From Leptobrachium leishanense (lineage: Eukaryota > Chordata > Amphibia > Anura > Megophryidae): 64,000 nucleotides of DNA. The position numbers and the translations under genes were made by a program. The stretch covers positions 8,432,001-8,496,000 of the forward strand of contig CM019066.1 in NCBI GenBank assembly GCA_009667805.1, written 5' to 3'. Below, piece by piece: positions 1-64,000 of the stretch. Position 1 is the first letter of the stretch. Each line of letters opens with the position of its first letter. The notes beneath the pieces are model-generated. The model searched no databases and was not told where the DNA came from. It saw nothing but the letters and a program-made list of their open reading frames with translations.

Positions 1-142
1 GGAGAATAACTGGAGAATGGAAAATTCTAGGTCAAAATAGCCAAACCAGAAAAATTCTCCCATTTATCTCACTTTCCAAATCGGCTATTTGGTCTAGATT
101 GTTCTCTTCTCCTGCCAGCTCTCCTGGCTTTCACCTCTCTCT
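1..142. mobile_element. MITE family A, fragment
   Basis: This is part of a short palindromic element that recurs in the window (143-1176, 1178-1309, 2344-2524, 15247-15429, 54720-54901, 54993-55174). Full copies are about 180 bp and are nearly self-complementary. Their ends read CAGGGTTATTCAGAGAG and their arms contain the string ggagaatg. This copy enters from outside the window and stops at a second copy at 143. It has no coding capacity. Confidence 0.7.
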
Positions 143-230
143 CAGGGTTGTTCAGAGAAAGGTAAAACCAGGAGAATGGCAGGAAAAGAGAACAATCTGG
201 ACCAAATAGCCGATTTGGAAAGTGAGATAA

Positions 231-654
231 GGCTAGGGTCAGACTAACGCATTTTTCACAGCGACCGTAAAAAAGTGCGTCCGAAAGCATTGCCGTATTT
301 TTTCACGGAATGCGCGAAAACGGTCAGACGATGCACATTTTTGTGCGTAATTTTTTACGGATCCAAACCAGGAAACTTTGGGTGTCTGGACGTTATGTTG
401 GCCGGACATGAGCAGGGTCTGACGTCTCCAAATCGCACACACGCCGCTAGTGGACGCAGCGCACTCTGTACGTCCGTACTAGCAGTTCTGCGTTCTCGAA
501 AAAATGTGTTCATTTTTCACTTGCGTTGCGCAGCCGGACTTTCGTGCGACCGTACTTCGTATATTGGCTGTCATTGCCCATCATTTGCTGCTAGTGCGTC
601 CGTGATTAAGTGAGCCTAAACGCACGTTAAAAATTCGCTAGTCTGACCCTAGCC
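231..654. mobile_element. MITE family B, copy 1
   Basis: This 424-bp element has terminal inverted repeats beginning GGCTAGGGTCAGAC and is flanked by TAA on both sides (228-230 and 655-657). A 3-bp TWA duplication is typical of PIF/Harbinger elements, so this is probably a non-autonomous Harbinger-like MITE; the superfamily is inferred from the site only. The interior is strikingly CpG-rich for vertebrate repeat DNA. No transposase is encoded. Other copies lie at 658-1081, 18198-18624, 37514-37940 and 42813-43239. Confidence 0.8.
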
Positions 655-657
655 TAA

Positions 658-1081
658 GGCTAGGGTCAGACTAACGCATTTTTCGCGTTGTCCGTGAAAA
701 TGTGCGTTCGAAGAATGGACGTATTTTTTCACGGAATACGCAATAGCGGTCATACGATGCGCAGTTTCATCCGTGATTTTGTACGGATCATCAATTAAAC
801 ACTTCTTGCATCTGGACGTTATATGGGCCGGACATTAGCAGCGTCTGACGTCTCCTAATCACGCACACACGCGCTAGCGGACGCAGCGCACTCTGTACGT
901 CAGTACTAGTGGTTTAACGTTCTTGAAAAAATGCGTTCATTTTCCACTTGCGTTGCGCAGCCGGACTTTTGTGCGACCGTACTTCGTATATTGGCCGTCA
1001 TTGCCTGGCATCTGCTGCTAGTGCGGCCGTGATTAAGTGCGCCTGCACACGCGTTCGCACTGCCTCAGTCTGACCCTAGCC
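658..1081. mobile_element. MITE family B, copy 2, tandem to copy 1
   Basis: This second 424-bp B element is in the same orientation as copy 1 and separated from it only by one shared TAA (655-657), with another TAA at 1082-1084. The two copies differ at many positions, so this is not a fresh duplication. Confidence 0.8.
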
Positions 1082-1177
1082 TAAATGGGAGAATTTTTCT
1101 GGTTTGGCTATTTTGACCTAGAATTTTCCATTCTCCAGTCATTCTCCTGCTCTTCACCGCTCTCTGAATAACCCTGA

Positions 1178-1309
1178 CAGGGTTATTCAGAGAAAGGTGA
1201 AACTCAGGAGAATGACTGAACCAGAAAAATTCTCCCATTTATCTCACTTTCCAAATCGGCTATTTGGTCTAGAATTTTCCTTTCTCCTGCTTTTCATCGC
1301 CAAAAAATC
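1178..1309. mobile_element. MITE family A, truncated copy
   Basis: The A terminus CAGGGTTATTCAGAGA starts at 1178, one base after the previous copy ends. The sequence follows the family until about 1309 and then joins the hAT 3'-end fragment. Confidence 0.65.
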
Positions 1310-1715
1310 AGTAAACTTTTTCTGCGTGTCCGAAAATGTCTCCTCTTTTCATACAGACTGCCGCCCCAAGTAGTTGTTTATGGATAGATTAGAGGAAAAC
1401 TGTTTACCATAATTTGAAATGTCATTTTTTTGTTTTTAAGTGTTTCTATACATCCTAGAAATCCGCCACTTCACGGGCAGGTTATGGGGACCTCCTAGGC
1501 ACGATATTTGAAGGAATTTTTCATTTTTATTTTTAATCCTTATTTCATGGAAAACTCACTGTCCCTTTAAAAACGTTTTTTTTTTTTTATTTCTGTCCTT
1601 GTTTCCTGTCCCCCAGGGCACTACTCAGACCACCATACACCTTTTATGGCAAATATCTAGCATATATGCCCTCTTGGAGGGCACTCTAAAAACGGAATTT
1701 TCAGCCCCATTGACT
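1310..1715. mobile_element. 3'-end fragment of the BED-type hAT family
   Basis: The sequence closely matches 8933-9350, the 3' noncoding end of the hAT element at 2682-9436. It includes the segment with gttgtttatggatagatta and the block ending gccccattgactt. It has no transposase. A third copy lies at 54122-54390. Confidence 0.75.
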
Positions 1716-2222
1716 TTAGGCTTGTGCATCGATTTTTTTTTCGGTTCGATTCGATTTTTCGGATTTTTAAAGTTTTCGATTCCGCTCGTTTTGACCGATT
1801 TATGTTTCGATTCGGTTCGGCTCGACTCGTTTTTCGTGAAATTTTTTTCGGAATTTCGACCATTTTTCGTATTTTCGTAATACTTTTCGTATTTTCGGAA
1901 ATTTTCGTTTTTCCGAATTGTAAATGGTTTCAGAATATCGACCATTTTTCGTATTTTCGTGTCACTTAGCTCGTTTTTTGTATCGACTTTTCGTATTTTC
2001 GAAAATTTTCGTTTTTCCGGAACGTCTGTTCTCCTCGTTTCAAAGCAATAAATTTCGATTTGACACATTTCAAGTACATTCGAAAATTCCGAAAATATTT
2101 CGTTTCGGCTCGAAAAACTTTTCGGATCTGCCATTTTCGGATCTAAAAATTTTCGGAAAAATCGTCCGCATCCGAAAACACGAATCGGGTGATTTGGCCA
2201 TTGGAGAGGGCTGGGGAACAAA
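1716..2222. mobile_element. hAT MITE family H, incomplete copy
   Basis: The segment starts with ttaggcttgtgcatcga and continues as T/C-rich sequence with many ttcgtattttcg motifs. It resembles the inverted right half of the complete H element at 35510-36373. No target duplication is visible. Open frames across it reflect its skewed composition. Confidence 0.55.
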
Positions 2223-2343
2223 ATGACGTGTCAGAACCCACAAACCCACACCTCCTAACAGTAATGAAAAGTACAGGTACCAGCTGTTCAAGGAGACTCT
2301 CATCACAATGTCTATATTTAGCATAAAAAGAAATAAAACCAAC

Positions 2344-2524
2344 ATGGTTATTCAGAGAGAGGTGAAAAGCAGGAGAATGGCTGGAGAATGGAAAATTCTA
2401 GGTCAAAATAGCCAAACCAGAAAAACTCCCCCATTTATCTCACTTTCCAAATCGGCTATTTTGACCTACAATTTTCCATTCTCCAGCCATTCTCCTGCTT
2501 TTCACCGCTCTCTGAATAACCCTG
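2344..2524. mobile_element. MITE family A copy
   Basis: This is a nearly complete palindrome of about 180 bp. Its left end ggttattcagagagaggtg pairs with its right end at 2500-2524, which closes with gaataaccctg. Confidence 0.75.
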
Positions 2525-3094
2525 CAAGTCTCTCAAATAATCAAGAATATGACTTTACTCTTACACAAAAGCCTGGTAATTGGACATGCATTGATTGTAA
2601 CACCTCGCATGTGACATCCTTCATTCTTTCAAGCAAAAATTCTTCTATAAAATCTTAAAAACGGTATTGGCTACATTGTCATAGGGATGAGCTGTTCAGG
2701 TTCGGACGGTTCGGGGTTCGACCTGAACTTAGCCTGTTCGAGCAGATCGTGAACCCCGAACATTTCCGGGTGTTCGCCGCATGTTCGACCACAATGGACC
2801 ACAATGCATTTTCCCACTGGCCTGAAGCTCGTAATTAGCTACAGCCTTGCACCTGACCACAGGTCTGGTGCAAGACTGGTTGAACACTATGCCAATCACC
2901 GCTCAGAGTCCCCTGATTGGGCAAATTTTGCCCAGTCATGGGCTCACAGAGCTAAGTCCCGCAGCACACTATATAAGGTTTCCACGCAACGCTTCTGCAC
3001 GCATTTCAGAGGAGATTTCAAAGGAGATAGTTGTGTGTGTTGTTACTTCCGGTCTGCCACGCTACTGGGGGGGTCTGGGGTGTCTCATTTTGAC

Positions 3095-3850
3095 CAAATA
3101 TCAGGGAATGTAGGTGATGTGTGTCTTGTCACTGTGCCAGCAAGTTTTTTTGGGGTTTACAACTTTATTTAAAACATTTGGGAATTGAGGTGATTTTCTG
3201 GGTCTTGTCACTGTGCCAGCAAATCTTTTTGGGTCTCATTTATACCAAATATCAGGGAATTTAGGTGATGTGTGTCTTGTCACTGTGCCAGCAAGTTTTT
3301 GTTGGGGTTTACAACTTTATTTAAAACAATTGTGAATTGAGGTGATCTTCTGTGTCTCGTCACACAGCCAGCAAGTTTTTTTGGGGCTCACTAATTTCTT
3401 TAAAACACTTGTGAATTAAGTTGATCTGTGTCTCGTCACACAAACAGTACCACGCTGTATTTTGGTGCTCACTAATTTCTTTAAAACACTTGTGAATTAA
3501 GTTGATCTGTTTCTCGTCACATAAACAGTACCACGCTGTATTTTGCGGCTCACTAATTTATTTAAAACATTTGTGAATTGAAGTGATCTTCTGTGTCTCG
3601 TCACACAGCCAGCAAGTTTTTTTGGGGCTCACTAATTTCTTTAAAACACTTGTGAATTAAGGTGATCTGTGTCTCGTCATACAAACAGTACCACGCTGTA
3701 TTTTGGGGTTCACTAATTTCTTCAAAACACTTGTGAATTAAGTTAATCTGTGTCTCGTCACACAAACAGTACCACGCTGTATTTTGGGGCTCACTAATTT
3801 ATTTAAAACATTTGTGAATTAAGGTGATCTGTCTCTTGTCACTGGCTGCC
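3095..3850 (+). repeat. Tandem ~80-bp repeat in hAT 5' region
   Basis: About nine degenerate copies of an 80-bp unit lie between the hAT 5' end and the transposase gene. Each contains a gtgaatt(a/g)ag step and a ctgtgtctcgtcacac block, with spacing of 78-84 bp. Subterminal repeats of this sort often bind transposase in hAT elements; that role is inferred. Confidence 0.75.
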
Positions 3851-3950
3851 AGCTATCAGTGTGTCTCACTGAGTTATACCAGAGTTATTTAAATCTTTAT
3901 ACCAGAGTTGAATCAGAGTTCTGTATATATTAATCTATATATCACTCACC

Positions 3951-6900
3951 ATGTCTGAAAGAACAAAAAGGACAGGCAGACGCTCCCAGCCACAGATAAG
4001 AGGGCAAGCATCCCCTGTGTCGGGAGGCTGTGTCTCTGGTCGTGGTGGATGGGGTGCATCGCTTGTCCTTTCTAACTGGTGCTGGCCGTCTTAAGCAGCA
4101 GCAACATACAGAGGACTTGGTGGATTGGCTAACCAGGCCATCCTCATCCTCCGAGTCCTCTGCCAGCCAGGCTTCTAGTGCTTTACAGTCCACCTCAGCT
4201 GCCAAAGCATCTAATGCAGCCTCCATGTCCACAGCTACTCCTGCTGTAGCCTCGCTATCACACACGGAGGATTCAGCTGAATTGTTTGACTATAATGAGA
4301 GTGACATGCTGCTTGAGGATGCGCAGCAGGTACAGTGCTCTGATTCAATCTCTGAGGTTGAGGAAGGGAGTATAATCAACCTAGAGGAAGGGGGTACCAG
4401 TGATGACACACAAATAACTGGCGCTCATGTTGCCCCAGCAGCTGCAGCATGCTGCCAAGTTGGCTCCAGTGACGACGAGATCGGGGGTGATTATGATGAC
4501 AATGATGATGAGGTCACTGACTCCACCTGGGTCCCTGATCGAACAGAGGAATCAAGTGAGGAGGAAGGGGAGGAGGAGGAGGAGGAAACAGCAAACACGA
4601 GGCACAACATCCTCTGTGACCAACCGTAGCACTAGCCAGTCCAAGGCATCACATGTCAGAGCTGCTCCAGTGCAGAGCGCTGTTGTCTCAAAGAACACAT
4701 GCAGGAACTCTGCTGTCTGGGAGTTCTTTAAGAAATGTGCAGCAGACCCCACCGTTGCTATTTGTAATCTATGTCAGAGGAGGCTGAAGCGTGTGATAAA
4801 CACCGGACACTTGGGTACCACGTGCTTGAGGCGACATATGAACAAGTGCCACACATCCCGTTGGCACAAAACTTTGCGTAGGTCCTCCTCCTCCTCATCT
4901 GTCTCTACCCACACTGTATGTCCTGCCATGTCATTGCCTACAACCTCCACCGACAGGGATGATGCTACAGTAATGGATGTACCAGCAGGTCCTTCCTCAC
5001 AATGTGTCATCATCCCAGTAGCTGAAGATATACGCAGTCAGATTATGTTGCCGCAGCTGCTGCAGCGAAAGAAAAAATATAGTCCCAACCATCCCCAAGC
5101 ACAGCGTTTAAATGCCAGCTTAGCAAAATTACTCGCATTGCAGCGGCTGCCTTTCCAGCTAGTGGACTCTGCTCCCTTCCGTGAATTTGCTGAATGTGCT
5201 GTACCACAGTGGCAGGTTCCAAAACGTCATTACTTTTCACGCAAGGCCATTGCAGCACAATACCAGCACGTGGAAGACAATGTTATCCAGTCATTGGGAA
5301 AGGCAGTCAGCAGCAAGGCGCATGTGACTTTAGAAACGTGGTCCAGCAAGCATGGACAGGGTCGTTACATTTCCTTCACGGCACACTGTGTAACTCTGTG
5401 AGGGATCCAAGATGGGGCTCTGTGCTGGAGCTTGTTCATCCACCATGCCTCCAGACAGCTGCTTGTTTGAGGTCTGCCTGCTCCACCACCACCACCTCTC
5501 CCTCTTCCTCCTCCTCCTCCTTCTCTGTCTCTGGCAAAGTGGCAGTTAAACCGACGCCTGACAGGGTCTACGCAATGGCTCAATCAAAAAGATGCCATAC
5601 TGTGCTTGAGCTGGTTTGTTTAGGGGACAGGAGCCACAAGGGGGTCAGAAATTTTGTCAGCTCTGCAGGGGCAGGTGCAGAGATGGTTAACACCACGCCA
5701 GCTTGAGCTGGGAATGATCGTCTGAGATAATGGCAGCAACCTTCTCTCTGCCCTACGCAAGGGTAAATTGACGCATGTACCATGCCTAGCACACGTCCTA
5801 AATCTGGTGGTACAGCGTTTCCTAACCAAGTACCCAGGGCTGCCAGAGCTTCTCATCCAGGCCAGAAAGGTCTGCACCCACTTCAGACGGTCATTCCCAG
5901 CAAGCGTTCGTCTGGCAGAAATTCAAAGAGAATTCCACCTTCCCAGAAACCGTCTGATCTGTGACATGCCCACCAGGTGGAACTCGACATTAGCAATGCT
6001 GCAGCGTCTGCACAAGCAGCATAGGGTCATCAACGAGTACCTGTGTGAGTATGGCACAAGGACAGGTTCAGGTCAACTTGTTTTTTTTTCCCCCCCACAG
6101 TGGCTGATGATCAAGGATGCCTGCACTGTACTGTCACCATTTGAGGAGGCAACGAGGATGGTGAGCAGGGACAGTGCATGCATCAGTGACACAATTCCTT
6201 TAGTGTTCCTGCTGGAGCACACTATACAGGGAATTATAGATGTGGCTCTAGAGGCAGAGCAGCGGGAGGAAGAGGAGGCCTTCCCTTGCTCTCAAGGCCC
6301 CAGTCTTTCCGCAGACAGCATTCCAGCGGGTCCTACTCAGATCAGACAGGAGGAGGAAGAGGAGGAGGACTATTTAAGTAGTGGGGGCATTGAAGGTGGG
6401 GATTCCTCAAGGGAGGGTTTTGTGTGCCCAGAAACAGAAGGGCTTGTGCGGGGCTGGGAGGAGGAAGTGCACGATACGGTCATCCTCATTGACCAGGAAG
6501 ACTCGGCAGCTAATGCCACCTCCAACCTACGCTGCATGGGCTCCTTAATGATGCAAAGCCTGCTAAAGGACCCCAGGATTCGTGCTATCAAGGAGAGGGA
6601 TCATTACTGGTTGGCAACCCTTCTTGATCCACGATACAAGGGGAAAGTTGCAGAGCTCATCCTGCCCACACAGAGGGAGCACAGGATGACAAAACTTGAG
6701 GACGCTCTAAAGCGACACTTGTGTAACACCTTTCCAGACACTGGTAGGTTACCAAGTGCTGACACACGTGCTTCTGAGGCTGCAGGTGATCAGAGGAATA
6801 GCGGTGAAGGCCAGGGCCGCTTGACTGATGCTTTTTTAAATTTTTTTAGTCCACGACGCCCAAGGACGTCAAATGTAGGCACCCGTTGCCAGCGTCTTCA

Positions 6901-7117
6901 CCATATGGTGCAGGACTACCTAGGGGCAAGGGCAGACCTGGATACCTTTCCAGCAGATGATCCACTGGCTTACTAGGTGTTGAGATTGGATCACTGGCCA
7001 GAACTTAGCCAATATGCTATGCAGCTACTAGGTTGCCCTTCATCTAGCGTGCTTTCCGAAAGGACATTCAGTGCCACTGGAGGTTTTGTCACAGACAAAA
7101 GAGTGCGATATTTATAA
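3951..7117 (+). pseudogene. hAT transposase, BED zinc-finger type (broken)
   Basis: The frame starting at 4030 gives an acidic Ser/Glu-rich N-terminus and shifts at about 4590. The second frame carries a BED finger at about 4710-4860 (CNLC followed by a HMNKCH-type pair). Around 5700 the motif expected to read SDNG is preceded by a TGA. From 5768 the frame covers the conserved core (HVPCLAHVLNLVVQRF, then TRWNSTLAMLQRL near 5970). A TAG at 6974-6976 precedes the C-terminal dimerisation motif with SVLSERTFSATGG at about 7040-7100. hAT transposases cut and paste DNA with an RNase H-like fold. This copy has at least two frame breaks and two or more stops, so no full protein can be made. The ATG at 3951 opens a different short frame and is a weaker start. 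Confidence 0.88.
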
Positions 7118-7204
7118 AAATGAATCAGTCCTGGATCAGCAGCTATCAATCCCCTGATGCTGAAGTAATGGAATAGATAGGGGATGTCCTCTTCTGCATT
7201 CACA

Positions 7205-7650
7205 AAACCTCCAGCACTGGACTCTTCCACAATACCACAAAAGGGTTACGGTGTGAAGGCACTTGCTGCCATGAAAGGCACAATATTTGGCTGCACTGAC
7301 GCCTGTGCCAGATTTATATCATTTTATTTTTTTGAACCTCAGGGTCCAACCCTGCACTCTTCCACAATACCACAGAGGGGTTACTGTATGATGATACTTG
7401 CTGACCTGGCAGTCTTGCACCAAAGGCAGAATATCTGGGTGCACTGACGCCCATTCCCAGATTCATATCTTTTTAATATAGGACCGCATGGTCCACCCCT
7501 GCACTCTTCCACAATACCACAGAGGGGTTACTGTATGATAGTACTTGCATGCCTGGCACTAATGGCAGAATATCTGGGTGCACTGCCATTGACGCCTGTA
7601 TCAGATTCATATCCTCAGAGGGGTTACAGTGTGATAGCACTGTTGCCGAC
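7205..7650 (+). repeat. Tandem ~140-bp repeat in hAT 3' region
   Basis: Three to four diverged copies of a unit contain cttccacaataccacag, a ggggttac step and a gggtgcactgacgcc-like end. They start near 7217, 7354 and 7500, with a partial copy after 7600. Confidence 0.7.
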
Positions 7651-7669
7651 GCTAAAAGCCCAATTTTAA

Positions 7670-8875
7670 CCCTTTCGCTGCTGAGGCTTTTCCTGCCCCT
7701 GTGCTGAGGTCATTTTTACCGGTTTTGCTCATCATGTTTAAATGTGTTTTGAAGGCTTATTTTAGTATATTACCCAGACATATTATATATCGTTCTTTCC
7801 GTCAGACTCGGTAGATTCATAATATGTCATTATTATATGTATACGTTATGTCATGTCTGTATATTATAACAAAAAATTCAATAATATAAGTATTATCAAT
7901 AATTTACAACGTGTAAAGTGTTTTTTTTTCACATTTTAACATGCGAGCAATTGCGGTTATATTTTGTATGGGGTGCGCTTGTTAAAAAAATTAGAGATGG
8001 GGTCTCGTTACATTTTTTTTTGGGGAAAATTACGCGATTTTTAACAAACGCACCGCATACAAAAATCGTTAGTGCAGCATCATTGTTCACATTATAATTG
8101 AAATGGGAACAATATTGCTACACTAACGAACCAAAAAAAAGAAAAAAAACTGTTTATTTTTTCTTTTTATAATTTCTTTTTTAAATATATTTTTATTTTT
8201 ATTTTTAATTTTAATTTTTTTTTAAAAACTTTTTCACATTCGAGTTTGGTATCGTTGGAACGGCCATGCTCTGGCCGATCCAACCATACCAAACTTTAAC
8301 CCCTAGCTGCCACGGATCGGGAGATAGGGAGTTCCAATGAACTCCCTATCTCCACCGTTGGTGGCAGTTAGGGGTTAACTCTAGGACTGGCGTCATCGTG
8401 CTATGCACGATGACGCCAGTCCTCAGGGGGAGTTCCCGGAGGCTTGGCCGACATCCAAGATGTCGGCCAGCTCCGGGAAAGGATCACGAACCGGCGCTTT
8501 TCAGCGCCGATTCGCGATCCAGCTCCCCAGGGGTTAATGCCAGGCACCATTTGGAAGGGCAGGCTGTGCCCTTCCAAATGGTGCCTGGGTTAACCCCCGC
8601 AACGCCGCCGATCGGGAGGGAGAGAGGCCCCCCCGCACATGCGGGGGGGCGCCTGAATTAGGGGTCATCGCGCTGCCGCAATGACACCTAATTTCAGCGG
8701 CTGCGGTTCCGGATGCTGGGCTGACATCGAGGATGTCAGCCCGCACCGGGGGGGCCAGCGATCGGCCGGAACCCGGCCGAACGCTGGCCCCAAAGGGAGG
8801 ACGCGCTCAGCGCGTCCTCCACATACCAGCAGCCATGCGGAGGACGCGCTGAGCGCGTCCTCCGCATTGAAGTGG
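7670..8875 (+). mobile_element. TTAA element family G, copy G1
   Basis: This 1206-bp non-autonomous element is bounded by TTAA on both sides (7666-7669 and 8876-8879), starting CCCTTTCGCTGCTGAGG and ending CATTGAAGTGG. TTAA targets and CCC-type termini are characteristic of piggyBac; assignment to piggyBac is inferred because no transposase is present. The left half is AT-rich, and the right half is a series of perfect hairpins. It sits inside the hAT element and so is younger than it. Other copies are at 19434-20577, 40533-41761 and 60299-62695. Confidence 0.75.
8244..8863. repeat. Chain of 12 adjacent perfect hairpins inside G1
   Basis: Palindromes follow one another with only short gaps: about 8244-8294, 8296-8378, 8383-8423, 8433-8479, 8481-8520, 8534-8592, 8627-8650, 8656-8693, 8719-8741, 8752-8788, 8797-8820 and 8838-8863. 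Arms are 10-25 bp and mostly perfect. A further hairpin lies at about 8069-8127. The same chain appears in G3 and G4. As RNA or extruded DNA this would be an extended run of stem-loops. Function is unknown. Confidence 0.85.
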
Positions 8876-9444
8876 TTAAAGCACCTATTGTTACTTTCAT
8901 CCAAAGCCTGCATAAGTTTCACAATAATTTAGCCAAAAAAACCACTAAACTTTTTCTGCGCGTCCTAAAATGTCTTTTCATACAGGCTGCCGCCCCAAGC
9001 AGTTGTTTATGGATAGATTAAAGGAAAAGCATTTACCGTCATATGAAACGTCATTTTTTTGTTTTTAAGTGTTTCTATACATCCTAGAAATCCGCCACTT
9101 CACGGGCAGGTTATGGGGACCTCCTAGGCACAATATTTGAAGGAATTTTTCGTTTTTATTTTTAACCCTTATTTCATGGAAAACTCACTGTCCCTTTAAA
9201 AACGTTTTTTTAAAACTTTTTGTCCTTGTTTCCTGTCCCCCAGGGCACTACCCGGACCCCCATACACCTTTTATGGCAAATATGTAGCATATATGCCCTC
9301 TTGGAGGGCACTCTAAAAAACTGAATTTTCAGCCCCATTGACTTGCATGGGGGTTCGGGTTCGGTCCCGAACAAATGGGAAGTTCGGGTTCGGGCTCGCC
9401 TCGAACCGAACTCGGGGAGTCTTCGGCTCATCCCTACATTGTCA

Positions 9445-10002
9445 TTGCACATGTTATCTGAACATAGAAAATCCATCAGTTCTGTGTTATGGATAATTGT
9501 TTTCATATTTGAATACAACTGAAATAATGTCTACAGAGCCACAAACATCACGCAAAGATTAGATCTGATTGGATCTTGTCTAAATAAGGTCCTCCCTAAC
9601 ATTTTCATTAGGTCTTTATTAGTAAACACATTATGTCAATAGTTTTTTGTATATAGTTTTATTCATTGTAACTAAAATGTCTATTCACAAAGTATCAAAA
9701 TTGCGTGCATTTTTGGTGATTTGCCGCTCGCTTAGGCGATTCCATTTTGACAAAAAATACAGTGAATTCACTATTTAGCAAATGGTCACCCTATTTTGTA
9801 AAAATTTACGTTATCAGACGTCAGAAAAACTGCCAAATGGCACCAAATTGGCATTGGTGAATTCCACAAAACAAAAACGCACAAAAACAAATAAAATAAG
9901 GAAATCTGTTCTTCTAATAGGAGTTTAAAATCAATAGAAATGTGTCTACATAATAAAAAAGGGTATTTTAATAAATAATAAAATATCTATTACAAAATTA
10001 AA
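9445..10002. other. No gene seen; AT-rich, weak repeat similarity
   Basis: There is no credible coding region. The part from about 9675 to 9860 resembles segments at 25480-25640 and 55400-55560 that share cactatttagcaaatgg-like and gtctattca motifs. It is probably an old DNA-transposon fragment. Confidence 0.5.
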
Positions 10003-10741
10003 GGGCCACATTACATTCTTAACGCAAACGTTTGCGCCGGCATAACAAATTTTCATTGCGTGGGGTAAAAGCATTTGCGCCGAATTCCAAATTACATACT
10101 AAGCGCAACAACCGCGCGCAATCGTCTACCGCGGGTGAACCTGTGTGAACCATGTACTTCGCTTACTGTACTTCGCGCGTCCTATACTTAACATTGTGAG
10201 CGCAAATGAGAATGTGCGCTGGTACCCAGATGGTATTACAATCTATTTCGCGGTAATCACCGCATGGCCTTATCGCGCATAATTTTAGCAACTCCTAAAA
10301 GCTGGTGTTAATTGCAAATCTGAACAACCTGGCTAACCCCAAATATCCAAGCTCATAAAAAGGAATGCACCAAAGCACAGCGGCCCATTCAAATCATACC
10401 AAACCAATACAATGGATGAAGTTATGTGAGCATGTTTTATTGCTGCAGCATATATGCTCGGATTGACAGAGGCAGACGCAATTTCTTAACGTGAGACAGG
10501 TGTGGTTCTTAATTCTGATTGGCTGAATCGCGAAAAACAACTGCACACAAAGATTTTTGCATGAGACGGTACTGCGCGTGCATTTGGATGCGTCCTGATT
10601 GTGCGCGCTATTGATTGGTGGATGAATACACGCGCGAAAATTGTAATTCCAACGATGATTTGCGCACGCAAAACTTTATCGCTTAGCGCAAAGATTTTCA
10701 CTTTGCGCGAGGATTTTAGCATTAAGAATGTAATGTGGCCC
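10003..10741. mobile_element. Harbinger-like MITE family C, copy 1
   Basis: This 739-bp element has inverted ends gggccacattacattctt...aagaatgtaatgtggccc. The interior is rich in gcgc and gcgcaaa motifs. Copies at 33224-33951 and 51497-52212 share the interior stretch with aacctggc/ggccagg and gccattaacaccagctttt. The 33224 copy has a TTA duplication, so Harbinger-type assignment is inferred for the family. There is no open frame of note. Confidence 0.72.
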
Positions 10742-10958
10742 AAAGACTTTTAAAAAAATATAAAACCAAAAATGTCTAAAAGAATACAAAAAGGTCTTTT
10801 AAAAAAGAAAAAAAAGAGTTTTTGCAAAGAATATATAAAAAAGGAATGTGTAAAAAAGGAAATGCAAGGAGTACACTCTAAGGTTCAATGTTGCCGCTCC
10901 AATGGATTCCTCACATCTTTGACCTGGTAACCGCGCTGCCACAGGACAGACCAAGAAA

Positions 10959-11106
10959 AGCTGCTCCGATTGGTGAAGGATTTATTGGTTACAGTCAAGT
11001 ATTACATCTTCTCCCTGATGAAGTCTAATCTTTGTATATAGACGAAACGTGTTGGAGCTTTGTGTATGCCTGTATTACCAATAAATCCTTTATCGATCGG
11101 CTGCTG
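10959..11106 (+). ncRNA. Hammerhead-ribozyme-like motif with long stem I
   Basis: The core reads CTGATGA (11015-11021), a five-pair stem II GTCTA/TAGAC (11023-11027 and 11039-11043), GAAA (11044-11047), then a minimal stem III of the form C-GT-G and a GTT cleavage-type triplet (11051-11053). CTCC before the core pairs with GGAG after it (11054-11057). The pairing extends outward to a stem of roughly 30 bp (about 10959-10989 with 11076-11106). Hammerheads with tiny stem III are known from Penelope-like and related retroelements. One extra A (11022) sits between the core and stem II and may impair cleavage. Nothing proves activity. Confidence 0.5.
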
Positions 11107-11124
11107 TAATTTTTCTGTAACAGA

Positions 11125-11498
11125 CCTTTCTGTTATTATTCATAGGATCTTACATATTAATTCCAGGCATTTTTATACAGTAGTCTTTTTGCAAACAACT
11201 TTTAAAAGTGGCAGTGTTTGTTTGTTTGTTTTTTTACTCTGATCATCAGCGTGTCGACTTTTTCCGGCAGCTGGTTGGTGCTCTGGTCAGCGAATTGTTG
11301 GCTTTTTTTGGAAGATCGTCAGCTTTTTTCGGATGTGTTCAGATTTTATTTGGCGCTTTTTTCGTTCAATGCGGCGCTTTTTCGACCTATCTTCCCTGCA
11401 CTTTGGGGACCCTGTGGTGAAAGCTTAATTGACTGCAGGGTCGGGGAATTTGATTCTCCAAAGTGCAGGGAATGAAACAGCACCTTTGAATAACCCTG
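11125..11498 (+). mobile_element. MITE family D fragment
   Basis: The sequence matches 32284-32720 (inverted) and 50100-50536. The common block has a tgtcgacttt-like start, a ccctgcactttgggga segment and the terminal ctttgaataaccctg. The terminus resembles that of family A (CAGGGTTATTCA), suggesting related transposases. The left half is missing. Confidence 0.6.
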
Positions 11499-12104
11499 TA
11501 AGTGTTCCAGAGACTTTCTGGATTTCCAGTGGTAAATATCATTGTCTACGCATCGCAAAGGGTGTGTAAGATATTCCAGTTCAGTCTCAGAGGTTCTTAA
11601 TTTGCAGGGAGCTGGCTTTTTTTGTTATGCGTTTTTTGTTTTCCCATTCATATTTGTTACGATGAATTTTACCATTAAGTTTTATGTGTTCCTATCCTTT
11701 CCAATTTAGCTAATCCTCTTAGTTCAGTTTAGTTTTCTTTCGTTACGTTTTTAAATCATCTTGTTTTCGGAATTTCATAACTAATTTTGTTTCATGTTTC
11801 GTTTCGGATCGATTTGAAATTTCAAATCGATTTGAAATTTCATATATCAATTCGATAGTTGATATCAATTTGAATTTTGGATCACTATATAAAACCCCTA
11901 TTAATCAAATTTTGCTATTAAAAGAAAAGCTAGGGTTAAATTTTAAGCGGTGTCACAGATTTAGTATTTGAGTCAATTTAAACAGTGAAACAAATTTAAT
12001 TTGTTTCATAAAATCCTTTGCTGACTATTGTATTGTAAGTTAAGATCAATTCAATAGTTGATATCAGTTTGATAGTTCATTTCAAATTCGATAGTTGATA
12101 TCAG

Positions 12105-12528
12105 TGTCAGGAACGTGGGGATGGTACCTGGGTGGCACCTGGATGGCAGGGGTATGAGCCCAGGATGCAGTGTCCTGCACTGATAAGCAGGCGGGAAGGG
12201 GTAGGGAGGATGATGTGGAAATAAACTGACCGGATGATTCTCAGAAGGATGATGGTGGAGTTGCAGGAAACAAAATAATAAACAGGAACAGATGGGTATA
12301 GCAGAGCAGCGAGTTAGCAGCACCTCACGCTCTCAGCACAAGAGCTGTAATGAACCAGCCATGTTAATGTGGGCAGAGCCCTTTATTTTGTGTGTCACGT
12401 GTGTTGGTTGTGAGTTAACTGTTGCATTGCTGGATGCTGATAGTGAATGCTGGTTACAGGGCAGGAACAGTACATAGAAGTGTACCACCAGGGGGGGTTC
12501 AGGATGGCTACAGCCAGGGATCCTGACA
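12105..12528 (-). repeat. 3' LTR of E2
   Basis: This 424-bp LTR has TG...CA ends with an 8-bp terminal inverted repeat (TGTCAGGA/TCCTGACA). On the minus strand it contains AATAAA (about 12381-12387). A purine-rich tract (gaagggggagg on the minus strand, about 12532-12543) lies just inside it and is the likely polypurine tract. Confidence 0.88.
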
Positions 12529-12599
12529 GTACCTCCCCCTTCAGGTCACGCTCCGAGTGACCAAGGATGGCAGCAGGACTGCCCATGACCAGGCACGGG

Positions 12600-14246
12600 T
12601 CACTCTAGTGGGTGCTGTTTCCAATAGTCGTAGCACCACTGGAGGGCAGAACGAGGGTCAGGAGTGGTAGTACAGGGTTGGGCACGTGCCTTCCTCTGAC
12701 GCGCCGTGCCTTGGTCTTGGTCTTCTTGTGGATAGCAGATACCTCGGAAGGAGAGTGCCCATGTACCCAGATGGCAGTCTCTCTTCATCGTCTTCAGTCG
12801 CAATGGGTGAAAAGCAATCACGAGATAAAATAAAGTCCACATCAGAGTCTTTAGGGATCCTGGGGTTATGCTCTTTTCTCATAGGTGATGCATCAGGAAT
12901 GAGGGTGCCCACGTAATCGGATGGCACGAAGGTGGGTATAGCATAGATGCCTGCACCGTATAAGGAGCTGGATCCTCAGGTAAGGAATCTGGAGCAACAG
13001 GAATGTCCCTGGAACGTCTGGCGTTGGCGACAGAGGGCAAGAGATAGGAGGTAGAGTCACCCTCGAACCTGGTGCCCACATAGGAAGAAGGCATCAGAGT
13101 AGGCATCTTCTCCATTTCTCCCGGTTCCCCTTCTAAACATGATCCATCACTAAGGGAAGGATAGTCGCACAGCCAGGACTTAATGCCCTCGTCCTCTTCT
13201 TCTTGCTCTTCCCAGCCACAATCCCTTTCTGATACAGATCCATCGCTGGATGAAGAACAGAAGCCTCGCCATGCCTTTATAGGGGTGTCAGACCCCTGGT
13301 GTTGACCTGGGGGTCCCTTGGAGCATCGGGCTGTCTACCTCGGTGGGCTCTCCTCAGAGACAGCGATGTCCTCTGGGTCATATTCAGGCAGGGAAGAAAC
13401 ACAGGAAGACAGCGGCGGATTGTGCTGGCTGGGAGTGATGGGAGTTGTGATCGCCATAAGGGAGTTCTTAATCTTCTGGGCTTTCTTCAGCCTGGCCTTC
13501 ATTACCAGTTTGAAGGGGATCTGTGTCACAGTAGAAACTGGCATGGACATGATCTCCATAGGGGTTGGTAGATCTTTCTCCACAGGTACGGTGGTCTCCA
13601 GATCCATGGGAAGGACAGGTTCTATGGGCACACAGTGTAATCAGTCTCCATAGGCATTACAGGTTCGCATACTCCTCTTCTGAACTGACCTCCAGAGATG
13701 TCACATGCCTGGATACAGCAGGTACAGTTCGTCTGGGGACAGGTGTAGGTGCATGAGTTGTTCGAGTTGCAGGTCTGGGTTCAGGAAATCTCTTGGGGGC
13801 CGGTCTGGCTAGGGGTACCGGCTTAGGAACGGCAGGTCTCATAGAAGCAGGTGTATACACAGTGGCTGTAGCAGGCCTGGAAGCCTGGGACTGCTTCGGA
13901 GATCTACGCACCTGAGCGTGCTTGGAAGTTGCAGCTGGTTTGGAAACCGGTGCTGGTTTGACAAACGCTGATCTGGGTGTTTTTCTGGGCAATTCGATAT
14001 CCAGTGCGATCCTGCCCCGCAGTACAGGCACAAATTACTATTTTGTCTCCTGACACGCTCTTCAGGAGACAGGGGATCATGGTGTTTATTTGGAGGAGCG
14101 CACACCTTAGTTGAGGTGCCCAGAAAAGTTTGCAGCATTTGCATCAGGGTATCAGCCAGGTTCTTGAATAGCTCCTGGAAGGTGGTTTTCAGTAGCTCCA
14201 CCATTAAGTGCAGCACTGCGGGCTCATTAGTATTAGGCTGGTTCAT
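12600..14246 (-). pseudogene. Mini-Gag of E2 (frameshifted)
   Basis: The ATG at 14246 is two bases inside the 5' LTR. The protein starts MNQPNTNEPAVLHLMVE, forms a probable amphipathic helix, then has PLSPEERVRR and a CCHC knuckle CLYCGAGSHWISNC at about 14040-14000. Zinc knuckles bind retroelement RNA. There is no room for a capsid domain. After a frame change near 13970 comes a Pro/Lys/Arg-rich stretch (to 13657), then acidic and Pro-rich segments (13335-13631), and a tail with three copies of a (M/L)PSxYxGT motif (about 13094, 12927 and 12777). Several frame changes are needed to join these parts, so a full product is unlikely. E1 and E3 share the N-terminal design. Confidence 0.75.
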
Positions 14247-14248
14247 TC

Positions 14249-14676
14249 TGTCAGGAACGTGGGGATGGTACCTGGGTGGCACCTGGATGGCAGGGGTATG
14301 AGCCCAGGATGCAGTGTCCTGCACTGATAAGCAGGCGGGAAGGGGTAGGGAGGATGATGTGGAAATAAACTGACCGGATGATTCTCAGAAGGATGATGGT
14401 GGAGTTGCAGGAAACATAAATAATAAACAGGAACAGATGGGTATAGCAGAGCAGCGAGTTAGCAGCACCTCACTCTCTCAGCACAAGAGCTGTAATGAAC
14501 CAGCCATGTTAATTGTGGGGCAGAGCCCTTTATTTTGTGTGTCACGTGTGTTGGTTGTGAGTTAACTGTTGCATTGTTGGATGCTGATAGTGAATGCTGG
14601 TTACAGGGCAGGAACAGTACATAGAAGTGTACCACCAGGGTGGGTTTCAGGATGGCTACAGCCAGGGATCCTGACA
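14249..14676 (-). repeat. 5' LTR of E2
   Basis: This 428-bp LTR is nearly identical to 12105-12528. On the minus strand it is followed at once by GAATG, the start of the mini-Gag frame. Confidence 0.88.
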
Positions 14677-14857
14677 ATCAGTTATTCAAATTTTTCTTTT
14701 ATGATGATGACACAGTGTAAAACTAAATAAATTCATTATATACCGTTTCGTTTAGAATTCGTATCGTATCGATTCGTTATTTGGAAGTACTTCCGAATAC
14801 GAATTATCAAATTTAGTTCCAAATTCTGAATTTTTACGAAACGAATGCACCTCTCTA

Positions 14858-15246
14858 ATCCTCATATAAATTACTGTTTTAAACTGCAGAATATATTGGT
14901 ACTTTATAAATATTTGTAATTGTAACTGTAAATTTTGATAAATGTTTGCAAGCTGCAAAACTGACCTTAAACTATTCCATAAGTTCCATAATGTATCCAA
15001 CTAAAGCAGTGAGTGACCCCAGAGCTCTCCCTGTATTCTGCCCTCTCCCTGACTGTTGTAATGCAGCAGCAAAGTTTGCTCAGCTATTTGATACAGTGAG
15101 GTTGGGGACTGCTCTTTGTAACTTCTTTATAGTATTATAGGGAGACAGGAGTGAGATCTAAGAGAGAATTTAGTTCTACCCACGATGTACACTAATATTG
15201 CAGTAAAATAAAGGGTATTTCTATGTCAAGGAGATTTCTATGACTA
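14858..15246. other. No gene seen
   Basis: AT-rich sequence with no convincing coding region, repeat boundary or structured element. Confidence 0.5.
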
Positions 15247-15429
15247 GCAAGTCTATTCAAAGAAAGGTGAAGATCAGGAGAATTGGCAGGAGAAGAGAAC
15301 AATATAGACCAAATATCCAATTTGGAAAGTGAGATAAATGGGAGCATTTTTCTGGTTTGGCTATTTTGACCTAGAATTTTCACTTCTCCAGTCATTCTCC
15401 TGAGTCTCACCTTTCTTTGAATAGACCTG
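15247..15429. mobile_element. MITE family A copy, diverged ends
   Basis: The palindrome has ends gtctattcaaagaaaggtga and tcacctttctttgaatagac. It preserves the uninterrupted centre gagataaatggga and so gives the empty site for the B insertions at 231-1081. Confidence 0.75.
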
Positions 15430-16011
15430 TACATTTTTGGTAGCGAAAGGGTTAAGGATGTGAAAATTACATTTAAAAAATTAACAGAACTATATTAGAC
15501 AGTTTGATAAGATTTATGATTATAGTTTAGAGCTAACTGGGAATTCAGGAGTGCTAGCAAAAGAAATGAAAATTTTATTCTAAAATAGTTGAAACGGGAA
15601 GAAACTCCAATTTTCTTTTTTTTTTAACTCAGCTATTTTGGACTGAAATTTGCATTTCCCTTTTCAAATCTTCTCTTTTCACAGTCCATGAATTACTTCA
15701 ATGAGTTAGATTGCTGCACAAATTGAACATCAAGATAGCTTATAAGACGTGCAATAGAGTTGTGACATAAATGCTTTTGAATTGTTAAATTTATAAAGTA
15801 ACTTTTTTGCGCCGCTATGTTAGATTTAAGCCTTTTCTGTGCAGGAAATTGTCTTCCACAATGAAACAAAAAACTAAAAATAAATTATATCAAGTTTTCC
15901 TGCAATAAACGTAACACTTTTCATTAAGAATAAAAACTCTATTAGTGATGAGAAAGAGAACGACCATATAGAATCTTTTTAATTAAAAAAGTTCAGAAAA
16001 TCCTAAATTGT
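15430..16011. other. No gene seen; AT-rich
   Basis: No open frame with recognisable content. It begins with agcgaaagggttaa, reminiscent of a G/F-type terminus, but no partner end is visible. Confidence 0.45.
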
Positions 16012-16015
16012 TTAA

Positions 16016-16487
16016 CCCCTTCACTACCAGGTGATTTTTCTAAAAAAAAAATCCTCTGCCAGGAACCAGTGTTTGTTTTTAAATAAATTTTTAATTGTTA
16101 ATACAGTATAAAATATTTGGGAATATTCCCAACTCATTCCTTACTGTAATAACCTAGTTGGCAGGTGGATGGTGCCATCTAATGGCCAAACAGAGTTGCT
16201 GCAGGTAGAACTGCAGCTCCTTGCTCCATGCAGGATCAGCTGGGGAAAGCCCTATAAATCAGGACATTCCTTAGCTGGTTTTAAACAGTTTTAGCTCTTG
16301 AGCGTTATACTCACAGGGATAAAAATTTGGGGGCACCTTCTGCAGCCCAAAAACAAACAAAATTGGTTTTCAACATATGATTTTATTTACAATCATTCAG
16401 CACAGCCCCAGATAATGTTATCACGATCCCGGACTACTGAGCCTGCTACTACTGAATGTGTATACATGATCACGGGAGTGAAGGGGT
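16016..16487. mobile_element. TTAA-type MITE family F, copy 1
   Basis: Begins after TTAA (16012-16015) with CCCCTTCACTACCAGGTGA and ends gggagtgaagggg next to ttcaa, so the second TTAA is mutated. It matches 41766-42242 in inverted orientation, sharing the gcagcccaaaaacaaa and caccatct(a)-type segments. No coding region. Confidence 0.6.
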
Positions 16488-16685
16488 TCAATTCTATCGA
16501 GGCAGTATGATGTCATTGTAATAATGCATAATGATTGGTTAAAATGAAGACTGTTGTTTACAAGAAAACTTGGCATTCTCACATGACTTAAGTATAATAG
16601 ATTAAAAACCTTTTTGTTGAAACCAGTCCATTCATTTTACTGATCTTCTATAACGTTCAATGTTGACGTCACAGGAACAGTCTGA

Positions 16686-16945
16686 CAGGGTTATTCAAAG
16701 AGAGCTGGACTGGCCCCGAAATTTCCCCATATAGTAGAGGTGTGCAGGGCTGGTAAATTTGTTTCAAATCAATTTCATTTTCATTATTTTGTTTCGTAAT
16801 TTTGGATCACTAAAAACCCAATCGTAAGTCAAGATCGATTCGATAGTTGGTTGATATTGATTTGAATTTTAGATCACTAAATAAAACCCCAATTTATCAA
16901 ATCCTGCTGTTAAAAGACAAGAGCGGGTTAAATGTTGAGCTGTCC
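16686..16945. mobile_element. D-family terminus followed by E-family fragment
   Basis: 16686-16734 is a D terminus (CAGGGTTATTCAAAGAGAG) matching the inverted end at 33016. From 16735 (tagaggtgtgcaggg) the sequence matches the E hAT MITE, including gatcactaaataaaacccc. Both are truncated. Confidence 0.55.
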
Positions 16946-17492
16946 ATTGGACTGTGGTGCTGATCAAAAGGAAGTACAGCAGCATTGAGCTCCGTGCTGG
17001 ACCAGCTGAGGAAGTGTGTTTTAGACACATAACCCACTGATGAAAGAGTGTTAGCAGCTTGGATGTGATGCCCGTGGTGCTAAAACTTTAGGAGAATGTG
17101 GAACCCAACTGTAAGGATTTTTTTGTACAACAAACTAAATTCCTTTGCATCTCTCCAGTATTACATCATAACCATTGTACTTGGTATGGGAAAACTGACA
17201 GCTGCCTTGCAGATCAAGTATAGACGAACTTAGTAGTAAAGAGGTTAAATCTTAACAACATATTTCTTCTCGGTCTCCCTTCTTCTCTTCCAAAAGGACA
17301 GTGTCACAGTATTGAAGTCCCCCTCATTGCATAGGGCAGGCATATGGAATGCATTCCTGCTGTGGAATTGTACTGTAAAACAAAGTAACTAATGAATCAG
17401 CTGATTTTCTCTTAGTAGATACTAACCACAGTGCCACTCAAACCTCAGACCCACGGGAAACTGAGCTCTTTCAAAGTTGTACTTAAATATAT
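16946..17492. other. No gene seen
   Basis: No conserved coding region or repeat boundary recognised in this stretch. Confidence 0.45.
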
Positions 17493-17739
17493 ACCCACGG
17501 CAGGGACAAGCAGTGAGGTCAGTGGCTGGTGAGGCATTGGCTAGTATCAGAGCCAGATATACACAGATAGTAACTAACTTTCTGCGGTTTGTGTTTCGCT
17601 GTAAATTATCTTATACTCATTTACTGTACCCACACATATTATATACCATGTTTCACGTTATTAAATGGACTTTCTAAAGATATCATTATTTTCATCATAA
17701 CATATACTTCACTATTAAAAAAAAAAAAATATGATAGAT

Positions 17740-17870
17740 ATTCTGTATCTGCCACTAGAGGGAGCAGAGGGATCTGCCTGGGCATGTCATACTCTGTATC
17801 TGCCACTAGAGAAAGCAGAGGGAGCTGCCTGGGCCTGTCATACTCTGTATTCGCTACTAGAGGGAGCTGC
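17740..17870 (+). repeat. Tandem 51-bp repeat with CTCF-like core
   Basis: Three copies of a 51-bp unit each carry a form of CCACTAGAGGGAGCAG, starting at 17752, 17803 and 17854; the later copies are mutated. The core resembles the CTCF consensus CCASYAGRKGGC with one mismatch. Confidence 0.65.
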
Positions 17871-18197
17871 TTGGACCCCTTCCTGTCAAACAGAGGCCAG
17901 CCTCTAATGCAGGCATTTTTTTGAATGGCTTAAACCAATGGTGCTTTCCCATTGGTTCAAGCTATTCCATGGGTCTGTCAGGGCCTCTTTGATGCTCTGA
18001 CGAGCAATGGTCAGAAAGTAGGCAGTGTGCGTGTGTTCCTATTTAAACAGACGCACAATGCAGACTTCTTAGAGCAGCTTATGCGATTAGCATAGTGGGG
18101 AAGCTGCGCAAATTGCGTAGGCTGTAAAAAGAATGCATGCAGAGGCAGAGGAGTGCGGAGCAGGTGAATTTGTTTAATTTTATTATCTTAACGCTTA

Positions 18198-18624
18198 GGC
18201 TAGGGTCAGACAAACGCATTTTTCACGTTGTCCGTGAAAAAGTGCGTTCGAACGAATGGACGTATTTTTTCACGGAATACGCGATAGCGATCAAACGATA
18301 CGCATTTTCGTAAGTGATTTAGTACGGATCATCAATAAAACCCTTTTTGCGTCTGGACGTTATGTTGGCCGGACGTGTGCAGCGTCTGACGTCTCCCAAT
18401 CACGCAAACACGCCGCTATGCGGCCGCAGCGCACTCTGTACGTCAGTAGTAGCGGTTTGACGTTCTCGAAAAAATGCGTTCGTTTGCCACTTGCGTTGCG
18501 CGGACGAACTTTTGTGCGGCCGTTCGTCGTATGTTCCCCGGCATTGGACATCATTTGCTGCTAGCACGGCCGTGATTTCGTGCGCCTAAACGCACGTTAA
18601 AACTGCTTTCGTCTGACCTTAGCT
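18198..18624. mobile_element. MITE family B, copy 3
   Basis: This 427-bp element is flanked by TTA (18195-18197 and 18625-18627). The related K copy at 53230-53240 (cgcttaatgg) gives the empty site, confirming a 3-bp TTA duplication. Confidence 0.82.
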
Positions 18625-18662
18625 TTAATGGCCTACCCTGACAGCATGTTCCTTAACCACGG

Positions 18663-19429
18663 TAACCAGAGACTATATTGCCATGAAAAGTAATAATAAT
18701 TTTAATTTTCACTCAAAATAATCTCCCATATAAATTAAAAGCATAAACCTTAAAAGTACAAGCCCTGGAAACAAGACTAAAGAAAAAAAAGTAATAATCT
18801 GATAAATGAAGTTACATTCAGGAAACTAATTAGAAAAAATTCCATGGGCTCATTTCATTTTCATTTATTAAGAGTCACAAAGAATTACATTAAATCTTAT
18901 GTTTTGGATTATTTTTTTTAAACCTCTAATTGGTTTATCTATGGTTGTTATTATTAGTAATTCAATATGATTTTTCTCTCAAACTACAACAGGGGGATTT
19001 TCAATTGAATAAATAGGAGAAAATCATTTTAATGGAAATCAATCAGCATGTGGTTTAGCTGGGGTAATTGAATCAAGTGATTAGAAGATATTGATGCTAG
19101 AGAATAATATTAAAAACACTGTGATCAACACGATATTAAGATAACATCTATGATTTATAGGTTACTAATCCTGCAGCTAAAAATGATAATTAATGGATAT
19201 TGGAATTTTATCATTACAGTCAGAGCATTTTCAGGTTTTCTTGTCCTTATTCTGGTCAGTAAAAAAAGTGCCAACACAGTGGAAAAGTCTACCAGATGAT
19301 GCAATGCACCAATCTAATTCAGAGTATGTGAAAACAAGATTGAATGAACATTCTCCGTAAAATAATGTTTATTTTTTCAAGTCAGTATTAACATAATTTA
19401 ATAAACCGCAAATTCTTCCACTTTTTTGT
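18663..19429. other. No gene seen; AT-rich
   Basis: No open frame with recognisable content and no repeat boundary found. It may be unique intergenic or intronic sequence. Confidence 0.5.
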
Positions 19430-19433
19430 TTAA

Positions 19434-20214
19434 CCACTTGAACTTGAAGGACGTGCAGGGAGAGTCCTCCCGTTTCACTCCCGTGGACGGAGGAAGCTCC
19501 GTGCATGTCCTCGCGTTGCTGCAGTTCGATGCCTATCAGGCACCAAACCAAAGCTTCAACCACAGTGGGCAGACATGTTGCATGTCAGCCCTCACTTTGG
19601 GACTGCCCCCGGCAACGTGCATCATTGCGTATGCGAGCAATGACATCGTTTTCAGGTGCCTGAAGGGCCCCTCTATCTCTCCGTTGGTATGGGCAACTGA
19701 GACAAGAGAGGCAGGGTCACAGTATGACCTTTCCAGGGATGCACCTCTTTAACCCCTTAGGCACCGGACCGTGATCCGGCACCAGATTGCAGACAACTCC
19801 TGAAGGTGGCTGACATCTTGAATGTCAGCCAAGCCTCCAGGGCCTTTCCCCGCCCACTGACGTCATTGCGCAATGATGTCAGTTACAGGATTAATCCCTT
19901 GCTGCCAAGAGGTTTCTCTATGGAAACCCTATGGTGGAGATAGGGGGAAAGGACCCCCGTATCTCCCAATTGCTGGCAGCTAGAGGGTCATGTTTGGTAT
20001 CATTGGAAAGACTAGGCTACATTTAAAAAGAAAATTTAAAAAAATAAATATATAAATAAAAATAAATTGTCAATTTTTTTTTCTTTATTAATGCAGCAAT
20101 ATTGTTAAATTTTCAATTATAATGTGAACAATGATGCTGCATTAATGAAAAGGCTTGTTTTGTCAACCTTTAGCTAAAATCACTTATTTTCGCAGAAAGA
20201 GAGTTCACATTTCT

Positions 20215-20249
<35 letters not shown>

Positions 20250-20577
20250 GTGCACCCCATATAATATATAGCCATAAAGGCTTGGATGATAAAATGTGAA
20301 AAAATTATTTTACACCCTGTAGATGATTGAAATTTCAATGGGAATTTTAAAAAAAATTACACTTTTTCTGTTATAGCAATTCTTGCAGGACATGACGTAT
20401 ACATATAATAATTATATACTATGAATCTGCCAAGTGTGCCGAAGAAAAGGATATGTAACACTTCAGACTCGAGTCCTACAATAAAAAAGGTCTTCAAATT
20501 GCGTTTTAAACGATGAGAAAAAAAACGGTAAAGATGAGCTCAGCACACATAGGTGAAATGGCTCAGCGGCGAAAGGG
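19434..20577 (-). mobile_element. TTAA element family G, copy G2
   Basis: Bounded by TTAA (19430-19433 and 20578-20581), starting CCACTTGAACTTGAAGG and ending ggcgaaaggg, inverted relative to G1. Its left part contains shorter and more degenerate hairpins (for example tgacatcttgaatgtca near 19810 and the pair around tgcgcaatg near 19865). The right part matches the AT-rich half of G1. Includes a poly-T run near 20218-20245. Confidence 0.65.
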
Positions 20578-20831
20578 TTAAAGGAAAAACTTGCCTGAAA
20601 TTTACATTTTACATGTATGTAATTGCAGAAGTATGTCTCACTGGGCTGACTCATCTGGCATTCCTGAGGCCAATGATCAAATGAATCTCAAACAAAAAAG
20701 TCGAAGACCCCCCCCCCCCATCTGCATCACCATTCACATCAGGTAACTTCAGAAAGTTTTGATATTGGTTAATGCCGTAATAAAATATTCCCTTCTGATT
20801 AACCAGTATATTGTTGTGAAAAATTTAGTAC

Positions 20832-21388
20832 TACTGTAGATACTCAAGTATACCACTAGATTTGTGACAAAAATTTACCTTAAAATTGGAGGGGGTCGCG
20901 TTATATTCGAGACATCTGCATTGCGTGTAAAATAAAAATAAAAAAAACTTGCCTTGCTCTGGATCCCAAGTCTCCCGGAATTTCCGGTAGTCTCACTGAA
21001 GTGAATGCTGGCTCCCTGATGCTTGCAAACACTTCAGGAACTCCCAGATTCAGGAGAGGTGGGATCCATCATGGCCAGAGGGCACGTTCGGTTTAAGCCA
21101 ATCAGTCACCTCGCTCGCCTCCACCGGCCATCTACTCGCAAGTAAAGAAGACGGATGGCCAGCAGCTTCATACTTAGTAACAACTGCAATCATTCTAGAC
21201 CAGAGCACCCTGGCCTGAGGGGTAGCCTGACTGTATTAAGAGAATCTGGAAGGATTTTAATTGTTTACCGGTCCAATTTTTTTTTGCTCCTCGCGTTATA
21301 TTCGAGTCTTGAGTATTCTATAATTTCCATTATAAATCTCTATCCATCGCGTTATATTCGGGTCGTGTTATACTCGAGTATCTACGGG
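20832..21388. mobile_element. DNA-transposon-like element, undetermined family
   Basis: The ends are inverted copies: tgtagatactcaagtata (about 20835) and tatactcgagtatctac (about 21370-21386). Repeated gcgttatattcg words lie at both ends. I could not fix a target duplication or superfamily. No transposase frame. A short C run lies just upstream (about 20707). Confidence 0.5.
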
Positions 21389-21832
21389 TTATTTGGATTT
21401 TTTTAAAATTAGATTGCCATATGTTAACAAAAGTACAAATTAAGTTTTGCAATCCCTTGTAGTTGTCTATAGTAACTTGTACTAAATAAGATTAATCATC
21501 TGACTAGACCGTGTGTATATTTTAGAGTATATTAATTGACTTTGTAAAGGAATAAAGTGCTTGTTTTTAAAGAATGCAAGTCCCTTAACATTTTTATTGC
21601 ATTTGGTGTATTCCTATTATATGTTTTTAAGAGATTTAAGCCAAGTCTTGACACCATCTGTTGTTGTTTTTACTTTTTTTAGTATATTAGACCACAGGGC
21701 TCAGTCCATCTGTCCCCTAAGCTTTAATTAAACAATTAATCAAATGATAAATGGAAGAGATTATGGATGTTTATTTAAGAAAATTCCAACAGGAAAATGT
21801 ATCCAAATTATAAACAAGTATCTGTATTTACC
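21389..21832. other. No gene seen
   Basis: AT-rich sequence ending at the TA target of the Tc1 element. No coding or repeat content recognised. Confidence 0.5.
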
Positions 21833-22844
21833 TACAGTGGCAAGAAAAAGTATGTGAACCTGTCAGGATCGCCACGCTCTGGCCCCTGTCACTCACGCTA
21901 ACCCTGCACCATGAACAATGCACCTTCCTGAAACCTCCTGAACAGTGGTGACTCTAGGAATAATATTTAGGGGGGCACATAGGATACTGCACTCAAAACT
22001 GGGGGGGGGCACTAATAATTTTCACCGCTAAATCATATCACTGAATAAAACGAAGGGCCCTGTCACCTGTATGAGCTAAAACACCATCACTAAAGGAAAA
22101 ATTTAGTGCGAGTCGTTAAAACTTAGTGCCTGACGACCTAACAGATCACCTTGTCTGCCGTAGTCCATGAACAAGGTCATTTGGCACACGCTAGGGAAAC
22201 TAATGCGGCTGTGTACAGAATAGAACTGTTTTTTTCCCCAGTGCAGAATGCCGGGCCATACCTATCCCCCACCCTGACAAGCTTGAATATGGACACATCC
22301 AGTGAATAACCTCTCACCCCTGCATTATTAAAATCCTCCACAGTGTTCGTATCATCCATATTTTGCTGCACACGTATATTAAGGCTGATGGGCATTGCAT
22401 GATAAATGCCACCCAGCAGCAGCATGTAGAATCATTACACTGCATTTAATAGATCCAAAAGGAAGGCCAGGTGAGCGACACAAATTTCCCTGCTGCAGCA
22501 TATAAAGAATACATGTTTCAGGGCAAGACTTATTCATGTGTCCCTTTAAACATTGTCCACACAGTCACCCAGGGGCGGACTGGGCCGGGGGGCAGGGTGG
22601 CAAATGCCCCACCGGTTTTCAGCCGCTGCGTTTTCTCTTTGAGACCAGCCGGCTGCTACACACAACACACAGCCAGCCGATCTCATAATCAGGAAGAGGA
22701 GGCTGCGAGCCCAGCAGCTCACGTGGGGCCATGCTGGTCCCGCCCCTTCCTCCTCCACAACCACCGTGTGATGTGTCCAGCACGTGCAGGCAGGGGGAGA
22801 GAGAAAGCCCAGCCCGGAGACAGACTATGGCAAGTATGTAACAG

Positions 22845-22990
22845 GTGTGTGTGTGTGTGTGTGGTGTGTGAGCAGAGGGAGGTATGTGTGTGAATGCAGG
22901 GGGTGGTGTATTTTGTGTGTGTGTGTGTGTTTGAGAGCAGGGGGCTCTGTGTGTTTGAGAGCAGGGATGGGTGTGTGGGTGTGTTCACAC
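22845..22990 (+). repeat. GT-rich micro/minisatellite
   Basis: Runs of GT alternate with tgagagcaggg-type words. A related block lies at 23895-24055 (unit about gtgtgtgtgtgagagcaggg). Short frames here are low-complexity artefacts. Confidence 0.8.
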
Positions 22991-23455
22991 ACAGCATCCT
23001 CTGTCAAACCAGCAAATGCCATTAAGATCCATCATTAGCTAATGTGGCTGAATGCATGGGGGAGGGGGGTGCTGTGCCAGAGGCTGGCTGAGGGTGATTT
23101 GAGGTACTGGCCACAGATGGCACCTCTTGTCCAGGGATCCAAACACCTCCACAACTGGATTAAGACACCCTGGGGTCCAAGACAGGTACAACAACACTGT
23201 ACCTACAATATTGTGCGCACACAGTACTCAATACTGTAAACACAATACGCAATACACATCTGCCTGGCAATTTGTAATACACAATACGCAAACTCCAAAA
23301 CATTATACTGCACACATGACATATTTGTATGGTACCCCCAGCTGGGGCACCCAAAGACAGCTGCCTGAGTTGCCATAGAGACTTTCTGGCCAAGCAGGCC
23401 CCTGAAAGATACATGGACCCTAGGCCAGTGATGGTGGACATTGGTACTCCAGCAA

Positions 23456-23600
23456 TATTATACTTTATTTATATAGCGCCAGCACATTCTGCAGCTCTGA
23501 ACAATGGGCACACTATAAACAGGGTTACAATACATACAGACTGAATAACATTTGATAAACCAGTACAAGAGGAAACGAGAAGCATCATGGGACATGTAGT
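23456..23600 (+). repeat. Dispersed 'tatagcgcc' repeat copy
   Basis: Contains tttatatagcgccagcacat, then caatgggcac and the block gataaaccagtacaagaggaaa. It matches 39646-39790 and, in its first part, 43866-43930. The family is common in frog genomes; its class is not resolved here. Confidence 0.6.
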
Positions 23601-23894
23601 TTCAAAACGGGTGCCGAGGTTCATCATCACTGAACTAGTTGGTCTTTCCAGGATGAAGCCTCAAGTACATTGTATTATCATATCCACCTACACAGCATAA
23701 GAGGAACACTTAGGGGATTATCCACTAAATGCTGTTATTGCAGTACCGAGAAACGCCAATGCTTCTCAAAATTAATAAAGCAAAAGGACGTGCTTTACTG
23801 TGCACATTCTCCTCTATGCCATTTAGTTTTCAGAAGCGGCAGCGTTTCTCTGCACTGCAATACCGGTGATTTTAGACGTTTTTTGAAATGTATG

Positions 23895-24055
23895 GCTGTG
23901 TGTGTGTGTGAGAGCAGGGGGTGTGTGTGTGTGAGAGCAGGGGTGTGTGTGTGAGCAGGGCTGTGTGTGTGAGCAGGGCTGTGTGTGTGTTTGAGAGCAG
24001 GAGACTGTTTGCGTGTTTGAGAGCAGGGGTAGTTTGTGTGTGTTTGAGAGCAGTG
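23895..24055 (+). repeat. GT-rich minisatellite
   Basis: About seven variable units of GT run plus gagagcagggg or gagcaggg, ending before the inverted repeat at 24056. Confidence 0.75.
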
Positions 24056-24160
24056 CACATTACTGTGAGTTTTGTTGTTGTGGAGCTCTGTGATACTGTC
24101 ATACACACTGCACATTACTGTATCACAGAGCTCCACAGCAATAAAACTCACAGTAATGTA
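24056..24160. repeat. Inverted repeat (hairpin) in hAT-J
   Basis: Arms of about 40 bp (about 24056-24098 and 24118-24158) pair across tactgtgagtttt...gctctgtgatac, with a loop of about 20 bp. A partial further copy of one arm lies near 24530. Confidence 0.7.
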
Positions 24161-27100
24161 CAGTGTGTATAAGTGTGAGTTTTATTGCTACCTACCTGGT
24201 GTGTAGGGGATATATGGCTGGCTTGGCTCCCTTGCCCTGCATCCAAAGGGCTGGTATAGCTCCTAGAATCGCCACGGTATCTGCTGCCTGCACTCCACAA
24301 AGTAAGAATGACAGCAAGCGTCTTGGCAGCATCGTACAGGTACGAAACTAAATATTTGTGCAGGGCAGCAAGAGGTTAAAGGGGCACTCAAATGTTACCC
24401 TCTTTTCCCCCTTTAACCTATTTGCTGCTGACGACGTGCTGAGCGCATCCTCTGGTTTCAGGTTTGTGTGCAGAGGATGTACTTGGCACGTCGTTGAAGT
24501 GATGTTGTACGCTCAAACACACCGCACATTACACTATCACAGAGCTGCACAGCAGTAAGAAGTATATGCGTGCATAACAACTCACCAGAATAATAAATGT
24601 CACTTTAATGTTTTTGTAGGAGTGGGGGGCCTTTAACTGCATGTCCTGTCACCATGCAGGGATGTCCCAAAAGCTCACAATCAAGCAAGCCCCTGCTTTA
24701 CCCGGGGGGGGGGGTAGCACAGAGGGTGCAGGGCCCCTCTCCCCTATAGAGTTGCTGCACCACGGGCCTACGGCTTGTGCCTGCCCCCTGGGCCAAAAGT
24801 TGCCGGTCAGCCCCTGCAGTCACCCTAATAATCACCCGCTTCCATACTATGAATAACCCCCAGCATAAAATGTTTAAAATTAGGCAATATATTACAATTA
24901 GGATATATGTGGATAAAGGATACATTTATAATAGAGTCTAATGCAACAGCAACGACATTGCTGACCAGATCCATCACTATGGTGTATGGGGCCAAGAGAA
25001 CACCTGTGCTGCATTCCTTTCAATTGCCTGTTAATTTTGGGCGAGAATCTGTTTTTTCTGTCTTTTTGGAGTTAGCACCAGGGTTGAGCAGTAGGTAAAA
25101 TATTGCAATTAGCGCCCCTCAAAAAATTAGCGCTGGCACCAAGTGATCTCTAGCGCTCCCCATGTTAAGTAAAGGACGCAGAAAGTACAGTAAGGTCGCG
25201 GTACAAATCGCTAATAGCAACGCGCTATGTGATTTTTCCCGTTTGTAGCGGGAGGCAAACGATCTGTTGGTCAGACGCTAGACTCAATTAACCTGGCGCT
25301 AACGCAAAATCAATGCCGACGCAAGGGTTAGCTCACACCAGGTAATAGTGCCCTAAATAAATATATATAAATAATATTGCAAAACCCCAGAGTAATGTTA
25401 TGCTATGAGTATTGTGACGCAATGATGCCTTTTTATTGTACTAACCTGATACTTAAATTCAATATTTTATTTGCCACAATTCGGCAGTTTTCGTTGAATG
25501 TCTGATAGCTGCTTCAGCGACTCCACTTTTAGCAAATTACAGTGACCATTCACTAAATAGGGAATTCACCTTATTTTCGGCGAAATAAATTCCCCGAAAC
25601 GTGACGAAAAGCAGAGCATCTAAAAATGAATAGACCCTTTAGATTCTAACTTCCATAATAATCCCTAAAATGCCATAAACCCAGGGAAATACAATAAAAT
25701 GAATAAACAATGTGGCATTTAGCCTACCCCTTAACCCTTAATATGCAAATGATCAAGGGAAAACATGAAATAAATACACTGCGACATGTAGCCAAACCCA
25801 TTAACCCCTAAAATGCCATTAATCAAGGAAAAAATAAAATGTATACTGTGAGGGATGAAGCCTATCCATTAACCCTTAATATACAACTAAACCAAGGCAA
25901 AAAATAACGTAATACACAATGTAATGTATAGTCTGAACATTAACCACTTCACTGCTGAACCATTTCAAACCTATGAAAATGTTTACATTTAAGTGCACGT
26001 TTCTATTTAATGTTTTATGACTTTTACTTTACACCAAATATGGTCATGTTGGGTATCATTGGAAAGGCCAGAATCTGCCCTTTCCTTTCCAATGACACAT
26101 AGAAGGTCCATATACGATTCACGGGAACGGAGATATTGCGGTCCGAAAAGTATTGGAAGCTGGATGCTGATTTTTGGTGGGGGGGGGGGCACATGGGGGG
26201 GGCAAGGAATAACCTAGGGGGGGCAATTGCCCCCCCTTGCCCCCCTGTAGAGACGCCTATGCTCCTGAATACACCAGCATCCTAGCCCTAGAACCTCACC
26301 TGACCGCACCTTCCCCTGATTATCCCACTATATCAGGAAGCTACGCCCTCCAGTATTCACTTCCACATTGAAGTTCCTGACTGCGATACCTATCTGCCAA
26401 AGCTCCCTGAAACCTCCTGACAATCTCCTGAATTCTCTACCAAAGACTCCAAGGACCCTCTGTTATTATCTGGACTTTCATCGCTTCCATATACCGGTAC
26501 CCTCCCATCCTGCTCCCCCTCTGCCCCCCATCTAAGACTCCCCGTGTACCAGACCCCTTGCTGAACCCTGACCACTCTATTGCCTGTTCCTTGTCTGATT
26601 CTATGCTACCGTGTTTATTTACAATAAACACCCTTTGTTATCCTGAACCTGCCTCCATCACTGCATCCAGGGCTCACAACCCCATCCTGCTACACCACCC
26701 ACAGTCTACACGTGACAGAATGTGGAAGTCCAAATCCTGTGAGCCCGCAGTGATCTATGCTATGGTGGAAAACGTGAAAGATGCCTTTCTAAAGATCCAG
26801 CAGTATCTGGACTCCCTGCTTGATTTATATGCAGCAAAACCCAAGGGGCACCTCATCTAAGGTGCGCGTTCCTGCTACAGAGGGAGCCAGAGGACCGCTG
26901 ACCCCAGAAGAAAAGGCAAGGAGGAGGGCGCTAGACCTCTGCTTCTACTGCGGGGGTCCCTTGCATCAAATATCGGCCTGCCCACTGCGCCCACCTAAGC
27001 CAGGTACAAAATGTTTTCCTACACCTGTTCCTGTAAAGCCTGTTTGTACCAAGCCTGCACCTGTCAAAACCATAAGGTTGGTGGTGAAACCAGTACCCAC

Positions 27101-28120
27101 CCAGCCAAAAATAGCTGCACCAACTGTCAAGCCCACAAAATCTTCGTTGGGGAAGCCGGTGACTGCCCTGCAAAAAACGACTTCAACCACTGTCAAGCAA
27201 AAAAAGCAAGCACCCAAAGAAAAACCCCTATCCCAGCCTTCTCCCAGAAGAAGCCTGGTAATCAAACCTCCTGCACCAAAGCGTGTCCCTGCTCCCAGGA
27301 AACCTGAGCCAAGAGCTACCAGACTCTCTGCACCAGGTTACCCAAGAAGCTTCTTCTGAGGGGTCAGACCAGGAGACCCCTATGGAGTGCGCCGAACTGG
27401 AGTCTGACCCTGAAGCGCCCATGGAGCAGGAATCTATAGACGCTGAGCCAGCCATGCCAATGGAGATCGAGCCTAGCCAACACATCATGGCTGGTGTTAC
27501 CAGAGATCCCGAACCCAGCCCGCTACCTCCATGCTGCACATATGCCTCAAATGGGACTGTCGTTCGCAGGGAGGACCTGGAGGTCTTCGAACTAGCCCTG
27601 AGACTTCGGGAAGCCGCTCCTCATGGGCATACAGTGCCACCTTCACATGTCCTTCTGATGACTCTGAGTCAGAAGAGGAAGCCGCTGATGCTGGTCTGGA
27701 CCTTTCCAGACAGACTGCACGCCGCACCCAGGGACCCCCAGGTCAGCATGGGGGGTATGTTGGCGTTGTGGGATCCGTTTGTCGCCCGGCTGGAATGACT
27801 CACCGTACCACTGTACCCTGCTATTTCCTGGAGACGGACTACAATTCCTTCAGTGGCTCCTCTGGTGAATCAGACCTTGAAGGGGAGCCAAGCGAGAATT
27901 GCCCCTCCATAAGTCCAGCCACCTATCTGTGCCTTTCAGTGGCCAACTACAGAACTCCAGCTACCAAAACCATCTCGAGTGCACCATGCCAGAGATCTGC
28001 CTTCATTGGTGCCCTCTTCTCCATGACACCCACAGTTGTTCGGTTGCCTATGAAACCGAAACCTCAGGAGCTGGAGGCTCACCCATGCCTCATTGAATTG
28101 GAGGTTGAGCAAAAGCCTGA

Positions 28121-28494
28121 GGTCTCTGCCCCGCATCCCGCAGGATCTCGAGAGGTCGCTGCCCCGCATCCCGCAGGATCTCGAGAGGTCGCTGCCCCGC
28201 ATCCCACAGGATCTCGAGAGGTCGCTGCCCCGCATCCCGCAGGATCTCCAGAGGTCGCTGCCCCGCATCCAGCAGGATCTCCAGAGGTCGCTGCCTCGCA
28301 TCCAGCAGGATCTCCAAAGGTCGCTGCCCCACATCCAGCAGGATCTCCAGAGGTCGCTGCCCCGCATCCAGCAGGATCTCCAGAGGTCACTGCCCCGCAT
28401 TAAGCAGGATCTCCAGAGGTCGCTGCCTTGCATCCCGCAGGATCTCCCGATGTCGCTGCCCTGCATCCCGCAGGATCTCCCGATGTCGCTGCCC
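28121..28494 (+). repeat. 33-bp tandem repeat in E1
   Basis: About 11 units of a 33-bp sequence containing gctgccccgcatcc and caggatct. Since 33 is divisible by three, several frames stay open on both strands. Confidence 0.85.
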
Positions 28495-28569
28495 TGCAAC
28501 CACATGATCTCCTGAGCTGTCGCCGCGACGGGGCCATCGCCGCCGCCGTAAGGCCAAGCCACTCACTGC

Positions 28570-29010
28570 CCAGCAAGAGCCGTACAGTACCCAGGTCGCT
28601 CAAGTGCCGTGCTGTACCCAGGTTGCCGCTGAGCCGTGCAGTACCCAGGTCGCTCAAGTGCCGTGCAGTACCCAGGTCGCTCAAGTGCCATGCAGTACCC
28701 AGGTCGCTCAAGTGCCGTGCCTCACCAAGGTTGCCACCGTTGAGCTGTGCTGTACCCAGGTCGCCGCTGAGCCATGCAGTACCAAGGGCCTCGCCAAGGG
28801 CGCTGCCCCTCCGTGCCTCGCCAAGGGCACTGCCCCTCTGTGCCTCGCCAAGGGCACTGCCCCTTCGTGCCTCGCCAAGGGCGCTGCCCCTCCGTGCCTC
28901 ACCAAGGACGCTGCCCCTTCGTGCCTCGCCAAGGACGCCACTGTTGAGCCATGCAGTGCCAAGGTTGTCACCAAGGGCGCTGCCCCATCGCATCTCGCCA
29001 AGGGCGCTGC
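28570..29010 (+). repeat. 27-bp tandem repeats in E1
   Basis: Two arrays follow each other: units with cagtacccaggtcgctcaag to about 28790, then units with ctcgccaagggcgctgcccc to about 29010. Both units are 27 bp. Confidence 0.8.
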
Positions 29011-29474
29011 CCCACCGTGCCCAGCTGTTGCCGTGGAAACCGCCATCTCCACTACCCATTGTTGGCAGTTTCCAGCTATAGCCGCGCTGAGGAGGGTTTG
29101 GGGGTTTGCCAAAGTTGACTCTCCCATCCCTCACAGCCGCAAGTTTGGGCTTGTTTCTGGTCAACCAAGCCAAGAAACTGCACATATTGGCACCACTGTC
29201 GCTACCCCAGAAGGCACCATCCGTATGGGACCCTTGCCTCCGGGGTTCATATATGCCTCGAATGGGACTGTAATCAGGTGCGTGGACCTCTGAGTGTTCC
29301 CAGACATTCAAAGTGCCCGAAGATCACTCCTCGAGGACAGTGTTTTGCCAAGCTCTATCAACCACTCACTAGAAGATCAGGATCCCTACACGGTACAGTG
29401 ACTCCTTATGGACCCTCCTACTGCCCGTCGGTTGGCTGTAGCCGTCCGGGGGTCGACTCTTAAGGGGGGACTAG

Positions 29475-30003
29475 TGTCAGGATTGCCACGCTCTGGCCCC
29501 TGTCACTCACGCTAACCCTGCACCATGAACAATGCACCTTCCTGAAACCTCCTGAATACACCAGCATCCTAGCCCTAGAACCTCACCTGACCGCACCTTC
29601 CCCTGATTATCCCACTATATCAGGAAGCTACGCCCTCCAGTATTCACTTCCACATTGAAGTTCCTGACTGCGATACCTATCTGCCAAAGCTCCCTGAAAC
29701 CTCCTGACAATCTCCTGAATTCTCTACCAAAGACTCCAAGGACCCTCTGTTATTATCTGGACTTTCATCGCTTCCATATACCGGTACCCTCCCATCCTGC
29801 TCCCCCTCTGCCCCCATCTAAGACTCCCCATGTACCAGACCCCTTGCTGAACCCTGACCACTCTATTGCCTGTTCCTTGTCTGATTCTATGCTACCGTGT
29901 TTATTTACAATAAACACCCTTTGTTATCCTGAACCTGCCTCCATCACTGCATGCTGGGCTCACAACCCCATCCTGCTACACCACCCGCAGTCTACACGTG
30001 ACA
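29475..30003 (+). repeat. 3' LTR of E1
   Basis: Complete 529-bp LTR, TGTCAGGATT...ACGTGACA. A polypurine tract, aagggggga (29462-29470), is four bases upstream. AATAAA occurs at about 29909. Confidence 0.9.
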
Positions 30004-30200
30004 GAACCCTTTGGGATTACGTGGAGTTTTGCATGAATTGGTCATAAAATGTGCTCTGATCTTCATCTAAGTTACAACAATTTGAAAAACAGTCTGCTTA
30101 AAATAATACAACACAAACATTATATGTTTTCATGTTTTTATTGAACAGAACATGTAAACATTCACAGTGCAGGGTGGAAAAAGTATGTGAACCTTTGGAC

Positions 30201-31195
<995 letters not shown>

Positions 31196-31390
31196 GGTTC
31201 ACATCAGGCAGTGCTTCTTGAAACCAGTAAATCCCAAACTGGCGTGTGTTTTTAAAGGGCAGGACAGCTTTCAGCAACACATCCAATAATATCACACTGA
31301 TTGGACTCAAGATTGGCTCACTCCTGGCTCCAATTAGCTCTTGGAGAAGTCATTAGGCTAGGGGTTCACATACTTTTTCTTTCCACTGTA

Positions 31391-31658
31391 TATATCTGCT
31401 GATTTCAAAAAAGACAGACTGCAGGCTGCAGCTGACCTCCACTTTAATTACATTAACAGATGATGCATTAAAATATGCACCAACAATAAACAAATGGAAA
31501 AAGATACCAAGTTGCTTGAAGTTATTGCACTTACTATCATATCGAAAGCTTAACATCTTTAGTCTCTCAGGATGTGATCCTTATTTTCTGGGAGGACTAA
31601 TCAAATCACAGAAAACACTTCATGGTGGGGTGGAGGTGTGTACTTGAATAAAAGCTTA
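31391..31658. other. No gene seen
   Basis: Short AT-rich stretch between Tc1 copy a and a D element; nothing recognised. Confidence 0.5.
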
Positions 31659-33016
31659 CAGGGTTACTAAAAGAGTACCGGAATGTCACCGACACTGCTG
31701 CTCTCCCATTCCCCACACTTCGGCTAGTCCAATACACCGACTAGGGATGTGCATGGCTGAAAAATTTGTTTAGTTTACTTTAGTTTCGTTACATTTTTAA
31801 ATCATTTCATTTTTGGCATTTCGTAACTTATTTCGTTTCGTATTTTGTTTTGTTTCGAATTTCATACTTCAATTTGATATAAAGTTGATATCACTTCGAA
31901 TTTTGGATCACTAAATAAAACCCCAATTAATCAAATTTTGCTGTTAAAAGAAAAGCTAGGGTTAAATTTTAAGCTGTGTCACAGATTTAGTATTTGAGTC
32001 AAATTATAAGTGAAACAAAATTAATTGGTTTCATAAAGTCCTTTGCTGACTATTACCTGTATTTTAAGTTAAGATCAATTTGATAGTTCATTTCAAATTT
32101 AATAGTTGATATCAGGTATTCAAGTTTTTATTTTATGATGATGACACAGTGTAAAACAAAAATAAATTTGTTATATACCGTTTCGAATTCGTAGCGATTC
32201 GTTATTCGGAAGTACTTCCGAATACGAATTATCAAATTTCGTTCCAAATTCCGAATTTTTCCAAAATGAATGCACATCTCTAACACCTACCCCCTCGGTG
32301 AATTCAGCATTCACTGCGGGGTCCCCAAAGTGCAGGGAACAAACCGCTGAACACATCCGAAAAACTGCCACAAACCCGCCGAATGTATCTGACAATCTGC
32401 AGAATCGATCCAATAAAAGTCGACGATCTGCCGAATGGATAAAAAATAAACACTGCAACTTTTAAAAGGTGTTTGCAAAAAAATTATTGCACGAAAATGC
32501 CTGGAAATAATATATAAGGTCCTTTGAATAATAATAAAAAGGTCTGGTACAAAAAAACACCGCCATTTAAAAAATATATATAGCGGAAAAAGAAAATTTG
32601 CCGGAGAAAAATCCTGAAAAATGCCTAAAAAAATAAGTAAATAAAGACACTGTTTGCTGCAAGTAAAAAGAATAAACAGTTTAATAAATAATAATAACTG
32701 GAATGTTTTATACATTGAAACCTATGGGATTCACCTAATTTAAACCTTGATTAAACCTGTCGAATGAAACCACTGAAAATCAGGGCATTTCGCTGACATA
32801 TCTCTGCTTTTCGGTATTCCCTGAATAGATTAACCATTGCTTCTCTATGGGGAGTTCACTGCCGTCAAAGATCCCCGTATTTAGCTGGCAATTCGCCAAT
32901 ATTTGGCGAACTGCCATCTTTTTGAGTAGCCGAATGGCCTCGAATTTGCACTGTTCGGGGAAATTCGCCATTCGGTGCAATTTCGGGGCCAGTTCGGCTC
33001 TCTTTGAATAACCCTG
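31659..33016. mobile_element. MITE family D copy with nested hAT MITE E
   Basis: Left end cagggttactaaaagag and right end ctctttgaataaccctg define a D element of about 820 bp once the E element at 31742-32282 is removed. The interior matches 11125-11498 inverted and parts of 49790-50536. It contains ttcgccaa and gaattcgcc-type repeats. Confidence 0.65.
31742..32282. mobile_element. hAT MITE family E, complete copy
   Basis: This 541-bp element starts TAGGGATGTGCATGG and ends ATGCACATCTCTA. The flanking octamers ACACCGAC (31734-31741) and ACACCTAC (32283-32290) match at seven of eight positions. It serves as the empty-site reference for LTR element E2. Confidence 0.82.
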
Positions 33017-33223
33017 TCAGTCTCGCACCTGCATAGCCATAGTTGCTTGTGAAGCCAAGTATAGCTCTGTGGCTTGATGTATGAATAGACATGTCATATA
33101 TCTTGTAAGGACACTTTTGTTTTCAAGTCAAAGTTGTCAAGTAGGACTTAGTATGGGCTATATGTCTTGTTCTACTAAGTACAATTTATTGAAAGGAAAA
33201 GAGACAGCACAAGTTGATATTTA

Positions 33224-33951
33224 GGGCTCTATTAAATTCTTTGCGCAAAAACGCTTGCGCAGTGCGTGAAGCGTTAAACGTTAACGCGAGTAAATTAACG
33301 CTGGCATTACAATCCAAGCGCATTTTTCCATCCGTCAAAAAATAATGCGTGTAAAAAAGACGCCCAAAATGGCACGCGCATTAATGCTGCGCGCAGAAAT
33401 CGGTGTGCAAATTGTTTTTTCCCGCAATTCAGCCAATCAGAATTAAGAACCACAATTGTCTCCCGTTCAGGTTTTGCGCCTGTCAAAATCAATCTGAGTA
33501 TATATGCTGCAGCAATAATAAAAACACGCACAACCTCTCCATTTTATTGTTGGGGTATGTGTAGAATGTGTAACTATACTGTGCTGTATTTTTTTTTTTT
33601 TTGGGCTGTTGTATTTGGTTTCGGCCAGGTCATTCAGATTTGCCATTAACACCAGCTTTTAAAAGACGTTAAAATTATGCACACAAACCCTGTGCATTAA
33701 AATTTGCGCATAGATTGTAATACCATCCGCATACCAGCACACAAACGCATTTGCGCTCACAATGTTAAGTATAGGATGCGCAATGTACAAACGCTTGCGC
33801 AGCGTTCGCGCAGGTTCACCCACGGTAGACGTTAACGCGCATTTTTTGTGCGGACATTGTAATACGACGTTCTGCGCAAAGGGTTTTTCCCCTCACGTTA
33901 ATGCGTTTTTGCGCATGCGTTAACGTTTGTGCGAAGAATTTAATAGAGCCC
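33224..33951. mobile_element. Harbinger-like MITE family C, copy 2
   Basis: This 728-bp element has inverted ends gggctctattaaattctt and aagaatttaatagagccc with a TTA duplication (33221-33223 and 33952-33954). The interior is rich in gcgcaaa and cgcttgcgca words. No transposase. Confidence 0.82.
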
Positions 33952-33954
33952 TTA

Positions 33955-35501
33955 GGGTGTAGACTTAGGGCTGAAAATAATATAATTAGAATTATTTTCA
34001 GGGATGTACACAGAGATGATAACGTATATTATTAAAGGGATGGGGTTACCCCTTTCAGTTCTCTAACATTAATCTAAGGCAAAATGCATGTTAAATAATG
34101 TTAAAAAATATCTGAAACAAATATTGAAAGCTTGTTTTCCAAGTGGCACTCAGGTTTTATAGGAAAGGGAGATAATTTTAGGGAAATACAAATAAGGTTT
34201 AGCAAAACACGCTGGGGTCTATTCCCCTGTTACTGTGAAATTGTACCCACGTTCTGTTACAAAGATTTTTTATATGCGTTTTTTTTGTAGCTTATTTTAA
34301 CGGTAAGCGGTTTTCTTTCACAACTTCCATGGGAGTTTTGTGAGTTTTTGTAGCTCATATTCTGCCTGCTCATCTCATGGAGGTGGCCATGTTGGTGCTT
34401 CCTCTCATGTGTGAGAGAGATTAAATATCTAAGCTGTGTGATTGATAGTTTAACCCGAGATGGCTCAGGGGAGGGGAGATGTTCAGATAGAAAGGATGCT
34501 TCTAATATTAACTCTGACAGGCTGAAAAGGTTTATTTTTACACCATACCAACAATTAGCTGCAGTGCAAACACACAGACACATATATGCATAAACAAGTA
34601 TATGTATATTGATCACCTATACTTACTGCCTTGGCAAAAGATGCCAACTTTAAGCTTTTTGCCCTGCAATTTCCTTCACAAAACTCAAAGCTCAATTTTC
34701 CATCCGACAGACAAGGACAGTGAATCTAGGTCATTATGTGCCATGCTAGACAGTAACAGCCCAACTCTGCACTTCGATGGTAAAGAAGGTTGGTAGAGCT
34801 GCATAACAGTGAGAAAAGATGAATAAGAAGTTGAAGGTTTCTGTGGCTTGGGAAAACGCAGTGCATGCATACTGAATTATTGGACTAGAAAGAGTATTGA
34901 ACACAGACAGAATAATCAAACTGGATCTTAAGTATTCCTTTCTTGGCTGATTGGGTGAATTCATCGTGTTTTCAAGGAAACGCCTTTGAATTATCTGCCA
35001 AGAGGGTGACGTTGGCTATAAACTACTTCACTTCACTAGTTACTAATGAACTGTACTAGAATTTATTCTAGGCTGGAGGCCCCAAAAGGTTTTTTGTGGC
35101 CATGGCTTATTCTGTGCAGTACTGACTCTGTTCAGTTGTTGATCAACAAGCCATTATTATACAACATGTTCTGATTTGCGTTTTTTTTTATCTTTTCCAG
35201 CTTGATGCTAATACGCATTATCTTGGCAACAAAGTCATCGGATTCTCGCACTTCATGTATTTCAAGAAAAAAAAATCATGGCAGCTACATTTTGCTATAT
35301 TAGATCTATCCTTTATATATGCATATGCATCTTACATAAACTACAAGCTCCATTTAAGAGTAGAGGCGGCGGCAACTATTGATTAAATGCTTTATGAAAT
35401 ACAGTACATTTCTATGCATGGTCTGTAATTTTTGTAAACTCAAGTACTTCTACTGACACATTATTATGTTTACTTAATATGTACCGCAAAAGTGCAATGC
35501 T
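33955..35501. other. No gene seen; probably unique DNA
   Basis: 1.5 kb with no recognisable coding region, transposon boundary or tandem array. Short open frames lack any family signature. Confidence 0.5.
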
Positions 35502-35509
35502 CCACAAAA

Positions 35510-36373
35510 TAGGGATGTGCGTTTCGGGTTTCGGAATTTCGGAATTTTCACGAAATTTCCCGATTCGTGTCTTCGGATTCGGACGATTTTCCGAATCGGA
35601 TCGGACCCGAAAACCGACAGATCCGAAACGTTTTCCGAGCTGAAACGAAAAAAATTTGGAGTTTTCGAATGGACTTTAAATGTGTCAAATCGAGATTTAT
35701 TTTCGCTCTATTCATGATTTCGGTTCCATTCGTGATTTCGGTTCCATTTCGGTAATTCTGGACATCGTATATTTAACTATTATCGGTTATATCGCTGATT
35801 CTGTAAATTTTGTATTTGTAAATGCGTATTTTTGATCAACTATTTTTCCGTTTTAAAACCTTTTGTTCTGGTTTTTATTTTTAAAGTCAGACCATTTGGG
35901 TCAGTTTAGCGTTTTTTAAATCGTTTTGTTCATTTTTTTTTTGTTCCCTGGCTTTCATACCATTTTAATATGATTAAATAAAGTTGTGAAATGTATATTC
36001 ATAAGAAAAAAAGGATCTTTATTTAATAAAAAAAAAACACGATAGAATCGCCAGAATTATCGTATCGACAGAATGAATTATCGGATCCGAAAAACAAACC
36101 AATAATTATAAAAAAATATATAAAGAATAAAAAAAAGTAAACCATAGTAGTTTACGTCAAAACAAATAGAGTTAGACACTTTGAAACGAGGAGAACAGAC
36201 GTTCCGCGAAAATTTCCGAAAAGTCGATACAAAAAACGAGCAAAGTGACCCGAAAACACGAAAAATGGTCGATATTCCGAAAAAAAATGTACACGAAAAG
36301 CGAGCTGAACCGAATCGAAAATTTTAAACATCCGAACGAATCGAACCGAAAAAAAAATCGGTGCACAAGTCTA
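35510..36373. mobile_element. hAT MITE family H, complete copy
   Basis: This 864-bp element starts TAGGGATGTGCG and ends GGTGCACAAGTCTA. The 8-bp duplication CCACAAAA is perfect (35502-35509 and 36374-36381). The interior has AT-rich sequence between arms of gaaa/ttcg-rich words. Incomplete copies are at 1716-2222 and 59758-60294. Confidence 0.85.
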
Positions 36374-36381
36374 CCACAAAA

Positions 36382-36935
36382 CCACAGAAATCCAAATTAT
36401 TATTTATCAAATGGCAACATTTTATTAACACCCATAGGGATTATGACGACAATGTTTTACACAAAGCATTCCAAAAATACCAATCTGGTATTCCAAGAGG
36501 CAGTTGGTATGAGCCAAGGGCCACTCCAAGATTAAGTACTTTTTTTTATTATTTTACTACTTTGAAAGTCAGTATGTTTCCTGCTGCAAATATTGCATAT
36601 TCAGTTTTACAGCCTAAATGTACCTATAAATAACAACAAAAACAGAAGGTAAGAAAAACGAATGCGTATGCATGTTCGCACAGAAACACATACTGTCTCA
36701 CCATGCGTGCTAGTCTATCATGTTATGTTAACAGTGTTAGTGATGCTTGAGCAGTCATGTTCCCAAAAGAGAGAACCATCAGCATAAACAGGTACATCTA
36801 TGAATAGATAAGTGAAATTTGCAGAAATTGTGGAAAATCATAGATTTTTTAATATCGGTTTCTATTGCTACAAAATCTGTACACTAAACTCAAAATGCTA
36901 GCAAGCAGATATAAGTTTATCCCTCTTCAGCCAGA
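36382..36935. other. No gene seen
   Basis: AT-rich sequence with no recognised feature. Confidence 0.5.
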
Positions 36936-37513
36936 TGTCACAATCCTAGCCGCCGGCGCCGTAGGAAGGCGAAAACCAATGCAACCTCATAGTAATGAGA
37001 CTGGCAATAGCCTTCCCAGCAATCACTCTGCCTGTCCAGTCCACAGTTGTTGGCTAACACACCTAATGAGATCTCCACAAAAGGAAGCCACACCTAAGCC
37101 TCAATGCTTCTGTATTGTTCTGTTTACCTTCATAGAAACAAGAAGCTATTCTCTGGATCCCTTGACCCTGCAATTTGTTACCTGGACTCTGCTGCTTTCA
37201 GTTACCTTCAACCCGCATCTTGATTGCACCTGCAACTCCTGCCCCAAGGGCTTAGACCTACAGCTCCTGCTCCAAGGATTTATACCTACAGCTCTTGCTC
37301 CAAGGACTTATAGCTCCTGCTTCAAGGACTTATACCTACAGCACCTACTCCCAAGACACTCATCCGTTGTTCCCTCTATATGCAGCCTAGCCCCGCTCCT
37401 GCTCCTATCCCCTTTTGCTCACAGCCTCCAGGGTTCTCCTGTCTCCAGCCTTCTGTGCTCCTCCTGTGAGTTCCCTGTATACCTGTGTCCTTCTATCCCT
37501 TTTGTATCTCGTA
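36936..37513 (+). repeat. Possible LTR-like fragment with short tandem repeats
   Basis: Begins TGTCACAATCCTAGCC and is C/T-rich, with four degenerate units of about 28 bp (gctcctgctccaaggattta type, about 37255-37345). The TGTCA start and composition resemble a frog gypsy-type LTR, but no second LTR or duplication is visible. The 236-residue open frame across it has no family signature. Ends at the B element. Confidence 0.35.
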
Positions 37514-37940
37514 GGGCTGGGGTCAGACGAACGCAGTGGGAACGCGCGTGCAGCCGTACTTTATCACGGTCGTAGTAGCAGCAAATGATGGCCAATGACG
37601 GGCAATATACGAAGTACGGCCTCACGAAAGTGCGGCCGCGCAACGCAAGCGGCAAACAAACGCATTTTTTCGAGAACGTGATACCGCTAGTACTAACGTA
37701 CAGAGTGCGCTGCGTCCGCTAGAGGCGTGTGTGCGTGATTAGGAGACGTCAGACGCTGCTAATGTCCGGCCAACATAACGTCCAGACGCAAAAAGTGTTT
37801 TATTGATGATCCGTACAAAATCACGGATGAAAATGCGCATCGTATGACCGCTATCGCGTATTCCGTGAAAAAATACGTCCATTCGTTTGAACGCACTTTT
37901 TCACAGACGACACAAAAAATGCGTTTGTCTGACCCTAGCC
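37514..37940. mobile_element. MITE family B, copy 4 (inverted)
   Basis: This 427-bp element is oriented opposite to the other copies, with a slightly mutated left end (gggctggggtcagacg) and intact right end gaccctagcc. Flanked by gta and tta. Confidence 0.8.
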
Positions 37941-37946
37941 TTACAC

Positions 37947-38370
37947 TAGACATGTGCGCAATGAAAGAATTTGTTTAGTTTCGTATTCATTCCGTTTTCC
38001 AGTTCGTTTCAGTGCATTCGTGATGTTAGCCGGATTCGTATTTCGGGTTGGTTCGGATGGTCGGTAATTTGTATTGATTCGCTATTTCATTTTTATTAGT
38101 AATTCGTTTTTTACTTCAATTTTTATTTTGTATTTCATTTTTTTAGTCATTTCAGAATATGAAATAGATTAATTACTTAGATTAGGGTAAAAAAAAAAAG
38201 CATGCCTAATCCCCTGTCTTTAGTGCTGAAACCTATTCAGTACCAAGGACAGCAGCTATTCTTGGTACTGAAAATCTATTCGGCACCATGGATAGCAGCT
38301 CTGCGGGACTCCGTAGCCCTGCGGGACTGATGTCCTTGGTACTGAATAGGTTTCAGCATCAAGAATAGCT
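37947..38370. mobile_element. E-like hAT fragment and adjoining inverted repeat
   Basis: tagacatgtgcgcaatgaaa and following ttcgtattcat-rich sequence resemble the E family. From 38215 to 38365 lies an inverted repeat around aacctattcagtaccaagg/ccttggtactgaataggtt. Boundaries uncertain. Confidence 0.45.
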
Positions 38371-39640
38371 GCTGAAAATGAAAAGATAATTTAGTAATTT
38401 TACTTACATTTTGTTCCTATCTACATGCTGCTCCTCATCTTCGGCCCAGGGCCACCCATACTCAGAAGTCAATGAAGTTCTTCTGCAAAGTTCATGCTTC
38501 TGCACAACTTGCATAGTGTAGGAACAATAAATCGAGCAGAGCTACAAGACATATGCACTTTTAGTACGCAAATTCTGTAGCACCTGCGCAGAACGACGGA
38601 TCTGAGCTGTGTGCATGCGCAGATAGATCCATTGACTGCCTCTCTGAGACTGCTCACCACCGTGCTTGGTCTCAGAGAGAGTGACATCAGCATGCTCCCT
38701 CCATGCTGACATTACTAGTGACCGATCTGGTGACCGGCAGCTGGGAAATTCAAATATCCAAGTTGCTGGTGCAACTGGGTGGAGTAGAGGAAACTCCTCC
38801 ACTTCACACTGTGATTGATCCAGATCAGGGGTGCTGGTGGGGAGTCACTCTGCACATCCAGACAACTTTATAAATGTAAAGTGGACAAGACGGATAGAGT
38901 ATGCCTTTAACTTTTTTAAACATTTTTTTTATTATTATTTTTTAAATGGTGCTTGTGTAGCAGCAGTTAAAAATGAACCCCTGCGTGCTGTTAATTCTCC
39001 TTTGACGTAGAATTTCCCTTTAATAATGCAGAGAAATATATTTTAGCCTTTGCAGTTGGTTTCAGAAACAATGTTAAAGGATTTATAGAGAAATATAAAA
39101 CCCAATATTTTAATAAAAAAATCATGGTATGAGTAAGTGACGCTATTGTTGTGTAATTAGGTTACGTAAAATGTATCAGATTATCCCTGCTGCTGGATAT
39201 TCTGTGGAAGGTTTATATACATGGGTGTTTCATTCACCAGACAGACGCACTCAAGAATAAAGAAAATGCCCTTTGACTACCGAGGGCAAGTAATCTTCTC
39301 AAGCAATCAAAGGATTTATAAATGTCACTGTACTTTCCCATATTCCTTCAACTACAGAAACAACAATAAACCTCTGCTTTTGTGTTAAAATTGTCTCTGG
39401 CTGACCTCTTAAAGGATATAGAGAAAAAAAATGAAAGGAACCTTGAAATTGTACTGTTGTTTCTCAAATATGTTTATTCAACCTCGTCCTATGAGGTCTT
39501 TATTAAATACGAGGTTCGTGATACTCAACGTAATGTTCCATTCCCATTATCAAAATATTTTCTTTCTATCTTTAACATATGAACACACATCAATATTCAA
39601 ATGCTACTGTGTTGTTTGCAATGTGGGTACTCTTACTTGT
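38371..39640. other. No gene seen
   Basis: 1.3 kb with no recognisable coding region or transposon boundary. Confidence 0.5.
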
Positions 39641-39645
39641 GTATT

Positions 39646-39828
39646 ATTATTAATCTTTATTTATAAAGCGCCAGCATATTCCACAGTGCTGTACAATGGG
39701 CACAGTATAGAGAGAGTTACAACACATTGAACAAAATGTTGATAAACCAGTACAGGAGGAAACGAGGGCTCTATTCCCGTGGGAACTCACAATCTAGAAG
39801 GGTTGGGGGTGGGAACAGAAAGAGAGGA
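39646..39828 (+). repeat. Dispersed 'tatagcgcc' repeat copy
   Basis: Contains tttataaagcgccagcatat, caatgggcacagta, gataaaccagtacaggaggaaa and gaactcacaatctagaaggg. It leads directly into a 22-bp tandem array. Confidence 0.6.
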
Positions 39829-39905
39829 CTGCAAGGTGAGAGTGAGGGACTGCAAGGCGAGAGTGAGGGACTGCAAGGCGAGAGTGAGGGACTGCAAGGC
39901 GAGAG
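39829..39905 (+). repeat. 22-bp minisatellite
   Basis: About 3.5 units of ggactgcaaggcgagagtga, with one substitution in the first unit, attached to the tail of the preceding repeat. Confidence 0.8.
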
Positions 39906-40060
39906 TGTACTTAATACAGGAATGCATTTGTAACTCATTACATGATTTTTCAAGCTTTGTCATATAAATGTGCTTGTATTACTGTAAAACTGAAGCTAAA
40001 ATAAACTTTCTGAAATGTAGAAAAAGACAATGCTGATGTCACTGATTGGTATAAGTTTAA

Positions 40061-40528
40061 CCCCTTTAGGATGCAGGACGTGCTATGTCGTCAAGCATCA
40101 AGGGGACTTTAATGCCACAGGATGGCATAGCACATCCCGTACATCTGAAACCTGCCTCCTGCCAATACTCACCTCTCTCTGCAGGTCCAAAGCAGATCTG
40201 ATTTCCATGAAGTCAGATCACCGTTTTTATTTTTCATACCCTCCTGGCACACTGACATCATCGGATCATTTGGATCCCTCAATCTCCCCATCGCCGGGGG
40301 CTAGAGGTTAATGACAGGCATCCTTGGAAAGGTCACAGTCTGTCCTTTCCAGTGATGCATTGCATTAACCCCTTAGGCACTAGGCATGACTAGGTTACTA
40401 TGGCGACATCTGCCTGCCAAATAGATTATTACAGTGTGAATATTATTCAAAATCATTATACATTGGGAATATTTCCAAATATTTCTTACAGTATAATTAA
40501 ATAAAATCCCTCTGGTTCCTGACTTTTT
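40061..40528. mobile_element. Two small TTAA-flanked fragments
   Basis: 40061-40364 lies between TTAA at 40057 and 40365 and starts CCCCTTTAGGATGCAGGACG, resembling a short G-type end. 40369-40528 resembles family F, with gaatatttccaaatatttctt. Both lack coding capacity. Confidence 0.45.
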
Positions 40529-40532
40529 TTAA

Positions 40533-41761
40533 CCACTTCAATGCTAAGGACGCGCTCAGCGCGTCTCAGCATTGCCCCTGGTATGCGGAGGACGCGCTGA
40601 GCGCGTCCTCGCATTGGGGTCAGCGTTCGGCCGGGTTCCGGCCGATCGCTGGCCCCTCCGGTGCGGGCTGACATCCTGGATGTCAGCCCGGCATCCGGAG
40701 CAGTGGCCGCCATTGTTATGTGTCATCGCGCCCCCGCGATGACACATAATTCAGGCGCCCCCCCCGCATGTGCGGAGGAGGCGCCTGAAAGGGAGGGGGG
40801 GAGGTCCTTCGGACCTCTCTCCCTCCCGATCGGCGGCTCACAGGGGCTTAACCCAGGCATCATTTGGAGGGCACAGCCTGCCCTTCCAAATGATGCCTGG
40901 CATTAACCCCTGGGGAGCTGGATCGCAAATCGGCGCTGAAAAGCGCCGATTTGCGATCCTTCCCGGGAGCTGGCCGACATCTTGGATGTCGGCCAAGCTT
41001 CCGGGAACTCCCCCAGAGGACTGGCGTCATCGTGCGCAGCACGATGACGCCAGTCCTAGCATTAACCCCTAACTGCCACGAAGTGTGGAGATAGGGAGTT
41101 CCAATGAACTCCCTATCTCCCGATCCGTGGCAGTTAGGGGTTAAATTTTGATATCGTTGGATCGGCCAGAGCATGGCCGTTCCAACGATACCAAACATGA
41201 AAGTAAAAAAAATGTAAAAAAAAAATAAAAATAAAAATAAAAATAAAAAAAAATAAAAAAAAATTAAAAAAAAAAAATAAACACTTTTTTTTTTGTTTTT
41301 TGTTTGTTAATGCAGCAATATTGTTCCCATTTCAATTATAATGTGAACAATAATGCTGCATTAACGATTTTTGTATGCGGTGCGTTTGTTAAAAATGGTG
41401 TCATTTTCCCCAAAAAAAAATGTAACGAGACCCCATCTCTAATTTTTTTAACAAGCGCCCCATACAAAATATAACCGCAATTGCTCGCATGTTAAAATGT
41501 GGAAAAAAACACTTTACACGCTGTAAATTATTGAAAATACATATTTTATTGCATTTTTTGTTATAATATACAAACATGACATAACGTATACATATAATAA
41601 TGACATATTATGAATCTACCGAGTCTGACGGAAAGAACGATATATAATATGTCGATGTCATATACTAAAATAAGCCTTCAAAACAGGTTTAAACATGATG
41701 CGCAAAACAGGTAAAAAATGACCTCAGCACAGGGGCGGGAAAAGCCTCAGCAGCGAAAGGG
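40533..41761 (-). mobile_element. TTAA element family G, copy G3 (inverted)
   Basis: Bounded by TTAA (40529-40532 and 41762-41765), 1229 bp, the reverse of G1. The hairpin chain lies at about 40545-41205, including the gacgcgctcagcgcgtc, gcatcatttgg and gcgtcatcgtgc palindromes. An A-rich low-complexity run follows at 41210-41285. No coding region. Confidence 0.75.
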
Positions 41762-41765
41762 TTAA

Positions 41766-42242
41766 AAAAAAAATATCATATTTCGGTTTATTTTCTTGGG
41801 TCGCTCTTCTTAAGATATTTTGGGTTTCAAAAGGTACGATCTGGTGCCCTGATGTCAAGATATCTCGATGTGCTGGTCTACAGCCCACCAGCAAATGAAA
41901 TTTGTTTGCTGCAAATAAATTTTTTTTTGCTCTTGGGCTTCAGAAGGTGCCCCCAAAGTTTTAGCCCTGTGGGCATAATGCCCAAAGAGTTAAAACTGTG
42001 AAAAATCTGCAAAAATGAATGTCGGATATAGGCATTCAGCAAGCTGATACATTGTAGCAGTGAAACACTCACTGCAACTGTAACTCAAATTGGCACCATC
42101 TACTTGCCAAATATGTTTAGTAAAAAAAAAATCATTGGGAGAATTTTTAAATATTTCCTTCAGTATAATTAAAAATGATTCTTGAAAAAACCACTGGTTT
42201 CTGACAATGGTTATTTGGAAAAATCACTTGGTATTGAAGGGG
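41766..42242 (-). mobile_element. TTAA-type MITE family F, copy 2
   Basis: It matches 16016-16487 in inverted orientation and abuts G3 across one TTAA. It ends ggtattgaagggg before TTAA at 42243-42246. Confidence 0.6.
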
Positions 42243-42246
42243 TTAA

Positions 42247-42808
42247 TCCCAATACATAAATTCTGTAAATTTGACTTAATTAGTAAAATGTGTCTATGTT
42301 GATGTTTTTACTATTATCTTTTAATTTCTCTTAAACTATTTTGTATACTTTTTTTTCCTGGAGTTTATAGAACATCTAGTTTCAAAAAGCCAATTTATAT
42401 TTAGGCAATAACCGTTGACAATTAATGGGAAATGCCACGAGGCATCGTGTGTATTTCAATAAGTAGCAATTAGGATCACAACTATGCTTCAACATCGTAA
42501 CAATAAAGAATGGCCAACATAAAACGTAATCCAGATTGTTCTATGTATACGGTAGGTGTTGATTTATATTACCCTTACACCAACAACATATTTACCTTCC
42601 CTGCAAATTGTAAACAATCTAGTAAACCTATTGACATTAGAATGCAGAAAAATGTATGATACATTTTCACAATACAGAATTTATTTATTTATAAAGCATT
42701 TTTACAAGGAAGGATACATTGAGATTTCTCTCGTTTTCAAGTATGTCCTGGGTTCAAAAACATTGAATTGTTACATTTGTAATTGAATACATTTTTAATT
42801 ATGTACTT
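42247..42808. other. No gene seen
   Basis: AT-rich stretch without recognised content. Confidence 0.5.
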
Positions 42809-42812
42809 TTAA

Positions 42813-43239
42813 GGCTAGGGTCAGACGAACGCATTTTTCACGTCGTCCGTGAAAAAGTTCGGTCGAACGAACGTACGTATTTTCCCCCGGAATACGCGAT
42901 AGCGGTCATACGATGCGCCTTTTCGTCCGTGATTTTGTACGGATAATCAATAAAACACTTTTTGAGTCTGGACGTTATGTTAGCCGGACATGAGCAGCGT
43001 CTGACGTCTCCTAATCACACACACACGCCGCTATGCGGCCGCAGCGCACTCTGTACGTCAGTAGTAGCGGTTTGACGTTCTCGAAAAAATGCGTTCGTTG
43101 GCCACTTGCGTTGCGCGGACGAACTTTCGTGCGGCCGTTCGTCGTATGTTCCCCGGCATTGGACGTCATTTGCTGCTAGTACGGCCGTGATTTCGTGCGG
43201 CTAAACGCACGTTAAAACTGCGCTAGTCTGACCCTAGCC
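42813..43239. mobile_element. MITE family B, copy 5
   Basis: 427 bp with intact ends GGCTAGGGTCAGACGAACGC and CTGACCCTAGCC. Here the flanks are TTAA on both sides (42809-42812 and 43240-43243), compatible with either a 3-bp or a 4-bp duplication. Confidence 0.83.
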
Positions 43240-43243
43240 TTAA

Positions 43244-43865
43244 AAGCAAACCAAAAAAATACATTATTTTTTTTAATGCAGTCCTAAATAGTTTACTGAA
43301 CACGCACAATCTTTATAATAAAGTATATTTTATTTATATGGATATAACATTGAAAGTCATGTTTCAGGGCAATCCATTACTCTTGGGGAACCTTTCTTTA
43401 AAATGATAATCTACTTTTTTTTCAGCCATAAATCTATATTTAAAGTGGCAGCTAACAATAAAATGAATTTATAAATATTTGCACTTACTACACGAAACTA
43501 ATACAATCTTTACATTGCGTCAGGCTGGAAATGATCTACTTTTAATCATGCGCCCGGTGCTCCATTCCTCTTAACACCTCCTTAGCTTCCTATATTTTGT
43601 TATTGTCAGTATTTCTCATGCGATGTAGCTCGCATTGTGAAATGTTGTTTGGTTAGATTGTGTGTGACTTTTATTATGCGACATAATAAGGCTGCGAACC
43701 AAGTCCATGTGCAGTGACTGTAATGATATAACTCACAGTAAACACAGCTAAATTGGATAAAAGCAAATTGACTGCACAGAAAATATTAGGCATGAGCTTG
43801 TCTTAGAGTCATTTCAGGCTTTGACTCCGACTGCAAAAAAATGTACGTTAACTACATGGACCTTG
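43244..43865. other. No gene seen
   Basis: AT-rich stretch without recognised content. Confidence 0.5.
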
Positions 43866-44110
43866 TATTTTTTTTATTATTGTCATCATTTATATAGCGC
43901 CAACAGTTTCCGCAGCGCTTTACAATAACCAAAGGGAACAAGATACAGATAAACGGACATATGATGGAAATACTAGGTGTAGAGTGTCCTGCTCATAGGA
44001 GCTTACAGTCTAGAGGGATTGGGGTTGAGGAAGACAAGAGGAATTTTACTGGACGGCAGGATCATTAGTGCCAGTGGTTTGGGAACGGTGGGGCCATAGA
44101 AGCGGCTTCA
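43866..44110 (+). repeat. Dispersed 'tatagcgcc' repeat, longer copy
   Basis: Contains atttatatagcgccaacagt, ttccgcagcgctttacaata and ctcataggagcttacagtct. The last block is the probable seed of the minisatellite at 47085-47460. Confidence 0.6.
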
Positions 44111-44155
44111 ATCATGTGTGAGTAGGTGAGCAGAGGAATGAGTTGCATCAATGAT

Positions 44156-44995
44156 TATCACGGTGGCCCCCCTCAGGAGCCAAAGGGGGGACCTTGCTGT
44201 GTGTTTTCATATTAAGCCCTTTAGGCCGGTATGTGTTTCTCTGCATTATGCTGAACCCTGGACACAATAATAGAGAGTATACAGCCACAAGAGGAATAGC
44301 CCAGAGTACAGGGTGAGAAACATACAAAATGAAATGACACACGATGAACAATCAGGGGTTAAACAGACATGACATGAACAACGGTGCAAATTAGAAAGAG
44401 ATCCTTGATGTGGTCTCTATAACAATAAGTAGCTGTACTAGATACACAGACCACAGAACACAACACCAGACTAGACAGGAATATAGTCTGCAACCTGCAG
44501 GGGAGGACTTAACTAGAAACTGAGATATTGCTGCAACCAGCAAAAACCACTGGATGCCTTGTGGTTATGTCTAACAGAGACTGTAATGTGGTACAAATAT
44601 ATACCAGAACCTGAAGACCACACTTACAAAAGACAAATGGGATTAAGCAAGAGAATTGTCAATATACAAGGCCAGGAGTCTTAAACCAGAAATATCAATA
44701 TGCGGCACCAAGGGGTTAGAAACAAGGATGGTCAGGATACGTAGCCAGAAGTCAAGAATCCAGGAGATCAAAAATACAATATAACACAAGCAGGAACACA
44801 GCAAAGAGAACCTTATACTGGATCAAGGAACTGTAGCACTAAAGGCCATATAAATAGGGCAGTACAGATCATGTGACCACAGGTCTAATTAGGCACATAG
44901 ACTCCAGAGGTGGAGAGCAAGAACAGTTTAACCCTGTAAACCAGGAAGATGAAAAAGCTCTCAGCACCAGGGGGCCTGGCTGGGGGAACGTAACA
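44156..44995 (-). repeat. 3' LTR of E3
   Basis: This 840-bp segment begins TGTTACGTTCCCCCAG on the minus strand and ends ...GGGGGGCCACCGTGATA. The matching 5' remnant ends CCACCATGACA. Confidence 0.7.
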
Positions 44996-45087
44996 GTATC
45001 CCCCCGTCACAAGGGTGACTCCCGGCACCCACGAACAACAAAAAACAAGCCTCCCCCCCCTCACAATCGTCACACGCTCACTCGGAG

Positions 45088-47012
45088 TCAGAATCCCCCA
45101 TCATCCCCCTCCAGATATTGGGGTGTCTCTGGAGCACAGCCAAGTGTGCCTCGCAAACCAAGATTCCAGAAGGCGTTCGTGCATATCCCTTGGGAACAAT
45201 CCTTTTCACCAGTCAGACAACTAGAATCCTGGATCTCCTCATAAATGGAACAGAGTATAGTCTCATCAGGTACAGAGCTGAGCATGGCGTCCTCGGACCT
45301 AGTGGGGAGCGTGGCATCCTCGGACCCAACTAGACTAGAGTTGGGCACTCTGTTACGTCTCCTCCTAGACCGAGACTTGGCAGACATAACCTTACCGCAA
45401 GACATGACACCGGTGGAGGCACCAAACTGATCCATATGTGCCTCATTACTGAGTAGGACTTCAGTGGACCCACTGTGGGGCATGGGCATAGTAGTCTCAA
45501 GACTAGAGACTGTAGGTACAGCTGCCTCGCAGCTCGACATGGGAGACACCTTGACAGGATCAGGTACATCAGACCTTTTGTTACTAGAACTCCTGACTGG
45601 CCTCCCGTCAGGTTCGGACATGACAACTGGCTTCCCACCAGGAACGGACATTACCACTGGCACCGCACCAGATTCGGGCATGACAGCTGGCACCACGCCA
45701 GGAGCGGACATTGCTGACACACAGCTTGACTCGGGTACTTTGCCAGGATCGGGCATCACTGGCACTGCTGACACACAACTTGACTCAGGTACTGTGCCAG
45801 GATCGGGCATTACTGGCACTGCTGACACACAGCTTGACTTGGGTACTGTGCCAGGATCGGGCATCACTGGCACTGCTGACACACAGCTTGACTGGGTTTT
45901 GACTGGAAGCTTGCCAGCAACGGGCATGAGGATCTCGGCATCCCTGCAGCTCAGGACAGTCGGCACCGCGACAGGATTAGGCAGCACCGCTGGCAGTGCG
46001 CCAGGTTTAGGTAGCACCGCGCCAGGTTTAGGTAGCACCGCTGGCATTGCGCCAGGTTCAGATATCATGGGTGGCACGTAGCCCGCAAACAGACATGAAA
46101 GCTTCACTGTCGGACAAAGGCAACATAGTTTCGCCACTGGGCATAGATATCACGGTCTCGCCGCTTGGCACTAGGAGTGCGGTGGGTGGTACAGAAAGGC
46201 GGACAGCACCGCAGGTAATACAGCCTGTATGTATACGTCGCCCTGGACCACAATTTGGGTGTCTGGCCATTTGGCGAGGCCACATACGAGAAGCCATAAC
46301 GGGAGTGACCTCCATGGCTTCGTCCTCTGATCCCATGGCTGAGTAGGAGTCATACTCCATGTACTCCTCGGGATCAGAAGGGGAAAACTCGGCTGAGTCT
46401 GAGGTGTCAGTTTCCCCCCTCCACAGACCTGGTTACCCCTAGAAGGGCTCTCCTAGGCCTGGACGGTAAAGGGGGTCTGCCCTTAGAAACATATCGGGGC
46501 CTGGTGCCATCCGACCCAGAACGGGGCCTAGCACCATCTGACCCATAGTCAGAAAACTCAGCAGAAATATCATCAGTTGCCCCCTTCTCAGGCCTGGTTG
46601 CCCTAGGATGGGCTCTCCTAGACCAGGATGGTACAGGGGGGTCTGATATTCTTAGATACATGACGAGACCTGTCCTTGGTGACCTGACTGTGGGACGTAG
46701 GCACAGCAGGCACCTTGCCAGTCTCAGCACGCAATGGCTGCTTGCCAGTCTCGGCGCGCACTTGCTTAATGGGGCACCAGGAAATAAAATGTGACGAACT
46801 GGCACAATAAAAACAGAGCTTGCCAGTTCGCCTTCTATTCATTTCCTCAGGGGAAAGCGGACCAGGAACCCTGCTTTCTAGAACATGCTCACCAGCAGTG
46901 AGAGGAAACACTGTGTCCATTAACCCCTTCCACTGAGACAGAAAATCAAACAAGTGCAGCATAGACTCTAACAAAGAATACATACCAGCAGGCTCGGGGG
47001 GATCCAGTATAA
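45088..47012 (-). pseudogene. Mini-Gag of E3 with tandem-repeat tail (frameshifted)
   Basis: The frame entering from the LTR gives ILDPPEPAGMYSLLESMLHL, a probable helix, then PGPLSPEEMNRRR and a CCHC knuckle CFYCASSSHFISWC (about 46830-46785). This matches the order and spacing in E1 and E2. Frame changes follow near 46750, 46400 and 46100. The last frame (45088-46137) has Pro/Val-rich sequence with four near-identical repeats of about 19 residues (SSCVSAVPVMPDPGTVP type, about 45710-45890), then a basic patch RSRRRRNR and an acidic end. No capsid, protease or polymerase motif is present. Confidence 0.72.
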
Positions 47013-47070
47013 TGTCATGGTGGCCCCCCTCAGGAGCCAAAGGGGGGACCTTGCTGTGTGTTTTCATATT

Positions 47071-47098
47071 ATTGTTATAGAGACCACATCAAGGATCT
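47071..47098. repeat. Inverted LTR scrap of E3
   Basis: These 28 bases are the reverse complement of 44400-44427 inside the 3' LTR. They directly follow the truncated 5' LTR, so the loss of that LTR involved an inversion or template switch. Confidence 0.75.
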
Positions 47099-47460
47099 AA
47101 GGGGTCCCATGACTTTACAATCTAAGTGGTCCCATGAGCTTACAATCTATCCCATGAGTTTACAATCTAAGTGGTCCCATGAGCTTATAATCTATCCCAT
47201 GAGTTTACAATCTAAGGGGTCTCGAGCTTAGAATCTATCTCATGAGCTTACAATCTAAGGGGTCCCATGAGTTTACAATCTATCCCATGATTTTACAATC
47301 TAAGGGGTCCCATGATCTTACAATCTATCTCATGAGTTTACAATCTAAGGGGTCCCATGTGCTTACAATCTATCCAATGAGCTTACATTCTAAGGGGTCC
47401 CACGAGTTTGTAATCTAAGGGGTCCTGTTCCCGTGAGTTTACAATCTAAGAGGGAAGAGG
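47099..47460 (+). repeat. Minisatellite of 'gagcttacaatctaag' units
   Basis: About 15 variable units of 20-25 bp built from (g)agtttacaatcta(agg/tc)...cccatga. The sequence resembles the tail of the dispersed repeat at 43866-44110. Confidence 0.8.
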
Positions 47461-47544
47461 AACCTGCTCTAATATATAAATGCCTTTGTAATGCGCTGTC
47501 AGCTGTGCACGCACCCATCAGAGCTGCTCAGTTGGCCCTTTATA

Positions 47545-49166
<1,622 letters not shown>

Positions 49167-49299
49167 TATAGAGAGATACTCTTGGATAGGACATTGGTTA
49201 AACAAATATGTGGACATGAATTCTGAGCTGGCGACAACAACAATATACTGCCCTCTAGGCAGACTTAACAACTAGTAGAAAATATTTATGCAAAAACTC

Positions 49300-49698
49300 G
49301 TATGATAAAATGTGAAAAAAAACACTTTACACGCTGTAGATGATTAAAAATTCTAATTTTATTGCATTTTTTGTTATAATATACAGGCAGGACACGATGT
49401 ATACATATAAAAATGATATATTATTAGTCTGCCGAGTCTGCCGGAAAGAACGATATATAATATGTCTGGTTCATAAAATAAAACGTATCTTCAAATCGCG
49501 TTTAAACATGATCAGCAAAAGAGGTAAAAATGAGCTCAGCACACAGAGGTGAAATGACTCAGCAGTGAAAGGGTTAAGGAATACATTGGGATTATTCCCA
49601 AATATTTCTTACTGTATAAATAAATAATATTTTCCAAAATAAAAAACACTGGTTCCTGAGAGTGGGGTTTTTGGAAATATCACTTGGAAGTGAAGGGT
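49300..49698 (-). mobile_element. G-family end and F-family fragment
   Basis: 49300-49572 matches the AT-rich half of G (gttataatatac, gaacgatatataatatgtc, gtgaaaggg before TTAA at 49573). 49577-49698 matches family F (cccaaatatttcttactgta, cacttggaagtgaaggg). Confidence 0.6.
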
Positions 49699-49789
49699 TA
49701 CTGTTGAAGTAAGATATTATCCTAACTCCACATAAAATCTTACCCCTTCACTCACAAAAGTCACGTTAACTCGATTTTTCATCGCAATA

Positions 49790-50536
49790 TAGTGAAGACA
49801 GTTTTCATTCGCCAAATGTTGACAAATTGGCAGTGAAATCCCCATAGAGAAGCACTGCTTCGGCTATTCAGAGAACACAAAACAGCAGTGAAAGGTTCCC
49901 GAAATGCTCTGCCATTCGGTGGTTTCATTCGACAGGTTTATTCAGGAGAATCCCATAGGCTTCAATGTTAAAAATATTCCCGTTTTAATTAAATATCTAA
50001 TAAACCGTTTATTCTAAAATTCTGCAGTAAAGAGTCTCTTTATTTATAGATTTTTTAGGATATTTTAAGCATTTTTCTGGATTTTTTTTAACTTTACTTA
50101 TTTTTTCTGTAACAGCCCTTTTTATTATCATTCATTGGACCTCATATGTAAATTTCAGACATTTTCACTCAGTAGTTTCTTTGCAAACAGCGTTTCACTT
50201 TTCAAACATTCATGCAAACTGTTTTCCTAATTTATTCACTCCATTCGTCTGCGGTGTCGGCTTTTTCTAGCGGCTTCGCTGCGTGTGATCGGCTCCTGCT
50301 CGGGTTTTTCCAGCGTCTTCGACGGGTTAATTCAGATGTTTTTATGGGATTTCGGCGTGCATTCACTGGGTTTTCGGCGGGTTTTCGGCAGGTTTTCCTT
50401 GCACTTCGACAGCCCTGTGGTGCACGCTGAATACACCGCAGGGTGGCCGAAATGGGAAAGCCGATTTGCACCGAATTGAAGAGAACGAAAAGTCACCAAA
50501 CGTGCGGTGACTTTTCGATTCTCTTTGAATAACCCT
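49790..50536 (+). mobile_element. MITE family D, copy 3
   Basis: Its right end ctctttgaataaccctg and the block ttcggcaggttttcctt...gccctgtggtgcacgctgaa match D at 11125-11498 and 31659-33016. The left boundary is unclear. Confidence 0.55.
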
Positions 50537-51496
50537 GTTAGAATCTAAATGTCAGAATTATTTCACATACTGTGTTGATATATTAAGATACTTATCCTGT
50601 ATGTATAAAAAAAAGATGGCCATCTCCCAGGCTTCAAAACTCGCTTTATTTTTTTTTTTACAGATTTATTTCAGAAAGAAATTTCTTTAGCGACATTGAT
50701 TTCCATTGTCATTTAATAAAATGTTATGAAACAACAACATACGAGATCCTTTAAGCCAATAAAATCTGATCGATGATGAGGCGCAGCTGAATTGTGAAAA
50801 TATAAATTCAAATTAAATAACTTTTTTATCTTCCCACTTGCTCGAGCTCATAACTTTAATCTTATGCTAATAAAATCAGCATGCAGAAAAAAACCATATC
50901 TCTTGACAAATGCTGAAAGTTATTATTTTACTTTTTTTTCAGTAACGCTTCTTAGGAACGTGGTTTATTTAATTGTTCCACTTACTGGCAGATTCCTGAC
51001 TTTAGGCATACAAGTTTAATCCGATGTTCTGGTATTAAATAAAATCAAATATTTATTTCTCCTCTAGCTTTGATATCATTCAAGTAAACAGCTATTTGTC
51101 AATAGCAGCGAACACTCATTAGCCTCACATGGCTGTGGATATTTATGTGCTGCGTGTGGTCAATAGCCTGCAAAAGAAACATTAATGGTTTGTGTAATAT
51201 TAACTCATATAAAAGGTTTTCAAAATGCAGCGCACAGGGATGATGTAAATTTGTCCTATGTACATACAAAGGCACCAATATTTACTTTGAGGAAAAAGAA
51301 CTTCATGTAGAATTCTAAAATCCGGAATATTTAGAAAACTGAAATTTTCTGTTACTTTTATTAAATATGGTTTAGAGGCACTCCAGTTGGGTGCTGCAGC
51401 TCGGGGACCCAGCTACGGAGCACTGCAGCAGATTACGACACATGCTGTGAGTCTCGGGGCAGCCCCAGCCTGTGACATGCTACACATGCTACATGG
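50537..51496. other. No gene seen; probably unique DNA
   Basis: About 1 kb with no recognised coding region or repeat boundary. Confidence 0.5.
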
Positions 51497-52212
51497 AGGG
51501 CTATATTACATTCTTCACGCACAAAGCCTCGCGCGAAGCGAAAACCTTTGCACAAGCATTAAACTTTAGCGCTCGCAAATCACAGCTGGATTTACAATCC
51601 TCGCGGCTTTTCTCTTGTGCCGATCAATTGCGCGTGCAAACAGTACGCGCACAAATGCAGGCGCTGTACTGTCTCGCGCAAAAATATTTGCACGCGCAGT
51701 TTTTTGCACCCATTCAGCCAATCAAAATGAAGAAACACACATATCAAACGCAACTGAATTGCGCCTGGTAGAGGCATCGGAGACGGGTTCTGTGTCTATG
51801 ATGCAAAATGAGCACATATGCTACAGTAATAATACACACACACCTGCCATCATCCATCATTATATTGTTGCTGCATTCCTTTTTATGGGCTGGTGTATTT
51901 GAGTTCGGCCAGATTGTTCAGATTTGCCATTAGCACCAGCTTTTAGGAGTTGCTAGAATTATGCGCGCAAAGGCTATGCGGTAATTACCGCGAAATAGAT
52001 TGAAATACCATCCTTGTACCAGCGCACATTCGCATTTGCGCTCACAATATTAAGTATAGGGTTCACACAGGTTGACCCGCGGTAGACAATTGCGCAAGGT
52101 TGTTGTGCTGACTATGTAATACGGGATTAGGCGCAAATGGTTTTACCCCATGCGTTAATGTTTTTTTGCACGGGCACAAACGTTTGCGTGAAGATTGGAA
52201 TTTAGTCCGGAG
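51497..52212. mobile_element. Harbinger-like MITE family C, copy 3
   Basis: Its ends are degenerate (gggctatattacattcttc...gaagattggaatttagtcc) but the interior matches C1 and C2, including gccattagcaccagctttta and the gcgc-rich arms. Confidence 0.65.
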
Positions 52213-52268
52213 TCTCTCTGAGCATTAAGTCCGAAAAACCCTACATAGTGCTCCTGGCGTGTGTACAC

Positions 52269-53284
52269 TAGGGACGTGCGGTGAGGTCAGTGGCTGATGA
52301 GGCACCGGCTAGTATCAGAGCCAAATATACACAGATATTAACTAACTATCCACGTTTTGTGTTTAGCTGTAAATTATCTTTTACTCATTTACTGTACCCA
52401 CACATATTATATATAATTTTTCTCGCCATTAAATGGGCTTTCTAAAGATACCATCATTTTCATCATATCCTATACGTTACTATTAAAAAAAAATAACATA
52501 CGATAGAAAAACAGTTTTTCTGTGCCTGTGCCTCTCATACTCTGTATCCACCACTAGAGGGAGCAGAGGAAGCTGCCTGTGCCTGTCATACTCTGTATCC
52601 GCCACTAGAGGGAGCTGCCTGTGCCTCTCATATACTCTGTATCCGACACTGGAGGGAGCTGCCTGTGCCTCTCATACTCTGTATCCGACACTAGAGGGAG
52701 CAGAGGGAGCTGCCTGTGCCCCTTTCTGTCAGAAACCAGCCTCCCGTGCAGGTGGTTTTTTGACTGGCTTGGACCATTGGTCCAAGCTATTCCATCGTTC
52801 TGTCAGTGCCTCTCTGAGCAGTGTTCAGGCAGTAGGCAGCGCGCATCTCTGTTCCTGTTTGAATAGACACGCGCTGCAGATTTCTTGAGCAGCTTACACG
52901 ATTAGCATAGCGGGGAAGCGTACTGCTATGCAAATTGCGTAGGCTTTGAAAAGAATGCACACACTGTGCGCAGAGCACAAGCTATTCAAATGCTCTGTCA
53001 GGGCATCTCTCAGGCTCTGACGAGCAGTGTTCAGGTAGTAGGCAATGCGGTCTCTGTCTCTATTTGAACAGACGCGTGCAGCAGACTTCTTGAGCAGCTT
53101 ACGCGATTAGAGTAGCAGGGAATCGTACCGGTACGCATATTGTGTAGGCTGTGAAAAGAATGCACACACTGTGCGCAGAGGCAGAGGACGGAACCAACGG
53201 TGGGGGAGCGCAGAGCCGGTAAGTTTATCGCTTAATGGCAGTTGAGGCTCTGCCTCAACTGCCTACCCTGACAGCACGTCCGTG
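52269..53284. mobile_element. hAT MITE family K, copy 2, complete
   Basis: 1016 bp starting TAGGGACGTGCGGTGAGG and ending CAGCACGTCCGTG. The 8-bp duplication GTGTACAC is perfect (52261-52268 and 53285-53292). It includes a CTCF-like tandem repeat and two related blocks near 52800-53200 (ttgagcagcttacacgattag type). No transposase. Confidence 0.86.
52520..52725 (+). repeat. Tandem repeat with four CTCF-like cores
   Basis: Four units of 42-51 bp carry (g)acactagagggagc or ccactagagggagc at about 52551, 52602, 52646 and 52688. It is the same unit as 17740-17870. Confidence 0.7.
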
Positions 53285-53292
53285 GTGTACAC

Positions 53293-53698
53293 AAAGTTGG
53301 CTTCATCTAGGCAGAGTAACTAGGAAGAGTTCTGGTCTCTGTATAGTTGGAGTATCCACGGGGCAGATCCAGGTATTCAGTATAGAAAAGGGATAATCCA
53401 TAGATGTGGTCAGTCGGAGCACAGTTTGGACTAGCAGAATAGGTTCAGAATCAGTAGAACAGTCAGAGGCCAAATACAGGAAAGTAATAGCACCAGTGTA
53501 TACAGTCAACCAAGTGCTGGGGCAAGAGGGAGGCTGGGTTATAAAGGCATGGAAGTGCCACCAGGTGATAATTGTCTATAGACTTAAGGAGGTGGCCAAG
53601 GAGCATGATCTAAGCAACAAGTAATTGCAACCACAATACTTTCAGGATGCCTGAGAGCTCCTGTGGCAGACTAGACAAGGAACTGGACTGCAATGCTG
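53293..53698. other. No gene seen
   Basis: No recognised content. Confidence 0.5.
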
Positions 53699-53925
53699 CA
53701 ACATTTCCCACACCTGTAACATTGAAGTCTATGGAATTCAACATTTCCCAGACCTTTAACATTGAAGCCTATGGGATTCAACATTTCCCACACTTTTACA
53801 TTGAAGCTTATGGGATTCAACATTTCCCACACCTTTAACATTGAAGTCTATGGGATGCAACATTTCCCACACCTTTAACACTGAAGCCTATGGGATTCAA
53901 CATTTCCCACACCTTTTTTAACATT
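53699..53925 (+). repeat. 40-bp minisatellite
   Basis: Five to six units containing acatttcccacacctttaac and attgaagcctatgggattca, with a few substitutions. Confidence 0.85.
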
Positions 53926-53928
53926 TGA

Positions 53929-54113
53929 AATGAACTATCAAATGGATATCGACTAACTATCGAAATCAAAATGAACTATCATATGGATATTGACTAACTA
54001 TCGAAATCGAAATGAACTATCAAATGGACATCGACTAACTATCGAATTTGAAATGAACTATTAAATGGATTACCATTTGATAGTTCATTTCAAATTCGAT
54101 AGTTAGTCGATAT
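53929..54113 (+). repeat. ~41-bp minisatellite ending in inverted copy
   Basis: Four units containing aaatgaactatcaaatgg and atcgactaactatcgaa. The last unit (about 54072-54113) is an inverted copy, so the array ends in a palindrome. Related words occur in family E. Confidence 0.8.
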
Positions 54114-54121
54114 CCAAACCG

Positions 54122-54390
54122 GAGCACACCTTTTTTTTTATTTTTAAAAACAACATTTTTTTAAACTTTTTTTCATTGTTTCCTGTCCCCCAGGGCAGCA
54201 CCCGGACCCCCATACACCTTTTATGGCCAATATATTGCATATATTCTCTCTTGGAGGGCACTTTAATTGTCAAACTTTTGAGCCCCATAGACTTGCATTG
54301 TGTTCGAATTGTGTTCGAATTCAAACTTTTTCGGATATTCGAGTTCGAATTTGAACCTAACATGGGGGTGTTCGGCCCATCACTATTTAT
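54122..54390. mobile_element. 3'-end fragment of the BED-type hAT family
   Basis: It matches 9220-9436 (tgtttcctgtcccccaggg, cttggagggcact, gccccatagacttgcat) and ends ggcccatcacta, a mutated form of the hAT end. Confidence 0.7.
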
Positions 54391-54719
54391 AATGGCCCCT
54401 TATATATTTATATGAAGTTATCAGATCCCCTCTAAGGCCCCGTATATATTTATATAAGGTTATCATATCCCCTCTAAGGCCCGTATATATTGATATAAAG
54501 TTATCAGATCCCCTCTAAGGCGCCATTTCTCTAAACTAAACAGGTTTAAGCTTGTTAGCCTTTCTTCATAACTTAAATCTTCCATTCCCCTTATTAATTT
54601 AGTCGCCCGTCTCTGCACTTTTTCTAGCGCCATAATATCCTTTCTTAAGACAGGTGCCCAAAATCACACAGCATATTCAAGGTGCATCTTACCATTGATT
54701 TATAAAGAGGCAAAATTAT

Positions 54720-54901
54720 CAGGGTTATTCAGAGAGAGGTGAAAAGCAGGAGAATGACTGGAGAAGGGAAAATTATAGGTCAAAATAGCCAAACCAGAAA
54801 AATTCTCCCATTCATCTCACTTTCCAAATTGGCTATTTTGACCTAGAATTTTCTCTTCTCCAGTCATTCTCCTGCTGTTCCCCTCTCTCTGAATAACCCT
54901 G
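54720..54901. mobile_element. MITE family A copy in LINE
   Basis: This complete palindrome starts CAGGGTTATTCAGAGAG and ends CTCTGAATAACCCTG. It is flanked by tat on both sides. Confidence 0.85.
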
Positions 54902-54992
54902 TATGTTTTCATCCCGAGAGTGAATTCCCCTTCTAATGCCAATACCTTGCTGGCCTTGGCAGCTGCTGTTTGACATTGTGCAGTGTTACTTA

Positions 54993-55174
54993 CAGGGTTA
55001 TTCAGAGAGCGGTGAAAAGCAAGAGAATGACTGGAGAAGTGAAAATTCTAGGTCAAAATAGCCAAACCATAAAAATTCTCCCATTTATCTCACTTTCCAA
55101 ATCGGCTATTTTGACCTAGAATTTTCCATTTTCCAGTCATTCTCCTGCTTTTCACCTCTAACTGAATAACCCTG
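54993..55174. mobile_element. MITE family A copy in LINE
   Basis: Complete palindrome, flanked by tta and taa. It separates the KQETDLGI part of the LINE from the downstream coding segment. Confidence 0.85.
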
Positions 55175-55399
55175 TAAGATTATTCCCAAATCCGTCTCCT
55201 GCTTTGATTTCCCTAACTCTGTACCATTTAGGGTTTAAGTTGCTCGTGTGTTCTTCACTCCAAAGTGCATAACCTTGCATTTATCTACATTAAATTTCAT
55301 CTGCCATTTAAGTGCCCAGTCCCCCAATCTATCTAAATCCCTCTGCAGCGAAGTAACATCCTGCTCACATATTACTTTTCCTAGTTTTTAGTTAGAATC

Positions 55400-55749
55400 T
55401 AAAGGGTCTATTCATCTTTAGATCCTTTGCTTTTTTACATTTTCAGGAAATCCATTTAGCGAATGGTCACCGTAATTTGCGAAAACTGGAGTCGCTGAAG
55501 CAGTTATCGGACTTCAGTGAAAACAACCGAACTGCAATGACTAAAATATTGAATTTAAGTTTCAGGTTAGTACAACAAAAAGGTATCATTGCACCACATT
55601 ACTATGGGATTTTGGAATCTTAGTTATATAAACTTATTTTATTTTTTCAGTGGTATGATCTAGTGACAAAAATTAATATTGCCCCCTCCCAGTTTTGACT
55701 GCAGCATCTTATGTGCTCCCCCTATATATTGTTCCTAGAGTCGCCACTG
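55400..55749 (-). mobile_element. DNA-element fragments, including hAT-I family end
   Basis: 55641-55749 is an inverted match to the first 110 bp of hAT-I (21943-22050), ending gagtcgccactg. 55400-55640 matches 25420-25640 inside hAT-I. Together they are a deleted hAT-I copy. Confidence 0.65.
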
Positions 55750-55887
55750 AATGATACAGTTAGCACAGAGATGTGTGTATACACTCTGTTATCTCTCTGT
55801 GACATCAGAACAAAAGTTATTAAAGGGGGTCGCACGGAGAGATTCTTGCTATAACACAAACCATGCACCAAGACACATCAAAACTGG

Positions 55888-56205
55888 GTTTGGGTCAAAA
55901 ATCCCTACAACCAGGTTCCCTAATGCCAAAATCCCGACGGCCAACTTACCTACTCAGTCAACTCCCTGACGGCCAACTTCCCTACACAGACTACTCCCTG
56001 ACAGCCAACTTCCAGGCATCCAAAATCCCAGCGGCTAACACTAACCCTACTCCCTAACTCCCTAAACCTAGTCCTAACCCTAACCCCCCTAAACCTAGCC
56101 CTAACCCCTAACCCTAAACCCCTCTAAATCTGTCTGGAAGTTGGCCATCGGGATGTTGGCATTAGGGAACCTGGTTGTAGGGATTTTGTCCAGCACCCAT
56201 CAAAA
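55888..56205. repeat. Palindromic element with telomere-like centre
   Basis: Left arm (about 55890-55945, aaaatccctacaaccagg and ttccctaatgcc) pairs with right arm (56137-56200). Between them are several gacggccaactt-type units and, at 56035-56120, degenerate ctaaccctaaccc repeats. No coding region. It meets the gypsy LTR near 56200. Confidence 0.75.
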
Positions 56206-56999
56206 CTACTAGTGAGAGCAATCAAAGCATAACCACATAAGACAGAGATAAAACTGAAAAAATGGTCTGGAAACTGTGAAGGAACCGTTCCCTTCCGTCT
56301 GTCCTGGCTCTCCAGACACCCCTTCGTTGCGGTCAGCCCGGCTACTGGGAGAGCTGTCCTCAGCGCCTCGAGCGGCTTGACCTGCCTTCTTCTGTTCCTC
56401 TGCCCTGGAGCCATTAGGAATCTCCAGAAGGCCGCTCTCTGCCTTCTGAGGGTGAGTGTGGAGTGTAGCGTAGTTTGTAATAAAGACACCAGGCACGCTG
56501 TATGCTTTAAAACAGGATCCTCTCTCTCTGAGCTCTGAGAGTTCTCTGACTTTTTAATGAACAAAACGCCACCATTTATGCTGAAGTCCAACAGTCATAA
56601 TTTGCATACCCATACTAATTACATTATGTCAGTTATTTACAATAAACATTCTTTGCATTCTCTAGCCTTCAACTCACACAACATTTGTATATCCATTGTT
56701 CTAACACATCAGATTAAACACACACTATCAGAGATCCCTTGAACTAAACATGCAGCTAGATAATGGGAAAAGCCCTGGTGCATAAATTACACAGCAGTAA
56801 AGCTTGTTTACTGTATACACAAAAACACATTTACCTACAGGAATATAAGTATTTTTAAAACCAAAGCTATGCCATTTTACACTAAACTAAATTAAGCTAA
56901 AACCAAACGATGTAAAATATATCTAAAATCACACAATATAAATGAACAGAACAGTCTCTTGCGGTTTGAAGCATGGAGCGTTACATCAGCTCCATGACA
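56206..56999 (-). repeat. Probable 3' LTR of the Gmr1-like gypsy element
   Basis: On the minus strand this starts TGTCATGGAGC immediately after a purine tract (ggaaggggggac, 57003-57014). The LTR would be close to 800 bp. Its 3' end is not certain because the palindromic element abuts it, and no 5' LTR is present. Confidence 0.55.
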
Positions 57000-57261
57000 T
57001 ATGTCCCCCCTTCCAGAACGGCAGGGCAAGCTTAGATCCCAAAGGGATCGCTTGCCACTGACGAGACCTCTCACCTTGCCCCTCTTCTGTGCCATCTTCA
57101 AAGTTCCATGGTTGCGGCCACATAAGCAAAGTCAGCGGGGTCTGACGGTCGCTGGAAGGCTGTGGGTCCATAGGCTCACCCGCAAAACCAAAACGTCTGA
57201 AGGAAAAAGTGTCTTTGAAATGTCTCAGTTGGTTAGTCCTGGGGCTCGCTGACCAGAGCCC

Positions 57262-59408
57262 CTATGTCCGTTCCGTGACATTTTTCTCCCCCCCAATAAA
57301 GTCCGACGGACACGGTTGGAGCCCAACGAGTCGACTCGGGGGAGTCGGTGAATGGAGGTCTCCGGGTTCCTGGGCCATTTTCCGCGATAATCCATCGGCG
57401 TTCCCATTTTGAGGCCCGGGCCGATATTGGATTGTGAAGTTAAACGGTTGGAGGGCCAGGCTCCACCGTAGCAGGCGGCCGTTCTCCCCAGCCACTCGGT
57501 TCAGCCACACCAGGGGATTGTGGTCAGTCATGACAGTGAAGGAGCGCCCGTAAACATAGGGCTGGAACTTTCTCAGGGCCAAAACCAGGGCCAAACACTC
57601 CTTCTCCACTGCGGCATATCCCACCTCCCTGGGGAGAAGTTTGCGGTTGATGAACGCCACCGGATGTTCACCCCCGTCGTCTCCCACCTGACTCAGCACG
57701 GCTCCCAGTCCAAACATGGAGGCGTCTGTATGGACGACAAAACGTTTATTATAATTCGGAGCGGCTAAGAGGGGAGCTTGGGTTAGGGCGGTCTTCAGTT
57801 GTTGGAAGGCCGCCTCGCACTCCGGGGACCACAGGACCTGGCAGGGTAGGGATTTTTTGGTCAGGTCAGTCAGGGGTTTGGCGAGGGCGCTGTACTGGGG
57901 GACGAACTTTCGGTAGTAGCCTGCGGTCCCTAGGAAGGCAAGGACCGGAGTCTTGGTCCCGGGGAGGGCCAGTTGAGAATGGCTTCTATCTTGGCGGGTT
58001 CCGGTCGCTGTTTCCCGCAGCCCACCCGGTGGCCGAGGTACTGTACCTCGGACATCCCTATTTTACATTTCTCCAGTTTAAGGGTCAGGTTGGCGTCCTT
58101 GATCCGCTCTAACACTACCCCTAGATGGTGAAGGTGTTCCTCCCAGGTTTGGCTGTAGATGGCTATGTCGTCTAAGTAGGCACAGGCAAACTCCTGTAGG
58201 CCATCGAGGAGGTGATCAATCAACTGCTGGAAAGTAGCCGGGCGTTCTTCATCCCGAACGGCATGACCCGAAATTGGTACAGGCCGAACGGGGTGATGAA
58301 GGCCGACTTCGGGGTCGCCTCCTCTGCCAGGGGAATCTGCCAATACCCCTTACACAAATCTACGGTGGTCAGATAGTGCCCCTGGGAGATCTGATCTAAC
58401 AGCTCGTCAACTCTGGGCATGGGGTATGCGTCAGTCATGGTACAGTCGTTTAACCTCCGGTAGTCCACGCAGAACCGGGTGGTCCTGTCTTTTTGGGGAC
58501 CAACACTACGGGGAGGCCCATGGGCTGGCGGAGGGCTCGATAACCCCCAGCTCCAGCATCTCCCGGATTTCAGCCCGCATGGGTTCGCGGACTGCCTCCG
58601 GGAGTCGGTAGGCTGGCTGCCGGAGGGGTCTCTGGCCTGGGGTCTCAACTTGGTGTAAGGCCCGGCTGGTATAGCCGGGGCGGGCGGAGAAGACCTCCTG
58701 GTGGTTGTGGAGGAGCTGTCTAATCTGGGCCTGTTTCTGGGGACCCAACTCCTCCCCTATCTGCACCTGGTCGACCCCTGCGGGCCGGTTGTCTATCCCG
58801 GGGAGATCTATCGGGGGAAACTGTTCTGCCTCCTCGGTGGCCGGGGCACAAATGGCAGCCACCATCTCCGGGCGCTCATGGTAGGCCTTGAGCATATTGA
58901 CGTGGAACGTCCGCTGGATCCTGGTGTCTGCGCAGCTGACAACCACATAGGTGGTATCCCTCAGCTGGGTTACCACCCGGTAGGGGCCCTGCCAGGACGC
59001 CTGCAGCTTGTTCTGCCGCTGTGGTTTTAACACCAGGACCTTCTGCCCCACGAGGAACAAGCGTCTGCGGGCGGAGCAGTCGTACCACGCCTTCTGCTGG
59101 GCCTGGGTCGTTTCCATGTTCCCTTGAACTAGTTCCGTGAGTTCTGTCAATCGCTCCCGGAGCTCCAAGACGTAACTCAGGACGGGGAGCCCGTCTGCCT
59201 CCTGTCCCCCTCCCCCTGAGCCCTAACTAGGTCTAAGGGGCCTCGCACCTGGCGCCCATACAATAACTCAAAGGGGGAGAATCCGGTCGATTCCTGTGGT
59301 ACCTCCCGATAGGCAAATAACAAGTGGGGTAAGTATTTTTCCCAGTCCTTTCTTTCCTGGGTGAAGGCCCGGATCAGCTGTTTCAGGGTCCCATTAAACC
59401 GCTCGCAC
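57262..59408 (-). pseudogene. Ty3/gypsy pol, integrase upstream of RT (Gmr1-like)
   Basis: Reading the minus strand from 59408, the order is: integrase C-terminal core (CERFNGTLKQLIRAF, then LLFAYREVPQESTGFSPFELLYGR), a GPY/F-type module (LQASWQGPYRVV), a linker, then reverse transcriptase (VIEPSASPWASP, VDYRRLND, AYLDDIAIYS near 58165) and RNase H (VEKECLALVLALR, MTDHNPLVWL) ending at 57262. The integrase tail and RT start share one continuous frame (58506-59168), so the order is not an artefact of two adjacent elements. Ty3/gypsy elements normally have integrase last; the Gmr1 group is the known exception. Frames break near 58505, 58250 and 57930. The N-terminal integrase, protease and Gag are missing. 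Confidence 0.88.
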
Positions 59409-59757
59409 ATAGAAACATAGAAAAATGTCGGCAGATAAGAACCTTTCGGTTCCCAATCCAATTACATGGATACTTTACCTGGATTTATCTTTTGTTTAGG
59501 ATAGCCTTATGCCTATCCCATGCCTGCTTAAATTCAATAACTGTTTTGGCCTCTACCACTTCAACTGGAAGACTGTTCCATGTATCCACCACCCTCTCAG
59601 TAAAATAATGCTTTCTGATGTTACTTTTAAACCTTTGCCCCTCTAATCTAAGACTATGTCCTCTTGTTTTGCTATTTTGTTTCCTTTTAAATATACTCCC
59701 TTCCTCTACCTTGTGGATTCCCTTTACGTATTTAAATGTTTCTATCATATCTCCTCT
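59409..59757 (-). pseudogene. CR1/L2-like LINE 3' end (5'-truncated)
   Basis: Minus strand: the ORF2 C-terminus (RGDMIETFKYVKGIHKVEEG, then FTERVVDTWNSLPVEVVEA) ends at 59485 and is followed by a short 3' UTR with ggttcttatctgccgaca and a tail of ttctatg repeats. 5' truncation and a short-repeat tail are typical of these LINEs. It interrupts the gypsy integrase frame. Confidence 0.88.
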
Positions 59758-60294
59758 AGGGATGTGCACCGATTTTTTTTTCGATTCGATTCGATTTTTC
59801 TAATTTTTAAACTTTTCGATTCGGCTCGTTTCGACTGCTTTCCGTTTCGATTCGGTTCGGTTCGATTCGGTTTTCGGGTACATTTATTTTTCGGAATATC
59901 GACCATTTTTCGTATTTTCGGGTCACTTTACTAGGTTTCTGTATCGACTTTTCGTAAAATTTTCGTTTTTCGGAATTGTACATGGTTTTCGGCATATCGC
60001 CAATTTTTCGTATTTCGGAAACTTTTCGTATTTCGGAACTTTTCGTTTTTCGGAATTGTACATGGTTTTCGGTATATCGCCAATTTTTCGTTTTTCTGAA
60101 CTTTTCGTTTTTTCGGAACGTCTGTTCTCGTTTCAAAGCTGTCTAACTCTATTCGTTTTGATGAAAACTACTATGGTTTACTTTTTTAATACTACTTTAT
60201 ATATTTTTTATAATAAATTTTTGGTTTGTTTTTCGGATCCGATAATTCATTCTGTCGATACGATAATTCTGGCGATTCTATCGTGTTTTTTTAA
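59758..60294. mobile_element. hAT MITE family H, copy cut by G4
   Basis: Starts tagggatgtgcaccgat, follows family H inverted, and stops at the G4 TTAA within the segment matching 36030-36060. The remainder is not found beyond G4. Confidence 0.65.
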
Positions 60295-60298
60295 TTAA

Positions 60299-62695
60299 CC
60301 CTTTCGCTGCTGAGGCTTTTCCCGCCCCTGTGCTGAGCTCATTTTTACCGGTTTTGCTCGTCATGTTTAAACGTGTTTTGAAGGCTTATTTTAGTATATT
60401 ACCCAGACATATTATATATCGTTCTTTCCGTCAGACTCGGCAGATTAATAATATGTCATTATTATATGTATACGTTATGTCATGTCTGTATATTATAACA
60501 AAAAATGCAATAAAATATGTATTTTCAATAATTTACAACGTGTATTTTTTTTTTTTTCCACATTTTAACATGTGAGCAATTGCGGTTATATTTTGTATGG
60601 GGTGCGCTTGTTAAAAAAATTAGAGATGGGGTCTCGTTACATTTTTTTTTGGGGGAAATTACGCGATTTTTAACAAACGCACTGCATACAAAAATCGTTA
60701 GTGCAGCATCATTGTTCACATTATAATTGAAATGGGAACAATATTGCTGCATTAACAAACCAAAAAAAGAAAAAAATGATTTTTTTTTTTTATAAATTTT
60801 TTTAAATATTTTTTTATTTTTAATTTTTTTAAAAAAACTTTTTTCACTGTAGTGTTTGGTATCGTTGGAACCAAACTTTAACCCCTAGCTGCCACGGATC
60901 GGGAGATAGGGGGTTCATTGGAACCCCTATCTCCACCATTGGTGGCAACTAGGGGTTAACTCCAGGACTGGCGTCATCGTGCTATGCACGATGACGCCAG
61001 TCCTCAGGGGGAGTTCCCGGAAGCTTGGCCGACATCCGACATCCTCATGGATATGCCCCAGCTCCTCGTGGATATGCCCCAGCACCTCGTGGATATGCCC
61101 CAGCTCCTCGTGGACATGCCCCAGCACCTCATGGATATGCCCCAGCTCCTCGTGGACATGCCCCAGCTCCTCGTGGACATGCCCCAGCTCCTCGTGGATA
61201 TTGCCCCAGCACCTCGTGGATATGCCCCAGCTCCTCGTGGACATGCCCCAGCTCCTCGTGGACATGCCCCAGCTCCTCGTGGACATGCCCCAGCTCCTCG
61301 TGGATATTGCCCCAGCACCTCATGGATATGCCCCAGCTCCTCGTGGACATGCCCCAGCACCTCGTGGATATGCCCCAGCTCCTCGTGGATATTGCCCCAG
61401 CACCTCATGGATATGCCCCAGCTTCTCGTGGACATGCCCCAGCACCTCGTGGACATGCCCCAGCTCCTCGTGGACATGCCCCAGCACCTCATGGATATGC
61501 CCCAGCTCGTGGACATGCCCCAGCACCTCGTGGATATTGCCCCAGCACATCGTGGATATGCCCCAGCCCCTCATGGATATGCCCCAGCTCCTCGTGGACA
61601 TGCCCCAGCTCCTCGTGGACATGCCCCAGCACCTCGTGGACATGCCCCAGCTCCTCGTGGACATGCCCCAGCTCCTCGTGGATATTGCCCCAGCACCTCA
61701 TGGATATGCCCCAGCTTCTCGTGGACATGCCCCAGCACCTCGTGGACATGCCCCAGCTCCTCGTGGACATGCCCCAGCACCTCATGGATATGCCCCAGCT
61801 CGTGGACATGCCCCAGCACCTCGTGGATATTGCCCCAGCACCTCGTGGATATGCCCCAGCCCCTCATGGATATGCCCCAGCTCCTCGTAGACATGCCCCA
61901 GCTCCTCGTGGACATGCCCCAGCTCCTCGTGGATATTGCCCCAGCACCTCGTTAGTGCAGCATCATTGTTCACATTATAATTGAAATGGGAACAATATTG
62001 CTGCATTAACGAACCAAAAAAAAGAAAAAAAAATGTTTATTTAATTTTTATAATTTTTTTTAAATATATTTTTATTTTTAATTTTTTTAAAAAAACTTTT
62101 TTCACTGTAGTGTTTGGTATCGTTGGAACGGCCATGCTCTGGCCGATCCAACCATACCAAACTTTAACCCCTAGCTGCCACGGATCGGGAGATAGGGAGT
62201 TCATTGGAACTCCCTATCTCCACCGTTGGTGGCAGTTAGGGGTTAACTCTAGGACTGGCGTCATCGTGCTACGCACGATGACGCCAGTCCTCAGGGGGAG
62301 TTCCCGGAGGCTTGGCCGACATCCAAGATGTCGGCCAGCTCCGGGAAAGGATCACGAACCGGCGCTTTTCAGCGCCGATTCGCGATCCAGCTCCCCAGGG
62401 GTTAATGCCAGGCACCATTTGGAAGGGCAGGCTGTGCCCTTCCAATTGGTGCCTGGGTTAACCCCCGCAACGCCGCCGATCGGGAGGGAGAGAGGTCGCG
62501 ATGACACCTAATTTCACCGGCGGCGGTTCCGGATGCTGGGCTGACATCGAGGATGTCAGCCCGCACCGGGGGGGCCAGCGATCGGCCGGAACCCGGCCGA
62601 ACGCTGACCCCAAAGGGAGGATGCGCTCAGCGCGTCCTCCGCATACCAGCAGCCATGCAGAGGACGCGCTGAGCGCGTCCTCCGCATCGACGTGT
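60299..62695 (+). mobile_element. TTAA element family G, copy G4, with internal duplication and minisatellite
   Basis: Bounded by TTAA (60295-60298 and 62696-62699) with family ends CCCTTTCGCTGCTGAGG and gcatcgacgtg. The internal part from gttagtgcagcatc to gcttggccgacatcc occurs twice (60698-61036 and 61951-62312), separated by a 0.9-kb minisatellite. The hairpin chain after 62100 is largely as in G1, except for a deletion near 62490. Confidence 0.75.
61040..61950 (+). repeat. 21-bp minisatellite inside G4
   Basis: More than 40 units of a 21-bp sequence (atgccccagctcctcgtgga plus c) with cac/ctc and gac/gat variants. Some units have 22 bp (gatattg) and two have 18 bp. Higher-order blocks repeat (about 61390-61560 and 61690-61860 are nearly alike). 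Open frames up to 323 codons on both strands follow from the unit length and are not genes. Confidence 0.92.
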
Positions 62696-62699
62696 TTAA

Positions 62700-62888
62700 C
62701 AGTGTGGAAACCAAGCAATACATAATTAACTTATTAACGTAAAGCAACGCACACAAACAGGAAAATATAGAAAAAATAGAAAATTTATTTACAACATGGG
62801 GAAGGGAAGGGAACATGCCAAGGATGGCAAACTGCCCAACAGGGGCACAAACAACACAAACAAACATACATTTTAGAATTACTGGCAT
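62700..62888. other. No gene seen
   Basis: Short A-rich stretch between G4 and the Myb-like fragment. Confidence 0.5.
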
Positions 62889-63115
62889 TTGAGGAGATGT
62901 TGGAGCTGGTCCGCATCTTTGATTACAAAGATTATGACTGCAGTAAGGGCCCTTACGGCAGGAAGAATAATTTTAGGAAGGATCGTATCATTGACAAGCT
63001 ACGCGCACCACCATCCTGGAGGTGTTTGGGAAAGACGGGACGAAGGACCAGATCAGAAAACGCTGGTCCGACCTCAAAGCAGGCGAGCAGGAGCAGCTGA
63101 GGCACATCCGTATTG
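62889..63115 (+). pseudogene. Myb/SANT-like (trihelix) domain fragment
   Basis: The first frame gives LVRIFDYKDYDCSKGPYGRK and RKDRIIDKLRA. After a frame change near 63010 the second gives VFGKDGTKDQIRKRWSDLKA and EQEQLRHIR. This is the pattern of the Myb-like DNA-binding protein that accompanies PIF/Harbinger transposases, recalled rather than searched. Beyond about 63115 the reading becomes antisense to the exons on the other strand, so the fragment stops there. Confidence 0.55.
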
Positions 63116-63134
63116 TCTTACTGCCGCTCCAGGA

Positions 63135-63620
63135 TGTCCGCGGTGTTACTAAGGTGTTCCCGGAGATGCTGCAGCAGTTCCTGGATGGAATCCAGTGTCC
63201 TGACTGCCAGGCGAAGCTCGCCAATCGCCTCCTGATTGCTCGGTCTGGCTTCTTCGATATATCCAATAAATGAAAGAAGGAAAATACAGTAAGTAAAGCA
63301 GGTTTCTATTTTTGACTGAAAGTCTTGAAAAAATATAACAGTAGTATATACCAGAGCTGGCGGCCTCCTCCTGCTCCTCCTCCGACTCCTCCTCCCCCAC
63401 CACCACCGTCTGTATATCCAGTGCTATATGTAAGAAATTAAAGAAATAAAAAATACAGTAAACAAAATTTTTTTCTGTTTTTGACCAAAAGTCGTTGCTA
63501 AATAAAACAGTATATACCAGCGCTGGTGGACGCCCGTGGCTCCTCCTCCTCCTCCGCTGGGGCACTGGTCCCTGCCCGGGCAGATTCGGCATCCTCAGCC
63601 TGTGCCTTCTTCCTGTCTTC
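63135..63620 (-). pseudogene. Three small exons of a Harbinger Myb-like gene (inferred)
   Basis: Minus strand: an exon near 63620-63527 (acidic, Ala-rich) ends at a gtatatactg donor. A second (about 63424-63353, with ALDIQTVVVGEEESEEE) lies between an atatag acceptor and a second gtatatac donor. A third (about 63267-63135) reads RPSNQEAIGELRLAVRTLDS then LREHLSNTADILERQ and stops. The two introns are similar to each other, suggesting exon-intron duplication. Likely the C-terminal part of a Myb-like protein; splicing is predicted by eye. Confidence 0.4.
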
Positions 63621-64000
63621 TGCCAAATCCAAAAAATATAACACGTAAATAATGCAGACTGGAAAAAATGGTATATCTATACAATATATTGCCGAAAGTA
63701 TTGCGAGACCCCTCCACTACCCCACTACCAGCTTAACCCCCCACTACTCCCATCTCATAGGTCTAAAGTCACAAAATATTTATTTATTTCCTCTGCACAG
63801 ACATATATTACCGTTCATTTATATATTTTTTTTCAGAAGTAAACATTACGTTTATTCAATAAAAACTATTATTTGTGTTGTGTGCGTACAAAGCGCATTG
63901 TGCGTCTGCTTTTAGTTATTTTATAGAAGGCCTCAGCCTCAGTTTCACTTTCAGTTTCTGCTAATAATAAAACTGGATATTGCAGAAACAACAACAGAAA
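63621..64000. other. No gene seen
   Basis: AT-rich sequence to the window end with no recognised feature. Confidence 0.5.

Follow-up and report, generated by a model that had tools for sequence, protein, structure and literature searches.

The capsid is normally regarded as an indispensable part of Gag, and the question raised by this locus, a window of 64,000 nucleotides of the Leptobrachium leishanense genome, is whether families of LTR retrotransposons can spread in a vertebrate while encoding a Gag from which the capsid is missing. The window holds three candidate elements, E1, E2 and E3. From their sequences we consider it probable, jointly with the explanation of their spread given below, that they are members of three related non-autonomous families of the Tf1/sushi type, and the evidence suggests that the only protein of these families is a Gag without its capsid part (here, mini-Gag), apparently kept by selection.

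Three insertions and their priming

An earlier note had read E1, E2 and E3 as separate insertions, and they are indeed separate non-autonomous LTR retrotransposons, each with its own coordinates and LTRs, the target site duplications (TSDs) of E1 and E2 being different; 5-bp target duplications were read in three copies (GAACC in E1, ATCAG in E2 and CATGG in a further copy). The extents proposed for the elements stand for E2, which runs from LTR to LTR, and need amending for E1, which holds a 4.3-kb insert, and for E3, whose 5' LTR is mostly lost.

On the minus strand, E2 comprises a 5' LTR at 14249-14676 with the self-primer site at 14494-14505, a primer-binding site at 14236-14247, a 135-residue mini-Gag frame running from ATG to stop at 13842-14246 (helix, linker and a CCHC knuckle at 13989-14030), a tail at 12603-14034 that occupies several frames and has basic/Pro-rich, acidic and C-terminal parts, a polypurine tract at 12529-12541 and a 3' LTR at 12105-12528. 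Its TSD, ATCAG, lies at 12100-12104 and 14677-14681, its two LTRs differ by 5 substitutions in 424 positions, and an empty site matching the insertion is found in a paralogous repeat at 31765-32283.

E1, on the plus strand, has its 5' LTR split by unrelated DNA (21943-26261), so that E1 proper is far shorter than the interval 21861-30003; an 8-bp duplication is common to both LTR pieces when compared with the 3' LTR, and going by the length of this duplication and by its ends we take the insert to be hAT-like. The left part of the LTR (21861-21942) is identical to 29475-29556 at 81 of 82 bases; the right part (26262-26717) contains the self-primer site at 26359-26369, and the comparison of 26262-26720 with 29549-30006 gives 98.9% identity over 459 columns, with 4 substitutions in 447. 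There follow the primer-binding site (26719-26729), which holds an ATG in frame with the helix piece of mini-Gag (26720-26857), a piece with the knuckle and a basic/Pro-rich tail (26793-27356; CCHC at 26940-26981), an acidic tail with arrays of 33-bp and 27-bp repeats in several frames (27262-29290), a polypurine tract (29462-29474) and the 3' LTR (29475-30003), with the TSD GAACC at 21856-21860 and 30004-30008. The host site is a Tc1-like copy whose empty twin lies at 47541.

E3, again on the minus strand, keeps just the last 59 bp of its 5' LTR (47013-47071), and its TSD is therefore unreadable; a 30-bp stretch of the E3 LTR in inverted orientation flanks this remnant (47069-47098, the complement of 44399-44428). 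The primer-binding site is at 47001-47012, the mini-Gag core, with its helix and a CCHC knuckle at 46774-46815, lies in an open frame of 156 residues at 46621-47088, and the acidic part of the tail, with 54-bp and 30-bp repeats in several frames, at 45091-46452, followed by a polypurine tract (44996-45005) and an 840-bp 3' LTR (44156-44995) with the self-primer site at 44813-44824.

All three elements carry, directly after the LTR, a stretch complementary to offset 171 of their own LTR (11 nt in E1 and 12 nt in both E2 and E3), and two further copies from the same genome behave alike, with 11 nt at offset 172 (L021) and 10 nt at offset 178 (L027); the primer source, at offsets 171-178, lies behind a TATA-like sequence. 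A published criterion for self-priming asks for a match of 10 bp or more whose first base lies 0-5 bp beyond the LTR (PMC6317226), and such a match was found in all five elements tested. Shuffled LTRs reached the observed self-primer in 14 (E1), 0 (E2) and 1 (E3) of 5000 trials, the E3 boundaries used being a few bases off. The terminal motifs given for Sushi LTRs, TGTYANR and CNTNACA (PMC3601003), fit both ends in E1 and E2 and, in E3, the LTR start and the final bases of the 5' remnant, the 3' LTR of E3 ending in GTGATA instead. E1-E3 thus look self-primed in the manner of the Tf1/sushi group; a tRNA-primed start was set aside on inspection by eye, the self-primer being the longer match and lying at the same place each time. 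Scans of the window with Rfam and for tRNAs returned no matches. The claim that the LTRs are different is right as to their sequences and too strong as to their organization, since the three agree in the length of the U3, in where the TATA lies, in their terminal motifs and in the mode of priming.

A Gag core with no space for a capsid

The same layout recurs in E1, E2 and E3, as had been proposed from the letters of the window: a predicted N-terminal helix, one CCHC knuckle and a long tail, basic at first and acidic further on. Over all six reading frames of the window, the motif C..C....H....C occurs exactly three times, once per element (mean 0.23 and maximum 2 in 30 block shuffles). Sequence near the knuckle aligns among all three, as the note had held, with protein similarity scores of 113 for E2-E3 (shuffles at most 46), 117 for the E1 knuckle piece against E2 (shuffle 44) and 105 for the same piece against E3 (shuffle 46). 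The E1 helix scores 50 against E2 (shuffle 37) and, against E3 alone, a non-significant 39 (shuffles at most 42). E1 and E2 also share GTS(S/T)KV, and their homology extends to the DNA (60% across 257 bp that start at the LTR edge and take in the knuckle), with a weak codon contrast at that level (p 0.02), and E3 resembles them as protein only; the internal regions are thus homologous across copies. Protein comparison of E1 and E2 tail pieces gave nothing, the frames being wrong, and a likeness of the tails is seen in the DNA comparison.

The helices have an EPA start in common, and their common heptad register was reached by none of 5000 shuffles; taken alone, the E2 helix gives no significant heptad signal (931 of 5000 shuffles), and the best register of the E3 helix by itself is unlike that of E1 and E2. 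The predicted structure of mini-Gag is weak (pLDDT 64, from 2 sequences).

The knuckle lies 65-74 codons past the LTR in E1-E3, which leaves no space for a capsid, in agreement with the earlier reading. E1-E3 have 42 sense frames that reach 40 residues, and the 41 scanned with Pfam (all but the window frame 28771-28944) gave no match to a capsid, a protease, a reverse transcriptase or an integrase; the Gag of L004, a capsid-bearing element of the same genome that served as positive control, matches Retrotrans_gag, DUF4939 and Ty3_capsid; three small pieces of L004 that look protease- or reverse transcriptase-like by eye have no Pfam match. What E2 and E3 match lies under the curated cut-offs only: PF14787 (0.0005), zf-CCHC_2 (0.0066), SLFN (0.019) and eIF3g (0.028) for E2, and a Lin-28A-like knuckle (0.0026) for E3. 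The PDB search returned generic knuckles and, weakly, MED14. The E2 core, compared with a protein database limited to proteins of a certain length and with frog proteins included, gave three candidates and none at E 0.01; frog names on some of the nearest pol proteins agree, indirectly, with an amphibian host. Scans of viral contigs with E2, with E3 and with a DNA pattern gave no match; the two viral-contig matches to E1 (L001 and L002), neither with a knuckle, were judged to be chance.

Copies in the host genome, frame breaks and signs of selection

Searching the 3.54-Gb host genome for copies that share the core, as the note had proposed, recovers many capsid-less helix-knuckle copies. Every one of the 150 matches scored for the E2 core (the best 150 of 16,132 candidates) spans helix and knuckle without a capsid, as do 149 of the 150 scored for E3 (the best of 13,648), the remaining one ending inside the knuckle; for E1, the best 150 of 802 candidates were scored. 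These sets are the highest-scoring candidates and not copy numbers, and since the scoring favours helix-to-knuckle matches, they show that capsid-free copies are many and not that capsid-bearing ones are absent. Among 16 samples spread over the genome, one contains a mini-Gag copy (L021) and one a knuckle with EPMQVG ahead of it, the arrangement also seen in L004 (L015); the four samples beside the window contain neither a mini-Gag copy nor an L004-like knuckle. Uninterrupted frames, whose existence elsewhere had been left as a question, do occur in the host genome: within the best 150 of each type, many E2- and E3-type copies lie in frames of 500-1000 residues, and in 77 of the best 150 E2-type copies the open frame extends to 450 residues or more. 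Frames of up to 2452 residues were considered as hiding places for pol, and the two examined, L027 (with Pfam) and L028 (by eye), proved to be repeat expansions.

All three window copies are frame-broken, E1 between helix and knuckle and both E2 and E3 past the knuckle. In the E1 search, 11 matches (E1 included) follow the E1 helix piece past the break up to its final residue, in frames of only 38-142 residues; in the E2 search, 12 (E2 included) reach residue 93, in frames of 162-242 residues, so that frames of at least 450 residues are found in 0 of these 12 versus 77 of the 138 others (p 0.0001). This pattern suggests that E1 and E2 inherited their breaks and that copies with a broken frame went on to multiply, in which case an intact mini-Gag would not be needed in cis; another reading of the common breaks is a programmed frameshift.

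Such spread while broken is what would be expected if the families were passive deletion derivatives, which lost the capsid once or several times and ride on helpers with a leftover coding region that they do not need, and the failure of the U3s of E1, E2 and E3 to align with one another, like the broken frames of the window copies, agrees with that account. We nevertheless hold it to be rather improbable, since the spacing from helix to knuckle is similar, the EPA start and the register are common, long open frames are frequent among the best E2-type matches, and the core evolves with a dN/dS well under 1. The latter was estimated for one pair per family over about 80-90 codons, giving 0.26 for E2-L021 (95% 0.13-0.47), 0.31 for E3-L027 (95% 0.15-0.61) and 0.21 for E1-L028 (95% 0.08-0.44), and in none of the three did a bootstrap value reach 1; on a core of this length, part of the reduction could come from constraint at the RNA level.

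Candidate helpers and relation to known elements

Capsid-bearing relatives exist in the same genome: all 150 scored candidates (the best 150 of 15,962 at first look) match, some in frames of up to 1658 residues. A Gag that is apparently kept by selection although it has no capsid suggests that elements of the E1-E3 type travel with the help of others, and it is probable, as far as sequence can tell, that mini-Gag is a retained packaging adaptor and that the capsid-bearing relatives supply reverse transcriptase and integrase and, in all likelihood, the shell as well. The knuckle would bind the transcript of its own family, the predicted helix would oligomerize or dock onto helper Gag, and the complex of mini-Gag and RNA would be carried into helper particles; mini-Gag would then be retained for its usefulness to the RNAs of its own family, and it would have to act in trans because the E1 and E2 subfamilies appear to have spread while their frame was broken. 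Compared by eye, the N-terminus of L004, the one capsid-bearing Gag read, has no obvious likeness to the mini-Gag helix, and among the elements read no helper came to light that has the LTR or the N-terminus of E1-E3. Descent of each element by deletion from a different capsid- and pol-bearing one, which the note had named as a refutation, was not observed, and capsid-bearing elements of the same broad kind may still have been such sources. A further regulatory step may reside in the leader: of the five elements read at the LTR edge, four, E2 among them, carry an ATG within the primer-binding site, so that primer pairing would hide this ATG and could sort translated from copied RNAs, other starts being possible. 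In E2 the best predicted leader fold contains the duplex of primer and primer-binding site (pair probability about 0.38); that of E1 is without it, and forcing the duplex costs about 6 kcal/mol.

The same features allow for transposition with no capsid at all, in which mini-Gag itself would form the working ribonucleoprotein, a condensate-like particle of oligomeric helix, knuckle and disordered tail, borrowing only reverse transcriptase and integrase. The low dN/dS of a capsid-less core in three families, the common heptad register and the long, repeat-rich tail present in all families speak for this possibility, which we find unlikely given that possible suppliers of particles reside in the same genome. 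Equally doubtful is its fullest version, a vertebrate lineage that lost the capsid for good while the rest of Gag stayed under selection, that spread as a capsid-free ribonucleoprotein with the start codon in the primer-binding site deciding whether an RNA is translated or reverse-transcribed, and whose frame-broken copies were carried by the mini-Gag of others. Very improbable, finally, is that mini-Gag is a decoy that competes with or poisons helper Gag: a truncated Gag with a possibly oligomerizing helix and a knuckle would be the expected dominant-negative form, and nothing separates such a decoy from the packaging adaptor, but a pure poison would reduce the element's own spread.

We prefer the packaging-adaptor reading. 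Several known systems stand close to E1-E3. Sushi Gag has a CCHC knuckle, and with Tf1 and sushi-ichi, chromoviral Ty3/gypsy elements, E1-E3 share this knuckle, the self-primer provided by the LTR, the terminal motifs and the polypurine tract; they differ in that no capsid, protease, reverse transcriptase or integrase is detected and in the long repeat-rich tail past the knuckle. L004 has a knuckle of the same pattern, likewise preceded by EE..RR, whereas E1-E3 are without its Retrotrans_gag, DUF4939 and Ty3_capsid matches. TRIM and LARD elements, which are likewise non-autonomous LTR elements, are described as lacking coding regions (PMC5818461), in contrast to the mini-Gag families, with frames of hundreds of residues and a core dN/dS of 0.21-0.31. 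The same source describes TR-GAG as an LTR element that keeps gag and is without pol (PMC5818461). E1-E3 resemble it in their LTRs (that of E3 at the 5' end mostly lost), primer site, polypurine tract and absence of pol, but also lack the capsid-type gag domain, live in a vertebrate and are self-primed; our literature search returned papers on plant TR-GAG and on self-priming, none of which we recognized as describing an element of vertebrates whose Gag is capsid-free. If selection has indeed kept a knuckle and an N-terminal helix in the absence of the capsid, this would amount to a natural experiment that splits the RNA-selecting from the shell-forming role of Gag, and such families would make the requirements of a packaging adaptor testable. 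E1-E3 would also parallel, in a vertebrate and with a smaller protein, the gag-only elements known from plants.

Element anatomy and self-priming

Self-comparison of the window set the limits of its three non-autonomous elements, E1, E2 and E3, which display the LTR and polypurine-tract anatomy of LTR retrotransposons, with a target-site duplication (TSD) in E1 and E2. E2 (- strand) has LTRs of 428 and 424 bp, an internal region of 1720 bp and the TSD ATCAG. The span 21861-30003, previously assigned to E1, does hold a + strand LTR element (3' LTR 529 bp, internal region 2757 bp, TSD GAACC), with the correction that its 5' LTR is split there by a 4.3-kb insert (21943-26261); the insert has an 8-bp duplication and holds none of the listed frames of at least 150 aa, and from the length of that duplication and its ends we take it to be hAT-like. 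Because so few substitutions separate their LTRs (5/529 in E1, 5/424 in E2), both are fairly recent insertions. The host site of E1 is a Tc1-like transposon with an uninterrupted twin at 47541, and such DNA holds or adjoins both E1 (21833-31392) and L021/L026 (L026 after 1208), an E2-type copy elsewhere in the genome that was read across two adjoining stretches. E3 (- strand) retains a 3' LTR of 840 bp; its 5' LTR is cut down to the final 59 bp, and at that truncated end lies an inverted 30-bp copy (47069-47098) of the LTR interior (44399-44428), possibly a product of aberrant repair or snap-back.

Directly after the LTR, each element carries a stretch of 11 nt (E1) or 12 nt (E2 and E3) that is the exact complement of one unique site within that element's LTR, and the primer site starts at LTR offset 171 in all three, about 30 bp behind a TATA-like sequence. 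Gapless comparison of the three U3s gives identities no higher than chance (p 0.10-0.20), which agrees with the earlier note that the LTRs differ; given the common offset, the primer geometry has thus been kept and the U3 sequence has not. The longest complements in internal-region control windows were 9 nt (E1) and 10 nt (E2), and the one E3 control that reached 12 starts inside the primer site itself; shuffled LTRs matched the observed length in 14/5000 (E1), 0/5000 (E2) and 1/5000 (E3) cases. L021 has a self-primer of 11 nt at offset 172, and L027, a sister copy of E3, one of 10 nt at 178. E1, E2, L021 and L027 have an ATG inside the primer site; at that place E3 reads ATA, with an in-frame ATG lying farther upstream in the end of its LTR.

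Elsewhere in the window, 56993-59222 (- strand) is a Ty3/gypsy pol fragment (Pfam RVT_1, RNase H, Integrase_p58_C and a near-threshold SH3_Tf2-1) encoding the integrase C-terminus before the reverse transcriptase, an order that we take to be Gmr1-like; its closest protein in the database shares 88% identity across 85% of the query, and several of the nearest proteins are named as coming from frogs (Leptobrachium leishanense, Xenopus tropicalis, Ranitomeya imitator). The stretch 4418-6976 carries a BED zinc finger (Pfam 4.8e-10) and after it another long frame that has no Pfam match, probably a hAT-type transposase, and 60927-61984 is a large minisatellite of 21-bp unit with open frames on both strands.

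A capsid-free protein apparently under constraint

In the mini-Gag, 74 (E1), 72 (E2) and 65 (E3) codons separate the LTR from the first knuckle cysteine. An AlphaFold model of two sequences places one long helix (9-43), a second, short one and the knuckle, at low confidence (pLDDT 64). One heptad register is common to the three helices (0/5000 shuffles reach it), although the E2 helix alone is not significant and the best register of E3 on its own differs from the common one. At an E threshold of 1 (but 0.01 for frame 46410-46838), Pfam scans of 41 out of the 42 sense frames in E1-E3 that reach 40 aa revealed neither a capsid nor a protease, reverse transcriptase or integrase, in line with the earlier note, which saw no room for a capsid, protease or polymerase; weak matches below the curated cut-offs fell mostly in a repeat array and in the knuckle region. 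As a control, the capsid-bearing Gag L004 of this genome matched Retrotrans_gag (7.8e-12), DUF4939 and Ty3_capsid.

With one pair compared per family, dN/dS of the core is low: 0.26 for E2 versus L021 (95% 0.13-0.47), 0.31 for E3 versus L027 (0.15-0.61) and 0.21 for E1 versus the E1-type copy L028 (0.08-0.44), and no bootstrap replicate reached 1 in any pair. Between E2 and E3, differences at the three codon positions are 36/31/59 of 75 codons, most at the third, in a protein-based alignment that favours such a result; when E1 and E2 are aligned as DNA, with no protein guide, the counts are 34/27/38, a weak contrast (p 0.02). From the low ratios, the lineages that feed the families seem to have retained the protein, though some subfamilies have spread in its absence.

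Descent appears mosaic. E2 and L021 (L021:8857-9900) are 90-100% identical across the LTR and roughly 50 nt into the internal region, and some 72-83% thereafter; such a drop near the primer-binding site would be expected if co-packaged RNAs had recombined, and recombination can explain several LTRs on one mini-Gag lineage.

Intact and broken copies in the genome

Many copies of the cores occur in this 3.54-Gb genome, a point that the earlier note had proposed to test; the best-scored matches indicate presence and neither absence nor copy number. The best 150 of 16,132 first-look candidates for the E2 core all match (90-100% identity, residues 1 to 89-93 of 93), 6 with an internal stop and 77 whose frame stays open for 450 aa or more; the best 150 of 13,648 for the E3 core likewise all match, at 71-100%, nearly all spanning residues 7-93 and one only 1-78, with 4 internal stops and frames up to 1071 aa. 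For the 46-residue E1 helix, 12 of the best 150 of 802 reach at least 85%, the others 70-83%, and frames extend to 2452 aa. Among 16 stretches of 10 kb sampled at spread positions, a single one contained a mini-Gag copy (L021). At three places (G000:C2:306798895-306803714, C4:89737168-89739328, C5:304891342-304893534), E2-type cores lie next to each other on one strand at a spacing of about 1.9-2.3 kb, which suggests tandem arrays of elements sharing LTRs.

Copies with an intact frame, about which the earlier note had asked, do exist. L021/L026 (2352 bp, TSD CATGG, 9 substitutions in 415 between its two LTRs) is stop-free from the primer-site ATG for about 482 residues, 241 codons in L021 and 240 in L026. 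L027, whose LTRs are 99.6% identical over 522 bp, has a 1071-aa frame that matched no Pfam family, and L028 joins helix and a single knuckle in one 2452-aa frame, mostly a 33-bp repeat, in which no pol was seen on reading by eye. Tail repeat expansions (L028:1279-7740, L027:1996-4400) hold these frames open; the repeats differ by family, and in both copies follow the knuckle and the basic/acidic part.

Frame breaks occur in all three window copies and, judging from the matches, do not look private to them. Among the best 150 for the E1 helix, 11 match to the last residue, past the E1 break, with frames of 38-142 aa; among the best 150 for the E2 core, 12 reach residue 93, with frames of 162-242 aa, and 0/12 of these have frames of at least 450 aa versus 77/138 of the others (p 0.0001). 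Since the break-sharing copies have short frames, the E1 and E2 subfamilies probably expanded with the break already in place, relying on proteins encoded elsewhere; a programmed frameshift is an alternative explanation. Such spread speaks against the mini-Gag being needed strictly in cis.

Likely helpers and known relatives

Transcription would start from the TATA box, the RNA would prime itself, and integration would proceed through borrowed enzymes. Capsid-bearing relatives in the same genome are the likely helpers: each of the best 150 of 15,962 candidates for these matches, at 62-100%, and although many hold stops, some have frames up to 1658 aa. Most simply, the mini-Gag may be read as an RNA-selecting adaptor that would bring family transcripts into helper particles and work in trans as well; a bolder alternative is that it forms a capsid-free particle of its own.

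Our literature search, which lay outside Repbase and most subscription journals, returned no report of a vertebrate or capsid-free gag-only element. PMC10085805 and PMC6317226 describe self-priming as common in the Tf1/sushi group, and E1, E2, E3, L021 and L027 resemble that group in having the self-primer next to the LTR. The TR-GAG elements of plants, as presented in PMC5818461, are gag-only LTR elements like E1-E3, from which the latter differ in that their Gag is free of a capsid.
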